A stretch of DNA of 64,000 nucleotides from contig CAJYHN010000013.1 in assembly GCA_913774665.1 (NCBI GenBank), positions 310,001-374,000 of the forward strand, given 5' to 3'. The notes below the pieces were generated by a model. That model did no database searches, had not been told where the DNA came from, and saw only the letters and a program-made list of their open reading frames with translations. The stretch comes from an uncultured Microbacterium sp. (GTDB taxonomy: Bacteria > Actinomycetota > Actinomycetes > Actinomycetales > Microbacteriaceae). Positions 1-64,000 of the stretch are shown in pieces; positions within the stretch are counted from its first letter, which is position 1; each line of letters opens with the position of its first letter. The translations under genes and the position numbers were made by a program.

Positions 1-741
1 GATGACGTAGCCCGCATGACGCGCCGACTCGATCATCGCGGCGTCGACCGAGGTGATGCCCTCGCGGTGCACCGCGTCGAGCGGAACCGTCGTGTGGAAG
101 GCGAGGCTCGCGAGGATCGCGGCCTTCTGCGCGGCGTCGTAGCCCTCGACGTCGGCGGTCGGGTCGGCCTCGGCGTAGCCGAGGGCCTGCGCCTGGGCGA
201 GCACGTCGCCGAAGTCCGCGCCCTCGGTGTCCATGCGGTCGAGGATGTAGTTCGTCGTGCCGTTGACGATGCCCATGATGCGCACCACGCGGTCACCGGC
301 GAGCGAGTCGCGCAGCGGCCGGATGATCGGGATCGCACCGGCGGCGGCGGCCTCGTAGTACACCTCGGCGCCCACCTGGTCGGCGGCCTCGAAGACCTCG
401 GAGCCGTGCGTGGCCAGCAGCGCCTTGTTGGCCGTGACGACGTCGGCACCCGAGGCGATCGCGTGCAGCACCTGCGTGCGAGCGGGCTCGATACCGCCCA
501 TGAGCTCGATGACGATGTCGCTGCCGACGATCAGGGTGTCGGCGTCGGTGGTGAACAGCTCGCGCGGCAGGTCGACGTCGCGCCTGGCGTCGAGGTCGCG
601 CACCGCGATGCCTGCGAGTTCGAGCTTCGCGCCCGCGCGGTCGGCGAGCTCGTCGCCGTGCTTGAGCAGCAGGTCGGCGACCTGCGAGCCGACGGCGCCG
701 GCGCCGAGGAGCGCCACGCGGAGCGTGCGGTAGTCGGTCAT
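1..741 (-). CDS. hom: Homoserine dehydrogenase, C-terminus cut by window edge
   Basis: The protein reduces aspartate semialdehyde to homoserine in the cytoplasm, on the threonine/methionine branch of aspartate-family synthesis. The first 247 residues are visible. An N-terminal Rossmann motif (LLGAGAVGSQVADLL) binds NAD(P). Family motifs VTANKALLATHG and GIVNGTTNYILDRM mark the catalytic domain, followed by ADPTADVEGYDAAQKAAILA. The ATG at 741 overlaps the lysA stop (ATGA), so the gene is translationally coupled behind lysA. The remaining catalytic part and any ACT domain lie outside the window. Confidence 0.95.
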   Translation of the reverse strand, partial: MTDYRTLRVALLGAGAVGSQVADLLLKHGDELADRAGAKLELAGIAVRDLDARRDVDLPRELFTTDADTLIVGSDIVIELMGGIEPARTQVLHAIASGADVVTANKALLATHGSEVFEAADQVGAEVYYEAAAAGAIPIIRPLRDSLAGDRVVRIMGIVNGTTNYILDRMDTEGADFGDVLAQAQALGYAEADPTADVEGYDAAQKAAILASLAFHTTVPLDAVHREGITSVDAAMIESARHAGYVI

Positions 742-2168
742 TCGGTGTCTCCGTGGGGTGTAGCGGAAGGAGCGGATGCCGGGATCCCGGCGTCGCGCGC
801 GAGGAGGTCGTGGACACTCTCGCCGCGGACGATCACGCGAGCCCGACCGTCGCGCACGGCGACGACCGGGGGGCGCGGGGTGTAGTTGTAGTTGCTCGCG
901 AGCGAGAAGCAGTAGGCACCGGTGGCGGGAACGGCCAGCAGGTCACCGGGGGTGACGTCGGCGGGGAGGTATTCGGCATCCACCACGATGTCTCCCGACT
1001 CGCAGTGACGGCCGACGACGCGCGAGAGGGCCGGGGCCGCGGAGCTCGTCCGCGAGACCAGCCGCGCCGAGAAGTCGGCGCCGTAGAGGGCGGGCCGGGC
1101 GTTGTCGCTCATGCCGCCGTCGACACTGATGTAGGTGCGGTCGAGGTCTTCGCCGGCCGTCACGGTCTTGACCGTGCCGACCTCGTACACGGTGACGCCG
1201 GCCTGACCGACGATGACGCGACCGGGCTCGGTGGCGACGTCGGGCATCGGGATGCCGCGCACCGCGCACTCGTCGGCGATGGCGTCGACGATGCCGTCGG
1301 CGATCTCCTCGATGGGCTTCGGGTCGTCGACCGACGTGTAGGAGATGCCGAAACCGCCGCCGACGTTGAGCAGGGGGATCTCTCCCCCGGCCAGCAGGTC
1401 GGCGTGCAGGTCGACCAGGCGCGCGGCCGACTCGCGGAAGCCCGAGGAGTCGAAGATCTGCGAGCCGATGTGCGCGTGCAGGCCGACGAAGCGCAGGCTC
1501 GACAGCTCGCGGATGCGCGCCACGGCCTCGGCCGCCCCCTCGAGTGAGAAGCCGAACTTCTGGTCTTCGTGGGCGGTGGCGAGGAACGCGTGGGTCTCGG
1601 CGTGCACACCGGTGCGCACGCGCACGAGGACCGACTGCACGGCGCCCCGGCGCTCGGCGATGGCGGCGAGCCGTTCGATCTCGATCGGACTGTCGACGAC
1701 GACCGAGCCGATGCCCACCTCGACGGCGCGCTCGAGCTCGGAGACGCTCTTGTTGTTGCCGTGGAAGCCCAGGCGCGCGGGGTCGGCGCCGGCGGCGAGC
1801 GCGACCTCGAGCTCGCCACGCGTGCAGACGTCGACGGCGAGTCCTTCGTCGACGACCCAGCGCACGACCTCGGTCGACAGCAACGCCTTGCCGGCGTAAT
1901 AGACGCGGGCCCGGATGCCATGGCGGGCGGCGGCGGCGTCGAAGGCGGAACGCGCGCGACGGGCGTGGCCGCGCACCTCGTCTTCGTCGAGGACGTATAG
2001 GGGCGTCCCGAAGCGGTCGCGGAGGTCGAAGACCGACACCCCGCCGATCTCGACGGAGCCGTCGTCGACGCGGCGAGCGGAGGCGGGCCAGACGGTGGCG
2101 ACGAGCTCGTTCGCTTCGGCCGGGGCGGTGAGCCAGGCGGGCACGAGCGCGGAGTGCGAGGCGGACAC
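738..2168 (-). CDS. lysA: Diaminopimelate decarboxylase
   Basis: This PLP enzyme decarboxylates meso-diaminopimelate to L-lysine, the last step of lysine synthesis. The 476-residue protein has the PLP lysine in RVYYAGKALLS (about residue 94), the phosphate-binding glycine run NVGGGFGISY, the TEPGR motif and the active-site CESGD segment near residue 385. The start is GTG (VSASHSALVPAW). About 40 residues precede the conserved fold, so a shorter start is possible. It overlaps hom by 4 bp. In many actinobacteria argS directly precedes lysA; here about 2.3 kb holding two other genes separates them. Confidence 0.95.
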   Translation of the reverse strand: MSASHSALVPAWLTAPAEANELVATVWPASARRVDDGSVEIGGVSVFDLRDRFGTPLYVLDEDEVRGHARRARSAFDAAAARHGIRARVYYAGKALLSTEVVRWVVDEGLAVDVCTRGELEVALAAGADPARLGFHGNNKSVSELERAVEVGIGSVVVDSPIEIERLAAIAERRGAVQSVLVRVRTGVHAETHAFLATAHEDQKFGFSLEGAAEAVARIRELSSLRFVGLHAHIGSQIFDSSGFRESAARLVDLHADLLAGGEIPLLNVGGGFGISYTSVDDPKPIEEIADGIVDAIADECAVRGIPMPDVATEPGRVIVGQAGVTVYEVGTVKTVTAGEDLDRTYISVDGGMSDNARPALYGADFSARLVSRTSSAAPALSRVVGRHCESGDIVVDAEYLPADVTPGDLLAVPATGAYCFSLASNYNYTPRPPVVAVRDGRARVIVRGESVHDLLARDAGIPASAPSATPHGDTE

Positions 2169-2568
2169 AGGGGGACCAATCGGGTTTTGCGGCGACGCGA
2201 CGGCCGCGGATCACGGCTCCCACCCGCGCGGAGAGTCACGCGGCGGGCAGTCCTTGCAGTCTAGGGCACGTCGTATGCCGCACCTTTCCCACGCCGGAGC
2301 GGCGGTCACACCAGGAAACGCCCACCGCGGATCTCGAGGGTCTGCCCGAAAGGGAATCGAGCGGGCGGGCCGCAGCATACGAGCGTGGGGGCACGACGCG
2401 TGCCGCGCGCCACGATCGCGCGCCGGGCGAAGAGCGGGCCCCGTGTGACGGCCGCCGACGGTGAGCAGGTGAGGTTCGTCGATCGATCGGGTGAGTCTGC
2501 GGACGAGCACTCGGCCTGCCCCGGGGCCACCGCGCGCGCGGGCCCGTCGCGGGCTTTACGGTGGGCCG
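2169..2568. other. 400-bp intergenic region, divergent promoters expected
   Basis: This gap lies between the lysA start (minus) and the HprK/PqqD-like gene (plus), so it must hold both promoters. A TANNNT-type -10 (TAGACT) can be read on the minus strand near 2255, but no good -35 sits 16-18 bp upstream. I see no convincing small gene, tRNA or hairpin. Long open frames here are a by-product of GC content. Confidence 0.5.
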
Positions 2569-3693
2569 GTGCTCCCCTCCCCCGCAGACCACGTCCTCGT
2601 CGTCGACGCCATCGGTGTGCGCGTGGGGATCGACGTCTCGGCTCTCAGCCCGGCTTCGCGTGCGGCGGTGGCCGCGGCTTGGAACGACGCCCGCTCGAGC
2701 GCGGGGTCGCTCACGGACACCACTGTCGTCGCCTGCGGCACCGTGGATCGCGGGCAGATGCTCTCCGACCTCTCCGGCGCCGTCACCCAGGCGGCGATCT
2801 CGGCGCGGCGCGGCGTCCTGCTCATGCTCCACGCGGCGGGGCTCGCGGCCCCCGACGGGCGCGTGACCGTCCTCGTCGGTCCCTCCGGCGCGGGCAAGAC
2901 GACCGCGACCCGCACTCTCGCCCGCCGTCGTGGCTACGTCACCGACGAAACGGTCGGCGTCGACGCCGACGGCACCGTGTTCGCGTATCGCAAGCCGCTG
3001 TCGGTGATCACCGAGGGCCACCGCTTCAAGGTGCAGCTCTCCCCCTCGGAGCTGGGCCTCGCACCGCTCCCGGAGGCCCCGCTCCGCGTCGGCCGCTTCG
3101 TGCTGCTCGATCGTCGCCCCGCCCCCGCCCCGGCACGACTCGTGCCCGTCGACGAGACCGAGGCGCTCACCGCTCTCGCCCCGCACTGCAGCGCCCTCGC
3201 GGTCCTGCCCGGGCCCCTCCGCCTGTTGGCGCGACTGCTCGCCGCGACCGGCGGCGCCGTGCGCGCGGAGTACTCCGAGGCCCGCGATCTCGCGGACCTG
3301 TGGGACGAGATGGATGCCGATGAGCCCGCGCTCCCCGCCGTAGAGGCGCTCGAGGGGGTCCCGGCCCCCGAGCGCCCGTCGACCCGAGACGCGCTCTCGA
3401 TCCCGGGGGAAGGCGGGGCGCCGAGGCCGCGGTACCGCCGCGCCGACGCCGCCGACTGGTTGCCCCTGGCCGACGACCGTCTCGCCGTGCTCACCGCCGC
3501 GCCCGACGGAGGCGGAACGCTGCGCGTCCTCGCTGGACTGGCGCCGCTGCTCTGGCACTGCGCCCCGGGCGCCGCGCGCGACGACCTCGTGCGCGCGATC
3601 GTCGACGAGATCGGCGACCCCTCCGCGGAGGCCGGGGTCAGCGGCATCCTGGACGAACTCGTCGAGGCGGGACTGCTCGAACTCTCGCGCTGA
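2569..3693 (+). CDS. HprK-like P-loop protein with PqqD-like C-terminus
   Basis: The 374-residue protein has a Walker A motif GPSGAGKTTATR at about residues 104-115, preceded by LHAAGLAAPDGRVTVLVG. The layout resembles the HPr-kinase C-terminal fold, where a nucleotide-binding loop follows an LHA-type strand. The last 80 residues (VLAGLAPLLWHC ... GILDELVEAGLLEL) look like a PqqD-type winged helix, a fold used to bind peptide substrates in RiPP pathways. GTG at 2569 was chosen because it starts just before the conserved VLVVDAIGVRVGIDV segment; the upstream extension is low-complexity. No precursor peptide or radical-SAM gene is adjacent. The substrate is unknown, and the kinase-like role is inference. 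Confidence 0.75.
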   Translation: MLPSPADHVLVVDAIGVRVGIDVSALSPASRAAVAAAWNDARSSAGSLTDTTVVACGTVDRGQMLSDLSGAVTQAAISARRGVLLMLHAAGLAAPDGRVTVLVGPSGAGKTTATRTLARRRGYVTDETVGVDADGTVFAYRKPLSVITEGHRFKVQLSPSELGLAPLPEAPLRVGRFVLLDRRPAPAPARLVPVDETEALTALAPHCSALAVLPGPLRLLARLLAATGGAVRAEYSEARDLADLWDEMDADEPALPAVEALEGVPAPERPSTRDALSIPGEGGAPRPRYRRADAADWLPLADDRLAVLTAAPDGGGTLRVLAGLAPLLWHCAPGAARDDLVRAIVDEIGDPSAEAGVSGILDELVEAGLLELSR

Positions 3694-3698
3694 GCGGC

Positions 3699-4469
3699 TC
3701 AGCCGCAGGTGCCGTCGCTCTGCAGCGCCGGATCGTTCAGGATGCCGCCGGCGACATCGAACGTCGCGACGAGGTCCTGGCCCTGCACGGTGGCCGAGGC
3801 CAGGGTCAGCCCCTTCGGCAGTCGGTCGGCGATGCACAGGCTCCGCTCCGCGAGGAGGGAATCGGCGATGCCGCCGAACTGGCCGCGCAGGGTGTCGGCG
3901 TCGATCGCGTTGCCGCCCACCTGGAACGACGACGGTGTCAGCGTCAGGTCGCCCGCCGCGGCGCCCGGGGTCACTCCGACGCCGACGGGGATCGCGATGC
4001 CGAAAAGCGAGAGCGAGGTGTCGAGCTTCATGTCGGGGGCGGCCAGGGTGATCGTGCTCGCCGGGAAGTCGGGGACCTCGGCCAACAGGGCCTTCAGCTG
4101 GTCCTGGTCGAGGCGGACCGACGCGACCCCGCCGTCGGCCGCCGCGCCGCCCGAGACGGGTACTCCGCGCAGGTCGACGCGGACGTCACCGGTGATGGGC
4201 CCGAGGGTCACATCGTTCGACGAGACGGCGACCTCGTCGAGGCGTCCGCCGATGAGCTGCGGCAGCACGAGACCCGTTAACGACACGTCGACGTTCTGAT
4301 CGTCGGGAAGACCGACGTTCTTCACGACCAGAGAACGGACCGTGCTCGTCACCACGGAGCGCGCGATGAACTCGGCGGCGACGGCGGCCATGGCGAGCAG
4401 CACCACGACCACCACCAGCGCCGCGATCCAGCGGCCCGTGCGGCGACGGGGAGCCGTGGCATCCGTCAT
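3699..4469 (-). CDS. LmeA-like (DUF2993) membrane-anchored phospholipid-binding protein
   Basis: The 256-residue protein has a basic N-terminus (TDATAPRRRTGR) and one membrane segment at about residues 14-38 (WIAALVVVVVLLAMAAVAAEFIA), with an extracytoplasmic domain after it. Features of the DUF2993 family are visible, including VDVSLTGLVLPQLIGGRLDEVAV and repeated short beta strands. Mycobacterial LmeA binds phospholipid and takes part in lipomannan/cell-envelope assembly. The gene sits 3 bp after argS on the same strand and is probably cotranscribed with it. The stop faces the convergent plus-strand gene with a 5-bp gap. Confidence 0.8.
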   Translation of the reverse strand: MTDATAPRRRTGRWIAALVVVVVLLAMAAVAAEFIARSVVTSTVRSLVVKNVGLPDDQNVDVSLTGLVLPQLIGGRLDEVAVSSNDVTLGPITGDVRVDLRGVPVSGGAAADGGVASVRLDQDQLKALLAEVPDFPASTITLAAPDMKLDTSLSLFGIAIPVGVGVTPGAAAGDLTLTPSSFQVGGNAIDADTLRGQFGGIADSLLAERSLCIADRLPKGLTLASATVQGQDLVATFDVAGGILNDPALQSDGTCG

Positions 4470-4472
4470 GCT

Positions 4473-6137
4473 CTACATCCGCTCCGGAGCGCTGACGCCG
4501 AGCAGGTCGAGACCGTTGCGCAGCACCTGACCGGTGGCGTCGTTGAGCCACAGGCGCGTGCGGTGCACAGGCTCGACCGGGGCGTCTCCGATCGGGGTGA
4601 CGCGGCAGTTGTCGTACCAGCGGTGATAGAGGCCCGCGAGCTCCTCGAGGTAGCGCGCGACGCGGTGCGGCTCGCGCACCTCGGCGGCGAACGCGACGAT
4701 ACGCGGGAACTCCTGCAGGGCACCCAACAGGGCCGACTCGGTCTCGTGGTCGAGCAGCTCGGGGGCGAATGCGGAGCGGTCGACACCGGAGTCGGCGGCG
4801 TTGCGGGCCACGTTGTGCGTGCGCGCGTGGGCGTACTGCACGTAGAACACCGGGTTGTCGTTCGTGCGCTTCTGCAGCACATCGAGGTCGATGTCGAGGT
4901 TCGAGTCGGCGGAACTGCGCGTCAGAGCGTAGCGAGCGGCGTCCACCCCGACGATCTCGACGAGGTCCTCGAGGGTCACGACCGTTCCGTTGCGCTTGGA
5001 CATGCGCACCGGCTGTCCGTCGCGCACGAGGTTGACCATCTGACCGATGAGCACCTGGAGGTTGACGTTCGGCTCGTCGCCGAACGCCGCGCACATGGCC
5101 ATGAGGCGCTGGACGTACCCGTGGTGGTCGGCGCCGAGCATGATGATGCAGCGGTTGAAACCGCGCTCGCGCTTGTCGAGGTAGTAGGCGAGATCGCCCG
5201 AGATGTACGCCGGGTTCCCGTCGGACTTGATGATGACGCGATCCTTGTCGTCACCGAACTCCGTGGAGCGCAACCAGGTGGCCCCGTCGGCCTCGAAGAT
5301 GTGACCGAGCTCGCGCAGCCGCGCCACGGCACGCTCGACGGCGCCGGAGTCGTGCAGATCGTTCTCGTGGAAGTAGACGTCGAAGTCGACACCGAACTCG
5401 TGCAGCGACTGCTTGATCTCGCCGAACATGAGGTTCACGCCGAGCTCGCGGAAGGCCTCCTGCTTGGCGTCCGCGTCGAGCGCGTCGATGTCGCCGTCGT
5501 AGGCCGCGACCACACGCTGGGCGATGTCGCCGATGTAGGCGCCGCCGTAGCCGTCCTCGGGAGTGGGGTCGCCCTGATGGGCGGCGACGAGGCTGCGAGC
5601 GAAGCGGTCGATCTGCGCCCCGTGGTCGTTGAAGTAGTACTCGCGCGTCACCTTCGCACCCTGCGACGACAGGATGCGGGCGAGCGAGTCGCCCGCGGCG
5701 GCCCAGCGGGTACCGCCGAGGTGGATCGGACCGGTGGGGTTGGCGCTGACGAACTCGAGGTTGATGACCTCGTCGGCGCGGCTGTCGTTCGTTCCGAACG
5801 CAGCGCCCTGCTCGACGATCGTGCGGGCCAGAGCACCGGCGGCCGCGGCGTCGAGGCGGATGTTGATGAAGCCCGGGCCGGCGACCTCGACGCTCGCGAT
5901 GCCCTCGACGGCTTCGAGGCCCGCGGCGATCTCGGCGGCGAACTCGCGAGGGTTCGCCCCGACGATCTTCGACAGCTTGAGGGCGGCGTTGGACGCCCAA
6001 TCGCCGTGGTCGCGGTTCTTGGGCCGCTCGAGCGGTAGGTCGGCGGCCGTGATCCCGGCGGACGAGCCCTCTCGTCGCGCCTCGGCGAGCGGGGCGATGA
6101 CGGCGAGCAGGGCGGCGGAGAGGGCTGCGGGATCCAT
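4473..6137 (-). CDS. argS: Arginyl-tRNA synthetase
   Basis: This class I synthetase charges tRNA-Arg in the cytoplasm. The 554-residue length fits the family. The N-terminal additional domain (about 1-110) contains the [16 protein letters not shown] motif. The catalytic signature [13 protein letters not shown] has HLGG in place of canonical HIGH, a common ArgRS variant. The KMSKS-like loop is MSKRNG in [12 protein letters not shown], and the C-terminal DALR anticodon-binding domain begins near residue 430 and ends in [10 protein letters not shown]. The ATG at 6137 starts at [13 protein letters not shown]. Its substrate tRNA-Arg(CCG) gene lies at 9311-9383. Confidence 0.97.
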
Positions 6138-6175
6138 AACCCTTCAAGTCTAGGCGCGGCGCCGGGGCGCCCGCG

Positions 6176-6979
6176 TCAGGCGATCTGGACCAGGGCCTCG
6201 TGGTCGTCGGGCTCCGTCGCGTCGACGCCCTCGAGGACGGCATCCACCCGCATCCGCTCGAGACCCACGTATCCACCGTGGTAGCTGAGGAACGCGCAAT
6301 CGGCGGCGTCGCGTCCCGTGGCGATGCGCACCAGCGATCGGCGATCGGCGAGACGTGTCGCATCCACGACGTACCAGGCCCCGTCGAGGTAGGCCTCGGC
6401 CACGGCGTGGAAGTCCATCGGCTCGAGCCCGGGGGCGAAGCAGGCGGCGTAGCGGGCGGGCATGTCCATCGCGCGCAGCAGGGCGATCACGAGGTGGGCG
6501 TAGTCGCGGCATACGCCCTGGCCCGTGGCGAGGGTCGTCACGGCGCTGTCGGTGCCGAAGCTGAGCCCGGGCGTGTAGGTGACGGTGGATGCCACGAAGC
6601 CCGACACCGCGGCCAGCAGGTCGCGCCCCGCCAGGCCCCGGAACTGGCGGCGTGCCTGGGCGAACACCTCGTCGGACTGGCAGTATCGGCTCGGACGCAG
6701 GTACCCGATGGTGTCGAGGTCACTCGTGCGGGGGCTCTGCGCGGGACCCGCGACGAGCGCGTCGTACCGCACCGAGAGGGGACCTTCCTCGGCGGTGAGG
6801 CGGTGCAGACGACTGCCGGCCTGGTCCACGAGTTCGGTCGCCGTGTACCGCCGCTCACCCTGAGCGAACGTGAGATTCTCGTCGACGACGGGCACACCGC
6901 GCGCGGCGGCGATCTGGAAGATGAGGTCGACGGAGGCCCCGAGATCGAGGTCGAGTTCAGCGGTCACGCGGCGCGGCAC
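6176..6979 (-). CDS. Transglutaminase-like cysteine protease-fold protein
   Basis: The 267-residue cytoplasmic protein has the transglutaminase-like core Cys-His-Asp triad: GVCRDYAHLVIALLRA (Cys), DFHAVAEAYLDGAWYVVDAT (His and Asp). The N-terminal half is the bacterial transglutaminase-like N-domain (about 1-130). Proteins of this type are often linked to proteolysis or amide chemistry, but the substrate here cannot be told. GTG at 6979 is chosen, with GAGG about 8 nt upstream; a GTG four codons later is an alternative. No signal peptide is seen. The gene stands alone, 38 bp upstream of argS. Confidence 0.85.
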   Translation of the reverse strand: MPRRVTAELDLDLGASVDLIFQIAAARGVPVVDENLTFAQGERRYTATELVDQAGSRLHRLTAEEGPLSVRYDALVAGPAQSPRTSDLDTIGYLRPSRYCQSDEVFAQARRQFRGLAGRDLLAAVSGFVASTVTYTPGLSFGTDSAVTTLATGQGVCRDYAHLVIALLRAMDMPARYAACFAPGLEPMDFHAVAEAYLDGAWYVVDATRLADRRSLVRIATGRDAADCAFLSYHGGYVGLERMRVDAVLEGVDATEPDDHEALVQIA

Positions 6980-7033
6980 CGGGCAATCCTCGCATGCGTT
7001 CGGACCCCCTCGGCCCGGCGGGCGCGAAGCCGA

Positions 7034-7507
7034 TCACCCGCCCTTCTTACCGGGGCCCTTGCCGTCGCCGTTGCCCGGCGCCTTGTCGTCTTTTCCGCCC
7101 GGTCCCTTGTCGTCGGAGGGGGGCTGCCCCGGCTCGTCGCCGCGGTCGTCGGTCACCGTGTCCTGAGACTGCTCGGGGCTCGGCTCCGTCGTCTGGGTCG
7201 GAGTGGAAGTGGGAGTGGGACTGGGGGCGAGAGAGGTGAGATCGGCGCGGACGGTGGCGATCCGGCTCAGGATGCCGTCGGCCTCCTCCGCCGAGACCTC
7301 GCCGGCGTCGCGGCGGGCGATGACGTCGGCTTCGAGGGCGTCGAGGCTCGCGAGGGCGGAGGCGTAGTCCCCGCTCGAGGCCTGGTCGGCCACCGTCTGC
7401 ACGTTCTGCTGCCACGCCGTGGGGGTCTCGGCGGGCGGGGTGCACCCGGCGAGCGCGAGGACCCCGGCGAGCAGAATCCCGGCGAGGGGAGCGGCGCGGC
7501 GGATCAC
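7034..7507 (-). CDS. Small lipoprotein cotranslated with Ser/Thr kinase
   Basis: The 157-residue protein starts with a lipoprotein signal (RRAAPLAGILLAGVLALAGC), lipobox LAGC at about residue 22, so the mature part is predicted to be outside the membrane. Residues 30-92 form a helical domain (alanine-rich, SSGDYASALASLDALEADV). The C-terminal 60 residues are a disordered PT/Q-rich then D/K/G-rich tail ending KGPGKKGG. The GTG start overlaps the kinase stop (GTGA), so the two are coupled. It could be a sensor or partner of the kinase; this is inferred only from context. Confidence 0.8.
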   Translation of the reverse strand: MIRRAAPLAGILLAGVLALAGCTPPAETPTAWQQNVQTVADQASSGDYASALASLDALEADVIARRDAGEVSAEEADGILSRIATVRADLTSLAPSPTPTSTPTQTTEPSPEQSQDTVTDDRGDEPGQPPSDDKGPGGKDDKAPGNGDGKGPGKKGG

Positions 7508-8658
7508 GGGGCCACCTCTCTCCAGAGATCGTCCATGTGCTGGTCGAGAGGTTGCGGCAGCGTGGGCAGAGCGGGCTCCGACGATGCTCCCGCCCCGCCG
7601 AGGGCGACGGCGGTACCGATGGCGCCCCCGGCCAGCAGGACGGCCGCGATCGCCCCGATCACGATCGTGCGCCGCGAGAGTCGGCGGGGCGTCGCCGTCC
7701 GTTCGGACCGGGCCGCCGGCTCGAGAAGACGCGTGGGGGCCGTGCCGCCGGGAAGAGCGGCGGTCGTGACCGCCGACGCCGGCCTCGACGGGAGCGGCGG
7801 GGGGACGGCGACTCCCGAGAGCGTCCTGAGCGCCACGATCAGGCCCGTGGCATCCGGTCGCTCGCTCGGCTCGATCGCGGTCATCTTCTCGAGCACCTCG
7901 CGCCAGGCGGCCGGGATCTGCGCCGGGATCTCGGGAGGCGAGACGAGTCGCGCCGCCAGGGCCTCGTGCGGCGTCCGCGACCCGAAGGGTCGCGAGCCGG
8001 TCAGCGCTTCGAGCAGCACCAGACCGAGCGCGTACACGTCGCTCGCGGGGGCCGCGGGCATCCCCCGAGCCTGTTCAGGGCTGAGGTACGCGGCCGTGCC
8101 GATCACGGTGTCGGCACGCGTCACCCGTGTCGCCCCGACCAGCGAGGCGATGCCGAAGTCGGCGAGCGTGGCCCTCGGGGTCTCGCCCGTGTGGGCGGCG
8201 GGCCGGATGAGGATGTTCGACGGCTTGACGTCGCGGTGCACGATGCCTCGCCCGTGGATGACGGCGAACGCCTCGGCGATCTCGCGACCGACGCGCGCGA
8301 CCTCGGGGCCGGGCAGCGGGCCCCGCGCGATGCGATCCGTCAGGGTGGGGCCCGAGATGAGCTCCATCGCGAGGTAGGCCGGTTGCCCGTCGAGCTTGGC
8401 GTCGAACAGCGTCACGAGCGAGGGGTGCGACAGCGAGGCGAGAAGGCGGATCTCGGATCGTACGCGGGCGACGTCGGAGGGGTCGGCGCCGTCGCCGTCG
8501 ATGATCTTGAGGGCGAGAGTGCGCTCGAGCGCGGTGTCGACCGCCTCGTACACCCGGGCGTAGCCGCCTCTGCCGAGAAGGCGCCCGAGTCGGTAGCGCC
8601 CGTCGAACAGGTCGTCGACGGCCGGATCGTAGGCGACGGTGGGAGTGGGTTCGGTCAT
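7504..8658 (-). CDS. Transmembrane Ser/Thr protein kinase (PknB-type)
   Basis: This eukaryotic-like kinase has all catalytic elements: glycine loop GRGGYARVYEA (about residues 29-39), Lys51 in LALKII, HRDVKPSN (141-148), DFG (167-169), the activation segment TVIGTAAYLSPEQARG, and SDVYALGLVLLEALTG. One membrane segment lies near residues 330-352 (TIVIGAIAAVLLAGGAIGTAVAL), leaving a short extracellular tail and no PASTA domains. The kinase faces the cytoplasm. ATG at 8658. The lipoprotein gene downstream overlaps by 4 bp. The substrate and the external signal are unknown. Confidence 0.92.
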   Translation of the reverse strand: MTEPTPTVAYDPAVDDLFDGRYRLGRLLGRGGYARVYEAVDTALERTLALKIIDGDGADPSDVARVRSEIRLLASLSHPSLVTLFDAKLDGQPAYLAMELISGPTLTDRIARGPLPGPEVARVGREIAEAFAVIHGRGIVHRDVKPSNILIRPAAHTGETPRATLADFGIASLVGATRVTRADTVIGTAAYLSPEQARGMPAAPASDVYALGLVLLEALTGSRPFGSRTPHEALAARLVSPPEIPAQIPAAWREVLEKMTAIEPSERPDATGLIVALRTLSGVAVPPPLPSRPASAVTTAALPGGTAPTRLLEPAARSERTATPRRLSRRTIVIGAIAAVLLAGGAIGTAVALGGAGASSEPALPTLPQPLDQHMDDLWREVAP

Positions 8659-8689
8659 GATGGTTCTCCGGGGCTCGACCCCGCGGGAC

Positions 8690-8944
8690 TCAGACGAGGT
8701 CGTCGTTCGAGGAGCGTGTGGTGGAGCGGGTCACCCGCGCACCCCCTGTTGCTTCGGTGCGGGTGACCGTATCGGTTTGCCGACGGCGCATCATCAGCAC
8801 CGCCCCGATGACGAAGACCACCACGCCCGCCCCCATCATGATGTAGCCGATCGTGGTGAGGTCGACGAACTCATTGGGAAGATCGACCGCGAAGGCGAGG
8901 ATGGCGCCGATGACGAACAGCGCGATGCCGGCTCCGATACTCAT
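8690..8944 (-). CDS. Small two-helix membrane protein (DUF6458-like)
   Basis: The 84-residue protein has two membrane helices, SIGAGIALFVIGAILAFAV (about 2-20) and IGYIMMGAGVVVFVIGAVLMM (about 32-52), followed by an RRR stop-transfer and a polar Thr/Arg-rich cytoplasmic tail. The pattern matches the small actinobacterial family I know as DUF6458. The ATG at 8944 is supported by a strong AAAGGGG site 8 nt upstream, so longer readings are rejected. It sits upstream of the kinase and is divergent from the gene at 9054. Function unknown. Confidence 0.85.
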   Translation of the reverse strand: MSIGAGIALFVIGAILAFAVDLPNEFVDLTTIGYIMMGAGVVVFVIGAVLMMRRRQTDTVTRTEATGGARVTRSTTRSSNDDLV

Positions 8945-9001
8945 GGCTGACCCCTTTCGAACGTGATCCCACCTTCTCAGCACCTCCGGAAACCGCGAGT
9001 G

Positions 9002-9024
9002 GTCTTGACAACGTCTGTCAAGAC
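9002..9024. promoter_or_regulatory. 23-bp perfect inverted repeat, candidate operator
   Basis: The half-sites GTCTTGACA and TGTCAAGAC are separated by 5 nt, giving a perfect 9-bp dyad between two divergent small genes (starts at 8944 and 9054). Each arm contains TTGACA, so it could also supply -35 boxes in both directions, though I found no good -10 at 16-18 bp. It recalls, but does not match, the HspR element CTTGAGT-N7-ACTCAAG. Confidence 0.5.
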
Positions 9025-9053
9025 GGCGGCGCCGGATGCCGCGAGGGTGTCCC

Positions 9054-9260
9054 ATGGATGCCATGAGCCAGAACGACGTGACCACCCGATCGAACCGCGG
9101 CCAGTGGGAGAACGCGGTCGAAGGCCGACCCGAACTGTCGGCGAGCTTCTCGAGCCGCGAGGAGGCCGTCGACCAGGGTCGCGCCGTCGCCGACGAGCTC
9201 GGCTCCTCGCACATCGTCGAGGACGCGGAGCCCACCGGCGCCGTCACCGACGAGGACTGA
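9054..9260 (+). CDS. DUF2188-like small protein
   Basis: The 68-residue soluble protein contains NRGQWENAVEGRPELSASFS, then SREEAVDQGRAVADELGSSH and a short acidic end (HIVEDAEPTGAVTDED). The W-x-V-x-x-EG-x(n)-F-x(2)-REEAV-x-GR layout is that of DUF2188, a small alpha/beta family of unknown role. ATG at 9054 has GAGGG 7 nt upstream; ATG at 9063 (MSQNDV) is the alternative. A strong terminator follows immediately, so it is a single-gene unit. Confidence 0.8.
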   Translation: MDAMSQNDVTTRSNRGQWENAVEGRPELSASFSSREEAVDQGRAVADELGSSHIVEDAEPTGAVTDED

Positions 9261-9274
9261 CGCCGGGAGGACGA

Positions 9275-9303
9275 AAGGCCGCGATCGAGATGATCGCGGC
9301 CTT
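9275..9303 (+). terminator. Rho-independent terminator
   Basis: A perfect 12-bp stem AAGGCCGCGATC / GATCGCGGCCTT with a 5-nt loop lies 14 bp after the DUF2188-like gene, followed by CTTCG. It also ends just before the 3' side of the convergent tRNA gene. Confidence 0.85.
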
Positions 9304-9310
9304 CTTCGTG

Positions 9311-9383
9311 TGCCCCCGACAGGAATCGAACCTGCGACCTTTGGTACCGGAAACCAACGCTCTATCCCCTGAGCTACGGAGGC
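9311..9383 (-). tRNA. tRNA-Arg(CCG)
   Basis: The minus strand folds into a standard 73-nt cloverleaf. The acceptor is GCCTCCG/CGGGGGC with discriminator A. The D arm is GCTC...GAGC, and the anticodon stem TTGGT/ACCAA encloses the 7-nt loop TTCCGGT. The anticodon is therefore CCG, reading CGG arginine codons. The T arm is GCAGG-TTCGAAT-CCTGT. CCA is not encoded. One T-G wobble in the acceptor stem is normal. Confidence 0.97.
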
Positions 9384-9473
9384 GGACCGGTCAAGGTTAG
9401 CACCGCGGCGGGAGCGCCCCGACCCGCGGGACGAGCGCCGATGGTCACCGCCGCCCGCCCCGCGGCATCCGGG

Positions 9474-9647
9474 TCACTCGTCGCCGATGACGCCGATCCC
9501 CGTCGCCTGGTGGTCGGCGTTCGGGTCGTCCTTCGAGGGGGCCTTCGCCTCTTCGTCGACGTCGTTCTCTTGGCTCGGCTTGACCGTGGGGTCGTCGCCG
9601 AGGTCGGCGGCGTCGTCGGCCGGGGCGGAGTTCTGCGGGTCGCTCAT
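9474..9647 (-). CDS. Small acidic hypothetical protein
   Basis: The 57-residue protein starts MSDPQNSAPADDAADLGDDP and ends QATGIGVIGDE. It is dominated by Asp, Glu, Ala and Pro, with no membrane segment or cysteine, so it is probably disordered and cytoplasmic. The ATG at 9647 has a GAAGGGAA site 5-6 nt upstream, which supports real translation. Similar short acidic proteins occur at 14411 and 19869 in this window. Function unknown. Confidence 0.7.
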   Translation of the reverse strand: MSDPQNSAPADDAADLGDDPTVKPSQENDVDEEAKAPSKDDPNADHQATGIGVIGDE

Positions 9648-9729
9648 GGGATTCCCTTCGTCGCGTACTCGCCCAGCCTGGCAAGAGCGCGGGCGGGGAG
9701 CACCGGCTTGACCGGAGCGGCCGTCGGGC

Positions 9730-10179
9730 CTAGCGACCGAACAGACCCCGCACGCGTCGCCCGACGGACTGCGTCAGAAGCACCTGTCGTCCGTTCACGT
9801 CGACGGTGAGCACCGACCCGCCGAGGCCCCCGGCCCGCGCGGGTCTGGCCTCTCCGCGGACGTACGCCTCGGCGACGTCGACGTGCACCGCGAGAAGCTG
9901 AGCGCTCTGGTCCTTCGAGGTGTTGGCATCCACGATCTGCAGGCGGTGTCCTGTGTCGGTCTCGACCGAGAACCAGCGGGATCCGGGCGTCGACACGACG
10001 GCCCAGCGCCCGCCGCGCGAGAAGCGCGCCCAGGCCGCACCGTTGCGCAACTCGGTCGTGACGTCGAGATCGGCCTGCGCGATCACCAGGACCTCGAGCA
10101 TCGCGAGCGCCTCCGCCGCGGTGACGTAGTCGCCACGGTCGGCACTCAGCCCGCCCCACTCGAACTTGCGCTCGCCCAT
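9730..10179 (-). CDS. Hypothetical protein
   Basis: The 149-residue soluble protein begins MGERKFEWGGLSADRGDY. It contains mixed alpha/beta sequence (WARFSRGGRWAVVSTPGSRWFSVETDTGHRLQIVD, given here as adjacent short pieces WARFSRGGRWAVV and GSRWFSVETDTGH) and a basic C-terminus QSVGRRVRGLFGR. Strand-rich centre and amphipathic N-terminal helix suggest a small globular fold. I do not recognise the family. It is the middle gene of three separate minus-strand small genes. Confidence 0.7.
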   Translation of the reverse strand: MGERKFEWGGLSADRGDYVTAAEALAMLEVLVIAQADLDVTTELRNGAAWARFSRGGRWAVVSTPGSRWFSVETDTGHRLQIVDANTSKDQSAQLLAVHVDVAEAYVRGEARPARAGGLGGSVLTVDVNGRQVLLTQSVGRRVRGLFGR

Positions 10180-10281
10180 CTCGCCGCCTTCGCCTATTTC
10201 CTGCCCCCGAGCGTAACCCCGGGGACGACAGCGGGGGCCGGCGCAGCGGCCAACCCATGCCGCGAGGCGTCCGCGACGGTC

Positions 10282-10587
10282 TCAGTCGGGCCGCAACCGA
10301 TCGTCGGGGTGCAGGCTCCGCAGCGGAACAGAGCCGTCGACGATCGCCTGGATCGCCCCCGTGCTGACCTCGAGCTCCGCAGAGATCCGGTCGAGATCGG
10401 CGCCCGACGACACGGCGGAACGCAGGGCGGTCACGGCCGCGTCCGAGGTCTCGTCGACGTCGTCGGCCGTGCTCTCGACGAACGCGGCGAGACGAGCCTG
10501 CGCGAGACGGATGCACGCGCTCTGTCGTTCTCTGCCGTCGGAGGGATCGTGACGGCGGTCGATGGTCTGGGCACGATCGGGCGACAT
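10282..10587 (-). CDS. Hypothetical protein, possibly helix-turn-helix
   Basis: The 101-residue protein is helical and acidic. The segment ADLDRISAELEVSTGAIQAI (about residues 66-85) has the spacing of a helix-turn-helix, with DRISAEL as first helix and TGAIQAIVDG as recognition helix, so a small DNA-binding protein is possible. ATG at 10587 (MSPDRAQTID) has GGAGTGGAG upstream; a longer upstream reading is rejected for lacking such a site. The terminator of rtcB lies about 120 bp upstream, so it has its own promoter. Confidence 0.6.
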   Translation of the reverse strand: MSPDRAQTIDRRHDPSDGRERQSACIRLAQARLAAFVESTADDVDETSDAAVTALRSAVSSGADLDRISAELEVSTGAIQAIVDGSVPLRSLHPDDRLRPD

Positions 10588-10705
10588 GAAACTCCACTCC
10601 GGGGGGAAGTGTTCGCCCGCGGGGCTCCGCGAGCTCTTCCCATCGTGCCGAACGGGCTCCTCCCCCGCATCCCCCGAGCGATGTATCCCACCCCGGCCGA
10701 ATGGC

Positions 10706-10741
10706 GGATGCCATGGCCGCGGTGCAGCAGCCATGGCATCC
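10706..10741 (-). terminator. Terminator of rtcB
   Basis: A perfect 12-bp stem GGATGCCATGGC / GCCATGGCATCC with a 12-nt loop lies 3 bp beyond the rtcB stop. There is no clear T-run, as is common in high-GC actinobacteria. Confidence 0.65.
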
Positions 10742-10744
10742 GTC

Positions 10745-11914
10745 TCAATCGCCCTTCACGTTGACGATCTGACGCAGCGTGTGCCGGACCGTGACGAGGT
10801 CGGCTGCATCGGCCATGACCCGGTCGATCGGCTTGTACGCCTGCGGGATCTCGTCGATGAACGCGTCGGTGTCCCGGTATTCGATGCCCGTCATCGCTTC
10901 ACGCAACTGCTCGTGCGTGAAGGTCTTGCGGGCGGCCGAACGCGAGTACTCCCGCCCCGCGCCGTGCGGCGAGGAGTTCAACGCGACGGGGTTGCCGCGC
11001 CCCTCGACGACGTAGGAGGCGGTGCCCATCGACCCGGGGATGAGCCCGGGACGACCGGCGTCGGCCATGATCGCGCCCTTTCGCGAGACCCACACCCTCT
11101 TGCCGAAGTGCATCTCGGACTCGGTGAAGTTGTGGTGGCAGTTGATCCGCTCGCGCTCGTCGACGTCGGTACCGAGGAACCGACCGAGCTGGTTCGCGAC
11201 GCGGTCCATCATCTCCTCGCGGTTGAGCAGGGCGAAGTGCTGCGCCCACCTGAGCTCGCGGATGTACGCCGCGAACTCCGGCGTGCCCTCGACGAGGTAG
11301 GCGAGGTCGGGATGCGGGAGCTCGATCCACCACTGCTTCGCCAGGCGCTGCGCGACAGCGATGTGGTGCTTCGCGATGCGATTGCCGATGCCCCGCGACC
11401 CGGAGTGCAGGAACATCCACACGTCGTCGTTCTCGTCGAGCGAGATCTCGATGAAGTGGTTGCCGCTGCCCAGCGACCCGAGCTGGAGCCGCCAGTGACC
11501 CGCGTACGAGGCCGGGTCGAACTCGGCCGTCCCGGCCAGCGCCTCGAGCTCGGCCACGCGCGGTTCGGCGGTGGCGACGATCGTGCGATTGTCGCGGCCG
11601 GCCGACAGCGGGATGGCGCGCTCGATCTGCTGCCGCAGTGCCGACAGGTCGCGGCCGGCGAGGTCGGCGGCCGCGAACTGCGTCCTGACCGCGATCATTC
11701 CGCAGCCGATGTCGACGCCGACGGCCGCGGGCATGATCGCCCCGAGCGTCGGGATCACCGATCCGACCGTCGCGCCGAGTCCCAGGTGGGCATCGGGCAT
11801 GAGGGCGAGGTGGGGGAAGATGAACGGCATCCGCGACGAGGTGCGTGCCTGCTCGATGGTCTTGTCATCGATCAGGCTCGCCCACGACACGAGTCGTTCG
11901 GTGAGCTTCTGCAT
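10745..11914 (-). CDS. rtcB: RtcB-type RNA 3'-phosphate ligase
   Basis: RtcB joins RNA 2',3'-cyclic phosphate or 3'-phosphate ends to 5'-OH ends using GTP and Mn2+. The 389-residue protein has the family metal-site residues in MPDAHLGLGATVGSVIP, VGVDIGCGM (Cys ligand), GSGNHFIE and LHSGSRGIGNRIA, and an HxxE-like NCHHNFTESE segment; the region ending in SSPHGAGREYSR holds the guanylylated-histidine pocket. ATG at 11914 has GGAAAGGACCC directly upstream, and the first 20 residues of a longer reading are low-complexity. In other bacteria RtcB works in tRNA and rRNA repair. No archease or PrfH gene is adjacent. Confidence 0.93.
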   Translation of the reverse strand: MQKLTERLVSWASLIDDKTIEQARTSSRMPFIFPHLALMPDAHLGLGATVGSVIPTLGAIMPAAVGVDIGCGMIAVRTQFAAADLAGRDLSALRQQIERAIPLSAGRDNRTIVATAEPRVAELEALAGTAEFDPASYAGHWRLQLGSLGSGNHFIEISLDENDDVWMFLHSGSRGIGNRIAKHHIAVAQRLAKQWWIELPHPDLAYLVEGTPEFAAYIRELRWAQHFALLNREEMMDRVANQLGRFLGTDVDERERINCHHNFTESEMHFGKRVWVSRKGAIMADAGRPGLIPGSMGTASYVVEGRGNPVALNSSPHGAGREYSRSAARKTFTHEQLREAMTGIEYRDTDAFIDEIPQAYKPIDRVMADAADLVTVRHTLRQIVNVKGD

Positions 11915-11996
11915 GGGTCCTTTCCTTCGTGTGGTGCGCTGACGCGCGAGGAGTCGAGCCTCGAGCCGAGGCACTCCCCCACCGATGGAAAGGGAA

Positions 11997-12023
11997 ACGC
12001 CCCGACCTGACGGTGCGGGGCGT
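11997..12023 (-). terminator. Terminator between micro-gene and rtcB
   Basis: The stem ACGCCCCG / CGGGGCGT has an 11-nt loop and is followed on the minus strand by TTTCCCTTTCC, a T-rich tail. It lies 14 bp after the stop of the 29-codon gene and about 80 bp before rtcB, so the micro-gene can be a separate transcript. Confidence 0.7.
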
Positions 12024-12037
12024 GAGAAGACGGATGT

Positions 12038-12127
12038 CTAGACGACCGGCGCCGGAGGGTACGACGAGGGGAGGAACGGCAGGTACTGCTCCTGCTGCTC
12101 CGCATTCAGATCGCGCATGGCGGTCAT
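12038..12127 (-). CDS. 29-residue micropeptide
   Basis: The peptide starts MTAMRDLNAEQQEQYLPF and ends PSSYPPAPVV. The N-terminal half is a hydrophilic helix and the C-terminal half is proline-rich with two tyrosines. The ATG at 12127 has AGGAAAG 8 nt upstream. A promoter-like pair (12175-12204) lies upstream and a terminator follows, so all parts of a stand-alone gene are present. It could be a regulatory leader for rtcB, a small functional protein, or a modified-peptide precursor. No family is recognised. Confidence 0.6.
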   Translation of the reverse strand: MTAMRDLNAEQQEQYLPFLPSSYPPAPVV

Positions 12128-12174
12128 GGTCTCGTCTTTCCTCGGCTCATCGCGCCGATCGGCACGGACTTGCG

Positions 12175-12204
12175 AACATAACGGATGACACGAGTCGGTG
12201 ACAA
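12175..12204 (-). promoter_or_regulatory. Promoter of the 29-codon gene
   Basis: On the minus strand TTGTCA (12204-12199) and TATGTT (12180-12175) are separated by 18 bp. The predicted start site near 12168 gives a leader of about 40 nt to the ATG at 12127. Confidence 0.5.
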
Positions 12205-12255
12205 GACCCGCGCCCCGTTTCACCCGGCGAGAGGCGAACTCTCGCCCCTCTGGCT

Positions 12256-12609
12256 CTAGGCCTCGGTCGGCTGGTCGAAGTCGTAGTCCAGGGGCTCGTC
12301 GTCGCCGCCCGCATCGGACTCGACGGCTCGGAGATGGGTTCGCGGGAAGAGACGGTGATCCTTCAGCTCCGCGGCGGCGTGCGAGAAGTCGGGCTCCTCC
12401 TCGTGCCACTCCACCGGAGCGGAGAGCACGTCGTTGCCGACGCCGATGACGAGCTCGGCCTGGGCGACCTTCTTGTCGTCGGTGACGATGGGGATGCTGA
12501 CGGCCTCGGCCTGACCCTCCTTGGCGACCGCCGCGGTCAATTCGACCAACGACGCCGCGACGTCGTCGGTGGTGATCACTGTCTCGCCGGCATAGGTCAC
12601 ACATCGCAT
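12256..12609 (-). CDS. Hypothetical acidic protein
   Basis: The 117-residue soluble protein begins MRCVTYAGETVITTDDVAAS. It has an alternating beta pattern in the middle (EAVSIPIVTDDKKVAQAELV) and ends in a very acidic tail (DAGGDDEPLDYDFDQPTEA). ATG at 12609 starts at the first conserved-looking strand. The sequence YAGETVITTDDVAASLVELT is similar in style to small Microbacteriaceae proteins of unknown function. No close operon partner. Confidence 0.65.
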   Translation of the reverse strand: MRCVTYAGETVITTDDVAASLVELTAAVAKEGQAEAVSIPIVTDDKKVAQAELVIGVGNDVLSAPVEWHEEEPDFSHAAAELKDHRLFPRTHLRAVESDAGGDDEPLDYDFDQPTEA

Positions 12610-12678
12610 ACGCCCACCCTGACGGGGTGCGCGCAAGGACAGGGGCGGCTTGCCCCTCACGCGGACGTGGGGTACGGG

Positions 12679-12858
12679 TCAGTCGCGACGCTGCGGCGAA
12701 CGGAACATGGCCTCATCGAGCTCGAACCACACCGCGCGGACGGTGTCGAACTCGCCGAAGGGTTCGGGCTGCGGGTCGCTGAGCGAGAGGCGGTAGCCGC
12801 GAGGCAGATCGTCCACGTGCTGTCCGTCGCGCGGGCCGCCGACGAGCACGTAGATCAC
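12679..12858 (-). CDS. Small hypothetical protein coupled to MarR gene
   Basis: The 59-residue protein starts with GTG at 12858 overlapping the MarR stop (GTGA). The sequence (VIYVLVGGPRDGQHVDDLP, then WFELDEAMFRSPQRRD) has an N-terminal beta strand, a GGPRDGQ turn and a short C-terminal helix. GGPxDG turns occur in small phage and actinobacterial proteins of unknown function. The coupling suggests cotranscription with the regulator. Confidence 0.65.
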   Translation of the reverse strand: MIYVLVGGPRDGQHVDDLPRGYRLSLSDPQPEPFGEFDTVRAVWFELDEAMFRSPQRRD

Positions 12859-13409
12859 GGGAAATCGACCGCCGGGGTCTCGAGGGCGACGCCGTCGACG
12901 GCGTCGCTCATGCGTCGGAGGAACGCCACGACCGCCGCCGACTCGTCGGGCGTCATGTCGATCACGGCCGCGAGCATGCGGTCGTGCATGTTGCCGAGGG
13001 TCTGCCGCACTTCGGCGTGTGCGCGAGGGGTGGCCTGGATGAAGATGCTCCGGCGGTCGCCCGGGTTGGCGGCGCGGGTGATGTGCCCGGAGCGCTCGAG
13101 GCGGTCGAGGATGGCCGTCGTCGACGCGGTCGACAGGCCGAGATAACGAGTGAGCTCTCCGGGGCGCACCTGCCGTTCCGCATCGCGCAGCAGGTAGCGC
13201 AGGACCAGCAGCTCGTTCTCACCCATCGACATGGCGTCGCGCGTGCGGCGTCTCATGGCGACCTCGGCGGCGCGGTAGATACGGAGCGCCTCGAGCACCG
13301 CCTTGCTGCGCTGGCGGCGATCGGCCGGCTCGTCGCCGTACCAGTAGGTCGCCTCATCCACGGGCTCGACGGGTGCGGGCCGGTGGGACGCGGTTTCGAC
13401 GTCTGTCAT
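12855..13409 (-). CDS. MarR-family transcriptional regulator
   Basis: The 184-residue protein has a MarR winged helix: helix-turn-helix VRPGELTRYLGLSTASTTAI (about residues 81-100), recognition helix STASTTAILDRLE, and the wing GHITRAANPGDRRS with the DRRS tip typical of the family. N- and C-terminal helices (RIYRAAEVAMRRRTRDAM and MHDRMLAAVIDMTPDESAAV) form the dimer part. ATG at 13409 has GGAGGAG upstream. The promoter region at 13437-13488 carries an inverted repeat overlapping its own -35, pointing to autoregulation and control of the divergent gene at 13526. Confidence 0.9.
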   Translation of the reverse strand: MTDVETASHRPAPVEPVDEATYWYGDEPADRRQRSKAVLEALRIYRAAEVAMRRRTRDAMSMGENELLVLRYLLRDAERQVRPGELTRYLGLSTASTTAILDRLERSGHITRAANPGDRRSIFIQATPRAHAEVRQTLGNMHDRMLAAVIDMTPDESAAVVAFLRRMSDAVDGVALETPAVDFP

Positions 13410-13436
13410 GGCACACTCCTCCCGCTCTTACCCGTG

Positions 13437-13488
13437 ACTATACCTCCGAAATAATAGTTAGACAAACTAGTTACTAACCGATTATGTT
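13437..13488. promoter_or_regulatory. Divergent promoters with probable MarR operator
   Basis: The minus-strand promoter for MarR reads TTGTCT (13465-13460), 17 bp, TATAGT (13442-13437). The plus-strand promoter reads TAGACA (13459-13464), 18 bp, TATGTT (13483-13488). The two -35 boxes overlap on opposite strands. An inverted repeat TAGTT-N5-AACTA (13455-13469) and a wider GTTAG...CTAAC pair (13457-13478) cover both. The stretch is clearly AT-rich against its surroundings. Confidence 0.65.
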
Positions 13489-13525
13489 CTACGTACAGCT
13501 AATCGCTTCCGAAGGGAGTACCGCC

Positions 13526-13906
13526 ATGGGCCACCTGTACTACGGCACGTCGACCGAGTCGATCCGCATCCCCGACCGCCTCCTGTCGCACATCAAGGTC
13601 GTCATGACCACGAAGCTTCGCCGCAGCGAGAGCTTCACCCTCAGCTGGACACACGTCGACGGCACTCCCGGGCGATCCACCCTCTGGCTGCAGCCCGCCA
13701 TTCCCATGCGCTTCGTCTTCGACTCGGCTGAGCCCGAGACGCTGAACGCGACCGTCCTGAAGAACATGGCCGATGCGGCCAACTCCTCCGCCGGACTGGT
13801 CGTCGACCTCAACGTCGAAATTCCCGCCAGCGAGACCGCGCAGCGCCCTCAGCCGGCCCGCGCGACCGCCCCCGTCCGTCGGCGCACCCTCTCGGCAGCG
13901 GCCTGA
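13526..13906 (+). CDS. Microbacteriaceae small protein (DUF7882-like)
   Basis: The 126-residue protein starts MGHLYYGTSTESIRIPDRLL and contains LRRSESFTLSW and STLWLQPAIPMRFVFDSAEP. The last 25 residues are a disordered Pro/Ala/Arg tail. This matches a family I recall as DUF7882, common in Microbacteriaceae and of unknown function; the number is from memory. ATG at 13526 has GAAGGGAG 7 nt upstream. It is divergent from, and probably controlled by, the MarR gene. Confidence 0.8.
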   Translation: MGHLYYGTSTESIRIPDRLLSHIKVVMTTKLRRSESFTLSWTHVDGTPGRSTLWLQPAIPMRFVFDSAEPETLNATVLKNMADAANSSAGLVVDLNVEIPASETAQRPQPARATAPVRRRTLSAAA

Positions 13907-13907
13907 C

Positions 13908-14240
13908 ATGGACACGACAAACCCCACCGCGCTGGCGACCGCGCGCATCCTCTGGGCCAAGGTCGACACCGGCTTCTGGGTCGCCCACCGTGGCGGCGAG
14001 TACTTCGGTTGCGTCGATCAGGTCGCCGGCGGCTTCGTCTCGCGGGACGCCCACGGCGTCCCGGTCGGCCGATACGACTCCCTCGACACGGCGAAGTCGT
14101 CGCTGCGATCCACCACGCACCCCGCCAACGTCTCGCGTCGACGTCGCCTCGAGCGGGCGACGGTTCTCACCGCGACCGGCGTGGGCGGCACCGCCCTGGC
14201 CCTGGCCCTGACCGCCGGCGCCCTGGCGCCGTACCTGTGA
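13908..14240 (+). CDS. Hypothetical tail-anchored membrane protein
   Basis: The 110-residue protein follows the previous gene by 1 bp. Its soluble N-terminal part (KVDTGFWVAHRGGEYFGCVD, then GGFVSRDAHGVPVGRYDSL) looks like a small beta-rich ligand-type domain. A basic stretch RRRRLERA precedes one C-terminal membrane helix (VLTATGVGGTALALALTAGAL). Tail anchoring is inferred from there being no other hydrophobic segment. It is in one operon with the genes on either side. Confidence 0.7.
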   Translation: MDTTNPTALATARILWAKVDTGFWVAHRGGEYFGCVDQVAGGFVSRDAHGVPVGRYDSLDTAKSSLRSTTHPANVSRRRRLERATVLTATGVGGTALALALTAGALAPYL

Positions 14241-14338
14241 CCGGCATGGGCGAGATCGATCTTCGCGACGAGGCCGACGACTTCGAAGATGCCGCCAGCG
14301 CGGACTTCGCGGAGAGATTCGGATTCGCCCCGCTCTGA
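14237..14338 (+). CDS. 33-residue acidic micropeptide
   Basis: A GTG at 14237 overlaps the preceding stop (GTGA); ATG at 14246 is an in-frame alternative. The peptide (MGEIDLRDEADDFEDAASA, then DFAERFGFAPL) is strongly acidic with an aromatic C-terminal end. The 4-bp overlap, used by most real gene pairs in this window, is the main support. Confidence 0.5.
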   Translation: MTGMGEIDLRDEADDFEDAASADFAERFGFAPL

Positions 14339-14410
14339 GCCCGTCGACCCCCTGGACACGTCTCGCCGTTCGTGCGAGCGTCACCCCTGACGACGACGGA
14401 GAGAAGAGCC

Positions 14411-14560
14411 ATGACGAATCACGACGGACGAGCAGACGACGCCCCCGACCAGAACTCGAAAGGTGCCGGGAGCGAGTCTCACGAAGAGGGTGCCGCGGCT
14501 CAGCAGGACGCGGATGACGCGGCCACGACCGACGACTCCCCCACCGGCGAGATCGGCTGA
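14411..14560 (+). CDS. Small acidic hypothetical protein
   Basis: The 49-residue protein (MTNHDGRADDAPDQNSKGAG ... DDSPTGEIG) is rich in Asp, Gln and Ala with no hydrophobic core, so it is probably disordered. The ATG at 14411 has GGAGAGAAG upstream. It ends 3 bp before the convergent stop of the lyase-like gene. Composition is like the gene at 9474. Confidence 0.6.
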   Translation: MTNHDGRADDAPDQNSKGAGSESHEEGAAAQQDADDAATTDDSPTGEIG

Positions 14561-14563
14561 GTC

Positions 14564-15634
14564 TCAGAACGCGTAGCGCACACGGCAGTACGGAAGCTTC
14601 CGGGCGATCAGGTCGGTCAGGGCCGCCACGGCCTGCGCCTTGAACGGATGCCAGTAGCGCACGTTCACCGCTCCGTTCTGGGACGTCTTCTCTTCTTGCA
14701 GCGAGGGCGTCCACAGCAGCTCTTCGCCCCGCGGATGCCATCCGAGATTGACCTCGTGCAAGCCCTCGTTGTGGGTCAGGAAGATGACCTCGCAGGCCAG
14801 TTGCGCCTTGGCGCGGGCGTGGAGAACGGCGTCGAGCTGGTCGAACAGCTCCGACCAGTCAGCGAGCCACGTCGGTGTCACGATCACCGGGGAGAAATTG
14901 ACGTGGACCTCGAAGCCTGCGTCGACGAAATCGTTGATCGCCGCGATCCGTTCTCCCATGGGTGACGTGCGGAGATCGGTGACCTTCGCCGTGGCCGCGG
15001 GCATGAGCGAGAACCGGATGCGCGTCCTGCCCGCCGGATCCCACTCCAGGAGGTCGCGGTTGACGAACTTCGTCGCGAACGATGCCTTGGCGGTCGGCGT
15101 CATCCGGAACAGATCGCAGACGTCGCGGACGTTCTCACTGATCAGCGCGTCGACGGAGCAGTCGCCGTTCTCGCCGATGTCGTAGACCCACGCGTCCGGA
15201 TCGCACTGATTCGGCTCGGTCTTCGGACCGCGGGCAGCGACGTGTCGCGCCAGGTGCCGGGTGATCTGATCGATGTTCGCGAACACCGTGATCGGGTTGC
15301 TGTACCCCTTGCGCCGCGGAACGTAGCAGTAGCTGCATGCCATCGCGCAGCCGTTCGAGAGCGAGGGGGCGATGAAGTCGGCGGAGCGTCCGTTGACCCT
15401 GGTCGTCACGCTCTTCTTGACGCCGAGCACGAGAGCCTCGGTCTTGATGCGCACCCACCGCGCGACGTTGCTCTCGTCGCCGTGGACCTCGGGGATCTGC
15501 CAGTGCGAGGCGACCGGCACGATGTCGGCCTCGGGCCAGCGCGCGACGATCTCTCGGCCGCGCTCGAGTTCGAGAGCGGCGTCCTCCGCGTAGATGCGGG
15601 TGACGCGCAGGAGATTCTCGCGCTCGACGGCCAT
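14564..15634 (-). CDS. Spore photoproduct lyase-family radical SAM protein
   Basis: The 356-residue protein has the radical-SAM cluster motif CAMACSYC (CxxxCxxC, about residues 95-102) followed by YVPRRKGYSNPITVF, as in SplB-like enzymes. Bacillus SplB directly reverses the thymine spore photoproduct using S-adenosylmethionine. A further cysteine pair lies in NQCDPDAWVYDIGENGDCSVD (given as NQCDPDAW and GENGDCSVD); one may match the catalytic Cys of SplB. Nothing here suggests spore formation, so the substrate may be another lesion or nucleic acid. It follows nei by 9 bp in a repair-linked operon. Confidence 0.85.
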   Translation of the reverse strand: MAVERENLLRVTRIYAEDAALELERGREIVARWPEADIVPVASHWQIPEVHGDESNVARWVRIKTEALVLGVKKSVTTRVNGRSADFIAPSLSNGCAMACSYCYVPRRKGYSNPITVFANIDQITRHLARHVAARGPKTEPNQCDPDAWVYDIGENGDCSVDALISENVRDVCDLFRMTPTAKASFATKFVNRDLLEWDPAGRTRIRFSLMPAATAKVTDLRTSPMGERIAAINDFVDAGFEVHVNFSPVIVTPTWLADWSELFDQLDAVLHARAKAQLACEVIFLTHNEGLHEVNLGWHPRGEELLWTPSLQEEKTSQNGAVNVRYWHPFKAQAVAALTDLIARKLPYCRVRYAF

Positions 15635-15643
15635 GCTTCGTTT

Positions 15644-16468
15644 CTACCCGGGGGTTCCGACATCGGCGATTCCGGGCATCGGCTGGCACCGCGGGCACCA
15701 CCAGGTTCGTCGCTGCTCGGGATCGTTCTGCACCTCGTCGCGGACCCGCACCCGGGTTCCGCAGCGCAGACAGGGTCGACCGGCGCGCCCCGCCACCCAG
15801 TGCGACGCCCCCTTCCGTCGATCCCCCCTCGTGACCTGGTACATCCCGGGCACCGTCGCCGAGATCCGCAGGCATCGCGCCGCGAGTGCCAGGAGTGCGT
15901 CCAGATCGGTCGTGCCGATAGGGGCGAAGGGATGGATGCCGCGAAGGAAGGCGAGCTCGTTCACCCACAGGTTGCCGAGACCGGCGACGGCCGTCTGGTC
16001 GAGAAGCGCCGCGACGAAAGGCCGCTCGGGGCGCCTCGAGAGCCGACGCGCCGCCTCGGCGGCATCCCAGTCCTCGCGCAGCGGATCGGGGCCCAGGTAT
16101 CCGATCACGTCGCTCTCGCGCACGGTGGGGACGAGCTCCACGACGGGGAGGTCGAGGCCCCACACCTCCCGCCCGTCCTCGAGGCGCAGGCGCACGCGCG
16201 CTGTCTCGCTCACCGCACGGGGAAGCGAGCGGCCCGCACGGGTGATCGTCCAGCTCCCCTGCATGCGCAGGTGGGTGTGGAGGGTCGATCCGTCGTCGAA
16301 GCGCGTGAGCAGATGCTTGCCGTGGGTGTCGTACCCCTCGACGCGGAGTCCCGCGAGGGACCGGCCGGCGGCGTTCCCCGACCGCACCTCCCCGTCGCGC
16401 ACCGCCGCGCCGAGAGTGGCCGCCTCGAGCCGTCGTCGGAGTCGATAGACGCTGTCGCCCTCGGGCAC
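15644..16468 (-). CDS. Fpg/Nei DNA glycosylase-AP lyase (Nei-type)
   Basis: The 274-residue enzyme excises oxidised bases. After the initiator the sequence is PEGDSVYRL, with catalytic Pro2 and Glu3 at the N-terminus. The Nei-like PEGD start, HGKHLLTRFDDGSTLHTHLR, and the C-terminal zinc finger CLRCGTRVRV ... WWCPRCQ (four cysteines) are all present, as is the helix-two-turn-helix GLGNLWVNELAF with its Asn. GTG at 16468 must be the start because Pro2 has to follow it. The upstream gene ends 2 bp away. Confidence 0.92.
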   Translation of the reverse strand: MPEGDSVYRLRRRLEAATLGAAVRDGEVRSGNAAGRSLAGLRVEGYDTHGKHLLTRFDDGSTLHTHLRMQGSWTITRAGRSLPRAVSETARVRLRLEDGREVWGLDLPVVELVPTVRESDVIGYLGPDPLREDWDAAEAARRLSRRPERPFVAALLDQTAVAGLGNLWVNELAFLRGIHPFAPIGTTDLDALLALAARCLRISATVPGMYQVTRGDRRKGASHWVAGRAGRPCLRCGTRVRVRDEVQNDPEQRRTWWCPRCQPMPGIADVGTPG

Positions 16469-16470
16469 GA

Positions 16471-17952
16471 CTAGGGAGCCGTTGCGTGCAGCTGGTCGGC
16501 GCGGGGAGCGAGGTCGGGGCGCAGGCGCGTGCCGAACTCGTGCCGGAGCGCGCTGAGAGCGGCCTGCCACCCGGCGAGCCCGTGGACACCCGGGCCCGGG
16601 CTCGTCGACGACGAACACAGGTACACGCCCTTCATCGGAGTCCGCCAGGGGTCGGGACTGTAGACCGGCCGCCCCAGGAGCTGGGTGAGGGTCGGGGCTC
16701 CGGCCGAGATGTCGCCGCCGGGGAAATTGGGGTTCCACGCCGCGATGTCGACCGCGGTGCGGGACGACGTCGCCCGCACGGTGTCGCGGAACCCGGGGGC
16801 GAATCGCTCGATCTGGCGGACGACGGCCTCTTCGCGATCGGCGGCGCTGCCCGACGGCACGTGCGTGTACGCCCAGAGGACGTGGGCGCCCTCGGGCGCG
16901 CGGGTGGGGTCGAACAGGGTGGGCTGAGCGGCGAGAACGTACGGGGCGTCGGGGAGATCTCCGCGGGCCACCGCGTTCTCGGCCGCCGCGATCTCGGCGC
17001 GCGTCCCGCCGAGGTGCACGGTTCCCGCGCGGGCGACGTCGGCGTGCGCCCAGGGCACTGGATCCGAGAGGGCGAAGTCGATCTTGGCGACGCCGCCGCC
17101 GTAGCGGAACCTCTCGAGCGCGTGGCGGTACGCCGGCGGCATCCGGTCTCCGGCGAGCCGGATGAGCGAGCGCGGATTCGTGTCGAGGAGCACCGCGCGG
17201 GCCGGGGGCAACTCGTCGAGCGAGGTCACCTCGACACCCGCGTGCAGCACTCCCCCGTGCGCGCGGATGTCGTCGATCATCGCGTCGGCGATCGACTGGC
17301 TGCCCCCGACCGGAATGGGCCAGCCCCGCCCGTGACCGTACGTGGCGAGCACCAGACCCGCGCCACCCGCGGCGAGGCTCGGCTGATGCAGGATCGTATG
17401 CGCCGAGACGCCGGTGATCATGCTCGGCGCGACCTCCTCGCGGAAGCGCGCGTTCCACCACGGACCGCCCTGCTCGAGAGCGCGGAGGCCGAAGAAGAAC
17501 GCCGCGAGCGGATCGCCGGGGACGCGCAGCAGCGCATTGCCCGTGAAGTCGGCGACCCCGCGCAGGTGGTCGACGAGGGGCCGCATGAGACGCTCGTACG
17601 CCGGCCCGTCGACACCGAGCGCCTCGGCGGCCCGGGCGAGGTCACGGTAGGCCAGGCCCGCACGCCCTCCGTCGAGGGGGTGGGCGTACGACACCTCGGG
17701 CACGACGAACGGCACGCGACGATCGAGACCGAACTCGCGGAAGAACCAGGACTCCAGGGCAAGAGGGTGCACCGCGGATCCGACGTCGTGCCGGAATCCG
17801 GGCAGGGTCAGCTCGGCGGTCGACGCGGCGCCGCCGAAAGAGGAGGACTTCTCGTACACGGCCACCGACAGGCCCGCGCGGGCCAGGGTGACGGCCGCGG
17901 CCAGCCCGTTCGGGCCGGAGCCGACGATGATCGCGTCGTAGCTCTCGCTCAT
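16471..17952 (-). CDS. FAD-dependent oxidoreductase, phytoene-desaturase-like
   Basis: The 493-residue flavoprotein has the N-terminal FAD-binding Rossmann motif IVGSGPNGLAAAVTLARAG followed by the conserved VAVYEKSSSFGGAAST, and the C-terminal FAD motif GVYLCSSSTSPGPGVHG, typical of the phytoene desaturase/retinol saturase-like superfamily (COG1233). The substrate is not evident. No carotenoid genes are adjacent. ATG at 17952 overlaps the stop of the SRPBCC gene (ATGA). Confidence 0.9.
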   Translation of the reverse strand: MSESYDAIIVGSGPNGLAAAVTLARAGLSVAVYEKSSSFGGAASTAELTLPGFRHDVGSAVHPLALESWFFREFGLDRRVPFVVPEVSYAHPLDGGRAGLAYRDLARAAEALGVDGPAYERLMRPLVDHLRGVADFTGNALLRVPGDPLAAFFFGLRALEQGGPWWNARFREEVAPSMITGVSAHTILHQPSLAAGGAGLVLATYGHGRGWPIPVGGSQSIADAMIDDIRAHGGVLHAGVEVTSLDELPPARAVLLDTNPRSLIRLAGDRMPPAYRHALERFRYGGGVAKIDFALSDPVPWAHADVARAGTVHLGGTRAEIAAAENAVARGDLPDAPYVLAAQPTLFDPTRAPEGAHVLWAYTHVPSGSAADREEAVVRQIERFAPGFRDTVRATSSRTAVDIAAWNPNFPGGDISAGAPTLTQLLGRPVYSPDPWRTPMKGVYLCSSSTSPGPGVHGLAGWQAALSALRHEFGTRLRPDLAPRADQLHATAP

Positions 17953-18452
17953 CGGTCGATGGGCTCCTTCTCGGCGGTGGACTGATGGCCGAGGGCCGCC
18001 GCACCCCCGCGGGTGCCGGGGGCACCTCCCTCGGCGAGGTAGGCCAGGCGGCGGAGTGTCTCGGCGTTGCGGTAGCGCGTGATCGCGTCGAAGACCGTGT
18101 CGGGCAGGAGCTTCGTGGGGCCGGTGACGGGCTCCTCCTGGAGGCGGACGACGCAACGGTCCCCGTGAGCCTTCACATCGATCGCGACGCGGGCGACGCC
18201 GATGGGTCCCCCGTGCGGCTCGAGCACGGCGCGTCGGGGCGGGTCCCACTCGCGCATCACCGTCGTGTCGTCGACGACCAGCGGCCACGGGCCGAAGGAG
18301 TGGTGGAGCGTCGCCCCCTCGGCGGGCCAGGAGTCGGCGACCTCGCGGATACGCGAGGTGCCCACCACCCACAGGGGGTAGAGCCACCCGTTCGCGAGCA
18401 CCCGGAAGACGTCCTCGGGCGTGCAGTGCATCAGGCGCACGTTGCGGGCCAT
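17949..18452 (-). CDS. SRPBCC-fold protein
   Basis: The 167-residue protein has the START/Bet v1-like pattern: MARNVRLMHCTPEDVFRVLA, WVVGTSRIREVADSWPAEGA, and a long C-terminal helix TVFDAITRYRNAETLRRLAYL. Such folds bind small hydrophobic ligands. ATG at 18452 has GAGGAGG about 6 nt upstream, excluding longer readings. It is the first gene of a coupled run with the FAD oxidoreductase, nei and the lyase-like gene, so it may bind or deliver the oxidoreductase substrate (inference). Confidence 0.85.
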   Translation of the reverse strand: MARNVRLMHCTPEDVFRVLANGWLYPLWVVGTSRIREVADSWPAEGATLHHSFGPWPLVVDDTTVMREWDPPRRAVLEPHGGPIGVARVAIDVKAHGDRCVVRLQEEPVTGPTKLLPDTVFDAITRYRNAETLRRLAYLAEGGAPGTRGGAAALGHQSTAEKEPIDR

Positions 18453-18580
18453 GGGCGTTCCTCCTCGGCATCCGGGACGGGCGGCGGAGCACCCGGTGAC
18501 CTCCGCCTCACCGCCCACGCTACGACCCCGCTCGGACACCCGTCGCGGAGGTTGCGCCCGGGCGCGTCGCCCGTTATCGC

Positions 18581-19756
18581 TCAGGCCGCTGCGGGCAGCA
18601 CGAACCAGGCGCGGGTCCCGCCCGACGGGGAGGCATCGAGCCCGATCGACCCGTGGTGAGCCTCGACGATCCGCCGGCAGGTGGCCAGACCGATGCCGAT
18701 CCCCTGCACCTCGGCGCCGTGCCCGCGCTGCATGGGCTCGAACACGCGATCGCGCAGTTCGGGGGCCACGGCGTCGCCGTTGTCGTCGACGGTCACGCGC
18801 CACCCGTCGGGCAGCTCCTCGACGCGGACGGTGATGCGCGGGATCTTCTCGGCCGCGACCGTGAACTTCACCGCATTGGCGATGAGGTTCTGCAGCAGCA
18901 CACGCAGCAGCGTGTCGTCGGCCCGAACGAAGGTCGACGCCTCGACCGTCACCTCGGCTCCCGTGCTCACCAGCGCTCCGTCGAGGTCTTCGAGCACGGC
19001 GTCGACGGTGTCGGCCACATCGACCTGGGTCATGCGAGGGCGCGTCCCGCCCATGCGCGCGAAGTCGAGCAGGTCGGTCACCATCGACGTCATGCGACCC
19101 GCCGCCGCTTCGGCGCGGGCGAGGGACTGCGCGGCGCGTGGCGCGTCGACCATCTCGGGACTGTCGGCGGCGAGCTCGAGGAAGCCCGCGAGAGCGGTGA
19201 GGGGGTTTCGGAGGTCGTGACTCACCTGCACGGCGAACTGCTCCAGCTGAGCGTTCGACTCGAGCAGGTCACGCTGGATGCGGCGCAGTTCGAGAACGTC
19301 GATCACCTGGTGAGCGAGCAGGTCGAGGGCTCGGCTGCTGGCATCCGACAACTCTCCGACCTTCGTGTCGAACACGCAGAGCGTGCCGATCGCGACCCCC
19401 GCCGGGGTGATGAGCGGGCTCGACGCGTAGAAGCGCGTGTGGGCGATCTCGCCGGTGACGAACGCGTTCTGCGCGAAGCGCGGATCGAGCCGAGCATCGG
19501 GGACGACGACCCGGCCGGGCGTGCTCATGACCGCCGCGCACATCGAGTCTTCTCGCGCACAGGACGCCGCCTGAATGCCGACGGCCGCCACCTGATGCTG
19601 CATGCGGTCGTCGATGATGTTGATCACCGCGGTGGGGACATCGCACACCGTCGCCGCGAGCTCGACGAGCCCTTGCAGATCGGGCTCCGACGGCTCACCG
19701 ATCAGGCGGTACTGCGCGATCGCCTCGCGTCGCGTCACATCGTGTGCGGTGGACAC
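18581..19756 (-). CDS. GAF-domain sensor histidine kinase
   Basis: The 391-residue protein has a GAF domain at about 25-160 (TVCDVPTAVINIIDDRMQH ... SPLITPAGVAIGTLCVFD), a HisKA H-box VSHDLRNPLTALAGF with the phospho-acceptor His180, and a HATPase domain with N-box NLIANAVKFTV, G-box GIGIGLATCRRIVEAHHG. No membrane segment or signal peptide is seen, so it is cytoplasmic. GTG at 19756 is chosen; longer readings are Arg/Pro-rich. No response regulator is adjacent. Confidence 0.9.
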   Translation of the reverse strand: MSTAHDVTRREAIAQYRLIGEPSEPDLQGLVELAATVCDVPTAVINIIDDRMQHQVAAVGIQAASCAREDSMCAAVMSTPGRVVVPDARLDPRFAQNAFVTGEIAHTRFYASSPLITPAGVAIGTLCVFDTKVGELSDASSRALDLLAHQVIDVLELRRIQRDLLESNAQLEQFAVQVSHDLRNPLTALAGFLELAADSPEMVDAPRAAQSLARAEAAAGRMTSMVTDLLDFARMGGTRPRMTQVDVADTVDAVLEDLDGALVSTGAEVTVEASTFVRADDTLLRVLLQNLIANAVKFTVAAEKIPRITVRVEELPDGWRVTVDDNGDAVAPELRDRVFEPMQRGHGAEVQGIGIGLATCRRIVEAHHGSIGLDASPSGGTRAWFVLPAAA

Positions 19757-19868
19757 ATCGTCCCCTCGTCGTCGGGTTCTCCGAAAGCCTAGCGGCCACC
19801 GGCTACACCGCGCCGGACTCTTCGGGAAGGGGCTCGCGCAGGCCGGCCGCGGCGCCGAGAGTCGGGGA

Positions 19869-20153
19869 ATGAGCACACCGAACTTCCCCCAGGCCCCGTC
19901 CGATCCCTCGCGGCCCACCCCCTCGGAGCCCACCGCCCCGACCCCCGCCGAGCCGACCATCCCGACCCCCGCCGAGCCGACCATCCCCCTGCCGCCCGAG
20001 ACCGCCCCGGCACCCGCCGGCGCCGCCGACCCCTCGGCCGGGGCGTTCGCGCGCACCGAGGAGAGCGCGACCGGATCAGCGGAGATGGATGCCGACAACG
20101 CCGCCGAACAGGATGTGATCGACGCCGTCGATCCCGGCGGACAGCCCGACTGA
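19869..20153 (+). CDS. Proline-rich acidic hypothetical protein
   Basis: The 94-residue protein starts MSTPNFPQAPSDPSRPTPSE and carries repeated PTPAEPTI units, followed by an acidic Ala/Glu/Asp half (EMDADNAAEQDVIDAVDPGG). It is probably disordered. It is divergent from the kinase at 19756, with about 110 bp between, and is followed by a strong terminator. Function unknown. Confidence 0.6.
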   Translation: MSTPNFPQAPSDPSRPTPSEPTAPTPAEPTIPTPAEPTIPLPPETAPAPAGAADPSAGAFARTEESATGSAEMDADNAAEQDVIDAVDPGGQPD

Positions 20154-20168
20154 CGACTCCGGGAACGG

Positions 20169-20202
20169 GAGAGGGGCGGCGCCGCACGGCACCGCCCCTC
20201 TC
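20169..20202. terminator. Bidirectional terminator
   Basis: The 11-bp stem GAGAGGGGCGG / CCGCCCCTCTC with a 12-nt loop separates two convergent genes (ends 20153 and 20219). It can serve both. Confidence 0.8.
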
Positions 20203-20218
20203 TCGTGTCAGCGTCGGA

Positions 20219-21529
20219 TCACGGGTTGCCGCGGGTCCACAGCAGGAGGATGGCCACGGCCTGGAGCACGAGGCATCCCGCGAGGATCGCCGTACGACGA
20301 CGCGGCGTCGACGACCATCGTTCGTCGCCCAGCAGCGGCGCCATCGGCATGAGCAGGCGGAACGTGCTCTGCTGCGGGAGGAACACCGCGAAGATGTAGA
20401 CGCCGTAGCTGACGCCGTACGCCACCACCATGAGGCCGAGCTTGCGGACGGGCCGCGACCACATGAGGGCCGCGAAGGCGACGATCAGCGCGATCACGAG
20501 GATGATGCCGACCACGCCGAGGTGCGTTCCCGCCTGGCGGAACCACGGGGTGAAGGGCGTGAACTCGTCGTTGCCGACGTAGTCCAGCCACCAGCCGAGC
20601 TCGGTGCGGATGTAGGCGTTGTGCGTGCCCGTGACGTACTGCGCGATGTGGTTCCACGACAGGCCCGCCGCGGCGATCACGAGACCGGATGCCATCAGTG
20701 AGGCCCACTCGCGCACCGGGAACGGATCGACCTTGCGGCGGAAGAAACGCACGAGGAACACGATGCCGAGGGCGAGCCCCAGGGCCAGCACTCCCGGCCG
20801 CGTGTAGGCCGTGATGAGCCCGATCGGCAGGATCCAGAGATAGCGCCGCTTGATGGCGAGCAGCATGCCCGCGAACATCAGCAGCATGAACAGACCCTCG
20901 CTGTAGCCGATCACGAAGAGGAACGACATCGGCGCGAAGGAGAAGAACACGACCGCCCACCACGCGGGCTGGGGCTTGGTGACCGTGCGCAGGAGGACGA
21001 ACAGCAGCCAGGTGGCCCCGAGGCTCGCGCCGAGGCTCAGAAGCACGGCGACCGGCTGCCACCCCAGACCGGTGGCACCCGAGAGGACCCGCACCATCGT
21101 GGGGAACACGGGTAGGAACGCCCAGTTGTTGGGCAGGATGTCGCCCGAGACGTTCATCGGCAGCGACATCGGGTAGCCCTGCGCGGCGATCTGACCGTAG
21201 CGGTCGGCATCCCATCCGGTGAGGTAATCCCAAAAGGTGCCGAGACGCTCGCTGTCGGGACCGAAGCCCCAGCGCGCCGCCTTGGCGATCGAGTAGAAGC
21301 CCCACAGCATCCCGAAGTTGACGATGCGGGCGATGGCCCACAGGAGCAGGACCTTGGTGAACGCGCCCCGCTCGACGGGGACGATGCCCTCGGGCGTGCG
21401 GAGGATGTCGCGCCCGTACTGGGCGAGGGCACGACCGAGGCGCGAATCGCGCACCCGATCGAGGCGCTGTCGCCCGATGACGGGGGACGGGCGTGTCGCG
21501 GGGGCAAGCTCGCTCGGCGGTGCGCTCAC
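20219..21529 (-). CDS. GT-C/PIG-V-like membrane mannosyltransferase
   Basis: The 436-residue integral membrane protein has about ten hydrophobic helices. After the first helix comes TGWDADRYGQIAAQGYP and then NNWAFLPVFPTMVRV, the WDxxxYxxIAxxGY...FxPxxP layout of PIG-V-like GT-C transferases, which use lipid-linked sugar donors at the outer face of the membrane. The first acidic loop carries the presumed catalytic Asp. GTG at 21529 has GAAAGG 7 nt upstream, so upstream codons are excluded. Acceptor unknown; a cell-envelope glycan is likely. Confidence 0.8.
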   Translation of the reverse strand: MSAPPSELAPATRPSPVIGRQRLDRVRDSRLGRALAQYGRDILRTPEGIVPVERGAFTKVLLLWAIARIVNFGMLWGFYSIAKAARWGFGPDSERLGTFWDYLTGWDADRYGQIAAQGYPMSLPMNVSGDILPNNWAFLPVFPTMVRVLSGATGLGWQPVAVLLSLGASLGATWLLFVLLRTVTKPQPAWWAVVFFSFAPMSFLFVIGYSEGLFMLLMFAGMLLAIKRRYLWILPIGLITAYTRPGVLALGLALGIVFLVRFFRRKVDPFPVREWASLMASGLVIAAAGLSWNHIAQYVTGTHNAYIRTELGWWLDYVGNDEFTPFTPWFRQAGTHLGVVGIILVIALIVAFAALMWSRPVRKLGLMVVAYGVSYGVYIFAVFLPQQSTFRLLMPMAPLLGDERWSSTPRRRTAILAGCLVLQAVAILLLWTRGNP

Positions 21530-21607
21530 TCGGAACCTTTCACGGGGGACGACATGGGCGAGTGACGACGTTGTCGGGCCCGGACAAGTGCAATTGGGGA
21601 GGATCGT

Positions 21608-21636
21608 ACCGGATGAAACCGAACGTTCCATCCGGT
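21608..21636 (-). terminator. Hairpin after sugE
   Basis: The stem ACCGGATG / CATCCGGT with a 13-nt loop lies 24 bp beyond the sugE stop on the minus strand and is the likely terminator. It lies upstream of the GT-C gene start. Confidence 0.5.
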
Positions 21637-21659
21637 TGACTTTCGGGGAAATGCCCTGG

Positions 21660-21983
21660 TCAGTGGCTGTCGCCCACGAGCTTCAGGCCCACGACGCACC
21701 CCACCAGACCCAGGACGAGCAGCACCTTGACGACCGAGACGGCCTCGGTCCCGCTGACCATGGCGACCACGACGGTAAGAGCGGCGCCGATCCCGACCCA
21801 CACCGCATACGCCGTTCCGGTGGGGATCTCGCGCATCGCGAAGGCGAGACCGCCCATGGATGCCACGAGGGCGACGCCGAAGATCACGCTCGGCCAGAGC
21901 TTGGTGAAACCCTCGCTGCGGCCCAGGGCGGTCGCCCAGACGGCCTCGAGGACTCCGGACAGGATGAGGACGATCCACGACAT
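21660..21983 (-). CDS. sugE: SMR-family guanidinium exporter (SugE/Gdx)
   Basis: The 107-residue protein has four membrane helices and works as an antiparallel dimer. Glu13 in LSGVLEAVWATALGRSEGF is the conserved proton/substrate residue, and GTAYAVWVGIGAALTVV matches the SugE/Gdx branch (compare GTAYAVWTGIGA) rather than the EmrE branch. The guanidine-III riboswitch directly upstream supports guanidinium as the substrate. ATG at 21983 has AAGGAG at 21991-21996. The GC-rich upstream readthrough frame is not coding. Confidence 0.92.
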   Translation of the reverse strand: MSWIVLILSGVLEAVWATALGRSEGFTKLWPSVIFGVALVASMGGLAFAMREIPTGTAYAVWVGIGAALTVVVAMVSGTEAVSVVKVLLVLGLVGCVVGLKLVGDSH

Positions 21984-21996
21984 GACGGTGCTCCTT

Positions 21997-22037
21997 GGCC
22001 AGTCTTGTCGCGGTCCGGGTACTGATCCGTCGTCCGG
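21997..22037 (-). promoter_or_regulatory. Guanidine-III riboswitch
   Basis: The 41-nt RNA starts CCGGACGACGG, continues AUCAGUACCCGGAC and ends CGCGACAAGACUGGCC. It keeps the class-III conserved blocks CCGGACGA, GUACCCGG and GACAAGAC in order and spacing, compared from memory with the Thermobifida fusca aptamer. CCGG in the 5' block pairs with CCGG in the middle block (pseudoknot), and CAG pairs with CUG. The 3' end abuts the sugE Shine-Dalgarno (AAGGAG, 21991-21996), implying ligand control of translation initiation. Confidence 0.9.
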
Positions 22038-22161
22038 GGACGCGGGTCGGCGTCCGCACACCAGGCTAGCGGCCTCACCTGTGCAGGACCCGCGCAGCGC
22101 CGCCGTCGCCGCTTCCGCTGCGGCTTCCGCCGCCGTTCCCGCTGCTGCTGCCGCTGCCGCC

Positions 22162-22239
22162 GCTGGCGCGGCCGCTTCTGCCGCGGCTCCCGCTGCCGCC
22201 GCTGCCGCGGCCGCTTCTGCCGCGGCTCCCGCTGCCGCC
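22162..22239. repeat. Tandem 39-bp repeat, two copies
   Basis: Copies at 22162-22200 and 22201-22239 are contiguous and differ at one base (GCTGGCG versus GCTGCCG near the start). They consist of GCNGCC-type sequence and would read as poly-Ala/Gly in any frame. No gene signals accompany them. Confidence 0.85.
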
Positions 22240-22310
22240 GCGATAAACGCTGATTCTCTCGAGACACGGCGTCGCACAGCGTTTCTCACAAGGATCAGCG
22301 TTTATCGCGG
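22238..22310. repeat. 71-bp palindromic element, copy 1
   Basis: Terminal inverted repeats CCGCGATAAACGCTGAT and ATCAGCGTTTATCGCGG are perfect over 17 bp. They bound a 39-bp centre containing CTCGAGACACGGCG and a further internal AGCGTTT. The AT content of the arms stands out from the flanking GC-only repeats. Copy 2 at 22390-22460 differs at two positions. The element has no room for a protein; a MITE- or REP-like unit is most likely. Confidence 0.85.
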
Positions 22311-22359
22311 GGTCACGGAGCGCCGCGCAGGCCGCGGGGCACCGCAGACGCCGCGAACG

Positions 22360-22589
22360 CCCCGGGCACCACGGCATCCCCGGGCACGGCGCGATAAACG
22401 CTGATTCGCTCGAGACACGGCGTCGCGCAGCGTTTCTCACAAGGATCAGCGTTTATCGCGGGGGCCGCGGGGCGCCGCCGCGGGGGCCGCGGGGCGCCAA
22501 GGAGTCCCCGGGCAGCGCGGCATCCCCGGGCACGCCCCGGGCACCGCGGCAGCCCCGGGCACCGCGGCAGCCCCGGGCAGCGCGGCATC
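22360..22589. repeat. 18-bp GC-rich tandem repeat array
   Basis: Units close to CCCCGGGCACCGCGGCAG occur at 22360, 22378 (partial), 22506, 22524 (short), 22535, 22553 and 22571, with CAT or CAG endings. Copy 2 of the palindromic element interrupts the array after 22389. The array ends just beyond the stop of the CPBP-like gene. Length is likely to vary between strains. Confidence 0.75.
22390..22460. repeat. 71-bp palindromic element, copy 2
   Basis: Terminal inverted repeats of 16 bp (CGCGATAAACGCTGAT / ATCAGCGTTTATCGCG) bound the same centre as copy 1, with T to G and A to G differences (TTCGCTCGAG, GTCGCGCAG). It lies inside the 18-bp array. Direct orientation is the same as copy 1. Confidence 0.85.
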
Positions 22590-22594
22590 CGGGA

Positions 22595-23455
22595 TCAGAT
22601 CAGGAAGAGGGATGCCGAATCCGGATTGTGCGCGTGCACGAGGACCCCGAAGACCACCGCGTCGAACAGCAGGTGGACCGTCACGACGTACCAGAGCGAG
22701 CGGGTCCTCAAGAAGAGGAAGCCCTGCACGATCGCGAACGGGATCGTGAGCAGCGGCCCCCACGCCTGGTAGCCGAGCTCCCACAGGAACGACACGAAGA
22801 CGATCGCCTGCAGCAGGTTGGCAGTCAGGTCGGGAAAGTGCCGGCGCAACAGCACGAAGACCGTGCAGATGAAGAAGAGCTCGTCCCAGATGCCGACCGC
22901 GCCGACGCCGACGAACAGACGGGCGATGAGGTCGCCCGTGACGACCTCGGGCCAGTTGCGGTAGACGCCCGAGGTGATGAAGTAGAACGGCAGAATCAGG
23001 TAGCCGAGCACGATGACCCCGCCCAGCCACGCCCACTGCCACCAGGCCCAGCGGCCACCGCCGCGCCACGGGAACGAGATCGCGCGGTCGCGGTAGACGA
23101 AGCGCGAGATGACGTAGGGCACCACGACCGCCCCGCCGAGGGCGAGGGTGAATCGCACGAAGGCGGCGTTGTCGAGCTCGGCGTGCAGCGGGATCAGGCT
23201 GACGATGAACTGGCCGATCGCGATGAGCGACACGTCGCGGGCGATGCTCGGCTCCTCGCTGCGGGCGAGGGCGACGCCGTTGCGCCGATCGACGAGGACG
23301 GCGGATGCCACGGCGAGGGCGAGCAGGACCCACCCCAGCCACACGATCTGGAGCACGAAGAGCGCGGGGGCGGCGAGGCACACCGCGAGCGCCGGAATCA
23401 GCTTGGGCGTCCACGTGGAACGCTCGCGGACCGGCACCGCGGTGTGCGCGGTCAC
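22595..23455 (-). CDS. CPBP-like intramembrane protein, divergent active site
   Basis: The 286-residue membrane protein has about eight helices. In the CPBP/Abi protease family the active site is EExxxR plus later His residues. Here the corresponding segment is GIWDELFFICTVFVLLRR, with DE instead of EE and the Arg displaced, while VTVHLLFDAVVF keeps the last His/Asp motif. It may be inactive or act differently. GTG at 23455 overlaps the trmB stop (GTGA). Its 3' end runs into the repeat array. Confidence 0.7.
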   Translation of the reverse strand: MTAHTAVPVRERSTWTPKLIPALAVCLAAPALFVLQIVWLGWVLLALAVASAVLVDRRNGVALARSEEPSIARDVSLIAIGQFIVSLIPLHAELDNAAFVRFTLALGGAVVVPYVISRFVYRDRAISFPWRGGGRWAWWQWAWLGGVIVLGYLILPFYFITSGVYRNWPEVVTGDLIARLFVGVGAVGIWDELFFICTVFVLLRRHFPDLTANLLQAIVFVSFLWELGYQAWGPLLTIPFAIVQGFLFLRTRSLWYVVTVHLLFDAVVFGVLVHAHNPDSASLFLI

Positions 23456-24177
23456 GGGGAGACCCGCGTGTAGGTCAGGTCGCGGATGTCGCGGCCGACC
23501 CGCAGGCCCTTGCGCTCGAAGGCGGTGAGCACGCGGCCCTCGAACCTCTCGGCCCACTCCCCCGGGAACGCCCGCTCGAAGCCGGGGGCCTCGTCCAGCA
23601 CGTCGCGCATCTGGTCGGCGTAGTCCTGCCAGTCGGTCGCCAGGCGCAGGACACCGCCGGGGCGGATCGCCCGGGCCGCGATACGCGCGAAATCGGGGGC
23701 GACGAGGCGGCGCTTGGTGTGCTTGTTCTTGTGCCACGGATCGGGGAAGAACACCCAGAGCTCGTCGACGGATGCCGCGGGCAGGAGGTGTTCGAGCGCC
23801 TCCGGCGCGTTGGCCTCGACGAGGCGGAGGTTCTTCACGCCCTCGCGGTCGGCGTCGAGCATGGTGCGTGCCAGACCCGCGGTGAACACCTCGACGGCGA
23901 GGAAGTCGGTGTGGGGGTCGGCGGCTGCGGCCGACACGATCTGGTGGCCCTGGCCTGAGCCGATCTCGACGATCAGTCGGGCCGTGCGGCCGTAGACCGC
24001 GGCGGGGTCGATCGCGGTGCCCGGCTTGACGCTGGTCGCGGCGGCGGCGCGCTCGACGGGCAGCAGGTAGAACGGCGAGAGCTCGGCCCACGCGCGGTCC
24101 TGCGCCTCCGACATGCGGCCGCTGCGCCGCACGAACGAGACCGGCTTATCGCGGAAGACGGGGGCGGCGGCATCCAT
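23452..24177 (-). CDS. trmB: tRNA (guanine-N7-)-methyltransferase
   Basis: TrmB makes m7G46 in tRNA using S-adenosylmethionine. The 241-residue protein contains the family motifs LIVEIGSGQGHQIVSAAAA (SAM binding), NLRLVEANAPEALEHLLP, VFFPDPWHKNKHTKRRLV (catalytic FPDPWxKxRHxKRR type) and LRLATDWQDYADQM. ATG at 24177 begins MDAAAPVFRDKPVSFVRRSG. The CPBP-like gene is coupled downstream. A large hairpin lies upstream. Confidence 0.95.
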   Translation of the reverse strand: MDAAAPVFRDKPVSFVRRSGRMSEAQDRAWAELSPFYLLPVERAAAATSVKPGTAIDPAAVYGRTARLIVEIGSGQGHQIVSAAAADPHTDFLAVEVFTAGLARTMLDADREGVKNLRLVEANAPEALEHLLPAASVDELWVFFPDPWHKNKHTKRRLVAPDFARIAARAIRPGGVLRLATDWQDYADQMRDVLDEAPGFERAFPGEWAERFEGRVLTAFERKGLRVGRDIRDLTYTRVSP

Positions 24178-24200
24178 GTCTCCCAGGCTATCCGCCGCGT

Positions 24201-24255
24201 GAGGGGTCACTTTCTGTCGCTTGAGCGCCGCGGAAGCGACAGATTCCGACCCCTC
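24201..24255. repeat. Large two-stem palindrome
   Basis: Outer arms GAGGGGTC / GACCCCTC (8 bp) and inner arms TCTGTCGCTT / AAGCGACAGA (10 bp) form one 55-nt hairpin with an 11-nt loop. It lies between the DUF3097 gene end (24282) and the trmB start (24177). It can terminate the upstream transcript. The layered arms also resemble dispersed REP-like elements. Confidence 0.65.
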
Positions 24256-24281
24256 GCGCGAGAGGGAACGCTTGCGGCCGC

Positions 24282-25115
24282 TCACGGGACGGTCACGAAA
24301 TCGATGAGCTCCTCGACGCGGCCGAGCAGGGCCGGTTCGAGGTCGCGGAACGTGGTGACCTTCGACAGGATGTGCTGCCAGGCGCGAGCGGTGTCGGCCT
24401 GCTCCTCGGCGGGCCAACCGAGGGCGCGGCACACGCCCACCTTCCACTCGATGCCGCGCGGCACCTCGGGCCAGGCCGCGATGCCGAGCGCGCGCGGGGT
24501 CACGCACTGCCACACGTCGACGAAGGGGTGTCCGACGATCCGCACGTGCGCGCCGTGGCGGCCCCGCGCGATCTTCTCGGCGATGCGCGACTCCTTGGAG
24601 TTCGGCACGAGGTGGTCCACCAGCACGCCGTAGCGACGCTCGGCGGTCGGGGGCTCGGCATCCAACTTCTCTTCGAGCAGGTCGACGCCCTCGAGGAACT
24701 CCACGACGACGCCCTCGGCGCGCAGGTCGGCGCCCCACACCTTCTCGACGAGCTCGGCGTCGTGCTTGCCCTCGACGAAGATGCGGCTCGCGCGAGCGGT
24801 GCGCGCGCGCTGGTCGGCGGCGGCGAACGAGCCGGATGCCGTGCGCGTACGGCCCTTCGGCGCCGCGGCGGGGGCCTTCAGCACGACCGGCTTGCCGTCG
24901 ACGAGGAAGCCGCCGCCGAGCGGGAACAGCCGCCGCTTGCCGAAGCGGTCCTCGAGCTCGACGTTCATGCCGTCGACGCGGGTCACCGCTCCGACGAAGC
25001 CGTCGCCCGCGACCTCCACGACGAGATCGGCGGATGCCGCGACCTCGGCGGGTCTGATGCGTCCGGCGTCGCGCCACCCGCGGGCGAGCACGTCCGTTCC
25101 GTAACGGTCGTCCAT
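24282..25115 (-). CDS. DUF3097 family protein
   Basis: The 277-residue soluble protein starts MDDRYGTDVLARGWRD and includes VTRVDGMNVELEDRFGKRRL, a TOPRIM-like stretch IFVEGKHDAELVEKVWG, VDHLVPNSKESRIAE and VGHPFVDVWQCVTPRALGI. The EGKHDAELVEKVWG and D-x-D-like pattern suggest a Toprim-type catalytic fold, as noted for this actinobacterial family; activity is unknown. ATG at 25115 has no competing start nearby. It is divergent from the TPM gene at 25240. Confidence 0.85.
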   Translation of the reverse strand: MDDRYGTDVLARGWRDAGRIRPAEVAASADLVVEVAGDGFVGAVTRVDGMNVELEDRFGKRRLFPLGGGFLVDGKPVVLKAPAAAPKGRTRTASGSFAAADQRARTARASRIFVEGKHDAELVEKVWGADLRAEGVVVEFLEGVDLLEEKLDAEPPTAERRYGVLVDHLVPNSKESRIAEKIARGRHGAHVRIVGHPFVDVWQCVTPRALGIAAWPEVPRGIEWKVGVCRALGWPAEEQADTARAWQHILSKVTTFRDLEPALLGRVEELIDFVTVP

Positions 25116-25239
25116 GGTGTACCTCCGAGCGTCCGAGCCTAGGCGGCGCCGGTGTGCGCTGACAGCGGACGCGCCGCTCCTACCCCGGTGTCGGCGGTCA
25201 TTTATAGGGTGGAGGCATCCGGCGACCGAAGGGGACTGC

Positions 25240-27318
25240 ATGCGAAAGCCGAACGTGCTGCACACGATCACGGTGTTGCTGCTCGCGTTCGCCGGCGTCC
25301 TGGTCGCTCCCCTCAGCGCCGCGGCGATCCCCCCGCCCGCGCTCGGCTCGAGCTACGTGCTCGATCAGGCGAACGTCCTGACCGACGCGCAAGAGGCCGA
25401 CGTGCAGCGGCGCCTGCTCACACTCTCGGAGCAGACGGGCCTCGACCTCTGGGTCGTGTACGTCGACGGCTTCCAGGATCCGACCGGTGCGGACGATTGG
25501 GCGAACGAGACCGCCAATCGCAACAACCTCGGCCCCCACCAGTACCTGCTCGCGGTCGCCATCGAGGGCGACACCTTCCAGTACTACCTCTCGGGCGACG
25601 TCGACGCGGGCGGAATCTCGGCCGCCCAGCTCACCTCGATCGAGCAGGATCAGGTGCAGCCGGCGCTCGAAGCGGGCGACGACGCGGGCGCCGCGATCGC
25701 CGCCGCCGACGGGTTGCGGACCGCTCACGCGAAGGCCGGCGGCAACATGCCGAACCCGCCCCCGACCCCGGCGACCCAGAATGGACCGGCCATCGTGCCG
25801 ATCGTGCTCGTCGGCGTGCTGTTGCTCGCGATCGCTGCCGCCCTCGTCTGGCTGGCCGTTCGCCGGCGCCGTCGCGCGTCGGCCGGAGGCACCGACGCCC
25901 CCGCCGAGAGCGTGGAGGACCTCTCGCGCCGCGCCGGTTCCGCGCTCGTGGCGACGGACGACGCGGTCAAGACCAGCGAGCAGGAGCTCGGGTTCGCGCG
26001 CGCGCAGTTCGGCGACGCCGCCGCCGCGCCTTTCACCGAGGTCCTGGCTCAGGCGAAAACCGACCTCGAGCGGGCGTTCTCGATCCAGCAGCAGCTCGAC
26101 GACTCGACCCCCGAGACCCCGGAGCAGCAGCGCGCGGGGTACACCGAGATCCTCCGGCTGTGCGCGTCCGCCGACGAGGCGCTCGACGCCAAGGCCGCGG
26201 CCTTCGACGAGCTGCGCGCCCTCGAAGCCGACGCACCCGGCGCCCTCGCCGCGGTACGGCAGCAGCACGCCGCGGTGGCCGCGGCCCTGAGCGAGGCGGA
26301 AGCGGGACTCGCGCGCCTGTCCGAACGCTTCAGCGACGACGCTCTCTCACCCATCGCCGACAACCCGACGCAGGCCCGCGCGCGCCTCGAGCTGGCGAGC
26401 AGCCAGGAGACCGCCGCCGACACCGCCCTCGCCGAGGGCCGCACCGGAGAAGCCGCGGTCGCCATTCGCGCCGCCCAGACGGCTGTCGCCCAGGCCGACA
26501 CCCTCGAACGCGCCATCGCCTCGCTCGACGCGGCTCTGTCCGACGCGCAGCAGCGCGCGGCGGCCCTCGTGTCCGAGATCGAGGGGGACCTCGCGGCGGC
26601 CGCACAGCTCCCCGACCCCGACGGACGCATCGCCGCCGCCGCGGCCTCGGCGAGGTCGCAGCTCGACGACGCCCGCCGTGCGCTGTCGGCGTCTCGGCCG
26701 AACCCGCTGCGGTCGTTCGAGACCCTGCAGCAGGCGAACACCACCATCGACACCGTGCTGGTCGAGGCGCGTGACGCGGCCGAGCGTCGCCGCCGCGCAG
26801 AGGGGCAGCTCGACTCGACGCTCGCCCAGGCACGTGCGCAGGTGACCGCGACCGAGGACTTCATCTCCGCCCGCCGCGGCGCGGTGGGGGCGACGGCGCG
26901 GACGCGTCTCGCCGAGGCCGGCGCCGCTGTCGTCCAGGCCGAGCAGCTGCGCACCGACGACCCGGTGGCGGCCCTGGCCGCGGCCCAACGCGCGGCCCAG
27001 CTCGCGGCGGCGGCCGATTCCGCCGCGCAGAGCGACGTCGGATCCTTCGGCGGCGCGGGCGGCGGCGGCGACATGATGGGGGCCATCCTCGGCGGCATCG
27101 CGGTGAACGCGATCCTCGGCGCGGGACGCTCTCGCGGCGGCTTCGGCGGCGGCGGCCTGGGCGGTCTCGGCGGAGGTCTCGGAGGTCTCTCCGGCGGCGG
27201 GGCCCGCTCGCGCGGCGGGGGCTCCTCCGGCGGAGGACGCTCGCGCAGCGGTGGAGGTGGAGGCCTCTCCGGCGGCGGCCGCAGTCGCGCCGGCGGCGGA
27301 CGGGGATCGCGTCGCTAG
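25240..27318 (+). CDS. TPM-domain membrane protein with Gly-rich tail
   Basis: The 692-residue protein has an N-terminal signal/anchor (ITVLLLAFAGVLVAPLSAAA), a TPM domain at about 37-165 (YVLDQANVLTDAQEADVQRR, LAVAIEGDTFQYYLSGDVD), a membrane helix near 184-206, and about 400 residues of Ala/Glu/Arg-rich helical sequence predicted to form coiled coils. The last 75 residues are Gly/Ser/Arg-rich (GGGRSRSGGGGGLSGGG). ATG at 25240 has GAAGGGG upstream. PspA follows 92 bp away, which fits a role at the stressed envelope. Confidence 0.85.
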   Translation: MRKPNVLHTITVLLLAFAGVLVAPLSAAAIPPPALGSSYVLDQANVLTDAQEADVQRRLLTLSEQTGLDLWVVYVDGFQDPTGADDWANETANRNNLGPHQYLLAVAIEGDTFQYYLSGDVDAGGISAAQLTSIEQDQVQPALEAGDDAGAAIAAADGLRTAHAKAGGNMPNPPPTPATQNGPAIVPIVLVGVLLLAIAAALVWLAVRRRRRASAGGTDAPAESVEDLSRRAGSALVATDDAVKTSEQELGFARAQFGDAAAAPFTEVLAQAKTDLERAFSIQQQLDDSTPETPEQQRAGYTEILRLCASADEALDAKAAAFDELRALEADAPGALAAVRQQHAAVAAALSEAEAGLARLSERFSDDALSPIADNPTQARARLELASSQETAADTALAEGRTGEAAVAIRAAQTAVAQADTLERAIASLDAALSDAQQRAAALVSEIEGDLAAAAQLPDPDGRIAAAAASARSQLDDARRALSASRPNPLRSFETLQQANTTIDTVLVEARDAAERRRRAEGQLDSTLAQARAQVTATEDFISARRGAVGATARTRLAEAGAAVVQAEQLRTDDPVAALAAAQRAAQLAAAADSAAQSDVGSFGGAGGGGDMMGAILGGIAVNAILGAGRSRGGFGGGGLGGLGGGLGGLSGGGARSRGGGSSGGGRSRSGGGGGLSGGGRSRAGGGRGSRR

Positions 27319-27410
27319 TCCCCCCTCGCCGCACCACCGCCCGATCACAGACAATTCGTAGTAACCGCCACCAGACTCGACACCGTCGCCCTCAGGAAGG
27401 AACACCCCGC

Positions 27411-28166
27411 ATGGCCAAGCAGTCCATCTTCGGTCGCATCCAGACCCTCGTCCGCGCGAACGTCAACGCGCTCCTCGACCAGGCCGAGGACCCGCAGAAG
27501 ATGCTCGACCAGCTCGTCCGCGACTACTCGAACTCGATCGCCGATGCCGAGTCGGCCATCGCCGAGACGATCGGCAACCTCCGCCTGCTCGAGCGTGACC
27601 ACCAGGAAGACGTCCAGGCGGCGGCCGAGTGGGGCAACAAGGCCCTCGCCGCCAGCCGCAAGGGCGACGAACTGCGCGCCGGCGGCAACCTCAGCGAAGC
27701 CGACAAGTTCGACAACCTCGCCAAGATCGCCCTCCAGCGTCAGATCACCGCCGAGGGAGAAGCCAAGGCCGCCGCTCCCACGATCGCCGCGCAGACCGAG
27801 GTCGTCGACAAGCTCAAAGACGGCCTGAACGGCATGAAGACCAAGCTCGAGCAGCTCAAGGCCAAGCGCAACGAGCTCACCGCTCGCGCCAAGGTCGCCG
27901 AGGCGCAGAACCGGGTGCACGACGCCGTCAAGTCGATCGACGTGCTCGACCCGACGAGCGAGCTCGGCCGCTTCGAAGACAAGATCCGCCGCCAGGAGGC
28001 CCTCGCCGCCGGCAAGCAGGAGCTCGCCGCCTCGAGCATCGACGCGCAGTTCAACGCCCTCGAGGACGTGGGCGAGCTCACCGAGGTCGAGGCACGTCTG
28101 GCCGCTCTGAAGGTCGGCGGCCCGCAGCGCGCAGCCATCGACGCCCCGAGCCCCGACCAGGTCTGA
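27411..28166 (+). CDS. pspA: PspA/IM30 membrane-stress protein
   Basis: The 251-residue ESCRT-III-like coiled-coil protein polymerises on damaged membranes. It begins MAKQSIFGRIQTLVRANVNA, the amphipathic helix, then PQKMLDQLVRDYSNSI and long heptad helices (VVDKLKDGLNGMKTKLEQLK). The C-terminal part includes IDAQFNALEDVGELTEVEAR. ATG at 27411 has AGGAAGGAAC upstream. It shares direction with the TPM gene and is followed by a perfect 40-bp palindromic terminator. Confidence 0.92.
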   Translation: MAKQSIFGRIQTLVRANVNALLDQAEDPQKMLDQLVRDYSNSIADAESAIAETIGNLRLLERDHQEDVQAAAEWGNKALAASRKGDELRAGGNLSEADKFDNLAKIALQRQITAEGEAKAAAPTIAAQTEVVDKLKDGLNGMKTKLEQLKAKRNELTARAKVAEAQNRVHDAVKSIDVLDPTSELGRFEDKIRRQEALAAGKQELAASSIDAQFNALEDVGELTEVEARLAALKVGGPQRAAIDAPSPDQV

Positions 28167-28174
28167 TCCACCCT

Positions 28175-28214
28175 CGCGAGTGCATCGCCCGGTCGACCGG
28201 GCGATGCACTCGCG
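28175..28214. terminator. 40-bp perfect palindrome, terminator
   Basis: The arms CGCGAGTGCATCGCCCGG and CCGGGCGATGCACTCGCG pair over 18 bp around TCGA, itself a palindrome. It lies 8 bp after pspA and 23 bp before the next gene. Confidence 0.75.
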
Positions 28215-28237
28215 TCTCCGGCGTGAGGGAAGCCGTC

Positions 28238-29050
28238 ATGACCCGATTCATTGTCGCCCCGCAATGGCAGGGCTCGTCCTCGTCGCGGGCGATGCAGCTC
28301 GTCGACGGCGCCGAGGCGATCGCCGGCGACCTCCCGCGCGCCTCGACGACCGTGCTCGCCGCGCCGACCGAGGCCGGTGACGCCCAGGGCAGCGGCGTGC
28401 AGCGACTCAGCGCCATCGTCCGCATGCGCGATCGCATCGAGGAGGCCGTTCGCGCCTCCGACGAGCCGGCCGTCGTGGTGGGCGGCGACGGCGGGGTCGC
28501 GCTGGGCGCCGTCTCGGCCATCGCGGGCGACGATCTCGCGGTCGTGTGGATCGACGCGCACCCCGACCTGAACACCCCCGAGTCCTCCCCCAGCGGGGCC
28601 TTCACGGGCATGGTGCTCCGCGCCATCGCGGGCGAGGGTGAGGCCCTCGTGCGTCTCGAACCGGGCATCGCACCGTCGCGCCTCGTGCTCGTGGCCACGC
28701 GCGCCTGGGACCCCGAAGAAGAAGCGTTCGTCGCCGCCCACGGCATCACCGTCGTCCGCGCCGACGAGCTCTCGTCCCCCGAGGCGCTGGCCGACGCGGT
28801 CGCGGCGACCGGTGCGCGTCGCACCCACGTGCACATCGATCTCGACGCGCTGGATCCCGCCGACATCGCCGGCGTCGCTCAGACCGTGCCCTTCGGCGCG
28901 CGCACCGCCGACGTCGTGGCATCCGTCCGTCGCCTGCGCGAGCGCCTGCCGATGGCGGGTGCCACTCTCACCGAGTTCTCCCCCTCGTCGCCCGCGGCGG
29001 CCGTGGACGACCTGGGGACGATCCTCCGATTGATCGGGGCCCTGGCATGA
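28238..29050 (+). CDS. Arginase/agmatinase-family protein, altered metal site
   Basis: The 270-residue protein has the ureohydrolase motifs VWIDAHPDLNTP and HIDLDALDPADIAG. The first motif, normally GGDHS, reads GGDGG, so one Mn-ligand histidine is missing. It may not be a classical arginase. ATG at 28238 has GAGGGAAG upstream; an earlier GTG at 28223 is possible. It overlaps the next gene by 4 bp (ATGA). Confidence 0.8.
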   Translation: MTRFIVAPQWQGSSSSRAMQLVDGAEAIAGDLPRASTTVLAAPTEAGDAQGSGVQRLSAIVRMRDRIEEAVRASDEPAVVVGGDGGVALGAVSAIAGDDLAVVWIDAHPDLNTPESSPSGAFTGMVLRAIAGEGEALVRLEPGIAPSRLVLVATRAWDPEEEAFVAAHGITVVRADELSSPEALADAVAATGARRTHVHIDLDALDPADIAGVAQTVPFGARTADVVASVRRLRERLPMAGATLTEFSPSSPAAAVDDLGTILRLIGALA

Positions 29051-29502
29051 GCCCCCTCCCCCCTCCGCCCGCGGACTGGCGTCAGCGCGCCGAGAGGGCC
29101 GTCGCGCGCGGCCGCCGACTCGACCGTTTCATCCCCGGTGTTCTGCTGGACTCCCCCCTGAGCCGGGTCGGCTACTGGTACGGGTGCACCGTCGGGTGGG
29201 TCTGGGGCTCGCTCTGGAGCACGGGGCGCATCGAGAAGCGTCAAGGTCTGTGGGTGTTCCGCGGGCTCCCCTCGTGGGCGTTCCCTCGCGGGGGCGTGTG
29301 CGTGGGCGGATGCTTCCTCACCGGCGACGATCGCCCGACCGACACGGTGCTCGGGCACGAAGCCGTGCACCGTCGTCAGTGGCGGCGGTACGGATTCCTC
29401 ATGCCGGTGCTGTACGCGCTGGCCGGGCGCAACCCCCTGCGCAACAGATTCGAGATCGAGGCGGGGCTGATCGAGGGCAACTACGTGCCCCGCGGGAGTT
29501 GA
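29047..29502 (+). CDS. Small HExxH-motif protein
   Basis: The 151-residue protein contains LGHEAVHRRQWRR (HEAVH at about 104-108), the zinc-binding motif of many metalloproteases, and a later FEIEAGLIEGNY whose Glu could be the third ligand. A hydrophobic aromatic segment YWYGCTVGWVWGSLW precedes it, and two CVGGC-type cysteines lie before the motif. Similar proteins are often labelled Fe-S oxidoreductase, which nothing here supports. The ATG overlaps the arginase-like stop. Activity is unproven. Confidence 0.7.
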   Translation: MSPLPPPPADWRQRAERAVARGRRLDRFIPGVLLDSPLSRVGYWYGCTVGWVWGSLWSTGRIEKRQGLWVFRGLPSWAFPRGGVCVGGCFLTGDDRPTDTVLGHEAVHRRQWRRYGFLMPVLYALAGRNPLRNRFEIEAGLIEGNYVPRGS

Positions 29503-29574
29503 CCCCGCCGCACGCTCCGTCGGCGGGAATCAGCGGTCGCTGACGGAGGTCGAAGGACCCCCCGAGGGAGCACG

Positions 29575-29589
29575 CCCGCCGAAGGCGGG
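29575..29589. terminator. Short hairpin between convergent genes
   Basis: The 6-bp stem CCCGCC / GGCGGG with a 3-nt loop abuts the stop of the SIP-domain gene (29590). Confidence 0.4.
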
Positions 29590-30054
29590 TCAGCGTGCGG
29601 TGGCGAGGCCGAAGCGCTCGGGCGTCTGAATGGCCTGGGCGTCGACGCCGTGACGTGTCACGAGTTCGTCCACGATCTCTGCCGTGCCGAGGTACCCTCC
29701 GAGCAGGATGACGCGGGTCGCGTCGTCGTCGCAGCACAGCATCTCGCCGGCCCAGCCCGACACCGCACGCGACAGCGCCTCGCCCGCGGCGCAGCCACGG
29801 CCCGTTCCCGGAGCGCCGCCGCGGCGCGAACGGTCGAGCCAGGTGAGCGTCATGCGCGCGGGCGCGGCGATCGAACCGATCCACGAGGCGTCGGGGACCT
29901 CCACGAACACGCGACCGGTCGAGCAGATCGGCAGCGTCGCGAGCAGGGCCTCGAGCTCGGCGAGCGACGTCTCATCGGCCGTCACGAGGTGCTGCACGCG
30001 GGTGTGCCGCGACGCGCGGCACGCGGCGGCGTTGTGCTCGGTGGAGATCGACAT
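29590..30054 (-). CDS. Stand-alone siderophore-interacting (SIP) domain protein
   Basis: The 154-residue protein matches the C-terminal half of ViuB-type ferric-siderophore reductases: TRVQHLVTADETSLAELEA, RVFVEVPDASWIGSIAAP, TLTWLDRSRRG and WAGEMLCCDDDATRVILLGG. The usual N-terminal FAD-binding domain is absent, so it cannot alone reduce iron as the full-length family does. ATG at 30054 lies a few nt below a -10 box. An iron box upstream predicts repression in iron-replete cells by a DtxR/IdeR-type protein. Confidence 0.82.
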   Translation of the reverse strand: MSISTEHNAAACRASRHTRVQHLVTADETSLAELEALLATLPICSTGRVFVEVPDASWIGSIAAPARMTLTWLDRSRRGGAPGTGRGCAAGEALSRAVSGWAGEMLCCDDDATRVILLGGYLGTAEIVDELVTRHGVDAQAIQTPERFGLATAR

Positions 30055-30063
30055 GATGACTCC

Positions 30064-30094
30064 ACTATACGCGCGACATAGGTATGCCTAACCT
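30064..30094 (-). promoter_or_regulatory. Promoter with DtxR/IdeR iron box
   Basis: On the minus strand the 15-mer AGGTTAGGCATACCT (30094-30080) matches the DtxR core AGGTTAGCCTAACCT at 13 of 15 positions. It overlaps a -35 (TTAGGC) with TATAGT 16 bp downstream (30069-30064). The leader to the SIP-domain start is only a few nt, so the mRNA may be leaderless. Confidence 0.7.
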
Positions 30095-30144
30095 GTGCTC
30101 ACGCTCAGTATCTCGACGTCGACACGACGGCGCGATCGCGCCGT

Positions 30145-30855
30145 TCAGTCGATCAGCACCTCGCGGAGCTGCCCGATCTCGGCCGTCCTCATTCCGTTGG
30201 AGAGCAGATATCCCGCGACCGAACCGAACTCCCGATCGAGGCGATCGAGGAGGACCCGCATGACCGGCGCGGGCGAGCGAGTCGCCAGCGCCTCCGCGTG
30301 GACGTTGCCGGGGTGGACGGCACGGATCGCGGCGAGCACTCGCGCATTGCGCTCGGCAGGAAGGAAGTCCTCGGTGCGGGCGTAGTCGGCGACGACGGCC
30401 TCGCGATCGACACCGGCCGCGGCGAGCGCGATGGCGACCGTGACCCCGGTGCGGTCCTTCCCCACCGTGCAGTGGACGAGCACGGGCTGCGCGGTCAGGA
30501 TGCCGCGGATCGCCGAGACCACCCGATCGGCGGAGTCGTCGACCAGGGCGGCGTACATCTCGTCGAGGCTCAGGTCGCGCGCGAAGAACGAGGCGACCGA
30601 CCCGAGGAAGAGCGGTTCGTGCTGGATCTCGACCCCGTCGTCGAGTCGGCTGGGCGCGTGGGCGACCTCGGACTCATCGCGCAGATCGATCACCCTCCGG
30701 ATGCCGAGTCCTCGCAGGGACCGCGCGCCCGCGTCGTCGACCGCGACGAGGTTGCCGGAGCGGTAGAGCACGCCCGAGCGGGTGCGTCGTCCGCCCGCGG
30801 GGAGGCCGCCGACGTCGCGGAAGTTCACCGCCCCCGAGACGAGCGAGCCGCTCAC
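30145..30855 (-). CDS. Tyrosine/lipid phosphatase (MptpB-like)
   Basis: The 236-residue enzyme has the Cys-phosphatase loop VHCTVGKDRTGVTVAIAL (HCxxGKDRTG, Cys at about 126), the form found in mycobacterial PtpB. The N-terminal NFRDVGGLPAGG and RRVIDLRDESEV segments belong to the same family. Such proteins act on phosphotyrosine, phosphoserine or phosphoinositides. GTG at 30855 overlaps the upstream gene by 4 bp. Confidence 0.9.
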   Translation of the reverse strand: MSGSLVSGAVNFRDVGGLPAGGRRTRSGVLYRSGNLVAVDDAGARSLRGLGIRRVIDLRDESEVAHAPSRLDDGVEIQHEPLFLGSVASFFARDLSLDEMYAALVDDSADRVVSAIRGILTAQPVLVHCTVGKDRTGVTVAIALAAAGVDREAVVADYARTEDFLPAERNARVLAAIRAVHPGNVHAEALATRSPAPVMRVLLDRLDREFGSVAGYLLSNGMRTAEIGQLREVLID

Positions 30856-31388
30856 GGCGCGCCGTCCGCGTGCACGTGCGCCGACGCCGGGGGCGTGGCA
30901 TCCCGAATCGCGTTCTCCGCGGACGCGGCGCGCGGAGGAACGGGGTACCGACCGGCGATGGCGACCCTGTTGAAGGCGTTGATGGCGACGAGGACCCAGC
31001 TGAGGGCGACGTACTCGGCTTCGCTCAGGATGCCGCCGGCCCGGTCGTACACCTCATCGGAGATGCCGCCATCGTGGATGAAGGTGAACGACTCCGTCAG
31101 CTCGAGGGCCGCCCTCTCGCGCTCGTCGAAGACGCCCGACTCGCGCCAGGTCGCGATCTGGGCGATCACATCGGCGTCCATTCCGGCCTTCACCGCGGCG
31201 TCGACGTGCACCCGCACGCAGAAGGCGCATCCGTTCAGCTGCGAGGCGTGGATCTGCACGATCTCGCGCAGGCGCGCGTCGATGCCCGCGTCGGCGGCCA
31301 ATCGCCCCACGGTGGTCGAGAACGAGCGCAGGGCCGCATACGCCTCGGGAGCCGACTTCGAGAGGTGCACGCGCCGTTCTTCACCCAT
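30852..31388 (-). CDS. AhpD-like carboxymuconolactone decarboxylase-family protein
   Basis: The 178-residue protein has the AhpD-type motif QIHASQLNGCAFCVRVHVDA with the redox CxxC pair and the His below it, used in peroxide-linked thiol chemistry. Helical segments WRESGVFDERERAALELTES and VALSWVLVAINAFNRVAI complete the family pattern. ATG at 31388 is chosen, with a GTG two codons earlier (31394) possible; neither has a clear Shine-Dalgarno. It is coupled to the phosphatase (GTGA). Confidence 0.85.
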   Translation of the reverse strand: MGEERRVHLSKSAPEAYAALRSFSTTVGRLAADAGIDARLREIVQIHASQLNGCAFCVRVHVDAAVKAGMDADVIAQIATWRESGVFDERERAALELTESFTFIHDGGISDEVYDRAGGILSEAEYVALSWVLVAINAFNRVAIAGRYPVPPRAASAENAIRDATPPASAHVHADGAP

Positions 31389-31489
31389 GGCCACAGCCTA
31401 CGGCGGCCCCGCGGGGTGGAGACGGGCAATCGGCGACGTCGCACGGCGCGGTGGTGGCGGCATCCCGTCCGCGGTGCAAAGCTGGTCGA

Positions 31490-32407
31490 ATGCCCGAGCG
31501 CGACGAGTTCTCGTTCCTCCCCGCCCAGGCGACCGATCTCGGTCGCGACGTCCCCTCCGTCGAACGGGTGCACCTCACGCTCCCCGACGGGCGCACCCTC
31601 AGCGGGCTGCGGTGGGGCGACGCTCCCCCGGCGGTGACGCTGCTGCACGGCGCCGGCTTGAACGCCCACACCTGGGACACGACCCTCCTGCACCTCGGGG
31701 TCCCCGCCCTCGCCCTCGACCTGCCGGGTCACGGCGACTCCTCGTGGCGGGACGACGCGGCGTACGTCGCGCGCGTGCTCGCCCCGGACGTCGTCACCGC
31801 CCTCGAGGAGTGGACCAGCGGTGCCCAGGTTCTCGTCGGGCACTCGCTCGGGGGGCTCACGGCGGCCGCGGTCGCGGCATCCCGTCCCGATCTCGTCTCG
31901 CGCCTCGCGATCGTCGACATCACGCCGGGGGTCGATCCGAGCGCCGGGCCCGCGCAGATCCGTGCGTTCTTCGCCGGCCCGACCGACTGGGCGTCGCGCG
32001 AGGACCTCGTCGAACGCGCCCTCTCGTTCGGCCTGGGCGGCTCACCCGAGGCCGCCGCGCGCGGCGTCTTCCTGAACTCCCGCGTGCGCCCGGACGGCCG
32101 GGTGGAGTGGAAGCACCACTTCGCGCACCTCGCCGCGGCCGCCGCGAACGCCGGAGCCGATCCCACCACCCCCGACGCGGTGAAGGCCGTGCTCTCGGCG
32201 ACCGGGTGGGACGACCTGGCCGAGGTGACGGCCCCCGTCACCCTGATCCGCGGCGAGCGCGGGTTCGTCACGATCCCGGATGCCGAGGAGCTCGAGCGCC
32301 GCGTGCCCGGGGCCGTCGTGCACGCGCTCCCGACCGGGCACAACGCCCAGGAGGACGACCCGGAGGGTCTCGCTCACCTCATCCGCTCCCTCCTCCCCTC
32401 GCCCTGA
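31490..32407 (+). CDS. Alpha/beta hydrolase
   Basis: The 305-residue protein has the oxyanion segment VTLLHGAGLNAHTW, nucleophile elbow VLVGHSLGGLTAAAVA (Ser), and C-terminal His in LPTGHNAQEDDPEGL, with Asp in the strand before it. DLPGHGDSSW matches the esterase/epoxide-hydrolase/peptidase branch. No signal peptide. ATG at 31490. It is divergent from the AhpD-like gene, about 100 bp away. Substrate unknown. Confidence 0.88.
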   Translation: MPERDEFSFLPAQATDLGRDVPSVERVHLTLPDGRTLSGLRWGDAPPAVTLLHGAGLNAHTWDTTLLHLGVPALALDLPGHGDSSWRDDAAYVARVLAPDVVTALEEWTSGAQVLVGHSLGGLTAAAVAASRPDLVSRLAIVDITPGVDPSAGPAQIRAFFAGPTDWASREDLVERALSFGLGGSPEAAARGVFLNSRVRPDGRVEWKHHFAHLAAAAANAGADPTTPDAVKAVLSATGWDDLAEVTAPVTLIRGERGFVTIPDAEELERRVPGAVVHALPTGHNAQEDDPEGLAHLIRSLLPSP

Positions 32408-32551
32408 CCTCTCCCGTCGTTCCCCGTCATCTCCCGTCGCGCTCCGTCACAGAGGGCGTCGAGCGCAGACGGGCGAAAGTAGGCTGTTGCCACCCCCGCT
32501 CGGCATCCACAGCACCCTGATGCCTCGGCCTGCGAAAGGACACACCCCGCA

Positions 32552-34063
32552 ATGCTGCGCCGCACCGCTCTCGCCACGAGCGTGCTCCTGATCGGAGCGC
32601 TCCTGCTCACCTCGTGCACCGGCTCGAACACGACGCCGAACCCCACCGGGAAGGCCGACCCGAACGCCACCCTCACGGTGCGTCTGTCGCTCGAGCCGGC
32701 CAACCTCGACATCCGCCACACCAGCGGCGCCGCGCTCGAGCAGGCGCTCGTCGACAACGTGTACCAGGGTCTCGTCACCCGCAACGGCGACGACTCCAAC
32801 GCGATCGTCGCCGCCCTCGCCACCGCCTGGGCTGTGTCGCCCGACGGCCTCACGTACACCTTCACCCTTCGGCAGGGGGTGACCTTCCACGACGGCAGCG
32901 CCCTCACCGCGGACGACGTGGTCACCTCGCTGCAGACGGCGAAGGACGACCCCACCATCCAGAGCAGCGCCGACCTGAAGAACGTGGCGTCCATCGCCTC
33001 GCCCGACGCCTCCACGGTCGTCATGACCCTCGCCCAGCCGAACATCGACTTCCTCTTCGCGCTGACCGGTCGCGCCGGACTCATCTTCAAGAACGGCGAC
33101 ACCACCAACTTCCAGACCGCCGCCAACGGCACCGGACCGTTCCGCGTCGAGAGCCGCAACGCGGGACAGAGCCTGACCCTCGCGCGCTACGACGGCTACT
33201 GGGGCGACAAGGCCGGAGTCGCCGAGGTCGTCCTCGACTACATCCCCGATCAGAGCGCCGCCACGAACGCCGCGGTCGCGGGCGACCTCGACGTCGCCCT
33301 CGAGATCGACCCCGAACTGCGCGGACAGATCGAAGGCACGAACAACTTCACGATCGAGTCGGGCCTGACCACCGACAAGGGCACGCTGGCCTTCAACAAC
33401 CAGCGGGCTCCGCTGAACGATCAGCGCGTGCGCGAGGCGCTGCGCCTCGCGATCGACCACAAGGCGCTCATCGACACCCTCGGCTCGGGAAGCGAGCTCT
33501 ACGGCCCCATCGCCCCGCTCGACCCGGGATACGAAGACCTGTCGGGCAGCATCTCGTACAGCCCCGACCGCGCCCGTGAGCTGCTCGCCCAGGCCGGGGC
33601 CGAGAACCTGAACCTCACGCTGACGATCCCCAACGTGTACCCGACGACGATCCCGACCTTCCTGGTCTCGTCGTTCGCCGACGTGGGAGTGACCCTGAAG
33701 GTCGACTCGGTCGACTTCAGCGCGTGGCTGCAGGACGTCTACACGAACCACGACTACGACCTGAGCTTCGTGCGCCACGTCGAAGCCCGCGACTTCGGCA
33801 ACTGGGCGAACCCCTCGTACTACTTCGGGTACGACAACGCCGAGGTGCAGGGCCTCTACGCCCAGGCGTTGGCGACCACCGACGAGCAGCAGTCCTCCGA
33901 CCTGCTCGCCGAGGCCGCCCGCATCGTGAGCGACGAGGACGCCGCCGACTGGCTGTTCCTCTCGACCCCGCTGACCGCGGTGGGCACGAACGTGGCGAAC
34001 TTCCCGAAGAATTCCCTCAACGTGCGGCTGCCCCTGGCCGGCGTGACGGTCGCGGCGGAGTGA
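32552..34063 (+). CDS. ABC transporter substrate-binding lipoprotein (family 5)
   Basis: The 503-residue lipoprotein has signal TSVLLIGALLLTSC (lipobox LTSC, Cys about 22) and the SBP_bac_5 pattern: LVDNVYQGLVTRNGD, TYTFTLRQGVTFHDGSALT, PNGTGPFRVES-like NGTGPFRVESRNAG, and NQRAPLNDQRVREALRLAID. It captures oligopeptides or a similar ligand outside the membrane for the permease encoded next. Four downstream genes overlap in series by 4 bp each, so the importer is one translational chain. Confidence 0.92.
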   Translation: MLRRTALATSVLLIGALLLTSCTGSNTTPNPTGKADPNATLTVRLSLEPANLDIRHTSGAALEQALVDNVYQGLVTRNGDDSNAIVAALATAWAVSPDGLTYTFTLRQGVTFHDGSALTADDVVTSLQTAKDDPTIQSSADLKNVASIASPDASTVVMTLAQPNIDFLFALTGRAGLIFKNGDTTNFQTAANGTGPFRVESRNAGQSLTLARYDGYWGDKAGVAEVVLDYIPDQSAATNAAVAGDLDVALEIDPELRGQIEGTNNFTIESGLTTDKGTLAFNNQRAPLNDQRVREALRLAIDHKALIDTLGSGSELYGPIAPLDPGYEDLSGSISYSPDRARELLAQAGAENLNLTLTIPNVYPTTIPTFLVSSFADVGVTLKVDSVDFSAWLQDVYTNHDYDLSFVRHVEARDFGNWANPSYYFGYDNAEVQGLYAQALATTDEQQSSDLLAEAARIVSDEDAADWLFLSTPLTAVGTNVANFPKNSLNVRLPLAGVTVAAE

Positions 34064-35010
34064 TCCGCTACGCGCTGACACGGCTGGGCCTGCTCGTGCT
34101 GGGCCTGGCCGTGGCCAGCGTGCTGATCTTCGTCTCGCTGCGGGTGCTTCCGGGCGACGTGGCGCAGCTCATCGCCGGCACCGAGGCGACCCCCGAACAG
34201 GTCGCGGCGTTGCGAACCAGCCTCGGCCTCGAGGCACCGCTCTGGACGCAATACCTCGACTGGATCGGCGGACTTTTCCGCGGCGAGCTCGGCACCTCGC
34301 TCATCACCGGCGGCTCCGTCGCGTCGGAACTGGCCGACAAGGCCCGCGTCACCGTCCCCCTCGCCGCGATGTCGTTGACGGTGGCGCTGATCGTCGGCAT
34401 CCCGTTCGGTGTGCTCTCGGCCCTCGGCCGGCGGCGGGCCGGGGGGACGGCGCTCAGCGTCGGAGCCCAGGCGCTGGCGGCCGTGCCCGTCGTCTGGGCG
34501 GGCCTGATGCTCGTGGTCGTCTTCGCGGTGTGGCTCGGCTGGCTTCCGCCCCAGGGCTTCCCCCGCGCGGGATGGAACGACACCGCGGCCGCGTTCCGCG
34601 CCCTCATCCTCCCCGCGCTCACCATCGGCGTGGTCGAGGGAGCGATGCTCCTGCGCTTCGTCCGCAGCGCGACGCTCCAGGCCCTCGGCCAGGACTACGT
34701 GCGCACGGCCGCCGCGAAGGGACTCACGCGCACGCGCGCCCTGCTCAGCCACGGCCTGCCCAACGTCGGCCTCTCGGTCATCACGGTGCTCGGTCTGCAG
34801 ATCGCCGGGATCATCGTCGGGGCCGTCGTGATCGAGCAACTGTTCACCCTCCCCGGCGTCGGCCGGATGCTGGTGTCCGACGTCGCCTCGCGCGACCTCC
34901 CCAAGGTCCAGGGTGAGCTCCTCGTCCTCACCGGGTTCGTGCTGCTCGTCGGATTCCTGGTCGACCTCTCCCACCGCCTCATCGACCCCCGCCAGAGGGA
35001 GGCCTCATGA
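34060..35010 (+). CDS. Opp/Dpp-type ABC permease, DppB-like
   Basis: The 316-residue membrane protein has an N-terminal helix (LGLLVLGLAVASVLIFVSLRV), the following extracellular LPGDVAQLIAGTEATPEQVA loop of DppB-like permeases and the coupling loop RTAAAKGLTRTRALLSHGLP near the end. GTG at 34060 overlaps the SBP gene stop. It forms a heterodimer with the next gene product. Confidence 0.93.
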   Translation: MIRYALTRLGLLVLGLAVASVLIFVSLRVLPGDVAQLIAGTEATPEQVAALRTSLGLEAPLWTQYLDWIGGLFRGELGTSLITGGSVASELADKARVTVPLAAMSLTVALIVGIPFGVLSALGRRRAGGTALSVGAQALAAVPVVWAGLMLVVVFAVWLGWLPPQGFPRAGWNDTAAAFRALILPALTIGVVEGAMLLRFVRSATLQALGQDYVRTAAAKGLTRTRALLSHGLPNVGLSVITVLGLQIAGIIVGAVVIEQLFTLPGVGRMLVSDVASRDLPKVQGELLVLTGFVLLVGFLVDLSHRLIDPRQREAS

Positions 35011-35876
35011 CCACTCTCCGGCGGCTCTGGAGCCTCGGCACCGGTCGATTCGGCATCCTGATCGTGGCTCTCGTGCTCATCACGGCCCTCGTCTCTCTCG
35101 TCTGGACGCCCTTCGACCCCGCGTCGGTCGACGCTCGAGCGCGCTGGAGCGATCCGTCGTGGCCGCACGTGCTCGGGACCGACAACAGCGGTCGCGATAT
35201 CGCGAGCCTGCTCATGGCGGGAGCGCGCACCACCGTCGTCGTCGCCGTCGGCGCAGGGGCGGTGGCCTCGGTGCTGGGCATCGCCCTCGCCGCCCTCGGC
35301 TCGCTCACGGCGCGGTGGATCCGCGAGAGCGTCGCCGTGCTCGTCGACATCCTCGTCGCCTTCCCGGTCCTCCTCATCGCCATGATGATCTCGGCCGTGT
35401 GGGGCGGTTCGCTCGCCGTCGTCATCTGGTCGGTGGGGATCGGCTTCGGCGTGAACGTCGCCCGCGTGACACGACCCGAACTGCGGCGCGTGCTGCACAG
35501 CGACTTCGTGCTCGCCGGTCGAGCGAGCGGCCTGTCGACGGGGCAGAACCTCACCCGGCACCTCCTGCCGAACGTCGCACCGGTGTTCATCGTGCAGCTG
35601 TCGTGGGGAATGGCGGTCGCCGTGCTGGCCGAGGCGGGGCTGTCGTACCTCGGCTTCGGCGCGCCCGTGACCCAGCCCTCGTGGGGAGTGCTCCTGAGCG
35701 ACCTGCAGGCCTACATCGCCGTGCACCCCCTCGCCGTCGTCTGGCCCGGCCTGGCGATCACGCTGACCGTGCTGGGGCTGAACCTGCTCGGCGACGCCCT
35801 GCGCGAGGCGGCCGACCCCACCCTCGGCGAGCGCATTTCCGCGGCCCGCACGCATGTGCCGGGGGTGGTCGCATGA
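35007..35876 (+). CDS. Opp/Dpp-type ABC permease, DppC-like
   Basis: The 289-residue protein has six membrane helices. HVLGTDNSGRDIASLLMAGA is the hallmark of DppC-like permeases (LGTDxxGRDxxS), and VLAGRASGLSTGQNLTRHLL is the coupling loop that docks on the ATPases. ATG at 35007 overlaps the previous stop. Confidence 0.93.
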   Translation: MTTLRRLWSLGTGRFGILIVALVLITALVSLVWTPFDPASVDARARWSDPSWPHVLGTDNSGRDIASLLMAGARTTVVVAVGAGAVASVLGIALAALGSLTARWIRESVAVLVDILVAFPVLLIAMMISAVWGGSLAVVIWSVGIGFGVNVARVTRPELRRVLHSDFVLAGRASGLSTGQNLTRHLLPNVAPVFIVQLSWGMAVAVLAEAGLSYLGFGAPVTQPSWGVLLSDLQAYIAVHPLAVVWPGLAITLTVLGLNLLGDALREAADPTLGERISAARTHVPGVVA

Positions 35877-36697
35877 GCCTCGTCGTCACGGACCTGCGCA
35901 TCGAGATCGGCGGCCGGGCCGTCGTCGACGCGGTGTCGTTCGAGGTGCCCGACGGCGCCCGCGTCGGCCTCATCGGCGAATCCGGCTCGGGCAAGTCGAT
36001 GACCGCGCTGGCGATCCTCGGGCTCCTCCCCGACGGCGCCCACGCCACCGGCAGCATCGTCTGGAACGGCCGCGAGATCCTCGGCCTCGCCGACCGCGAG
36101 CTGGCGCGCCTGCGCGGCGACGACATCGGCATGGTCTTCCAAGAGCCCCGGACGGCTCTGAACCCCATCCGCACCGTCGGCCGGCAGATCGGCGAATCGG
36201 TGCGCATCCACGAGGGCGTCTCTCGTCGCGAGGCTCTGCACCGCGCCGTCGCCGAGGCCGAGCGCGTCGCCCTCCCCGATCCCGAACGGATCGTCTCGCG
36301 CTACCCGCACCAGCTCTCCGGCGGCCAGCGGCAGCGGGTGGCGATCGCGATGGCCCTCGCGTGCCGACCGCGGCTGCTCATCGCCGACGAACCGACGACG
36401 GCGCTCGACGTCACCATCCAGGCGGGGATCCTGACCCTCCTGCGCTCCCTCGTCCAGGATGCCGGCATGTCGCTCGTCTTCATCACCCACGACCTCGCGG
36501 TGCTCGCGCAAGTCGCCACCCACGCCGTCGTCCTCGAGAACGGCCGGGTGGTCGAGCAGGGCGCCGTCACCGACCTGTTGAGGGCGCCGTCGTCGCCCGT
36601 CACGCGGGCGCTGCTGCGCGATGCGACCGCGACGCTGTGGCATCCCGAGCTCCCCCCTCGCGAGCTCGCGACCGACGATGCCGAGGAGACCCCGTGA
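35873..36697 (+). CDS. ABC importer ATPase, DppD-like
   Basis: The 274-residue ATPase has Walker [13 protein letters not shown]-loop [12 protein letters not shown], signature [13 protein letters not shown], Walker [15 protein letters not shown] and switch HD in FITHDLAVL. It is shorter than many DppD proteins (about 325) and lacks the usual cysteine-rich C-terminal extension. ATG at 35873 overlaps the DppC-like stop. Confidence 0.93.
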
Positions 36698-37485
36698 CCG
36701 AGACGCTGATGCGCGCGCGCGGGCTCTCGCGCTCCTACCCCACCCCCCGGACGCGGGGCGTCGGCCGGGCCGAGCAGACCGTGGGCCTCGCCGACGTCGA
36801 CCTCTCGGTGCTCGCCGGCAGCGCGGTCGGGATCATCGGCGAGTCGGGGTCAGGCAAATCCACCCTCGTGCGCCTGCTGCTGGGCCTCGACGTGCCGAGC
36901 GCGGGCACCGTCGAGGTCGACGGACGCGCCGTCGACGCCCGTGGCTCGGCACGGTCGCTGCACTGGCTGCGACGGGCGACCGGCATGGTCTTCCAGGACC
37001 CGTACGCCTCGCTGGATCCCCGGATGAGCGTCGAGCGCATCGTGGGCGAGCCGCTGTGGGCGCTCGGGATCGAGGGCGATCGCCGCGCGCGGGTCCGCCA
37101 GGTGCTCGAGCAGGTCGGTCTCGACGCCGGCATGGCCGCGCGGTTCCCGCACGAGTTCTCGGGGGGCCAGCGCCAGCGCATCGCCCTGGCTCGCGCGATC
37201 GTGCATCGCCCGCGCATCCTTGTCGGCGACGAGCCCCTCTCGGCCCTCGACGTGACGGTGCGCGCGCAGATCCTGCGCCTCATCGCGCGACTCCGGCTCG
37301 AAGAGGACCTCACCCTCGTCCTCGTCTCGCACGACATCGGCGTGGTGCAGAACGTGTGCGACCAGGTCGTCGTCATGAAGGACGGCCGCATCGTCGAACA
37401 GGGGCCCACCGAGAAGGTGCTGCTGCAACCGCAGGCGGCGTACACGCGGCAGCTGCTGGCGTCGATACCGACGCTGCCGAGCTGA
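36694..37485 (+). CDS. ABC importer ATPase, DppF-like
   Basis: The 263-residue ATPase has Walker [18 protein letters not shown]-loop [14 protein letters not shown], signature [14 protein letters not shown], Walker [14 protein letters not shown] and switch His in [11 protein letters not shown]. It pairs with the DppD-like protein. GTG at 36694 overlaps the preceding stop. It ends the five-gene operon. Confidence 0.93.
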
Positions 37486-37548
37486 CGCGGGGTTCGGGCT
37501 GCGGGACGGGTGGGGCCGTTTCGGGGGCGCGAGAACGGGAGAACGTCA

Positions 37549-37587
37549 CGAGAACAGGCTGATTCCACCGAATTCGTCCTGTTCTCG
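37549..37587. promoter_or_regulatory. 10-bp inverted repeat downstream of ABC operon
   Basis: The arms CGAGAACAGG and CCTGTTCTCG are separated by 19 bp. GAGAAC recurs two more times just upstream (37540-37545, near 37552 region). It lies 64 bp after the importer operon and 118 bp before the protease. It may be a terminator, or an operator for the protease-inhibitor pair. Confidence 0.4.
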
Positions 37588-37704
37588 AAGCGTCTCCTGT
37601 TCCGGCGCGGTTGCAGGATGCCGCCCGCCCGGCTCTCCGGATCGCTCGCCCACGCGCCGATCAAGGGATCCTGCGATGTCGGAGGTCGGCGCTACCCTCG
37701 GCGC

Positions 37705-38763
37705 ATGACCCCCGGTATCGTCCCCCCGTTCCTGCTCGACCGACTCGCCTCCACCGATGACCCGCGCATGGCACGGGCCGCCGAAGCGGCGCGAAAGACC
37801 CTCGCCCTGCCCCGGCCGGCGCGCCCGACGCGATCGCGCCTGCGCTTGTCGATCGAGGGCGACACCCTCGTGGCCGAGACCGGGCCGGCGCCCGATCGCA
37901 TCATCTCCGACGCCGCGAACACCGAGAACCTGCCGGGTCGTCGCGTGCGCAGCGAAGACGACGGCCCGTCGGGCGACACCGCGGTCGACGAGGCGTACGA
38001 CGGTCTCGGCGAGACCTACGACTTCTTCTGGGACGCCTTCGCCCGCGACGGCATCGACGCCGCCGGCGGATCGCTCCTGGCCACCGTGCACTTCGGCGAC
38101 GACTACGACAACGCGTTCTGGAACGGTGAACGCATGGTCTTCGGCGACGGCGACGGCGACGTGTTCGTCGGCTTCACGCGCTCGCTCAGCGTCATCGCGC
38201 ACGAGCTCGGGCACGGCGTCACCGAGGCCTCCGGCGGCCTCGAGTACCAGGGGCAGTCGGGCGCGCTCAACGAGTCCCTGTCCGATGTGTTCGGCGCCCT
38301 CGCCGAGCAGCACCACCGGGGTCAGACCGCCGAACAGGCGTCGTGGCTCATCGGTGCGGGCATCTTCGCCGCCGCGGTCCAGGGCGAGGCCCTGCGCTCG
38401 ATGAAGGCGCCGGGCACCGCCTACGACGACGACGTGCTCGGCAAAGACCCGCAGCCGGGGCACATGCGCGACTACGTCGAGACGACCGACGACAACGGCG
38501 GAGTGCACATCAACTCCGGCATCCCGAACAAAGCCTTCTACCTCGCCGCCACCGCGCTCGGCGGGTTCGCGTGGGAGCGCGCCGGTCTCATCTGGTACCG
38601 CACGATCACCGCCGGAACGCTGTCGCCCACCGCCGACTTCTCGGCGTTCGCGACCGCCACCCTGTCGGCTGCGGCCAGCGAGTACGGTGAGAAGTCGGAG
38701 GAGGTCGCCGCCGTCCGCGCCGCGTGGGCCGGGGTCGGCGTCGAGGAGGATGCCGCAGCCTGA
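37705..38763 (+). CDS. Protealysin-like M4 metalloprotease
   Basis: The 352-residue protease has the zinc motif VIAHELGHGVTE (HELGH) with the third ligand in ALNESLSDVFGAL and the downstream His in NGGVHINSGIPNKAFY. There is no signal peptide. The N-terminus begins MTPGIVPPFLLDRLA, matching the short PPxxL-type propeptide of protealysin-like enzymes rather than the long thermolysin propeptide; length also fits (protealysin about 341). ATG at 37705 has no strong alternative. The next gene overlaps by 14 bp and encodes the inhibitor. Confidence 0.9.
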   Translation: MTPGIVPPFLLDRLASTDDPRMARAAEAARKTLALPRPARPTRSRLRLSIEGDTLVAETGPAPDRIISDAANTENLPGRRVRSEDDGPSGDTAVDEAYDGLGETYDFFWDAFARDGIDAAGGSLLATVHFGDDYDNAFWNGERMVFGDGDGDVFVGFTRSLSVIAHELGHGVTEASGGLEYQGQSGALNESLSDVFGALAEQHHRGQTAEQASWLIGAGIFAAAVQGEALRSMKAPGTAYDDDVLGKDPQPGHMRDYVETTDDNGGVHINSGIPNKAFYLAATALGGFAWERAGLIWYRTITAGTLSPTADFSAFATATLSAAASEYGEKSEEVAAVRAAWAGVGVEEDAAA

Positions 38764-39076
38764 CACCGAGAGCGCCGGACGCTTCGCCGTCGTGGTCGTG
38801 CGCTCCGGTGGTCTCGCGGGCCTGTCGAAGCAGTGGCGGGCCGAGCCCGACCCCGACGGACTCCCCCACTGGCAGCAGCTCGTCGAGAGCTGCCCCTGGG
38901 ATGCAGCTCCCGCAGCGTCCACGGGCGCCGACCGCTACCAGTGGCGCATCGAGGTGCACCACGGCGACACCGCCGTGCATCGGGCGCGCCTCGACGACGG
39001 ACAGGTGGAAGGACCCTGGCGCACCCTGGTCGACGAGGTGCGGCAGGCCTCTCCGTCGCGGCCCGTTCGTCGCTAG
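38750..39076 (+). CDS. Emfourin-like protealysin inhibitor
   Basis: The 108-residue protein (VVVVRSGGLAGLSKQWRAEP, WQQLVESCPWDA, YQWRIEVHHGDTAVHRARL) matches the emfourin family, small proteins that inhibit protealysin-like M4 proteases and are encoded next to them. The ATG at 38750 lies inside the protease gene, with GAGGAGG at 38743-38749, so the two are expressed together. Its stop is 3 bp from the convergent acetyltransferase gene. Confidence 0.88.
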   Translation: MPQPDTESAGRFAVVVVRSGGLAGLSKQWRAEPDPDGLPHWQQLVESCPWDAAPAASTGADRYQWRIEVHHGDTAVHRARLDDGQVEGPWRTLVDEVRQASPSRPVRR

Positions 39077-39079
39077 GCG

Positions 39080-39694
39080 TCAGCCGAACAACCGCCGGCG
39101 GGGCTTCTTCTTCGACGGGATGCTCTTCTGCAGGTACACGACGCCCAGCCAGCGTCCGAACTTGAAGCCGACGCGCCCCATGCGGCCGACCTCGGTGAAG
39201 CCGAGCTTCTCGTGCAGGGCGATCGACGCGTCGGCGCCCTTGTCGCTGATCGCGGCGACCATCTCTCGGATGCCGAGATCCTGGCACGCGCCGATGAGCG
39301 CCTCGAGCAGCGCACGACCGAGGCCCTTGCCCGCGGCCGCCTGGCCCAGGTAGATCGAGTTCTCGACCGTATAGCGGTACGCCGACTTCGACTGCCACGG
39401 CTGCACCAGGGCGTACCCGAGGATCTGACCGCTCGGCGACTGGGCGACGAGGAAGGGCAGCCCCAGCTTGTGAAGGGTCGCGAACTTGTCACGCCACTTC
39501 GCGAGCGACCAGGCCTTCTCGTCGAAGGTCACGACCGAGTTGCGCACGTAGTAGTTGTAGATCTCGCGGATGTCGGGGATGTCGGCCTCGGTCGCCGGGC
39601 GGATCTCGAACGTGAAGGGCTGTTCCGGCTTCGGCGTCGGGCGCAGGTGGGCGGGCAGCCGCCGCCGGCTCTTCTCGTACTCCTCTTCCAGCAC
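39080..39694 (-). CDS. GNAT N-acetyltransferase, phosphinothricin-acetyltransferase-like
   Basis: The 204-residue protein carries FEIRPATEADIPDIREIYNY at residues 28-47, then VVTFDEKAWSLAKWRDKF, and the acetyl-CoA loop AAAGKGLGRALLEALIGAC (Q/RxxGxG/A). YVRNSVVTFDE and IALHEKLGFTEVG are typical of the PAT/Bar branch. Substrate is unproven; many such genes act on other amines. GTG at 39694 begins VLEEEYEKSRRRL, a charged extension of about 27 residues. No operon. Confidence 0.85.
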   Translation of the reverse strand: MLEEEYEKSRRRLPAHLRPTPKPEQPFTFEIRPATEADIPDIREIYNYYVRNSVVTFDEKAWSLAKWRDKFATLHKLGLPFLVAQSPSGQILGYALVQPWQSKSAYRYTVENSIYLGQAAAGKGLGRALLEALIGACQDLGIREMVAAISDKGADASIALHEKLGFTEVGRMGRVGFKFGRWLGVVYLQKSIPSKKKPRRRLFG

Positions 39695-39773
39695 CCCGCC
39701 ACTCTACGGGCGTCGCGGTTTCGCGCGTGTGACGCGGGCGACCGGCGGGCGGCTGCTCCCGCCCACCGGGCAA

Positions 39774-40460
39774 TCAGGCGGGGATCCGCCAGTCGACGGG
39801 GTCGGCGCCCTGCTCCTCGAGCAACGCGTTCACGCGAGAGAACGGCTTCGAGCCGAAGAACCCCCGACTCGCCGACAGGGGCGAGGGGTGCGGAGAGGCG
39901 ACGACCGCCGTCTCGCCGAGGATCGGAGCGAGCCCCTGCGCGTCCTTGCCCCACAGCACCGCGACCAGTGGGGACTCCCGCGCGACGAGGCAACGGATAG
40001 CGTGTTCGGTCACCCGTTCCCATCCCCATCCACGGTGGGATGCCGGGACCCCCGGCGCCACCGTCAACACCCTGTTCAGCAGCATGACGCCCTGCGCGCT
40101 CCACGCCGAGAGGTCGCCGTGGGGCGCCGGAGCGATACCCAGGTCGTCGGAGAGTTCCCGGTAGATGTTCATCAGGCTGCGCGGGAGCGGCCGCACGTGC
40201 GGGTCGACGGCGAACGACAGACCGATGGGGTGGCCCGGGGCCGGGTAGGGATCCTGACCGACGATGAGCACGCGCACCTGGTCGAGCGGCGTACGGAAAG
40301 CGCGGAGGACGAGATCACCCGCCGGGAGGTACGGTCTCCCCTCGGCCCGCAGTCGCTCCCCCACCGCGGCGATGTCGGCGGCCACCGGGGTGAGGGCCTC
40401 GACCCAGGAGCGGTCGATGAGACCCGCGTCCGCGAGCTCGGGGAGAGTCATCGCGCTCAC
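39774..40460 (-). CDS. ung: Uracil-DNA glycosylase (family 1)
   Basis: The 228-residue enzyme removes uracil from DNA. The water-activating loop is [20 protein letters not shown], followed by [13 protein letters not shown], the [11 protein letters not shown] strand and the DNA-intercalation loop [23 protein letters not shown] at 40460 overlaps the upstream stop (GTGA); ATG at 40451 is an alternative, giving a 3-residue shorter protein. It is coupled to the phosphoribosyltransferase gene. Confidence 0.95.
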
Positions 40461-40942
40461 GCGGCGTCTTCCTCCTGCACGGAGCCGAGGTGCGACCAGG
40501 GGAACTCGATCCACAACGACGTGTCGCGCCAGGAGAAGTCGGGAGCGATGATCGTCGTCGGCTTGGTGTAGATCACCGCCGACCGGACGTCGGCGTCGTG
40601 TCGTCTCAGCAGCGTCACCGCGAGATCGAGCGTACGGCCGCTGTCGGCCACGTCGTCGACGAGCAGCACGCGCCGGCCCGCCAGGTACGTCAGATCGAGC
40701 GCCGGAGGCAGGACCTCGGGGGCATCGAGCACGGTGCCCACACCGGTGTAGAACTCCACGTTCAGCGCGCCGCAGTTCTTCGCGCCGAGCCCGTACGCGA
40801 TCGCTCCCCCCGGGAGCAGCCCGCCGCGCGCGATCGCCACGACGACCTCGGGCTCGAACCCGTCGGCGACGATCGCCCGCGAGATGTCGCGCGTGGCGGT
40901 CCCGAAGTCATCCCAGCTCAGGCGTTCGCGTTCGTCCGTCAC
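40457..40942 (-). CDS. Phosphoribosyltransferase-family protein
   Basis: The 161-residue protein has the PRPP-binding loop [18 protein letters not shown] and a flexible [17 protein letters not shown], typical of purine/xanthine-like salvage enzymes (type I PRTases). The base preference is not evident. GTG at 40942 has GAGGAGT upstream. Ung overlaps it, so uracil release and base salvage are expressed together. Confidence 0.88.
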
Positions 40943-40986
40943 GGCGGACTCCTCTCGTCGACTGCCTTTCACCCTAGGGGCGGCGA

Positions 40987-41520
40987 CTATGAGAGCGAGC
41001 CCACCGGGAGGATCATCGAGGTCGTTCCCGGGATGTCGACGAAGCCGATCGCCGCCCAGTGCGCCCGGCCGAGCCACGGGTCGATCGACTCGTCCGTGCC
41101 GCTGCGTCGCGCCCCCAGCAGCGCGATGGTGTCTCCGTCGAAGACCCGCGCGATGCTGCGCACGAGTTCGTGGCTGAGGGCTGGCGCGTCCTCGTCCCCC
41201 TCGACGTCGACGGAGGCGATGACGCAGAGGTTGTCGGTGAAGAGAGACGACTCGTCGAGCATGGAGATCAGCTCGCGATCGGCGAAGGCGGAGCCGATCG
41301 ACGTCAGGTCGTCCTCGGCATCCCCCAACTGCTCGATCCACCGCGGGTTCGCGTAGTGCACGCGGTAGACGATCGCGGCGGCTCGGCGAGGCTCCCGGAC
41401 GGACGGGTCCTCATCGGCGGATTGGATGGTGGCGCGCCAGACCTCGGGCTCGTCGTCGGTGCCGGTCGTGCGAAGCGTGAGCTGGAACGCGGTCGCACCC
41501 GGTTCGGATGGATCTGACAT
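40987..41520 (-). CDS. Hypothetical protein
   Basis: The 177-residue soluble protein begins MSDPSEPGATAFQLTLRTTG and contains EPEVWRATIQSADEDPSVRE and a negatively charged central part; no known motif is seen. The ATG at 41520 faces the AAA+ gene across 270 bp, which contain a mirrored 12-bp motif (41595 and 41710). It is 44 bp upstream of the phosphoribosyltransferase gene. Confidence 0.7.
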   Translation of the reverse strand: MSDPSEPGATAFQLTLRTTGTDDEPEVWRATIQSADEDPSVREPRRAAAIVYRVHYANPRWIEQLGDAEDDLTSIGSAFADRELISMLDESSLFTDNLCVIASVDVEGDEDAPALSHELVRSIARVFDGDTIALLGARRSGTDESIDPWLGRAHWAAIGFVDIPGTTSMILPVGSLS

Positions 41521-41594
41521 GTGGCCCCCACGGCCTGTCGGAGTGTCGGGAGGCACTCGGCTTTTCCCTGACCATAGCGAAATGCCGTCGCGCA

Positions 41595-41721
41595 CTTCTC
41601 ATCTTTCGGGCGAGGAATGCGTCGTGGTATGCGCCAGGCCGCGGCCGGGAGGCCCGGAAAGACGGGGGCTGCGCCGCGGCTTGCGCCAAAATTCGGGCAA
41701 TCCTCACACAAAGATGAGAAG
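41595..41721. promoter_or_regulatory. Mirrored 12-bp motif between divergent genes
   Basis: CTTCTCATCTTT at 41595-41606 is the exact reverse complement of AAAGATGAGAAG at 41710-41721. Read outward, each copy ends 70-75 bp upstream of the divergent start codon (41520 minus, 41791 plus). A TATGGT (minus, near 41572) and TAATGT (plus, 41726-41731) could be -10 boxes. The pair suggests one regulator acting on both genes. Confidence 0.55.
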
Positions 41722-41790
41722 ACGCTAATGTAAAACTCAGAAAGCGACCGCCCCCACGGAACGCCCCTTTTCCCCCAGGAGCCCAGCAAA

Positions 41791-42876
41791 GTGAGCAGCA
41801 CCTACATCGAAACCGGCGGACAGGTTCGGGTCTACGACTCCGCCGTCCAGGCTCACGATTCGCTCCCCCTGGGCACCTATCGGGTGCGGTACAGCATCAA
41901 GGAGGGGTTCAGCCTTCTGCGCACCGAAGACCTCGGCGTCGGGTCCGAGAAGGTGTACGGCCGCCGCGAGGCGAAGGTCGACAAGATCTTCCGCACCTAC
42001 GCGCGCTTCGAGCGCAACCTCGGCGTCATGCTCTCGGGCAACAAGGGCCAGGGCAAGTCGATGTTCCTGCGCATGCTGGCCGCGCGCGCCATCGAGAGCG
42101 GCATCCCGGTCGTGCTCGTCAGCGAGGACGCGGAGGGGATCGTCGACTTCCTCGACACTCTCGACGAGTGCCTCGTCATCTTCGACGAGTTCGAGAAGAC
42201 CTTCTCATCGGGCCGCGGACCGCTCGACGGCCCGAACCGCCAGAACCAGTTCCTGACGCTGTTCGACGGGACGTCGTCGGTCAAGCGGATCTACTGCCTC
42301 ACCGTCAACGACGTGCAGGACGTCAGCCACTACATCGTCAACCGCCCCGGTCGATTCCACTACCACATGCGATTCGACTACCCGAGCCCCGACGACGTCC
42401 GCGAATACCTCGTCGATCAGGCTCCGCTCGCCGCTGCCGCCGAGATCGAGAATGCCGCATTGTTCTCACGTCGCGTCAATCTGACCTACGACCACCTGCG
42501 CGCGATCGCCTTCGAGATGAATCACCCGGACGCCACGTTCACCGACATCGTCGAGGACCTCAACATCAAGGCGATCGAGCCGAGCACCTACCGCGTCGAG
42601 GCCACGTATTGCGACGGTTCCGTCCTCACGGACGAATCCGTCCTCAATCTGCACGAGCGCAGCGATGTCAGCCGGACGATCGAGCTGCGCAGCACGCACC
42701 GGGTGCTGTTCTTCTCGTTCGCGCCTCGCGACGTCGTCTTCGAGGACGACGGCAACATCTCCGTACCCGTCCACAAGATCGAGGCGTTGGACGAAGACGA
42801 CGAGACCCCGGAAGAGCTGCCGACGAGGATCAGCCTCACCCTCATCGGGCAGGCCAGCTACTCGTTCGATCGCTGA
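41791..42876 (+). CDS. AAA+ family ATPase of unknown partner
   Basis: The 361-residue cytoplasmic protein has Walker A GNKGQGKSMFL (83-93), Walker B LVIFDEFEKTF (128-138), a sensor-1-like IYCLTVNDVQDV and an arginine finger candidate in VNRPGRFHYHMRF. The last 100 residues are beta-rich and acidic with no recognised domain. FDEFEK and PGRFHYHMRFDYP resemble phage-type and transport AAA+ proteins. GTG at 41791 has CAGGAG 9 nt upstream. An HU-like gene lies convergent downstream. Confidence 0.8.
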   Translation: MSSTYIETGGQVRVYDSAVQAHDSLPLGTYRVRYSIKEGFSLLRTEDLGVGSEKVYGRREAKVDKIFRTYARFERNLGVMLSGNKGQGKSMFLRMLAARAIESGIPVVLVSEDAEGIVDFLDTLDECLVIFDEFEKTFSSGRGPLDGPNRQNQFLTLFDGTSSVKRIYCLTVNDVQDVSHYIVNRPGRFHYHMRFDYPSPDDVREYLVDQAPLAAAAEIENAALFSRRVNLTYDHLRAIAFEMNHPDATFTDIVEDLNIKAIEPSTYRVEATYCDGSVLTDESVLNLHERSDVSRTIELRSTHRVLFFSFAPRDVVFEDDGNISVPVHKIEALDEDDETPEELPTRISLTLIGQASYSFDR

Positions 42877-42895
42877 TCGGTGGGGACGAGCGTCG

Positions 42896-43228
42896 TCAGT
42901 CGCCGAGGTCGCGAGGGGCGGCGACCCTCTTGTTGACCTCGCGGGTCGCCGAGAACTTCAGAACGCTGTAGTCCTCGACGCGCCCGCGGTTCTCGGGGTT
43001 GTCGCGGATGTTCAGCACGACGTTGTGTCCCTTGTGCGACTGCGCGTAGAACTTGCCGAAGCCGGTCAAGGTGACACGGTTTCCGGCGTTCACGAGATCG
43101 AGGATCTCTCCGAAGATCGCCTCGTAGGCCATCTGCGTGACCGTGGGAGACAATCCGGCGCGCTTGGAGACGCGCTGGATGAACTCACGCTTGCTCACCT
43201 TGGGTTCATCGGTTCTCATGACGGGCAT
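42896..43228 (-). CDS. HU-family DNA-binding protein
   Basis: The 110-residue protein has KVSKREFIQRVSKRAGLSPT, the HU dimer core AIFGEILDLVNAGNRVTLTG, and FGKFYAQSHKGHNVVLNIRD with the DNA-binding arm beyond. The arm RDNPENRGRVEDYSVLKFSA differs from the canonical GRNPQTG signature (no Pro at the usual place), so it is an atypical HU. Convergent with the AAA+ gene. ATG at 43228 with GGGGAT upstream. Confidence 0.85.
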   Translation of the reverse strand: MPVMRTDEPKVSKREFIQRVSKRAGLSPTVTQMAYEAIFGEILDLVNAGNRVTLTGFGKFYAQSHKGHNVVLNIRDNPENRGRVEDYSVLKFSATREVNKRVAAPRDLGD

Positions 43229-43462
43229 TGCTCACCATCCCCTGCTCTGTGCTCGGTACGAACGTACGCGTCGCCGTCGCGAGGGGCGGAGGGGTTGCCT
43301 CGCCGGTCGCGACGCGCACGTCGCCGGAGTCGTCCTTCGGGAGACGACACCGGGGCAGACGGAACGGGGCGATGAAGCCTCGGCCGTCGACGGGCGATGT
43401 CACCGCGTTTCGGGTCGCGGGACGAATCGTCGTTTCTGCTCGTTTTCGCGTCGATCCTACTC

Positions 43463-43481
43463 GGTCCCGCGACGCGGGACC
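43463..43481. terminator. Terminator of the fliW operon
   Basis: The 8-bp stem GGTCCCGC / GCGGGACC has a 3-nt loop and lies 35 bp past the fliW stop. The rest of 43229-43515 holds the HU promoter; a GTACGAACGTAC dyad (43256-43267) is seen there and nothing else. Confidence 0.5.
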
Positions 43482-43515
43482 ATTGTGTGACGGAGGTGGC
43501 GTCCGCGCGCGGGGA

Positions 43516-43905
43516 TCACGCGCCCAGGCGCGCACGGAGCGGGTACGCCGACTCGTCGAAGATGACCTGGGCCCCGGCCCCCGTCTGCGCGTTGACGAGG
43601 ATGGGAGCGCGCAGGTTGACGAAGACGCCGTCGTCCGCCGGATTCGCCACGACGAACACCCGCACCTCATCGGGGGATGCGGAGATGGCGGAGAGGGATG
43701 CCGCGGCGATCGGCGGGTCGTAGGCGAGACCGCCGCGCGCGGGGTCGAGCAGGAAGAGCCGCAGGTCGTCGCTCGTGGAGCGGAGCGCGTACAGTCCGTC
43801 GGCACCGTCGATGGGCTCGAGGCGGAAGGACGTCCGGGGAGCGAGACCCGGGGGCGAGGTCTCGAAGTCGACGTCGATGCCCGCGAGGGGAGGATGGGCC
43901 GTCAT
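43516..43905 (-). CDS. fliW: Flagellar assembly factor FliW
   Basis: FliW binds flagellin and the translational repressor CsrA, coupling flagellin synthesis to filament assembly. The 129-residue protein has SFRLEPIDGADGLYALRS and the family C-terminal region VFVNLRAPILVNAQTGAGAQ. ATG at 43905 overlaps the flgL stop. It ends the flgN-flgK-flgL-fliW operon. Its partner CsrA is encoded at 46801. Confidence 0.92.
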   Translation of the reverse strand: MTAHPPLAGIDVDFETSPPGLAPRTSFRLEPIDGADGLYALRSTSDDLRLFLLDPARGGLAYDPPIAAASLSAISASPDEVRVFVVANPADDGVFVNLRAPILVNAQTGAGAQVIFDESAYPLRARLGA

Positions 43906-44789
43906 CTCACGAACTCCAACAGAGTGGTCTGCAGCGTCTTGGCGGTGACCTGCAGGGCGGACTGGTACACGAGCTCAGCCGACTGCAGCTTGATGTAGAC
44001 CTCGAGGGTGTCGACGTTCTCGACGGCCGCGCGACGCGTCTCGAGGTCGACGCCGACGCTCGCGTTGGTGGCCTGCGCGCGCTCGATCTGCGCTTGCTGT
44101 GCGCCGGTGACGCCTCTGGCCGTCACCAGCTGCTTCAGGTGCGCGTCGACGTCGGCCAGACGCGCCCCGACGTCGACGCCCGCCCGCAGGTCTGCGGCGA
44201 TGCCCTGCACCGTCGCGAAGACACTGGCGCCCCCGGCACCGAAGGCCTCCGCACCGTCGACGTCGACGCGTACCTTCTCGTTCTCGGAGACCCGACGTTC
44301 GACGGAGGATCCGGCGACCCCGGTGAAGGCGAAGGTCGCGGGGTCGAAGGCTCGACCGCTGTCATCGGTGCCGGCGAACACCGTGCGACCGAGCACCGTG
44401 GTGTTGGCCTGCGAGAGGAGCTCGCGGCTCACGCTGTCGAGTTCCGCGGCGATCGACTCGCGCGCGGCGGGGCTGAGCGCGCCGGAGTTGGCGCCCTGCG
44501 CCGTGAGGTCGCGGGCCCTGTTCAGCAGGTCGATGCTCGCTCCGAGAGCCGTGTCGGCGGTGGTCACCCAGGTGAGCGCATCGCCGATGTTGCGGGAGAA
44601 CTGAGACGCCCGAGCCTGCTCCCCGTGCACACCGAGGATGGCGGCGGCGGCCGTCGGGTCGTCGCTGGGTGCACGCAGGGCCCGCTGCGAGGTCGCCTGA
44701 TCCTGCAGGCGGGCGCGGTCGGCCAGCCCCGCCTGCAGCGTGCGCAGCGCCTGCTGATTGACGGTGCTGCTGGTGATGCGTCCGATCAC
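43902..44789 (-). CDS. flgL: Flagellar hook-filament junction protein FlgL
   Basis: The 295-residue protein has the flagellin-like N-terminus VIGRITSSTVNQQALRTLQA, a D1-type helix, and the C-terminal helix LEVYIKLQSAELVYQSALQV ... LLEFVR. It is secreted by the flagellar export machine and joins hook to filament. GTG at 44789 has CCGGAG upstream; longer readings have a Ser/Pro-rich start with no signal. Confidence 0.93.
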   Translation of the reverse strand: MIGRITSSTVNQQALRTLQAGLADRARLQDQATSQRALRAPSDDPTAAAAILGVHGEQARASQFSRNIGDALTWVTTADTALGASIDLLNRARDLTAQGANSGALSPAARESIAAELDSVSRELLSQANTTVLGRTVFAGTDDSGRAFDPATFAFTGVAGSSVERRVSENEKVRVDVDGAEAFGAGGASVFATVQGIAADLRAGVDVGARLADVDAHLKQLVTARGVTGAQQAQIERAQATNASVGVDLETRRAAVENVDTLEVYIKLQSAELVYQSALQVTAKTLQTTLLEFVR

Positions 44790-44802
44790 GGTGTCTCCGG
44801 GG

Positions 44803-46209
44803 TCAGCGGCCGACGAGGCCGACGCGGTTGATGAGGGTGTCGAGGGCCTCGTCGACGGCGGTGAGGACACGCGCCGCAGCCTGGTAGGCCGTCTGATAGG
44901 TCAGGAGGCTGATCGTCTCTTCGTCCCCGTCGACCGACGCGTGCGACTGCTGCCCCGCGATAGCGGCGATCGCCCCGCGATCGGCGGTGTCGGCTCGCTG
45001 GACGTCGCCGCCGACGGACACACCGAAAGAGGTCACGAAGCTCGCCCACTGCGTGCTGGGGCCCGTCGCGGAGGTGGCCAACCCGGCGATGCGATCCGCG
45101 ATCGAGGTGTCGAGCGCCCCGCTGCCGGGCGCCGCCAGGGCCAGCTGATCGAGGGAGGTCGGCAGGACCGTCAGCCCGAGAGCCGCCGGGCCGGTCGCGG
45201 AGAGCGCGAAGAAGTCCCCTCCGGCGGTTCCCGTCGCGGTCCGCCCCTCGCGGTGCACGTCGTTGACCGCCTGCGCGAGCGTCGCGGCCGTCGCGTTGTA
45301 GGCCTCGGCCACCCTCGCGAGGGTGCCGCCGTCGGATGCGGGCGCGAGCACGCCGATCGCCCCGCCCAGCGAACCGCCCGTGACCGCCACGGGCACGTCG
45401 GGGCGGTCGGCCCACGCCAGGCTGACACGACCGCCGTCTGCGAGGGTGCGGGGTCCCGCCACGGCGATGGTGCGGCTCGTGTCGGCGCTGACCAGGGCGT
45501 TGCCATCCACGCGGAGGGTGAGCGTGCCGTCGTCCTCGAGCCGCCCCGTCGCACCGATCATGGTGGACAGCTGCTGAGCGAGCAGATTGCGCTGGTCGAC
45601 GAGTTCGTTGGCGGAGCGTCCGGACTGCAGAGCCGATCGGACCTGCCCGTTGAGCGTCGCGATCTGACCCGCGGTCACGTTCACGACGTCGACGTCGCGA
45701 TCCACCTGACCGCGCAGGTCGGACCACTGACCGACCACGGCCTCGTACCCCGCGGCGATCTGCCCGACGAGCACGCGCGCGTTGGTGAGCACCACCTGCG
45801 CGGCCGCCGGCTTCGGGGTGTTCGCGAGGTCGGACCATCCCGACCAGAAGCGGTTCAGATTCGCCGCCAGACCGTCGGTGGTCGGCTCCGCCATCGCCGC
45901 CTCGACCTTCTGCGCCGCGGAGGATCGCGCGGACCAGAATCCGGATGCCGACAGCGCATCGCGGACGCGGGCGTCGAGGACCTCGTCACCGAGGCGCGCG
46001 ATGCCCTGCACCGACACCCCACCGCCGACCGAGAAGCCCGTCTCCCACAGGCCGGCCGTGCCGGCCGCGGTCAGGGAGGTCTGCTCGAGCCGCTGGCGGG
46101 TATAGCCCGGTGTGGTCTCGTTCGCGATGTTCTGTCCGGTCACGGTCATGCCGGCGCGAGCGGCGGCGAGGCCGGACGCGGCCACCTGGAGTCCTGCGAA
46201 GGTCGACAT
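44803..46209 (-). CDS. flgK: Flagellar hook-associated protein FlgK
   Basis: The 468-residue protein begins with the rod/hook-family motif STFAGLQVAASGLAAARAG then IANETTPGYTRQRLEQ, and ends with the C-terminal helix SLLTYQTAYQAAARVLTAVD. It is an exported junction protein. It is shorter than Enterobacteria FlgK (about 547), with a reduced central domain, as in many Gram-positives. It lies 3 bp after flgN. Confidence 0.93.
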   Translation of the reverse strand: MSTFAGLQVAASGLAAARAGMTVTGQNIANETTPGYTRQRLEQTSLTAAGTAGLWETGFSVGGGVSVQGIARLGDEVLDARVRDALSASGFWSARSSAAQKVEAAMAEPTTDGLAANLNRFWSGWSDLANTPKPAAAQVVLTNARVLVGQIAAGYEAVVGQWSDLRGQVDRDVDVVNVTAGQIATLNGQVRSALQSGRSANELVDQRNLLAQQLSTMIGATGRLEDDGTLTLRVDGNALVSADTSRTIAVAGPRTLADGGRVSLAWADRPDVPVAVTGGSLGGAIGVLAPASDGGTLARVAEAYNATAATLAQAVNDVHREGRTATGTAGGDFFALSATGPAALGLTVLPTSLDQLALAAPGSGALDTSIADRIAGLATSATGPSTQWASFVTSFGVSVGGDVQRADTADRGAIAAIAGQQSHASVDGDEETISLLTYQTAYQAAARVLTAVDEALDTLINRVGLVGR

Positions 46210-46212
46210 CTC

Positions 46213-46695
46213 TCACACCCGCACGTCGAGCAGGCGGGATCCGGCATCGGCGACGCGGGAGCCGCTCGCGGCGTACTCCCCCGTCGGCTCGCCGAGGCCG
46301 GCGATGGTCTCCTGCGTGACTCTCAGGGCCGTTCGCAGGTTCTGGTTGACCGCGCCCTTCTTCTCCGCGATCTCGGCCGCGAGGGCGGACAGGGCCTCGT
46401 GATGCGAGCCCAGGACCTCGCGCCACGCGTCGGTGGGAGCGACGTCGATGAGATCTCGCAGGGCCGTCGCCTCGGGGGCTCCCCACTCGGCGGCGACATC
46501 GAAGAAGAGCGCGTCGCGCTCGATGGTCGCCGTCGTGAGGGCCTTGGCCACGCGCTCGACCTCCACGGTGGCGTGGTGCACCCACCGGGTCCGCCCCGTC
46601 GACAGGAGCATCTCGAGCTCTTCGAGCTTGAAGAGCATGAGCTCGAGCACCTCGCGCTGACGCAGCAGATGCATGCTCAGGTCGGTAGCGGACAC
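46213..46695 (-). CDS. flgN: FlgN-type export chaperone
   Basis: The 160-residue all-helical protein (LLRQREVLELMLFKLEELEM ... ALAAEIAEKKGAVNQNLRTAL) matches FlgN, the cytosolic chaperone for FlgK and FlgL. GTG at 46695 (VSATDLSMHLLRQ) has GAGG 8 nt upstream; the GTG at 46704 has none and is less likely. It is the first gene of its operon, with the shared flagellar promoter at 46755-46785. Confidence 0.85.
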   Translation of the reverse strand: MSATDLSMHLLRQREVLELMLFKLEELEMLLSTGRTRWVHHATVEVERVAKALTTATIERDALFFDVAAEWGAPEATALRDLIDVAPTDAWREVLGSHHEALSALAAEIAEKKGAVNQNLRTALRVTQETIAGLGEPTGEYAASGSRVADAGSRLLDVRV

Positions 46696-46754
46696 GTGAG
46701 TCACCTCGTTCGGGTCGGGTCGAGTCGTGTGACGGATGCGCCCACCACGGGTCC

Positions 46755-46785
46755 GACTATCGCGACACCGCGTCGAGCGAGTAAC
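46755..46785 (-). promoter_or_regulatory. Flagellar promoter A (flgN operon)
   Basis: GTTAC (46785-46781), 17 bp, GCGATAGTC (46763-46755). It is one of four identical boxes in the cluster. The predicted start site near 46748 gives a leader of about 53 nt to flgN. Confidence 0.8.
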
Positions 46786-46800
46786 CCCGGCGTCGGCGGA

Positions 46801-47046
46801 TCAGTCGCGGACTCCCCCGCGCAGGGCGTCGAGCACCGCGCTCTCGGCGGCCGCGGATCGCGACGCCTGAACGGCATCCTGATTCTCGTTCGTGACGGCC
46901 ACGACGATCTCGCTGCGGTGGATACGGGTGTCGCGGGGAGCGTCGATGCCGATGCGCACGCCGGTCGCGGTCACCCCGAGCACCGTCACCGTCACATCGT
47001 CGCCGATCACGATGCTTTCACCCGGGCGTCGCGTGAGTACGAGCAT
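46801..47046 (-). CDS. csrA: Translational regulator CsrA
   Basis: The 81-residue RNA-binding dimer starts [20 protein letters not shown] with the TxRxxGE start typical of CsrA, followed by [19 protein letters not shown]. It represses flagellin translation and is itself sequestered by FliW. It has an atypical Ala/Ser-rich C-terminal tail of about 15 residues. It is at the end of the flhA operon and just upstream of promoter A. Confidence 0.92.
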
Positions 47047-47137
47047 GAGCGTGTGGCCGCCTTCCGTGGCTGGTGCGCCGTCGGCGCCGTCCTGGGCCAG
47101 ACTACCTTTTCTTCTCGGTTACGAGCGTTCCGTGCGA

Positions 47138-49201
47138 TCAGGACGAGGGCAGCGCGACCTGTTCGGGACGGACCACGCCCACGACGTCGGTGGCGAATCC
47201 CCCGGCCGCGGCTTCGTCGTAGGACAGGATCGGCATCGCGCCCACCTGCCCCGCCAGCAGGGCGCGCACCCCCTGCCGGAGGGTGGGGGCGCACACGAGC
47301 ACCGGCTCGCCGCCCACGGGATCGACATCGGCGATCGCCCGGCGCACGCCCTCCATCACCTGCATCGTCTGGTCGGCGGTGAGCACGATCTGCGACCGCC
47401 CCTCGACGTGCCGGAGTCCCTCGAGCATCTGCTGCTCCCAGAGCGCGTCGAACATCACCACGCGCAAGCGCCCGTCGTGAGCGAACCGCGCGGAGATCGC
47501 CGGCCCGAGAGCCGCGCGCGCCGCCTCGACCAGGGCGGGGACCTCGGTCGTCGATTTGGCCCGCAGAGCCAACGCCTCGTAGATGCGACCGAGATCGTTG
47601 ATCGAGACGCGCTCGGCGAGGAGGCTCGCGAGCACGCGCTGGATGAGGGCCAGGGGAAGCAGGGCCGGCGTCAGCTCGTCCACGACGCTCGGCTGCGTCT
47701 GCTTCAGGTGATCCGTGAGCTGGCGCACGTCCTCGAGCGAGAGCAGGCGGTGGGCCTGGGCGTGCACGGTGTCGGACAGGTGCGTGATGATGACGCTGGC
47801 TCGGTCGATGACGGTGGCACCCGCCATGTCGGCGGCGTGGGACATCTCGGTGGGCACCCACTTGCCCTCGAGCCCGAAGACGGGGTCGATCACGGCGGAG
47901 CCCGGCAGGTGCTCGAGCCCGGTTCCGATCGCGAGCACGTGCTGGCGCGGGACGATGCCCCGCCCGACCTCGACGCCCGCCACGAGGATCGCGTAGGTCT
48001 CGGCCGGGAGCTCGACGTTGTCGCGCGTGCGCACCGGAGGCATGAGGGTGCCGAGCTCCAGCGCGACCTTGCGACGGAGCGATTTCACGCGGGTGAGCAG
48101 ATCCCCGGCCCCGCCCGCGGCGAGATCGACGATGTCGGGCGAGAGCGAGATCTCGAGCGCGTGAACCCTCATGGTGTCCATGAGGTCGTCGGGCCCCTCG
48201 GCGGCGGCGGCCTCGGCGACCACGCGCGCCTCGGCATCGGCCGCGTCGGCGGCCGCGCGGTCGGTGTTCGCCTTCACCCGCGAGGCGGCGAAGAGCAGCC
48301 CCGCCCCGACCGCCGCGAAGGCGAGGAACGGCATCCCGGGGATCAGCCCCATGCCGATCGCGGCCATCGCGGTGATGAGCAGGGCGGTGCGCGACTGCAT
48401 CAGCTGACGCCCGGCCGCCTGGCCGAGCTCGGCCTCGGCGTTCTCGCGGGTGACGATCATGCCCGTGGACACCGCCATCAGCAGCGCGGGGATCTGCGTC
48501 ACGAGTCCATCGCCGATGGTGAGGATGCTGTAGGTCTCGAGGGCCTTGTCGATCGCCATGCCGTGCATGGTCATGCCGATGATGATGCCGCCGACGAAAT
48601 TGATGACGAGGATGACGATGCCGGCGATCGCGTCGCCCTTGACGAACTTGCTGGCACCGTCCATCGCGCCGTAGAAATCGGCCTCGGACGCGACCTCCGC
48701 GCGGCGGGCCCGGGCCTGCTCGTCGGTGATGAGCCCGGCGTTCAGATCGGCGTCGATGGCCATCTGCTTGCCCGGCATGGCGTCGAGGGTGAAGCGCGCG
48801 CCCACCTCGGCGACGCGCTCGGCACCCTTGGTGACCACGACGAACTGGATCACGGCGAGGATCAGGAAGATGACGAAGCCGATCACGAGCGAACCGCTGA
48901 TCGTGATCTGCCCGAACGCCTGGATCACCTGACCGGCGTGCGCCTCGCTGAGCACGAGTCGGGTCGAGGCGACGTTCAACCCGAGGCGGAAGAGCGTCGC
49001 GACCAGCAGCAGGCTCGGGAAGACCGAGAAGTCCAGGGGCTTCTTCACGAACATCGCCGTGAGCAGGATGAGCAAGGCGAAGGCGATGTTCGTCACGATG
49101 AGGACGTCGAGCAGCCCCACGGGAATGGGGACGATGAGCAGCAGGATGATGCCCACCACCCCGACGGGGACGGCGCCCTTCGACAGCAACTGACCGATCA
49201 T
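47138..49201 (-). CDS. flhA: Flagellar export apparatus protein FlhA
   Basis: The 687-residue protein has about eight N-terminal membrane helices (residues 10-310), including the FHIPEP-family signature VFPSLLLVATLFRLGLNVAS, and a C-terminal cytoplasmic domain that binds chaperone-substrate complexes. AIDADLNAGLITDEQARARR and KFVKGDAIAGIVILVINF also belong to the family. ATG at 49201. It follows flhB by 37 bp. Confidence 0.95.
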   Translation of the reverse strand: MIGQLLSKGAVPVGVVGIILLLIVPIPVGLLDVLIVTNIAFALLILLTAMFVKKPLDFSVFPSLLLVATLFRLGLNVASTRLVLSEAHAGQVIQAFGQITISGSLVIGFVIFLILAVIQFVVVTKGAERVAEVGARFTLDAMPGKQMAIDADLNAGLITDEQARARRAEVASEADFYGAMDGASKFVKGDAIAGIVILVINFVGGIIIGMTMHGMAIDKALETYSILTIGDGLVTQIPALLMAVSTGMIVTRENAEAELGQAAGRQLMQSRTALLITAMAAIGMGLIPGMPFLAFAAVGAGLLFAASRVKANTDRAAADAADAEARVVAEAAAAEGPDDLMDTMRVHALEISLSPDIVDLAAGGAGDLLTRVKSLRRKVALELGTLMPPVRTRDNVELPAETYAILVAGVEVGRGIVPRQHVLAIGTGLEHLPGSAVIDPVFGLEGKWVPTEMSHAADMAGATVIDRASVIITHLSDTVHAQAHRLLSLEDVRQLTDHLKQTQPSVVDELTPALLPLALIQRVLASLLAERVSINDLGRIYEALALRAKSTTEVPALVEAARAALGPAISARFAHDGRLRVVMFDALWEQQMLEGLRHVEGRSQIVLTADQTMQVMEGVRRAIADVDPVGGEPVLVCAPTLRQGVRALLAGQVGAMPILSYDEAAAGGFATDVVGVVRPEQVALPSS

Positions 49202-49238
49202 GCGGTGCGCTTCTTTCGTGTCATGGTCTTCTCGGCTC

Positions 49239-50342
49239 TCACAGTCCCCGCCCGGTCAGGGCCGCCGGGGGCATCTCGAACGTCCCCGAGCGCGAACCCC
49301 TCTTGTGCAGGTGCTGCACGAACGCCAGCACCTGCGCGACGGCGGTGTACAGGGCCTCGGGGATCTCGCGTCCGAGCTCGACGCCCGCGTGCAGCGCGCG
49401 GGCGAGGGGGATGTCGCGCACGATGGGGACCTGCGCCTCCTCGGCGCGCTCGCGGATCTTCTGCGCGATCACGCCGGCCCCCTTGGCCACGACCCGGGGG
49501 GCCGAGGTGCCCGGTTCGTAACGCAGGGCGACGGCGATGTGGGTGGGGTTCACGAGGACGACGTCGCTGTCGGCCACCGCGGCGATCATGCGGTTGCGGC
49601 TGACCGCGAGCTGGCGGGCGCGGCGCTGCGAGCGGATGAGCGGATCGCCCTCGGTCTTCTTGTGCTCGTCGCGCGCTTCCTGCTTGGTCATGCGGGTGTG
49701 CTTGCGGTTGCGCGAGATCACGACGAAGACGTCGATCGCCGCGAGCAGCAGGCCCACCACGACAGCGACCTGCAGCAGCGTCGCGACGGCCTGACCGGCC
49801 ACCTCGAGCAGCCACGCGATGCGGTGCCGCCCGCTGCCCATGAGGACCGGGACGAGACCGGCGACCACGCTCCACAGCGCCACGCCGATCGCCGCCGTCT
49901 TCAGCAGCGCCTTGACACCCTCCCACAGCGCCGCGACCCCCACGGTCCGCTTGAGACCCGCGACCAGGTCGAACTGCTCCACCCGCACGGGCACGCCGCG
50001 CAGGTGGATGCCGCCCTGAGCGATCGCGGTGATCGTCACGGCCAGGAGCACGACGATCAGCAGCGGCAGGAGCACGTGCCCCACCGAGGCGATGGCCGAG
50101 CCGATCGCCTCCACGGCGGTACCCACCGTGGGGTCCCTCGCCACGGCCCCGACCCTCAGCGTCTGCTCGGTCAGCACGGCCGAGGCCGACGACAGCGTCG
50201 CCGGCATCATGACGGCGGCAGCGCCGATGCCGACCCACGCGGTGAAGTCCTGGCTGCGACCGATCCGCCCCTTCGCGATCGCCTTCCTCAGCCGTTCCGG
50301 AGTCGCTTTCTCGGTGCGCTCTCCGGCATCCGTTCCGCTCAT
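49239..50342 (-). CDS. flhB: Flagellar export switch protein FlhB
   Basis: The 367-residue protein has an N-terminal membrane domain and a cytoplasmic domain with the autocleavage motif VLVNPTHIAVALRY (cleaves between Asn and Pro), which changes export specificity from hook to filament. The N-terminal SGTDAGERTEKATPERLRKA segment is the usual acidic/basic start. ATG at 50342 overlaps the fliR stop (ATGA). Confidence 0.95.
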   Translation of the reverse strand: MSGTDAGERTEKATPERLRKAIAKGRIGRSQDFTAWVGIGAAAVMMPATLSSASAVLTEQTLRVGAVARDPTVGTAVEAIGSAIASVGHVLLPLLIVVLLAVTITAIAQGGIHLRGVPVRVEQFDLVAGLKRTVGVAALWEGVKALLKTAAIGVALWSVVAGLVPVLMGSGRHRIAWLLEVAGQAVATLLQVAVVVGLLLAAIDVFVVISRNRKHTRMTKQEARDEHKKTEGDPLIRSQRRARQLAVSRNRMIAAVADSDVVLVNPTHIAVALRYEPGTSAPRVVAKGAGVIAQKIRERAEEAQVPIVRDIPLARALHAGVELGREIPEALYTAVAQVLAFVQHLHKRGSRSGTFEMPPAALTGRGL

Positions 50343-51100
50343 CGGGTCACGCCGATCACCAGGCGGGCGGCGTCATCGGCGATCGCGGACACGATCGACG
50401 GGAGCGCCGCGTAGACGAAACCCACCAGAACGAAGGTGAGGGCGATCTTGATGGGGAACCCGAGGGCGAAGGCGTTCAGGGCGGGGGCCACTCGAGAGAC
50501 GAGACCGAGACCGACGTCGGCGAGGAAGAGCACGATCAGCAGGGGCCCGGCGATCTGCACCGCGCTCAGGAGCATCTGCCCGACCGCGGACGTCAGGACC
50601 TCGGCCGGGCGCGAGAGGTCCACGGTCCCCGCGACCGAGACCGCGTCGAACGAGCGGAAGAGTCCGCCCAGGACCAGCTGATAGGCATCGGACGCGAACA
50701 GCAGCAGGATCGCCGTCATCTGGAACAGGCGGGTGAACTGGGCGCCGTTGACGTTCATCCCGGGATCGAAGGCCTGGGCGAGCTGGAACCCGCCGAACGT
50801 GTCGATGAGGAACCCCGCGCCCTGAACGGCGCTGAACAGCACCAGGACCAGGAACCCCAGGAGCGCCCCGACGAGGATCTGCCCCGCCGCGGCGAGGAGG
50901 AAACCCCCCGCGTCCAGCCGCTCGTACCCCGCGACCACCACCGGCGACACCGCCAGGCCGAGCCCGACCCCGAGCATGCCGCGCACCCGCATCGGGATGG
51001 AGCCGTGGCTGAACGGCGGTGCGATCACGAGGAACGCCGTGATGCGCACGATGGCCAGAGCCGTCGCCTCCAGCCACGTGAAGTCGATGGGGATGTTCAT
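50339..51100 (-). CDS. fliR: Flagellar export gate protein FliR
   Basis: The 253-residue membrane protein has several helices and a family-like beginning WLEATALAIVRITAFLVIAPPF and FDPGMNVNGAQFTRLFQMTA. ATG at 51100 overlaps the fliQ stop. It forms the export gate with FliP and FliQ. Confidence 0.93.
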   Translation of the reverse strand: MNIPIDFTWLEATALAIVRITAFLVIAPPFSHGSIPMRVRGMLGVGLGLAVSPVVVAGYERLDAGGFLLAAAGQILVGALLGFLVLVLFSAVQGAGFLIDTFGGFQLAQAFDPGMNVNGAQFTRLFQMTAILLLFASDAYQLVLGGLFRSFDAVSVAGTVDLSRPAEVLTSAVGQMLLSAVQIAGPLLIVLFLADVGLGLVSRVAPALNAFALGFPIKIALTFVLVGFVYAALPSIVSAIADDAARLVIGVTR

Positions 51101-51375
51101 CCGCCGCCGTTCAGCAACGACGGCAGACGCTGGAAGAGTTCGTGCGTGAAGGCGACCGTCTCGGCGATCATCCAGTTGCCGCACACCATCAGCGCGATGC
51201 CGACCGCGAGAAGCTTCGGCACGAACGACATCGTCATCTCCTGCACCTGCGTGATCGACTGCAGGAGCGAGATGGCGAACCCGACTACGAGGGCGGTGAT
51301 GAGCAGGGGGGCGCTGAGCTTCGCGGCGAGCATCAGGGCGCTCGCCCCGATGTCCATGACCGCCTCGGGATTCAC
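51097..51375 (-). CDS. fliQ: Flagellar export gate protein FliQ
   Basis: The 92-residue protein has two helices (SAPLLITALVVGFAISLLQS and VPKLLAVGIALMVCGNWMIA). GTG at 51375 (VNPEAVMDIGASALMLAAKL) matches the usual FliQ N-terminus and overlaps the fliP stop by 4 bp; the ATG at 51357 would remove the conserved start. Confidence 0.93.
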   Translation of the reverse strand: MNPEAVMDIGASALMLAAKLSAPLLITALVVGFAISLLQSITQVQEMTMSFVPKLLAVGIALMVCGNWMIAETVAFTHELFQRLPSLLNGGG

Positions 51376-52214
51376 GTGCCACCCCGATAGGACTGCACGA
51401 GCGAGGTGATGACGAGCCCCCACCCGTCCACCAGGAGGAACAGCAGGATCTTGAAGGGCAGCGAGATCATGACCGGCGGCAGCATCATCATGCCCATCGA
51501 CATCAAGGCGCTCGAGACGACGAGGTCGATGACGAGAAACGGGATGAACACGATGAACCCGATCACGAACGCCGCCCGCAGTTCGCTCAGCATGAAGGCC
51601 GGGATCAGCGTGTACAGCGGGATCGCCTCGGGGCTGTCGGGGTTCGCCATCTGCGCGGCACGGTGCATCAGGGCGATGTCCTCCTCGCGCGTGAACTGCA
51701 GCATCCACGTGCGAAGCGGGGCCTGCGCGGCATCGAAGGCCTGACCGAAGTCGATCTGCCCCGCGGTGAACGGGGCGACGGCGAGTTGATTGATCTCGGT
51801 CAGCACGGGCCACATGATGAACAGCGTCAGAAAGAGGCTGAGTCCCGCCAGGACCTGGTTCGGAGGGATCGAGGGCAGCGACAGCGCGTTCCGCGTCAGC
51901 GCGAGCACCACGAAGATCTTCGTGAAGCTCGTCATCATCAGCAGCAGGGCCGGGGCGACGCTGAGCACGGTGATGCCCAGAAGCGTCGTGATGCTGTCGG
52001 ACGGCGTCGCGTTGATGCCGTTGATGCTGATCCCGCCCGATCCGCCGGGCTCCCCCGTGGCGGCGAGAGCCGCACCTCCCGCGAAGACGTCGACGACGGC
52101 GAGCACCGCGAGCACGCCGAGCAGACCCAGGATGCCGGCCCCCCAGCGCCCGCGACGGGACGGTCGACGCCGCCCGACGGGGCGGGCCGCGGGGCGCGAC
52201 GCGGGAACGGGCAA
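51372..52214 (-). CDS. fliP: Flagellar export gate protein FliP
   Basis: The 280-residue protein has a long signal-type N-terminus and the FliP core TSFTKIFVVLALTRNALSLP and PNQVLAGLSLFLTLFIMWPV. The start is set to TTG at 52214 because a GTG at 52283 would overlap promoter B and lie at or before its predicted start site. TTG has GGAG 8 nt upstream and gives a signal peptide ending near ALAATG. A longer form cannot be ruled out without experiment. Confidence 0.85.
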   Translation of the reverse strand: MPVPASRPAARPVGRRRPSRRGRWGAGILGLLGVLAVLAVVDVFAGGAALAATGEPGGSGGISINGINATPSDSITTLLGITVLSVAPALLLMMTSFTKIFVVLALTRNALSLPSIPPNQVLAGLSLFLTLFIMWPVLTEINQLAVAPFTAGQIDFGQAFDAAQAPLRTWMLQFTREEDIALMHRAAQMANPDSPEAIPLYTLIPAFMLSELRAAFVIGFIVFIPFLVIDLVVSSALMSMGMMMLPPVMISLPFKILLFLLVDGWGLVITSLVQSYRGGT

Positions 52215-52284
52215 GACGGCACTCCGTGCGTGGGTGACGAGGCCGATCCGTAGCCAGGGGGTCGAGCGATCCGTGCTCGCCACC

Positions 52285-52315
52285 GACTATCGCGACGGCG
52301 CCCCCGCGCGGTAAC
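52285..52315 (-). promoter_or_regulatory. Flagellar promoter B (fliP operon)
   Basis: GTTAC (52315-52311), 17 bp, GCGATAGTC (52293-52285). It starts 4 bp after the fliO stop. The predicted start site is near 52279, about 65 nt before the TTG of fliP. Confidence 0.8.
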
Positions 52316-52318
52316 CGC

Positions 52319-52774
52319 TCAGGCCGCGTGGACCCCGGACCTCTCGCCCTCGCTCGGGGTGCCGGCATCCGTCAACGTCAGGACGTTCTCGCCGCGCTCG
52401 GCGGAGCCCTCCTCGGCGACCTCGGTCGGCGCCTCCTGCGTGTCGACGACGTCGATGCCCTTCTCGCTCACGCCCAGCACGTACCGGATGCCGCCGAACT
52501 CGGCGACGACGAGCTGCGCACGGCCCCCGAGCCCGGTGCGTGCGACCACCGTGATCTTCTCGCCGCGCGCGCGAGACGGTGTCGCCGCCCCGGTGCGGGA
52601 CGCGAAGCCCGCGAAGGGGCGAAGGCGCCGCGTCAGACCCTTCGGCACCAGCGAGGAGAGGGGGCTGCCACCCGCCGCCTGCCCCTTCTGCACCCGCTTG
52701 GCGAGGAAGAGCAGCAGCCCGACCACCGCGGCGAGCGAGACGACCGTCCGCGCGGCGAGGAGCAGATCGTCCAC
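52319..52774 (-). CDS. fliO: FliO-like export assembly protein
   Basis: The 151-residue protein has one N-terminal membrane helix (TVVSLAAVVGLLLFLAKRV) and a FliO-type cytoplasmic domain with EKITVVARTGLGGRAQLVV and FGGIRYVLGVSEKGIDVV. FliO helps assemble the FliP ring. GTG at 52774 is 2 bp after the fliN stop. Confidence 0.82.
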   Translation of the reverse strand: MDDLLLAARTVVSLAAVVGLLLFLAKRVQKGQAAGGSPLSSLVPKGLTRRLRPFAGFASRTGAATPSRARGEKITVVARTGLGGRAQLVVAEFGGIRYVLGVSEKGIDVVDTQEAPTEVAEEGSAERGENVLTLTDAGTPSEGERSGVHAA

Positions 52775-52776
52775 GG

Positions 52777-53436
52777 TCAGTCGTTCCCCGCCTGGTCGAT
52801 GATGCGCTCGACGCGCACAGCGAAATCGCCGTCCGCGACGACGACCGTGCCGTGCCCGATGAGGCGACCGTTCAGCGTGATGTCGGCCGGCGAGCCCGCG
52901 GCGCGGTCCAGCTCGACGACGTGGCCGGGCTCGAGGCTCAGCACGTCGCGCACGGGGAGCCGGGTGCGGCCGATCTCGACCACGAGTTCCATCTCCACCC
53001 CCGCGATCCGGCTGAGCCGAACCGGACCGGCCGTCGAGGCGGCGGCGCGGGCGTCGTCGATGCGGATCGCGGCGCGGGCGACCGTGGTGCCGTCCTCGCG
53101 GACGAGATCGAACACCTGAGCTCCGGCCTCGGTGAACGCGCTCGCGGCATCCACGTCCTCCCCCTCGCCGAGGGTGCCCGTTCCGAGCACGGCCACGGCG
53201 GCCTGGAAGGCGGGGTGCAGGCGATCCGACAGCTCCTGATCGCTCGACCCGTCGTCGAGGACCGCCGGATCGGCGATCTGCACGGCGATGCTGGCCCCCG
53301 GGGCGCCGCTGAAGGCGACGACGACGGCCCGCCCGGTCGCTCCCGGGTCGGTGGAGGGCGTCGGCAGCACGGGGAAGCCGAAGGGGAGCTTCGCCGCGAT
53401 CGCGGCGGCCATGGCGGCGGCGTGGAAAGTGCTCAT
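52777..53436 (-). CDS. fliN: Flagellar switch protein FliN, long form
   Basis: The 219-residue protein has a C-terminal SpoA domain at about 145-215 (IAGVEMELVVEIGRTRLPVR, LSLEPGHVVELDRAAGSPAD, NGRLIGHGTVVVADGDFAVR). The N-terminal 130 residues (MAAAIAAKLPFGFPVLPTP ...) are longer than in Enterobacteria FliN (about 137), so it may carry part of a FliY-like domain. ATG at 53436 overlaps the fliM stop. Confidence 0.9.
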   Translation of the reverse strand: MSTFHAAAMAAAIAAKLPFGFPVLPTPSTDPGATGRAVVVAFSGAPGASIAVQIADPAVLDDGSSDQELSDRLHPAFQAAVAVLGTGTLGEGEDVDAASAFTEAGAQVFDLVREDGTTVARAAIRIDDARAAASTAGPVRLSRIAGVEMELVVEIGRTRLPVRDVLSLEPGHVVELDRAAGSPADITLNGRLIGHGTVVVADGDFAVRVERIIDQAGND

Positions 53437-54326
53437 CGGGTGGTCTCCTCGAGGATGGTGGTGATCGTGCAGGCGAGTCGCGAGCCCTGGGCACCGGGGA
53501 CGGCGCGCGCGATCGGGGTGTCGCCGACGATGAGGTCGAAGGGTTTGGTCTCGGGATGGGCGAAGCGCAGCAGGTCGCCCGGGGCGAGGTTCAGGACCTC
53601 CCCCGCCGCGATGACCCGCGGCGCGATACGCAGCGACACCTCGAGGGGAGTGCCGAGGACCTGATCGACGGTCGCGCCCGCGCGATGGGCCGAGGCCGCG
53701 TCGCGCTCGCTCTCGGCGAGCTGATCGACGACCACGGCAGCGGGCAGCATCACGGTCGCGGTCGAGCGCGACTCCCCCATCCGCATCGCGAACCGCGCGA
53801 CGATGACCGCTTCGCCGGGTGAGATGACCTGGAGGTACTGCGGGTTGTCATGCAGGCCGGCGTAGGTCAGGGGGCTCGGCAGCAGCATCCCCAAGCTCGT
53901 GGTCAGCAGTTCGAAGGTGCGGTCCATCAGCTGGCGGATCAGCGCGGACTCGATGGGGGTCAGCGTGCGCGGTTCGATCGGGACGGTGCTCCTGCCCCCG
54001 AGCATCTGCACGACCCACGCCAGCGCCACCCCCAGATCGAACTGCACGGCACCGGGCTCCTCGCGTCCCGCGGTCGCCCCGGTGACCATCGCGGTCATCG
54101 TCGGAAGGGTGTCGGCGTACTCCTGGTACGACATCAGCTCGACGCCCTCGAGCGTCAGGTGGGTGCGCATGCGCACCTTGCCGGTGAGCTGCGACGCCCA
54201 CTGCCGCGCGAACGCCTCGAACGCCGCCTCCAGCCGGCGGCGGTGCTCGCGTCCGAGCTGGGCCGGGCGGCTGAAGTCGTAGTCGGGGTAGCGGCGCAGG
54301 GGGTCGTCGCGGACGGCGGCCGTCAT
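53433..54326 (-). CDS. fliM: Flagellar switch protein FliM without the CheY-docking segment
   Basis: The 297-residue protein has the FliM core, starting YPDYDFSRPAQLGREHRRRL, the central CheC-like domain and the C-terminal SpoA domain (EVLNLAPGDLLRFAHPETKP). The usual N-terminal LSQxEIDALL peptide that binds phospho-CheY is absent. The upstream in-frame extension is only nine codons, so no longer start restores it. ATG at 54326 has GAAGGAG upstream. fliL is absent between motB and fliM. Confidence 0.92.
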   Translation of the reverse strand: MTAAVRDDPLRRYPDYDFSRPAQLGREHRRRLEAAFEAFARQWASQLTGKVRMRTHLTLEGVELMSYQEYADTLPTMTAMVTGATAGREEPGAVQFDLGVALAWVVQMLGGRSTVPIEPRTLTPIESALIRQLMDRTFELLTTSLGMLLPSPLTYAGLHDNPQYLQVISPGEAVIVARFAMRMGESRSTATVMLPAAVVVDQLAESERDAASAHRAGATVDQVLGTPLEVSLRIAPRVIAAGEVLNLAPGDLLRFAHPETKPFDLIVGDTPIARAVPGAQGSRLACTITTILEETTR

Positions 54327-54359
54327 GGCGGGCTCCTTCGAGGTCGGGGACACGAGGCG

Positions 54360-55172
54360 TCAGCCCCGCGGCGCGTTCTGGACGAGACCGGGGATGAGGG
54401 CACGCACCTTCTCTTCCTCGGTGGACTGCACGACGATGTCGACGCGGCGGTTCGCGGCGAGATCCTCGGCGGTGTCCCCCTCGACGATCGGGCGCTGATC
54501 GGAGTAGCCGACGGCCTGCACGCGGGAGCCGGTGATGCCCTCGTGCTCGACGAGGAAGCGGGCGACCTTGGTGGCGCGTCCGCTGCTGAGCTCCCAGTTG
54601 CTCTCGTACGGCGCGACGGCCGCTCGGTGGTCGGCGTGCCCTTCGATGCTGAGGGGGTTGCCGGCGGGGGCGAGCACGTCGCCGATGGCATCGAGGACGG
54701 CGTCCGCCTTCGCGGAGAGGTCGGCGCGGTTGTCGGTGAAGAAGGTCTCGGCGCCGACGAGGCCGACCTTCAGCCCCCGCTCGTCGATGACGAAGTCGAC
54801 CGTGTCGGCCAGGCCCTGAGCGGCCAGCACCGAGGTGATCTGCGCCTTCATCTGCTCGAGGGAGTCCACCTCGCGGGCAGCCCGTGTCGCGACGTCCTCG
54901 ACGCCGTCGTCGACGAGGAGTTCCGGCGGGATCACCAGACCCTGGGTGAGGTCGCCGCCGCCCTGCGTCTGGGATTGCCCGAAGGCTTCGGCGAGACCGT
55001 TCTTGAGCTGCTCGTACTTGGTGTCGTCGACGATCGACACCGCGTACAGCACGATGAACAGACACATCAGCACGGTCACCATGTCGGCGTACGACACCGC
55101 CCAGCGCTCGTCGGGCTCGTCGTGGTCGTCCTCGTCATGCCTGCGGGTGCGCGCACGACGGCTGGTGCTCAC
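54360..55172 (-). CDS. motB: Flagellar stator protein MotB
   Basis: The 270-residue protein has a charged N-terminus, one membrane helix VSYADMVTVLMCLFIVLYAV with the conserved proton-carrying Asp in YAD, and an OmpA-like peptidoglycan-binding domain (PLSIEGHADHRAAVAPYESN, NWELSSGRATKVARFLVEHE). GTG at 55172 overlaps the motA stop. The Asp and helix match H+-type MotB, but the coupling ion cannot be shown. Confidence 0.93.
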   Translation of the reverse strand: MSTSRRARTRRHDEDDHDEPDERWAVSYADMVTVLMCLFIVLYAVSIVDDTKYEQLKNGLAEAFGQSQTQGGGDLTQGLVIPPELLVDDGVEDVATRAAREVDSLEQMKAQITSVLAAQGLADTVDFVIDERGLKVGLVGAETFFTDNRADLSAKADAVLDAIGDVLAPAGNPLSIEGHADHRAAVAPYESNWELSSGRATKVARFLVEHEGITGSRVQAVGYSDQRPIVEGDTAEDLAANRRVDIVVQSTEEEKVRALIPGLVQNAPRG

Positions 55173-55972
55173 TCGGCATCCCCCGTCGCGGCGGCCTTCT
55201 CGGGCCGGGACTCCTTCTTCTTCTTGGGCTTGTTCGTGGTGAGGGCCAGCAGCCGCTCCTCGACGAGACGCGGGGCCCCGCCGGCCTGGATGGCGAGGAT
55301 GCCCTCGCACACGAGCGTCATGCGCTCCTGCTCGACGGCGGCCATGCGGTTCAGCCGCCCCGCGATGGGGTTCCAGATGAAGTTGGCCGACAGCAGGCCC
55401 CAGAGCGTCGCGACGAACGCCGCCGCGATCATGTGCCCCAGCTCGTCGGGTTTGTTGAGGTTCTCGAGCACGTGCGTGAGCGAGACGACCGTTCCGACGA
55501 TGCCGATGGTGGGGGCGTAGCCGCCCAGGGCCGAGAAGAAGCGGGCGGCCACGCGATTGCGCGCGGACTCGGCGACGATCTCGTCGTCCATCAGCGTCCG
55601 CAGGTCTTCGGCGTCGACGCCGTCGGCGACCGCCTGCAGCGCGCGGCGCGTGTAATCGTCGGGGGCGGAGTCCACCTCGTCCTCGAGGCGCAGCAACCCC
55701 TCGGTCCGCGCCTTCTCGGCGTAGGCGACGAGGATCGGGATGACGGCCGCGGGCGCTGACCGTGGACCGCGCACCATCCGGCCGAGCGAACCGAACGCCG
55801 CCATGGCGTCGCGCAGGGTGTGGCTGGCGATGCCGACGCCGATGGTCGAGCCGAGCACGAGGATCATCGGGGCCGGCAGCAGGAGCGCGCTCAGGTGAGC
55901 GCCCTCCATCGTGATCATGGCGTACAGCGCGCCGAAGGCCACCACGACCCCGACGACGAAAGCGATGTCCAT
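55169..55972 (-). CDS. motA: Flagellar stator protein MotA
   Basis: The 267-residue protein has four membrane helices and the cytoplasmic loop with conserved Arg/Glu (AEKARTEGLLRLEDEVDSAP). GYAPTIGIVGTVVSLTHVLE and HMIAAAFVATLWGLLSANFI are family motifs. The C-terminus is a lysine-rich tail (TNKPKKKKESRPEKAAATGD). It starts 1 bp after the flbD stop. Confidence 0.94.
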   Translation of the reverse strand: MDIAFVVGVVVAFGALYAMITMEGAHLSALLLPAPMILVLGSTIGVGIASHTLRDAMAAFGSLGRMVRGPRSAPAAVIPILVAYAEKARTEGLLRLEDEVDSAPDDYTRRALQAVADGVDAEDLRTLMDDEIVAESARNRVAARFFSALGGYAPTIGIVGTVVSLTHVLENLNKPDELGHMIAAAFVATLWGLLSANFIWNPIAGRLNRMAAVEQERMTLVCEGILAIQAGGAPRLVEERLLALTTNKPKKKKESRPEKAAATGDAE

Positions 55973-55973
55973 C

Positions 55974-56189
55974 TCAGAGCTCCGAGCGCGCCGAGAGAGC
56001 GGATGCCGCGGCGAGGACGCGCGCGCGGTAGGCGACGATGAGGTCGACGAGGTCGTCGAGGCTCTCCTCGACGTTGTAGACGCGACCGTCGACCATGTGC
56101 AGGGTCGTGTCGGGCGACTCGTGCACCCGCTCGATCAGATCCGGGTTCACCGCGAATCGCGTGTGGTCGAGACGGGTGAGGGTGATCAT
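55974..56189 (-). CDS. flbD: FlbD-family protein
   Basis: The 71-residue protein (MITLTRLDHTRFAVNPDLIE, TLHMVDGRVYNVEESLDDLV) matches FlbD, a small protein usually encoded before motA in Gram-positive and spirochete clusters; its function is unclear. It is the first gene of its operon, with promoter C about 38 bp upstream. Confidence 0.88.
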   Translation of the reverse strand: MITLTRLDHTRFAVNPDLIERVHESPDTTLHMVDGRVYNVEESLDDLVDLIVAYRARVLAAASALSARSEL

Positions 56190-56226
56190 CGAGGGGTCTC
56201 CGGTCGATGGGTGAGGGGACGCCCCC

Positions 56227-56257
56227 GACTATCGCGACGCGGCCCACCGCGGGTAAC
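56227..56257 (-). promoter_or_regulatory. Flagellar promoter C (flbD-motAB operon)
   Basis: GTTAC (56257-56253), 17 bp, GCGATAGTC (56235-56227). The -35 lies in the loop of the flgE terminator hairpin (56236-56273). Predicted start site near 56221. Confidence 0.8.
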
Positions 56258-56273
56258 TCGGGTGGGCCGCGTC
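56236..56273 (-). terminator. Terminator of the fliH-flgE operon, overlapping promoter C
   Basis: A perfect 13-bp stem GACGCGGCCCACC / GGTGGGCCGCGTC encloses a 12-nt loop. It lies 16 bp past the flgE stop and covers promoter C from -35 to the edge of the -10. Confidence 0.75.
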
Positions 56274-56289
56274 GTCGGGCGCCGTGGGG

Positions 56290-57453
56290 TCAGCGCTTGA
56301 GGTTGGTGAGTTCCTGCAGCACTTCGTCGCTCGTCGTGATGATGCGGGCGCTCGCCTGGAAGCCGCGCTGGGCGACGATGAGGTTGGTGAATTCCTGCGA
56401 CAGGTCGACGTTGCTCATCTCGAGCGAGCCCGAGACGAGCTTGCCGAAGCCGGCCTGTCCGGCCTCGCCGATCTGGGCGCCGCCGCTGTTGACGGTGGCC
56501 CGGAAGGCGGTGCCCCCGACCTTCTCGAGACCCTCCGCGTTGGCGAAGGTGACCATCGCGACCTTCGCCAGGGTCTCGGTGCGCCCGTTTGAGAAGGTTC
56601 CGATGATCGAGCCGTCCCCGGTGATGGAGTACGACTGCAGGGTGCCGGCGGCGGCACCGTCCTGCGAGGTGATCGCGACCGTGCTCATGTCGGCGAAGCC
56701 GGTGACCGACGTGAGATCGACCCGGATGTCGCGGGCGTTCAGGGTGAGCCCCGTGGGCTGGCGGCCGTCGACGAACGCGAGGGTGCCGGTGGCGCCGCTC
56801 GCGGGCTCGGTGACGTCCCACCCCGTCGCGGTGCGGGTGAAGGTGAGGCTGAGCGAGGTGGTGGCGCCCTGGGCGTCGTGCACCGCGATGTCGCGGACGA
56901 TCTTCTCGCCCACGGCGGCGGACGAGGGGAGGTTGCCGGTCACCGTCGCCGCTGTCGTCTCTCGGGCCGGCGAGACCGCCCCCTGCGGCAGCGAGATGGT
57001 GCCCGCCGCCTGCCCCATGCCCACGACACCGTTCTGAGCGGTCCACCCCTGCACGAACGACCCGTCGGCGGTGACCATGTTGCCGGCGGCGTCGAAGCCG
57101 AAGCCTCCGGCCCGCGTGTAGAGGGTCTCCCCGCCCGAGCGCACCGCGAAGAAGCCGTCGCCCTGGATCATCAGGTCGCCCCCGCGGCCGGTGGTCTGCG
57201 CCGCGCCCTGACTGAAGTTGGTGCGGATGCCGGCGACCTGCACGCCCAGCCCGACCTGGGCGGGGTTGCGACCGCCGGTGTCGGCGCCGGGGATCGCGGC
57301 CTGGCCGACCGCCTGCGAGAGCGTGTCCTGGAAGAGCACCGAGGCGCCCTTGAAGCCGGCGGTGTTGACGTTGGCGATGTTGTTGCCCGTGGCGTCGAGC
57401 ATGGTCTGGTGCGCGCGGAGTCCGGAGATGCCGGACGAGAGGGAACGGAGCAT
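56290..57453 (-). CDS. flgE: Flagellar hook protein FlgE
   Basis: The 387-residue protein has the hook/rod N-terminal motif SSGISGLRAHQTMLDATGNN then IANVNTAGFKGASVLFQDTL, a middle domain with Thr/Gly/Ala-rich beta segments, and the C-terminal motif LSQEFTNLIVAQRGFQASAR ... ELTNLKR. It is exported and polymerises to form the hook, with length set by FliK. It follows flgD by 23 bp. Confidence 0.95.
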   Translation of the reverse strand: MLRSLSSGISGLRAHQTMLDATGNNIANVNTAGFKGASVLFQDTLSQAVGQAAIPGADTGGRNPAQVGLGVQVAGIRTNFSQGAAQTTGRGGDLMIQGDGFFAVRSGGETLYTRAGGFGFDAAGNMVTADGSFVQGWTAQNGVVGMGQAAGTISLPQGAVSPARETTAATVTGNLPSSAAVGEKIVRDIAVHDAQGATTSLSLTFTRTATGWDVTEPASGATGTLAFVDGRQPTGLTLNARDIRVDLTSVTGFADMSTVAITSQDGAAAGTLQSYSITGDGSIIGTFSNGRTETLAKVAMVTFANAEGLEKVGGTAFRATVNSGGAQIGEAGQAGFGKLVSGSLEMSNVDLSQEFTNLIVAQRGFQASARIITTSDEVLQELTNLKR

Positions 57454-57476
57454 GGAGGTCTCTTTCGTGGGGGTGG

Positions 57477-57923
57477 TCAGGCGGACGTGCGGGTGGGTGC
57501 GGTGGCGAGGGAGGTGATGTCATCGAGAGCGACCGTCGCGTCGCCGATGGTGACCTGCGGGACCGGGCCGTCGAAGCTCACCTTGGTCACGATCCCGGTG
57601 ACGGCGACGCCCTTGGCGTCGAGGTAGTCGGCCTGCTTGCCGATGAGGGCCGAAGCGGCCTGGCGCATGTCGAGGGCGAAGGCCTCGGTGGAGGTGCGAC
57701 TCATCGCCGTGAGTTGCTCCATCATGGCCAGTTGGGTGGTCTGCGAGATCATCTGGTTGGTGTCCATCGGGGTGGACGGGTCCTGGTTCGTCAGCTGGGT
57801 GACCAGAAGCTTCATGAACACCTCGCTGTCGAGGACCTTCTTCGGCGCGCTGGTGGCGGCCGTGGCGGTCGCGGTGTTCGCCGGGATCGGGGCGGGTGCG
57901 CCGGTGATCGGGGTGACGGGCAT
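57477..57923 (-). CDS. flgD: Flagellar hook assembly scaffold FlgD
   Basis: The 148-residue protein has the FlgD N-terminal motif EVFMKLLVTQLTNQDPSTPM DTNQM (given as two pieces) and IGKQADYLDAKGV. FlgD caps the growing hook and is not part of the final structure. It is shorter than Enterobacteria FlgD (about 230), lacking the extra C-terminal fold. ATG at 57923, 10 bp after fliK. Confidence 0.93.
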   Translation of the reverse strand: MPVTPITGAPAPIPANTATATAATSAPKKVLDSEVFMKLLVTQLTNQDPSTPMDTNQMISQTTQLAMMEQLTAMSRTSTEAFALDMRQAASALIGKQADYLDAKGVAVTGIVTKVSFDGPVPQVTIGDATVALDDITSLATAPTRTSA

Positions 57924-57933
57924 GGGGGTCCTC

Positions 57934-59481
57934 TCAGACGACGATGTCGAGCCCGCCGCCGGTCAGGGCGACGGAGGGCGCGGACGGGGGACGGGTGCGG
58001 GCGGGTGCGGACGACCCGGCGGCGTCGGGGCGGGGCTCGCGCCCGCGCCCGGCCTGATCGGCGAGGGAGCCGTCACCACCGGGGGCGCCGCGGTCCCCCG
58101 CGCCGGTATCGGCGGTGGGACCGGATCCGACGCTCAGGTGGGCGTGCGGCATGACGCTCGCGAGGTCGCGGCGCAGGTCGGCGATCATGACGCGCAGCGC
58201 GTCTCGGCCGGCCTCGGTCGCTCCGGTGAGGTCGATGCGCACCTCTCCCCCCGAGCCGATGCGGGCGCGGACGGTCACCGGCCCGGTGGAGTCGGGGCTG
58301 ACCGTCAGGGTGATCTGGTGGACACCCGGGGCGCGCTGAGCGATGTGCACGACGGCGGGCGCGACCTGCGCGGCGATCGAGCGCTGGGTCGCCGTCGCGG
58401 CAGCGGTTTCGACCGGAGCGGACGGGGCGAGGGGGACGGATGCCGGCACGGGGGCCGCCGTGTCGACCCCGGTCGTGGCGACGGTCGCCGGTGCCGACGG
58501 CACGTGTCGTGCCGACGGCGAAGCGGGGGCGGCACCGGCGGGCAAGGCCGCACCGGCCGGCAGGGCGAAACCGGCCGGCAGGGCGGCACCCGCGGGCAGG
58601 GCGGCACCGGTGGGCAGGGCGGCACCGGCCGGGGAGGCATCGTCCGGGCCGGAAGCGGCGGGCGCGGCGCTCGCCGTTCCCGCAGCCGCAGCGGGGGCAT
58701 CGAGGACGGCCGGGACGGTGGGGGGCGCGAGAGTGGAGCTCGCGGGAGCCGTGCCCGGAGTGGGCGAGGGAGCGGCGGGGACTCCCCCCGTCGGCGAGGG
58801 AGCGGCGGGGACTCCCCCCGTCGGCAAGGCGACGGGTGCCCCGCCGGTCGCCCCGGGGCGCGCCGATGAGGCAGCGACGGCCGCGGCGACGCGATCGGCC
58901 CCGGGCCCGTCGAGGGGAGGCAGAACCGACGGGGCGTCGTCCCGGGCGCCGGGAGCCGGACCGGCGCTCGACAGGACGGCGGGCGCAGCGGCCGGGCTCA
59001 ACGGCGCCTCCGCCGCGGCCGGGCTCAGCGGCGCCTCCGCCAGGGCGCGGAGGGCGATCGTCTCCCCCGCCGCGGCGGCCGGCGCCGTCTCCGGCGCGGG
59101 AACGAGCGGCAGCGCGTCCGGCGCCTCGGCCGCGGCTCGCGGTTCCCCGCTCGCCGGCGTCGTCGGCGGCGCCGGGAAGGGCATCACCGTCATCATCACG
59201 GGCGCGGGGCTCCCGGCATCCGGACCCTTCGACGAGCATTCGTCAGCGGAGGTCGGATCGTCCCCGCCCGAAACGGACGCGTCGGCCGAAGGCCCCGCCA
59301 CGGGGATCTCGGCGCTCTCGACACTCGACGCGGCGGCGGGATCGCCGTCGCCCGCGGCCAGTGAGCGGGCGGCGTGCGAGAGCGCGTCGCCGAAGCGCGC
59401 CCCGGTCGCCGGATCGCCCGTCGCTCGCATCGCTCGCGCCGGCGCGGTGGTGCTCGCCACGGCGAGGAGAGGAACGCTCAC
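57934..59481 (-). CDS. fliK: Flagellar hook-length control protein FliK
   Basis: The 515-residue protein has a long Ala/Pro/Gly-rich disordered ruler region and a C-terminal Flg_hook domain at about 370-465 (VHQITLTVSPDSTGPVTVRA, VMIADLRRDLASVMPHAHLS). The ruler region is repeated: GGVPAAPSPT occurs twice (30-bp DNA repeats at 58765-58824) and PAGAAL units five or more times. Change in repeat number could change hook length. GTG at 59481 overlaps the fliJ stop. Confidence 0.85.
   Translation of the reverse strand: MSVPLLAVASTTAPARAMRATGDPATGARFGDALSHAARSLAAGDGDPAAASSVESAEIPVAGPSADASVSGGDDPTSADECSSKGPDAGSPAPVMMTVMPFPAPPTTPASGEPRAAAEAPDALPLVPAPETAPAAAAGETIALRALAEAPLSPAAAEAPLSPAAAPAVLSSAGPAPGARDDAPSVLPPLDGPGADRVAAAVAASSARPGATGGAPVALPTGGVPAAPSPTGGVPAAPSPTPGTAPASSTLAPPTVPAVLDAPAAAAGTASAAPAASGPDDASPAGAALPTGAALPAGAALPAGFALPAGAALPAGAAPASPSARHVPSAPATVATTGVDTAAPVPASVPLAPSAPVETAAATATQRSIAAQVAPAVVHIAQRAPGVHQITLTVSPDSTGPVTVRARIGSGGEVRIDLTGATEAGRDALRVMIADLRRDLASVMPHAHLSVGSGPTADTGAGDRGAPGGDGSLADQAGRGREPRPDAAGSSAPARTRPPSAPSVALTGGGLDIVV
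58765..58824 (-). repeat. Tandem 30-bp repeat in fliK
   Basis: Two identical contiguous 30-bp units (58765-58794, 58795-58824) encode GGVPAAPSPT twice. Shorter PAGAAL-coding units of 15-18 bp lie near 58551-58640. All are in frame, so loss or gain would keep the reading frame. Confidence 0.85.
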
Positions 59482-59903
59482 GCGGCACTCCCCTCATCGC
59501 GCGCGGCGCGGACCACGGCCATCTCGTCGAGGGTGCTCTGCTCGGCCCGGCGCTCCCGCGCGAGCTCGCTCTCGAGGTGCGCGGCCTCGAGGCGCTCGAG
59601 CCCCTTGAGCTCCCGACGCGCCTCCACGTGCGCGGCCGACGCGGCCTCCGCGGCCTCCCGGCGCAGGCGGGCCAGCGTCCGCAGGTCGGCGAGCGCCGCC
59701 TGACCCGACGAGCGCGCGGCGGCCAACGCGAGAAGGGTCGCGGCGTCGTCGATCGCGGTGGTGACCTCGCTCAGGCTCGACTCGGCCTGCTCGACCGCCG
59801 TCTCCGCGGCGACGGCCTCGGAACGGGCGAGGGACGACGACTCGGCGGCGGCGCGCTCCTGGACCCCGCGCACACGCAGCAGGCCGGAAAGGGGGAACGT
59901 CAT
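59478..59903 (-). CDS. fliJ: Flagellar export chaperone FliJ
   Basis: The 141-residue all-helical protein (RVRGVQERAAAESSSLARSE ... RELKGLERLEAAHLESELAR) has the FliJ coiled-coil pattern. FliJ sits in the ATPase ring and helps energise export. ATG at 59903 overlaps the fliI stop; the GTGA junction with fliK follows. Confidence 0.85.
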   Translation of the reverse strand: MTFPLSGLLRVRGVQERAAAESSSLARSEAVAAETAVEQAESSLSEVTTAIDDAATLLALAAARSSGQAALADLRTLARLRREAAEAASAAHVEARRELKGLERLEAAHLESELARERRAEQSTLDEMAVVRAARDEGSAA

Positions 59904-61222
59904 GACAGTCCTCCGAAGGTGGTCGTCAGTGCGGCCAAACGCCGCCAGGAGTCGTCGGCCGCGGTCAGATCGTCCATGCGCTGGGTGAGGAACCCGTCGA
60001 TCGCGCTCCGGTGCGCGAGAGCGGCATCGACGAGGGGGTTGGCCCCCGCCTTGTACGCCCCGATGTCGATGAGGTCGTCGGCCTGCCGACGGGCGGCCAG
60101 CACGCGGCGCAGGACGATCGCGGTCTCTCGCTGCTCGGGCGTCGTCACCTTCGAGACCACGCGCGACACCGAGCCCAGCACGTCGATCGCGGGGAAATGA
60201 CCGCGCACGGCGAGGCCCCGGTCGAGCACCACGTGCCCGTCCAGGATGCCGCGCGCGGCGTCGGCGACGGGTTCGTTGTGGTCGTCGCCATCGACGAGCA
60301 CCGTGTACAAGCCGGTGATCGATCCGACGCTGCCGGTGCCCGCGCGCTCCAGCAGCCCCGCCAGGACCGAGAAGGTCGAGGGCGGATACCCGCGGGTCGC
60401 GGGCGGCTCCCCCGCCGACAGCCCGATCTCGCGCTGCGCCATCGCGACACGGGTGAGCGAGTCCATCATCAGCACCACGTCGAGGCCGTCGTCGCGGAAC
60501 TGCTCCGCGATGCGGGTCGCGACGAACGCCGACCGAAGACGCGCCATCGCCGGCTGATCCGAGGTGGCCACCACGACCACCGCGCGAGCGAGACCCTCGG
60601 GCCCGAGATCGTCCTCGAGGAACTCCCGGACCTCGCGTCCGCGCTCCCCCACGAGGGCGATCACCGTCGCGTCGGCGGTCGAGCCGCGCGCGATCATCGA
60701 CATGAGCGACGACTTGCCGACGCCCGAGCCCGCGAACAGCCCGAGACGCTGCCCCACACCGACGGGGGTCATCGTGTCGAGTGCGCGGACGCCCAGCCCC
60801 AGCTGCCGATCGATGCGCTGCCGCCCGATGACGCTGGGAGCCGAGTTCGCCAGCGGGACGAGGGGGGCGCCGACGAGCGGACCGCGGCCGTCGAGAGGGC
60901 GCCCGAGGCCGTCCAGGACGCGCCCCAGCAGTGCCCGTCCGGTCGGTACCCTCAGCGCCGCGCCCGAGTGCCGCACGGGAGCCCCCACGCGGATGCCGGA
61001 CATCGGCCCCATGGGCATGCAGCGCACGGCCTCGCCGTCGACGGCGACCACCTCGGCATCGATCTCACGAGCGCCGGAGGTCTCGATGCTCACGCGATCA
61101 CCGACGGCCGCGGGAACCCCGAGCGCCTCGATGCCGAGGCCCACCACGGCCTTCACGACGCCGGAACGCTGCGGCCGCGTCGCGGCGAGCGCGCGCTCCC
61201 AGCGACCGCGCGGGGCGCTCAC
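59900..61222 (-). CDS. fliI: Flagellar export ATPase FliI
   Basis: The 440-residue F1-beta-like ATPase has Walker A GLFAGSGVGKSSLMSMIARG, Walker B VVLMMDSLTRVAMAQREIGL and the GEPPATRGYPPSTFSVLAGL stretch. It forms a hexamer at the export gate with FliH and FliJ. GTG at 61222 overlaps the fliH stop. Confidence 0.96.
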   Translation of the reverse strand: MSAPRGRWERALAATRPQRSGVVKAVVGLGIEALGVPAAVGDRVSIETSGAREIDAEVVAVDGEAVRCMPMGPMSGIRVGAPVRHSGAALRVPTGRALLGRVLDGLGRPLDGRGPLVGAPLVPLANSAPSVIGRQRIDRQLGLGVRALDTMTPVGVGQRLGLFAGSGVGKSSLMSMIARGSTADATVIALVGERGREVREFLEDDLGPEGLARAVVVVATSDQPAMARLRSAFVATRIAEQFRDDGLDVVLMMDSLTRVAMAQREIGLSAGEPPATRGYPPSTFSVLAGLLERAGTGSVGSITGLYTVLVDGDDHNEPVADAARGILDGHVVLDRGLAVRGHFPAIDVLGSVSRVVSKVTTPEQRETAIVLRRVLAARRQADDLIDIGAYKAGANPLVDAALAHRSAIDGFLTQRMDDLTAADDSWRRLAALTTTFGGLS

Positions 61223-61851
61223 GGCGCTTCCTCGACGTTCTCGTCGATCGAGAGGGCCGCGCGCGCCCGCTCCAGCGCGGCGGCGACCCGCGTGTCGACG
61301 CTTCCGTGCGCGATCCGCACGACCGCTCCCCCGGGGTCGACGTCTGCTCCCACCACGACCTCGACCCCCTCCGGGAGGGACGGGCCCACGAGCGTGCCGA
61401 GCGTGCGCACGTCGCGCTCGTTGAGACGCACGCGCACCCAGGTCGACCGAGGGGTCTGCGCCGCGGCCCGGCGCACGGCATGCGCCGCCGAGCGGGCGGC
61501 ATCCGACATCTCCGCACCGAGGATCGCGGCCGCCATCTCGACCGCGAGCTCCTCGAGGCGTCGCAGATCGGATGCCACGATCGCGGCGATCCCGTCCTCG
61601 AGACGGGCCCGCGCCTCGCCCAGGCCCGACAGCGCCGCCCGGTGGGCAGCCTGCGCCGCGGCCTCGCGCGCGGCGAATCGCTCATCCGCCTCGAGACGCT
61701 CGCGTTCGAGCTCGGCCCGCGCCTCGCGCCGGCCCTCGGCGAAGCCGTCGGCGTAGCCCCGCGCACGCGCCTTGTCGGCGACGGTCCGAGCGTCGGTTCG
61801 CTCCTCGCCCACGCGCGGCAGCACCAGCGGCGTGAAGACGGACTCGGACAC
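61219..61851 (-). CDS. fliH: Flagellar export regulator FliH
   Basis: The 210-residue protein has a coiled-coil N-terminal half with GxxxG-like repeats (ARARGYADGFAEGRREARAE) and a V/A-H-like C-terminal domain (VDTRVAAALERARAALSID). It restrains FliI. GTG at 61851 is preferred (AGGG 8 nt upstream); a GTG three codons earlier (61860) is the alternative. It is the first gene after promoter D. Confidence 0.85.
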   Translation of the reverse strand: MSESVFTPLVLPRVGEERTDARTVADKARARGYADGFAEGRREARAELERERLEADERFAAREAAAQAAHRAALSGLGEARARLEDGIAAIVASDLRRLEELAVEMAAAILGAEMSDAARSAAHAVRRAAAQTPRSTWVRVRLNERDVRTLGTLVGPSLPEGVEVVVGADVDPGGAVVRIAHGSVDTRVAAALERARAALSIDENVEEAP

Positions 61852-61920
61852 GGCGGTCACCCTGCGGTTGTGGCGAAGCCGATCCGTGGCCAAGTCGACG
61901 AGCTATCCGTGCTCTCCCCG

Positions 61921-61951
61921 GACTATCGCGACGCGACGGCGTCGCGGTAAC
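61921..61951 (-). promoter_or_regulatory. Flagellar promoter D (fliH operon)
   Basis: GTTAC (61951-61947), 17 bp, GCGATAGTC (61929-61921). It lies 35 bp past the fliG stop. Predicted start site near 61914, about 63 nt before fliH. Confidence 0.8.
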
Positions 61952-61985
61952 CGACCGCCACCGGGGAGGGCGATCGGGGTGCCGG

Positions 61986-63065
61986 TCACTCGATGAGCTC
62001 GTCGTCGTCCTCGCGCGAGAGGGTGATCTCCTCGGCGGCTTCGAGTTCGCGGATGACGCGCACGACCTCGGCGCGCGCCTCGTCGACCTGACGCATGCGG
62101 ACGGGCCCCAGCGCTCGCGTCTCCTCCTCGAGGTTCTCGCGGTTGCGCTCGGTCATGTTGCGGCGGATGACCTCGCCGATCTGCTCGTCGGCGCCCTTCA
62201 GCGCGAGGGCGAGGACCCGCAGGTCGATCCCGCGCAGCACGCGTTGGGCGTCGCGGTCCTCGAGTCGGGCGATGTCGGCGAAGGTCAGCATCCGACTGCG
62301 CACCTCCTCGGCGAGCACGTGATCGCGGTCTTCGAGCCCGGCGAGCAGCGCCTTCTCGAGGGCGGTGTCGGATCGGTTGATGATGTCCACCAGCGGTTGG
62401 ACCCCGCCGATCGCCTCGTGCGCCTCCCGGATGCCGAACACTCCCGTGCGCGCGCGCAGCGACTCGGCGACGACGGTGATCGCCTCCTGCGAGGCGACGC
62501 CGAGCTCCGCGATCGCCTGGGCGACGTCGGTGCGCAGAGGATCCTGCAGGGCAGCCAGCACGGCCGCCGCCCGGTCGGCCCGCAGGTTCGCCAGCACCAC
62601 GGCGACGGTGGTCGGCATCTCGCCGTCGAGGATCGTGGCCAGCTGCGTCGGGTCGGCGGCGTTGAGGAAGTCGAACGACACCACCCCCTGCGACAGGACG
62701 CGACCGACCATTCCCACCGCCTTCTCGCGACCGAACGCCGTCTCGAGCAGTCCGGTCGCGAACTGCTCGCCCCCGCGACTCATGAGCGATCTGCCCGAGG
62801 CGATGCGGCGGAAGTCCGCGAGAGCGTCCGCGGTCGCGGCGGTGTCGACGCTGCCCAGCTGGGCGAGCTCGCCCGCCAGCAGCTCGGCGCGTGCCTCGCC
62901 CAGGTGGCGCAGCACCTCGGCGCTGGTCTCGCGATCCATGTTGAGCATGACGATCGCGGCTTTGCGCAGCCCCGAGAGCGGGGTGCGCGCGACGGGGAGC
63001 ACCTCGGTCACGGCGGTGGGCGCGACCTCGGCGGCCGCCTCGGGGCGCGCGTCGAGCAGGCTCAT
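61986..63065 (-). CDS. fliG: Flagellar rotor protein FliG
   Basis: The 359-residue protein has a FliG N-domain (LSGLRKAAIVMLNMDRETSA), the middle ARM domain, and the C-terminal torque helix with charged residues (IDLRVLALALKGADEQIGEV) followed by RNMTERNRENLEEETRALGP. It bridges the MS ring (FliF) and the switch. ATG at 63065 overlaps the fliF stop. Confidence 0.95.
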   Translation of the reverse strand: MSLLDARPEAAAEVAPTAVTEVLPVARTPLSGLRKAAIVMLNMDRETSAEVLRHLGEARAELLAGELAQLGSVDTAATADALADFRRIASGRSLMSRGGEQFATGLLETAFGREKAVGMVGRVLSQGVVSFDFLNAADPTQLATILDGEMPTTVAVVLANLRADRAAAVLAALQDPLRTDVAQAIAELGVASQEAITVVAESLRARTGVFGIREAHEAIGGVQPLVDIINRSDTALEKALLAGLEDRDHVLAEEVRSRMLTFADIARLEDRDAQRVLRGIDLRVLALALKGADEQIGEVIRRNMTERNRENLEEETRALGPVRMRQVDEARAEVVRVIRELEAAEEITLSREDDDELIE

Positions 63066-64000
63066 GCCATCGCCTCGTCCATCATGTTGGCGAGGGCCTT
63101 CGCGGCGTTCTGCGGGTCGCTCTTGGCCAACTGCTCGACCTCGCGTCGGCGCTGCTCGACCAGGACCTGCGGGGCCTCGGGTTCTTCCTCGATGTCGAGC
63201 AGCGTGGGGAGGACCTTGGTCGGCGGGGCGGCGGGGAGGGCGATCGGCTCGGCGAGGCCCTTGAGGGTCTTGAGCTTCTGCTCCTCGGTCTCGGTCATCG
63301 ACGCGAAGTACTCGATGGGTCCGTCCTCGGTGTAGAGGGTGCGACGCTTCATCCGGCGCCGGGCCAGCAGAGCGATGACGACGATGACGGCGGCGAGCAC
63401 GATCGACCCGCCGATGATGGCGGCGCGCACGAGCTCCGACTGCACCCGCGCGGCCTTCTCTTCCTCCGCGGCCTGGAGGGCTGCGGCCGCGGTCGCGGCG
63501 GCGCTCTGACTGAAGTCGACGAACTCCACGGTCACCGTGTCGCCGCGCGCGGTGTTGATCCCGGCCGCGTTGGAGACGAGCGCCTGCACCTGTTCGGCGG
63601 TCACCCCCTGCACCGATCCGCGGTCGAGCGCGATGCTGACGGTCTGGCGGGTGACCTCCCCGGCCGGGGTGGTCGTCTTCTCGGTCGTCTTGTTGACGGC
63701 GTTGTTCCGCGTGGATTCCTCGGATTGGAACGACCCCGAACCGCCGGTGCTGGGCACGGCGATGTTGTCGGGACCGAGTACCCCGGTTCCCCCCGCCTGT
63801 CCGCCCGTCGAGGTCTGCGTGCGGGTCTGCTCGTTCGTCATCACGCCTCCCTCGGGCGCGGTGTACTTCTCGTCCATGCGCTCGGACGTCGAGTTGGCGA
63901 CGTCGGCGCTGACGCTGACGGTGGCGTTGCCGGGTCCCACGATGGTCTCGAGCATCTTGGTCACCGCGCCCGCCACCTTGGCCTCGTGGTCGGAGGCCTG
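63062..64000 (-). CDS. fliF: Flagellar MS-ring protein FliF, 3' part only
   Basis: About 312 C-terminal residues are visible; the 5' part lies beyond the window. They include the ring-building motif ILGPDNIAVPSTGG-type region, the periplasmic-like linker, one membrane helix (IIGGSIVLAAVIVVIALLAR), and the cytoplasmic tail EQRRREVEQLAKSDPQNAAK that binds FliG. ETIVGPGNATVSVSADVANS matches the family's second ring-building domain. Confidence 0.94.
   Translation of the reverse strand, partial: QASDHEAKVAGAVTKMLETIVGPGNATVSVSADVANSTSERMDEKYTAPEGGVMTNEQTRTQTSTGGQAGGTGVLGPDNIAVPSTGGSGSFQSEESTRNNAVNKTTEKTTTPAGEVTRQTVSIALDRGSVQGVTAEQVQALVSNAAGINTARGDTVTVEFVDFSQSAAATAAAALQAAEEEKAARVQSELVRAAIIGGSIVLAAVIVVIALLARRRMKRRTLYTEDGPIEYFASMTETEEQKLKTLKGLAEPIALPAAPPTKVLPTLLDIEEEPEAPQVLVEQRRREVEQLAKSDPQNAAKALANMMDEAMA

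Follow-up and report, generated by a model that had tools for sequence, protein, structure and literature searches.

In this uncultured Microbacterium sp., the flagellar operons carry a Microbacterium form of FliA-type promoter, and several of their predicted messages begin with leaders that contain predicted CsrA sites. The account that we favour, with a probability of roughly 0.7, combines promoters used by the sigma factor of the cluster, CsrA-site leaders, repression of fliC, and twin hairpins that act at the 5' end of other flagellar messages. A FliA-type sigma factor would thus set the operons, and CsrA would sort their messages. The leaders point to a layer of flagellar control that has been little studied in actinobacteria. 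If the account is right, the presence of promoter-locked twin CsrA sites in many flagellated actinobacterial genera, together with the classical arrangement at flagellin, would mean that CsrA controls flagellar order in the phylum. The flgB-type leader is short, which makes it directly testable.

A sequence-only reading of the window (the whole stretch of DNA analyzed, 64,000 nucleotides) had described four copies of GTTAC-N17-GCGATAGTC on one strand, and all of them were recovered. They are the only exact matches to GTTAC-N(15-19)-GCGATAGTC in the whole window, all on the minus (coding) strand and all with N17 (Table 1, P1 to P4), and none of 100 dinucleotide shuffles of the window yields any exact full motif. 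By itself, GCGATAGTC occurs 4 times in the window, where 0.46 are expected, and 15 times in the whole genome (3.58 Mb, 14 contigs). The genome-wide search proposed in that reading returned five exact copies of the full motif, confined to one flagellar cluster and lying within about 19 kb; many copies in non-flagellar places were not found in this genome. The reading had also proposed looking before fliC, where we found a copy with two mismatches (P6); copies with two mismatches occur in 10 more places elsewhere in the genome. When up to 3 mismatches are allowed, the motif is at background (133 matches in the genome versus 143 for the reversed control). A survey of 198 genomes for the genus gave 73 exact copies in 24 genomes and 0 copies of the reversed control; 66 of these copies have a same-strand neighbour no more than 25 kb away, and 7 are isolated. 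With a slightly looser pattern, 27 of the 28 forward matches in nine Microbacterium loci stand before flgB, fliH, flbD, fliP or fliC, and there are 0 reverse-strand matches in these loci.

Table 1. Promoters, genes and predicted leader elements of the flagellar cluster. Positions are those of the window, except those preceded by C13, which are contig coordinates.
Feature	Position	Strand	Remark
P1, predicted FliA-type promoter before flgN	46755..46785	-	exact motif
P2, predicted promoter before fliP	52285..52315	-	exact motif
P3, predicted promoter before flbD	56227..56257	-	exact motif
P4, predicted promoter before fliH	61921..61951	-	exact motif
P5, predicted promoter before flgB	C13:375820-375850		exact motif, 1.8 kb past window end
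P6, before fliC	C13:378958-378988		motif with 2 mismatches
fliW	43516..43905	-	PF02623, 58.6 bits over cut-off 25; single copy in genome
flgN	46213..46704	-	PF05130
csrA	46801..47046	-	TIGR00202, 80.9 bits over cut-off 70.1; PF02599; single copy in genome
fliP ORF	51372..52283	-	TIGR01103
flbD	55974..56189	-	PF06289
fliH ORF	61219..61893	-	PF02108
P2 leader hairpin 1, GAGC-ACGGATC-GCTC	52264..52278	-	predicted CsrA site
P2 leader hairpin 2, GGCT-ACGGATC-GGCC	52241..52255	-	predicted CsrA site
P2 twin leader	C13:362235-362282		R1 match
P4 leader hairpin 1, GAGC-ACGGATA-GCTC	61900..61914	-	predicted CsrA site
P4 leader hairpin 2, GGCC-ACGGATC-GGCT	61877..61891	-	predicted CsrA site
P4 twin leader	C13:371871-371918		R1 match

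Pfam upheld the identities of flgN, fliP, flbD and fliH as the first genes after P1 to P4. By Pfam and NCBIfam, the window contains flgN, csrA, flhA, flhB, fliR, fliP, fliO, fliM, motB, motA, flbD, flgD, fliI, fliH, fliG, flgK, fliW and an flgE-type gene, and a flagellin-domain protein occupies the position of flgL. Upstream of the window lie fliF, flgB, a gene for an flgC-type rod protein, fliS, fliD, fliC and a sigma factor gene (FliJ and FliK matches fall just below their respective cut-offs). Judging from gene order, the transcription units would be flgN-flgK-flgL-fliW for P1, with fliW as the last gene; fliP to flhA-csrA for P2, with csrA as the last gene; flbD-motA-motB-fliM onward for P3; fliH to flgE for P4; flgB to fliG for P5; and fliC-fliD-fliS for P6. 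The sequence ACGGAAGG stands 15-22 nt upstream of the csrA ATG. The listed starts of fliP and fliH both lie inside the leaders; TTG at 52214 is the more probable start of fliP, and for fliH a later GTG appears likelier.

To classify the promoter, we compared it with 80 FliI-anchored loci. With up to one mismatch allowed, the motif occurs in nine of them, L014-L022, all named Microbacterium; another locus with that name, L065, has a FliI of just 69% identity and carries the other promoter form. This other form was found in the remaining 71 loci, where C[TC][TCA]AC-N(15,16)-CCGAT[AG] occurs 93 times in forward and 30 times in reverse orientation. Seventy-nine of the 93 forward elements are followed within 200 nt by a mapped gene (36 flgB, 19 fliC, 16 fliM, 6 flbD, 1 sigma and 1 fliS), and 77 of these 79 share one length. 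Their type is CTAAC-N15-GCCGATA, present at flgB, fliC, fliM and flbD, and its length equals the spacing of sigma28 (FliA) promoters, for which the part of the source consulted gives the consensus TAAAGTTT-n11-GCCGATAA (PMC2859248). The Microbacterium form thus reads GTTAC, 16 bp, CGCGATAG, and that of the other genera CTAAC, 15 bp, GCCGATAG: one spacer base is added, GTTAC replaces CTAAC, and CGCGATA replaces GCCGATA. The CGATA core of the FliA -10 (GCCGATAA) is retained in CGCGATAG, with different flanking bases, and is common to sigma28 promoters and both actinobacterial forms. At the -35, most promoters of the other genera have TAAC at 15 bp, so that TAAC-N15-GCCGATA keeps the sigma28 spacing, whereas Microbacterium has GTTAC at 16 bp instead of TAAA at 15 bp. 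The repeat is, on this comparison of sequences, the Microbacterium-lineage form of the FliA promoter, with its activity predicted.

The sequence-only reading had proposed promoters that mark operon boundaries and depend on a diverged flagellar sigma factor or an ECF-like form. The first part is strengthened by the purely flagellar location of the genome copies, the FliA/WhiG-like gene beside fliC and the FliA-like elements of other genera, with promoter activity and sigma use predicted from these. The ECF-like form did not hold up because the -10 still has the CGATA core of FliA and the cluster includes a FliA-like candidate. ECF promoters have a GGAAC-type -35, and the -35 here is GTTAC. An ECF origin is likewise unsupported by the restriction of the repeats to the flagellar cluster and by the FliA-type elements found elsewhere. 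We consider it highly improbable that the repeats serve as ECF-type promoters or are bound by a flagellar activator: GTTAC does differ from TAAA and the sigma protein of the cluster is divergent, but the CGATA core and the order of the elements match the FliA-type elements of other genera, and the repeats stand directly upstream of leaders.

The FliA/WhiG-like sigma gene adjoins fliC, upstream of the window. Its region 2 scores above and its region 4 just below the Pfam cut-off, it reaches 99.9 bits against TIGR02479 (FliA_WhiG; cut-off 189.6), and its best PDB matches are FliA. On TIGR02479, two further sigma factors from the genome equal or slightly outscore it; we regard it as the candidate because of its best PDB matches and its location within the cluster, and it would be the FliA-family factor that recognizes these promoters. 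Promoter form and candidate sigma factor differ together in one genus. In step with the promoter form, position 91 is P in 10 of 10 proteins and W in 38 of 39 others, position 94 is E in 9/10 versus R in 38/39, position 222 is A in 9/10 versus S in 39/39, and position 226 is K in 10/10 versus Q in 39/39. These are four among many differences between the two groups; substitutions in step with the promoter form may be drift, and one clade cannot show cause.

Downstream of three of the promoters, the leaders have a common structure. Those of P5, P4 and P2 open with GAGC-ACGGAUn-GCUC, followed 22-23 nt on by GGC(C/U)-ACGGAUC-GGC(C/U). The fliC leader has one hairpin, GGGGCC-ACGGAC-GGCCCC, and then ACGGAGG at the ribosome site before the ATG. 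ANGGA was also looked for in the leaders of P1 (flgN) and P3 (flbD) and is absent from them. From their sequence, the ANGGA hairpins of the fliP, fliH, flgB and fliC leaders are predicted CsrA sites. Rfam gave mir-598, below its gathering score, as the sole match in window positions 43000-64000, and no match at gathering score in loci L001, L027, L049 and L045. The sequence-only reading had overlooked the fifth and sixth promoter copies, which are outside the window, and the predicted CsrA-site leaders that follow two of its four promoters.

The leaders are widely conserved. Six of the 80 loci have no flgB, which leaves 74, and 71 of these have the twin hairpin pair upstream of flgB; the genera include Microbacterium, Arthrobacter, Cellulomonas, Cryobacterium, Curtobacterium, Demequina, Sinomonas and Terrabacter. 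One or more ANGGA hairpins occur upstream of flgB in 74/74 loci and of fliC in 58/61; the corresponding counts are 8/32 for fliP, 9/51 for fliH, 12/50 for flbD and 8/47 for the sigma gene, and upstream of flgD, fliF and fliI they are 0/71, 0/75 and 0/79. In Microbacterium, fliP is preceded by twin hairpins in all 7 loci that have sequence upstream of fliP, which suggests that the promoter was copied along with its leader. Across the 80 loci, the coding strand has 463 ANGGA hairpins and the opposite strand 185, a ratio of 2.5, versus 0.5 to 1.4 for eight permuted cores. ANGGA lies within the hairpin loop, as expected of a CsrA leader, and loops located through their stems alone read A-N-GGA with few exceptions. 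The ribosome site of fliC bears ANGGA in 59 of 61 loci.

Position was measured in the leaders with a recognised -10 and -35, which are 58 of the 71 for flgB and 28 of the 61 for fliC. In flgB, the first ANGGA lies 13.3 +/- 0.8 nt from the -10 (exactly 13 in 41 of the 58 leaders) and the two sites are 22.7 +/- 0.9 nt apart (range 21-25), while the distance to the start codon is 39.9 +/- 9.5 nt, with the second site ending 28-63 nt upstream of it. In fliC, 16.8 +/- 0.8 nt separate the -10 from the hairpin, which precedes the ANGGA of the ribosome site by 29.8 +/- 1.9 nt. Both hairpin types are therefore tied to the promoter, and that of fliC alone is also tied to the start codon. The locking of the flgB twin hairpins to the promoter, at a variable distance from the start codon, favours a role at the 5' end.

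We analyzed covariation in the stems; in alignment A2, the row of L046 was swapped for a neighbouring ANGGA with a better stem. Because the flgB stems hardly vary, the flgB test is uninformative (score 0.083 versus 0.075 shuffled, 54 of 500 shuffles as high). In the six-pair hairpin of fliC, both sides have changed in 33 cells versus 12.8 shuffled (0/500 as high), the covariation score is 0.248 versus 0.079 shuffled (0/500), with lower scores for slid versions, and more cells are paired than in any of the 500 shuffles. On two measures less prone to relatedness, it has 3 double-change pairs versus 2.6 shuffled (297/500 as high) and 11 pair types versus 9.3 shuffled (99/500 as high). Covariation therefore backs the fliC hairpin partially, on three of five measures. 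In distant genomes the flgB arms differ yet stay complementary, e.g., GCGCC/GGCGC (G452, G506) and GGGC/GCCC (G557), in a comparison that covers L122 and L123 in part. Folded alone, the flgB leader forms both hairpins with a probability above 0.5 in just 2 of 71 loci.

These data also bear on whether the paired elements might be DNA operators, bound by a transcription factor just past the start site, rather than RNA sites. The nearly invariant flgB arms, the spacing of about two helical turns and the promoter-locked position would suit an operator. We consider it very unlikely, since the constant part is the centre A-N-GGA and not the arms, with N varying as at CsrA sites, the fliC arms change with partial compensation, the flgB arms of distant genomes keep their complementarity, and the spacing spans 21-25.

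Several features bear on the predicted CsrA sites. The CsrA protein has L4 and R44, called critical in the portion of PMC7652899 available to us, and aligns over 78 residues to the CsrA chain of 5dmb, a structure in which FliW is the second chain. The same portion describes one CsrA dimer bridging sites 10-63 nt apart (PMC7652899), a range that includes the spacings in both flgB and fliC. It also gives the ANGGAN hexaloop of the RsmE structures, which is the fliC loop; the flgB loops are mostly of 7 nt, which may mean lower affinity (PMC7652899). A site overlapping the Shine-Dalgarno sequence is a feature of nearly all fliC leaders and is absent from the flgB twin hairpins. The N of the leader ANGGA is mostly C or U. 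SELEX of CsrA sites favoured R at this position.

At fliC, a CsrA dimer would bridge the hairpin and the ribosome site and repress translation as it does in B. subtilis hag, and FliW would relieve this repression of flagellin. As in hag, to the extent described in the consulted part of PMC7652899, fliC has an upstream site and a site on the ribosome-binding sequence, and csrA and fliW are present; the flgB, fliH and fliP leaders differ from hag in that their twin sites are away from the ribosome site. In these three operons, CsrA would act at the mRNA 5' end, where a dimer would span both hairpins and either protect the mRNA or prevent base-pairing between the leader and the start region. The precedent is the E. 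coli flhDC leader, where a pair of CsrA sites close to the 5' end shields the mRNA from RNase E, as far as the part consulted reports (PMC7652899). Here, too, a flagellar message has two predicted sites close to its predicted 5' end, but the genes are others, there is no master regulator flhDC, and protection is an analogy. Activation would be more likely than a ribosome block at the twin-hairpin operons, and we favour the 5'-end-acting mode, with an inferred direction of CsrA action.

CsrA could instead repress all of these operons, those with twin hairpins included, through a ribosome block as in hag. We hold this to be possible but somewhat doubtful: fliC has that very arrangement, and repression is the commonest mode of CsrA in the part of PMC7652899 consulted, but the distance from the second flgB site to the start codon is variable and that to the promoter fixed. 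It is distinctly unlikely that the twin-hairpin leaders are decoys that sequester CsrA as long as basal-body messages are plentiful, thereby timing the synthesis of flagellin; the sites are distant from the ribosome site and occur on three operons of this genome, as a decoy would allow, but FliW, the usual antagonist, is present.

A more tentative idea, which we think rather unlikely, elaborates the 5'-end-acting mode into a two-state leader, whose same bases would form either the CsrA-bound hairpins or a pairing with the flgB start region. CsrA would then turn basal-body translation on and flagellin off, and one regulator would yield the order of assembly. CsrA binding needs mainly the loop. 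A two-state leader would explain the frozen flgB stems, the locking to the 5' end and a codon bias in the early Ser-Val pair of flgB. This pair is encoded by TCC GTG in 44 of 74 loci versus 207 of the 1381 Ser-Val pairs in the rest of the clusters, and TCC GTG is in the majority in 11 of 18 genera (33 loci, genera assigned by hand). Pairing of the leader with the start beats synonymous recodings by a mean of 1.4 kcal/mol and reaches the 5% level in 17% of 71 loci, which is weakly suggestive of a two-state leader. Folded alone, the flgB leader forms both hairpins with a probability above 0.5 in just 2 of 71 loci.

Most of what is known about CsrA control comes from Gammaproteobacteria and a small number of other groups. 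In the open-licence literature, as far as our partial view of it extends, we found no published account of flgB, fliH or fliP leaders. In 2008, csrA was described in the motility island of Kineococcus radiotolerans, and a match resembling hag BS2 on the flagellin ribosome site was already proposed (PMC2587704). The presence of csrA in an actinobacterial motility island is common to both genomes, and the consulted part of that paper makes no mention of twin hairpins, flgB, fliH or fliP leaders, or this promoter. In a survey of actinobacterial flagella from 2023, the consulted part mentions CsrA, FliW and FliA a single time each, as homologs sought (PMC10746217).

Finally, we analyzed the distribution of the twin leader. 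In a survey of 198 genomes of the order, fliP is present in 69, csrA in 68 and both in 65. R1, at E up to 1e-4, detects the twin leader in 41 of the 198: 38 genomes with csrA and fliP, G439 with csrA only, and G514 and G570 with fliP only (these three are fragmented assemblies). It detects none in the 126 genomes lacking both csrA and fliP, and it fails in 27 of the 65 that have both. We read the regions of 8 of these 27. G085, G557 and G452 have two hairpins before flgB, and in G473, G459 and G493 a single hairpin is accompanied by a second ANGGA; G464 and G062 lack hairpins at flgB, and instead their flbD is preceded by a hairpin and further ANGGA. In a sample of 396 genomes of the phylum, csrA is present in 73, fliP in 62 and both in 56. 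Co-occurrence of the two genes gives weak support because they are neighbours in many clusters. R1 at E 0.001 matches 16 of the 396 genomes, strongly in this genome and G316 only; the weaker matches are probably mostly chance, and that in G226 lies in a flagellar cluster.

ANGGA hairpins, the short stem-loops predicted as CsrA sites, precede the FliA-like sigma gene in 8 of 47 FliI-anchored flagellar loci (L026, L042, L045, L048, L052, L068, L069, and L079 of Curtobacterium). Because of this position, CsrA control may also extend to translation of the sigma gene in those 8 loci. flbD has an upstream ANGGA hairpin in 12/50 loci (L028, L029, L035, L049, L051, L056, L060, L062, L064, L085, L088, and L091), and the flbD leaders of several genomes carry an extra ANGGA close to the ribosome site, a feature in which the fliC leader resembles them.

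In the window, GCC-ACGGAA-GGC lies a short way 5' of the csrA ATG and may serve as a site of self-repression. Immediately 3' of fliW lies an ORF of 110 aa that weakly matches the HU/IHF type. The flgN leader, which follows the P1 promoter, contains ATCCGT, the complement of the ACGGAT loops in other leaders; this complementarity may be due to chance. Away from the flagellar cluster, on another contig of the source genome, we found a copy of the promoter motif with two mismatches and GTTAC intact.

Positions of the minor features
Feature	Position	Strand
csrA upstream sequence containing GCC-ACGGAA-GGC	window 47047-47075	-
ORF next to fliW	window 42896-43228	-
flgN leader stretch containing ATCCGT	window 46725-46740	-
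Promoter motif copy	G000:C10:214648-214678	-

Two loci carry doubtful taxon labels. L084 is an actinobacterial flagellar cluster on a contig labelled Acidobacteria, probably a binning error. The name of L065 (Microbacterium sp. A20) may be wrong because its FliI identity is 69% and its flgB promoter has the non-Microbacterium form.
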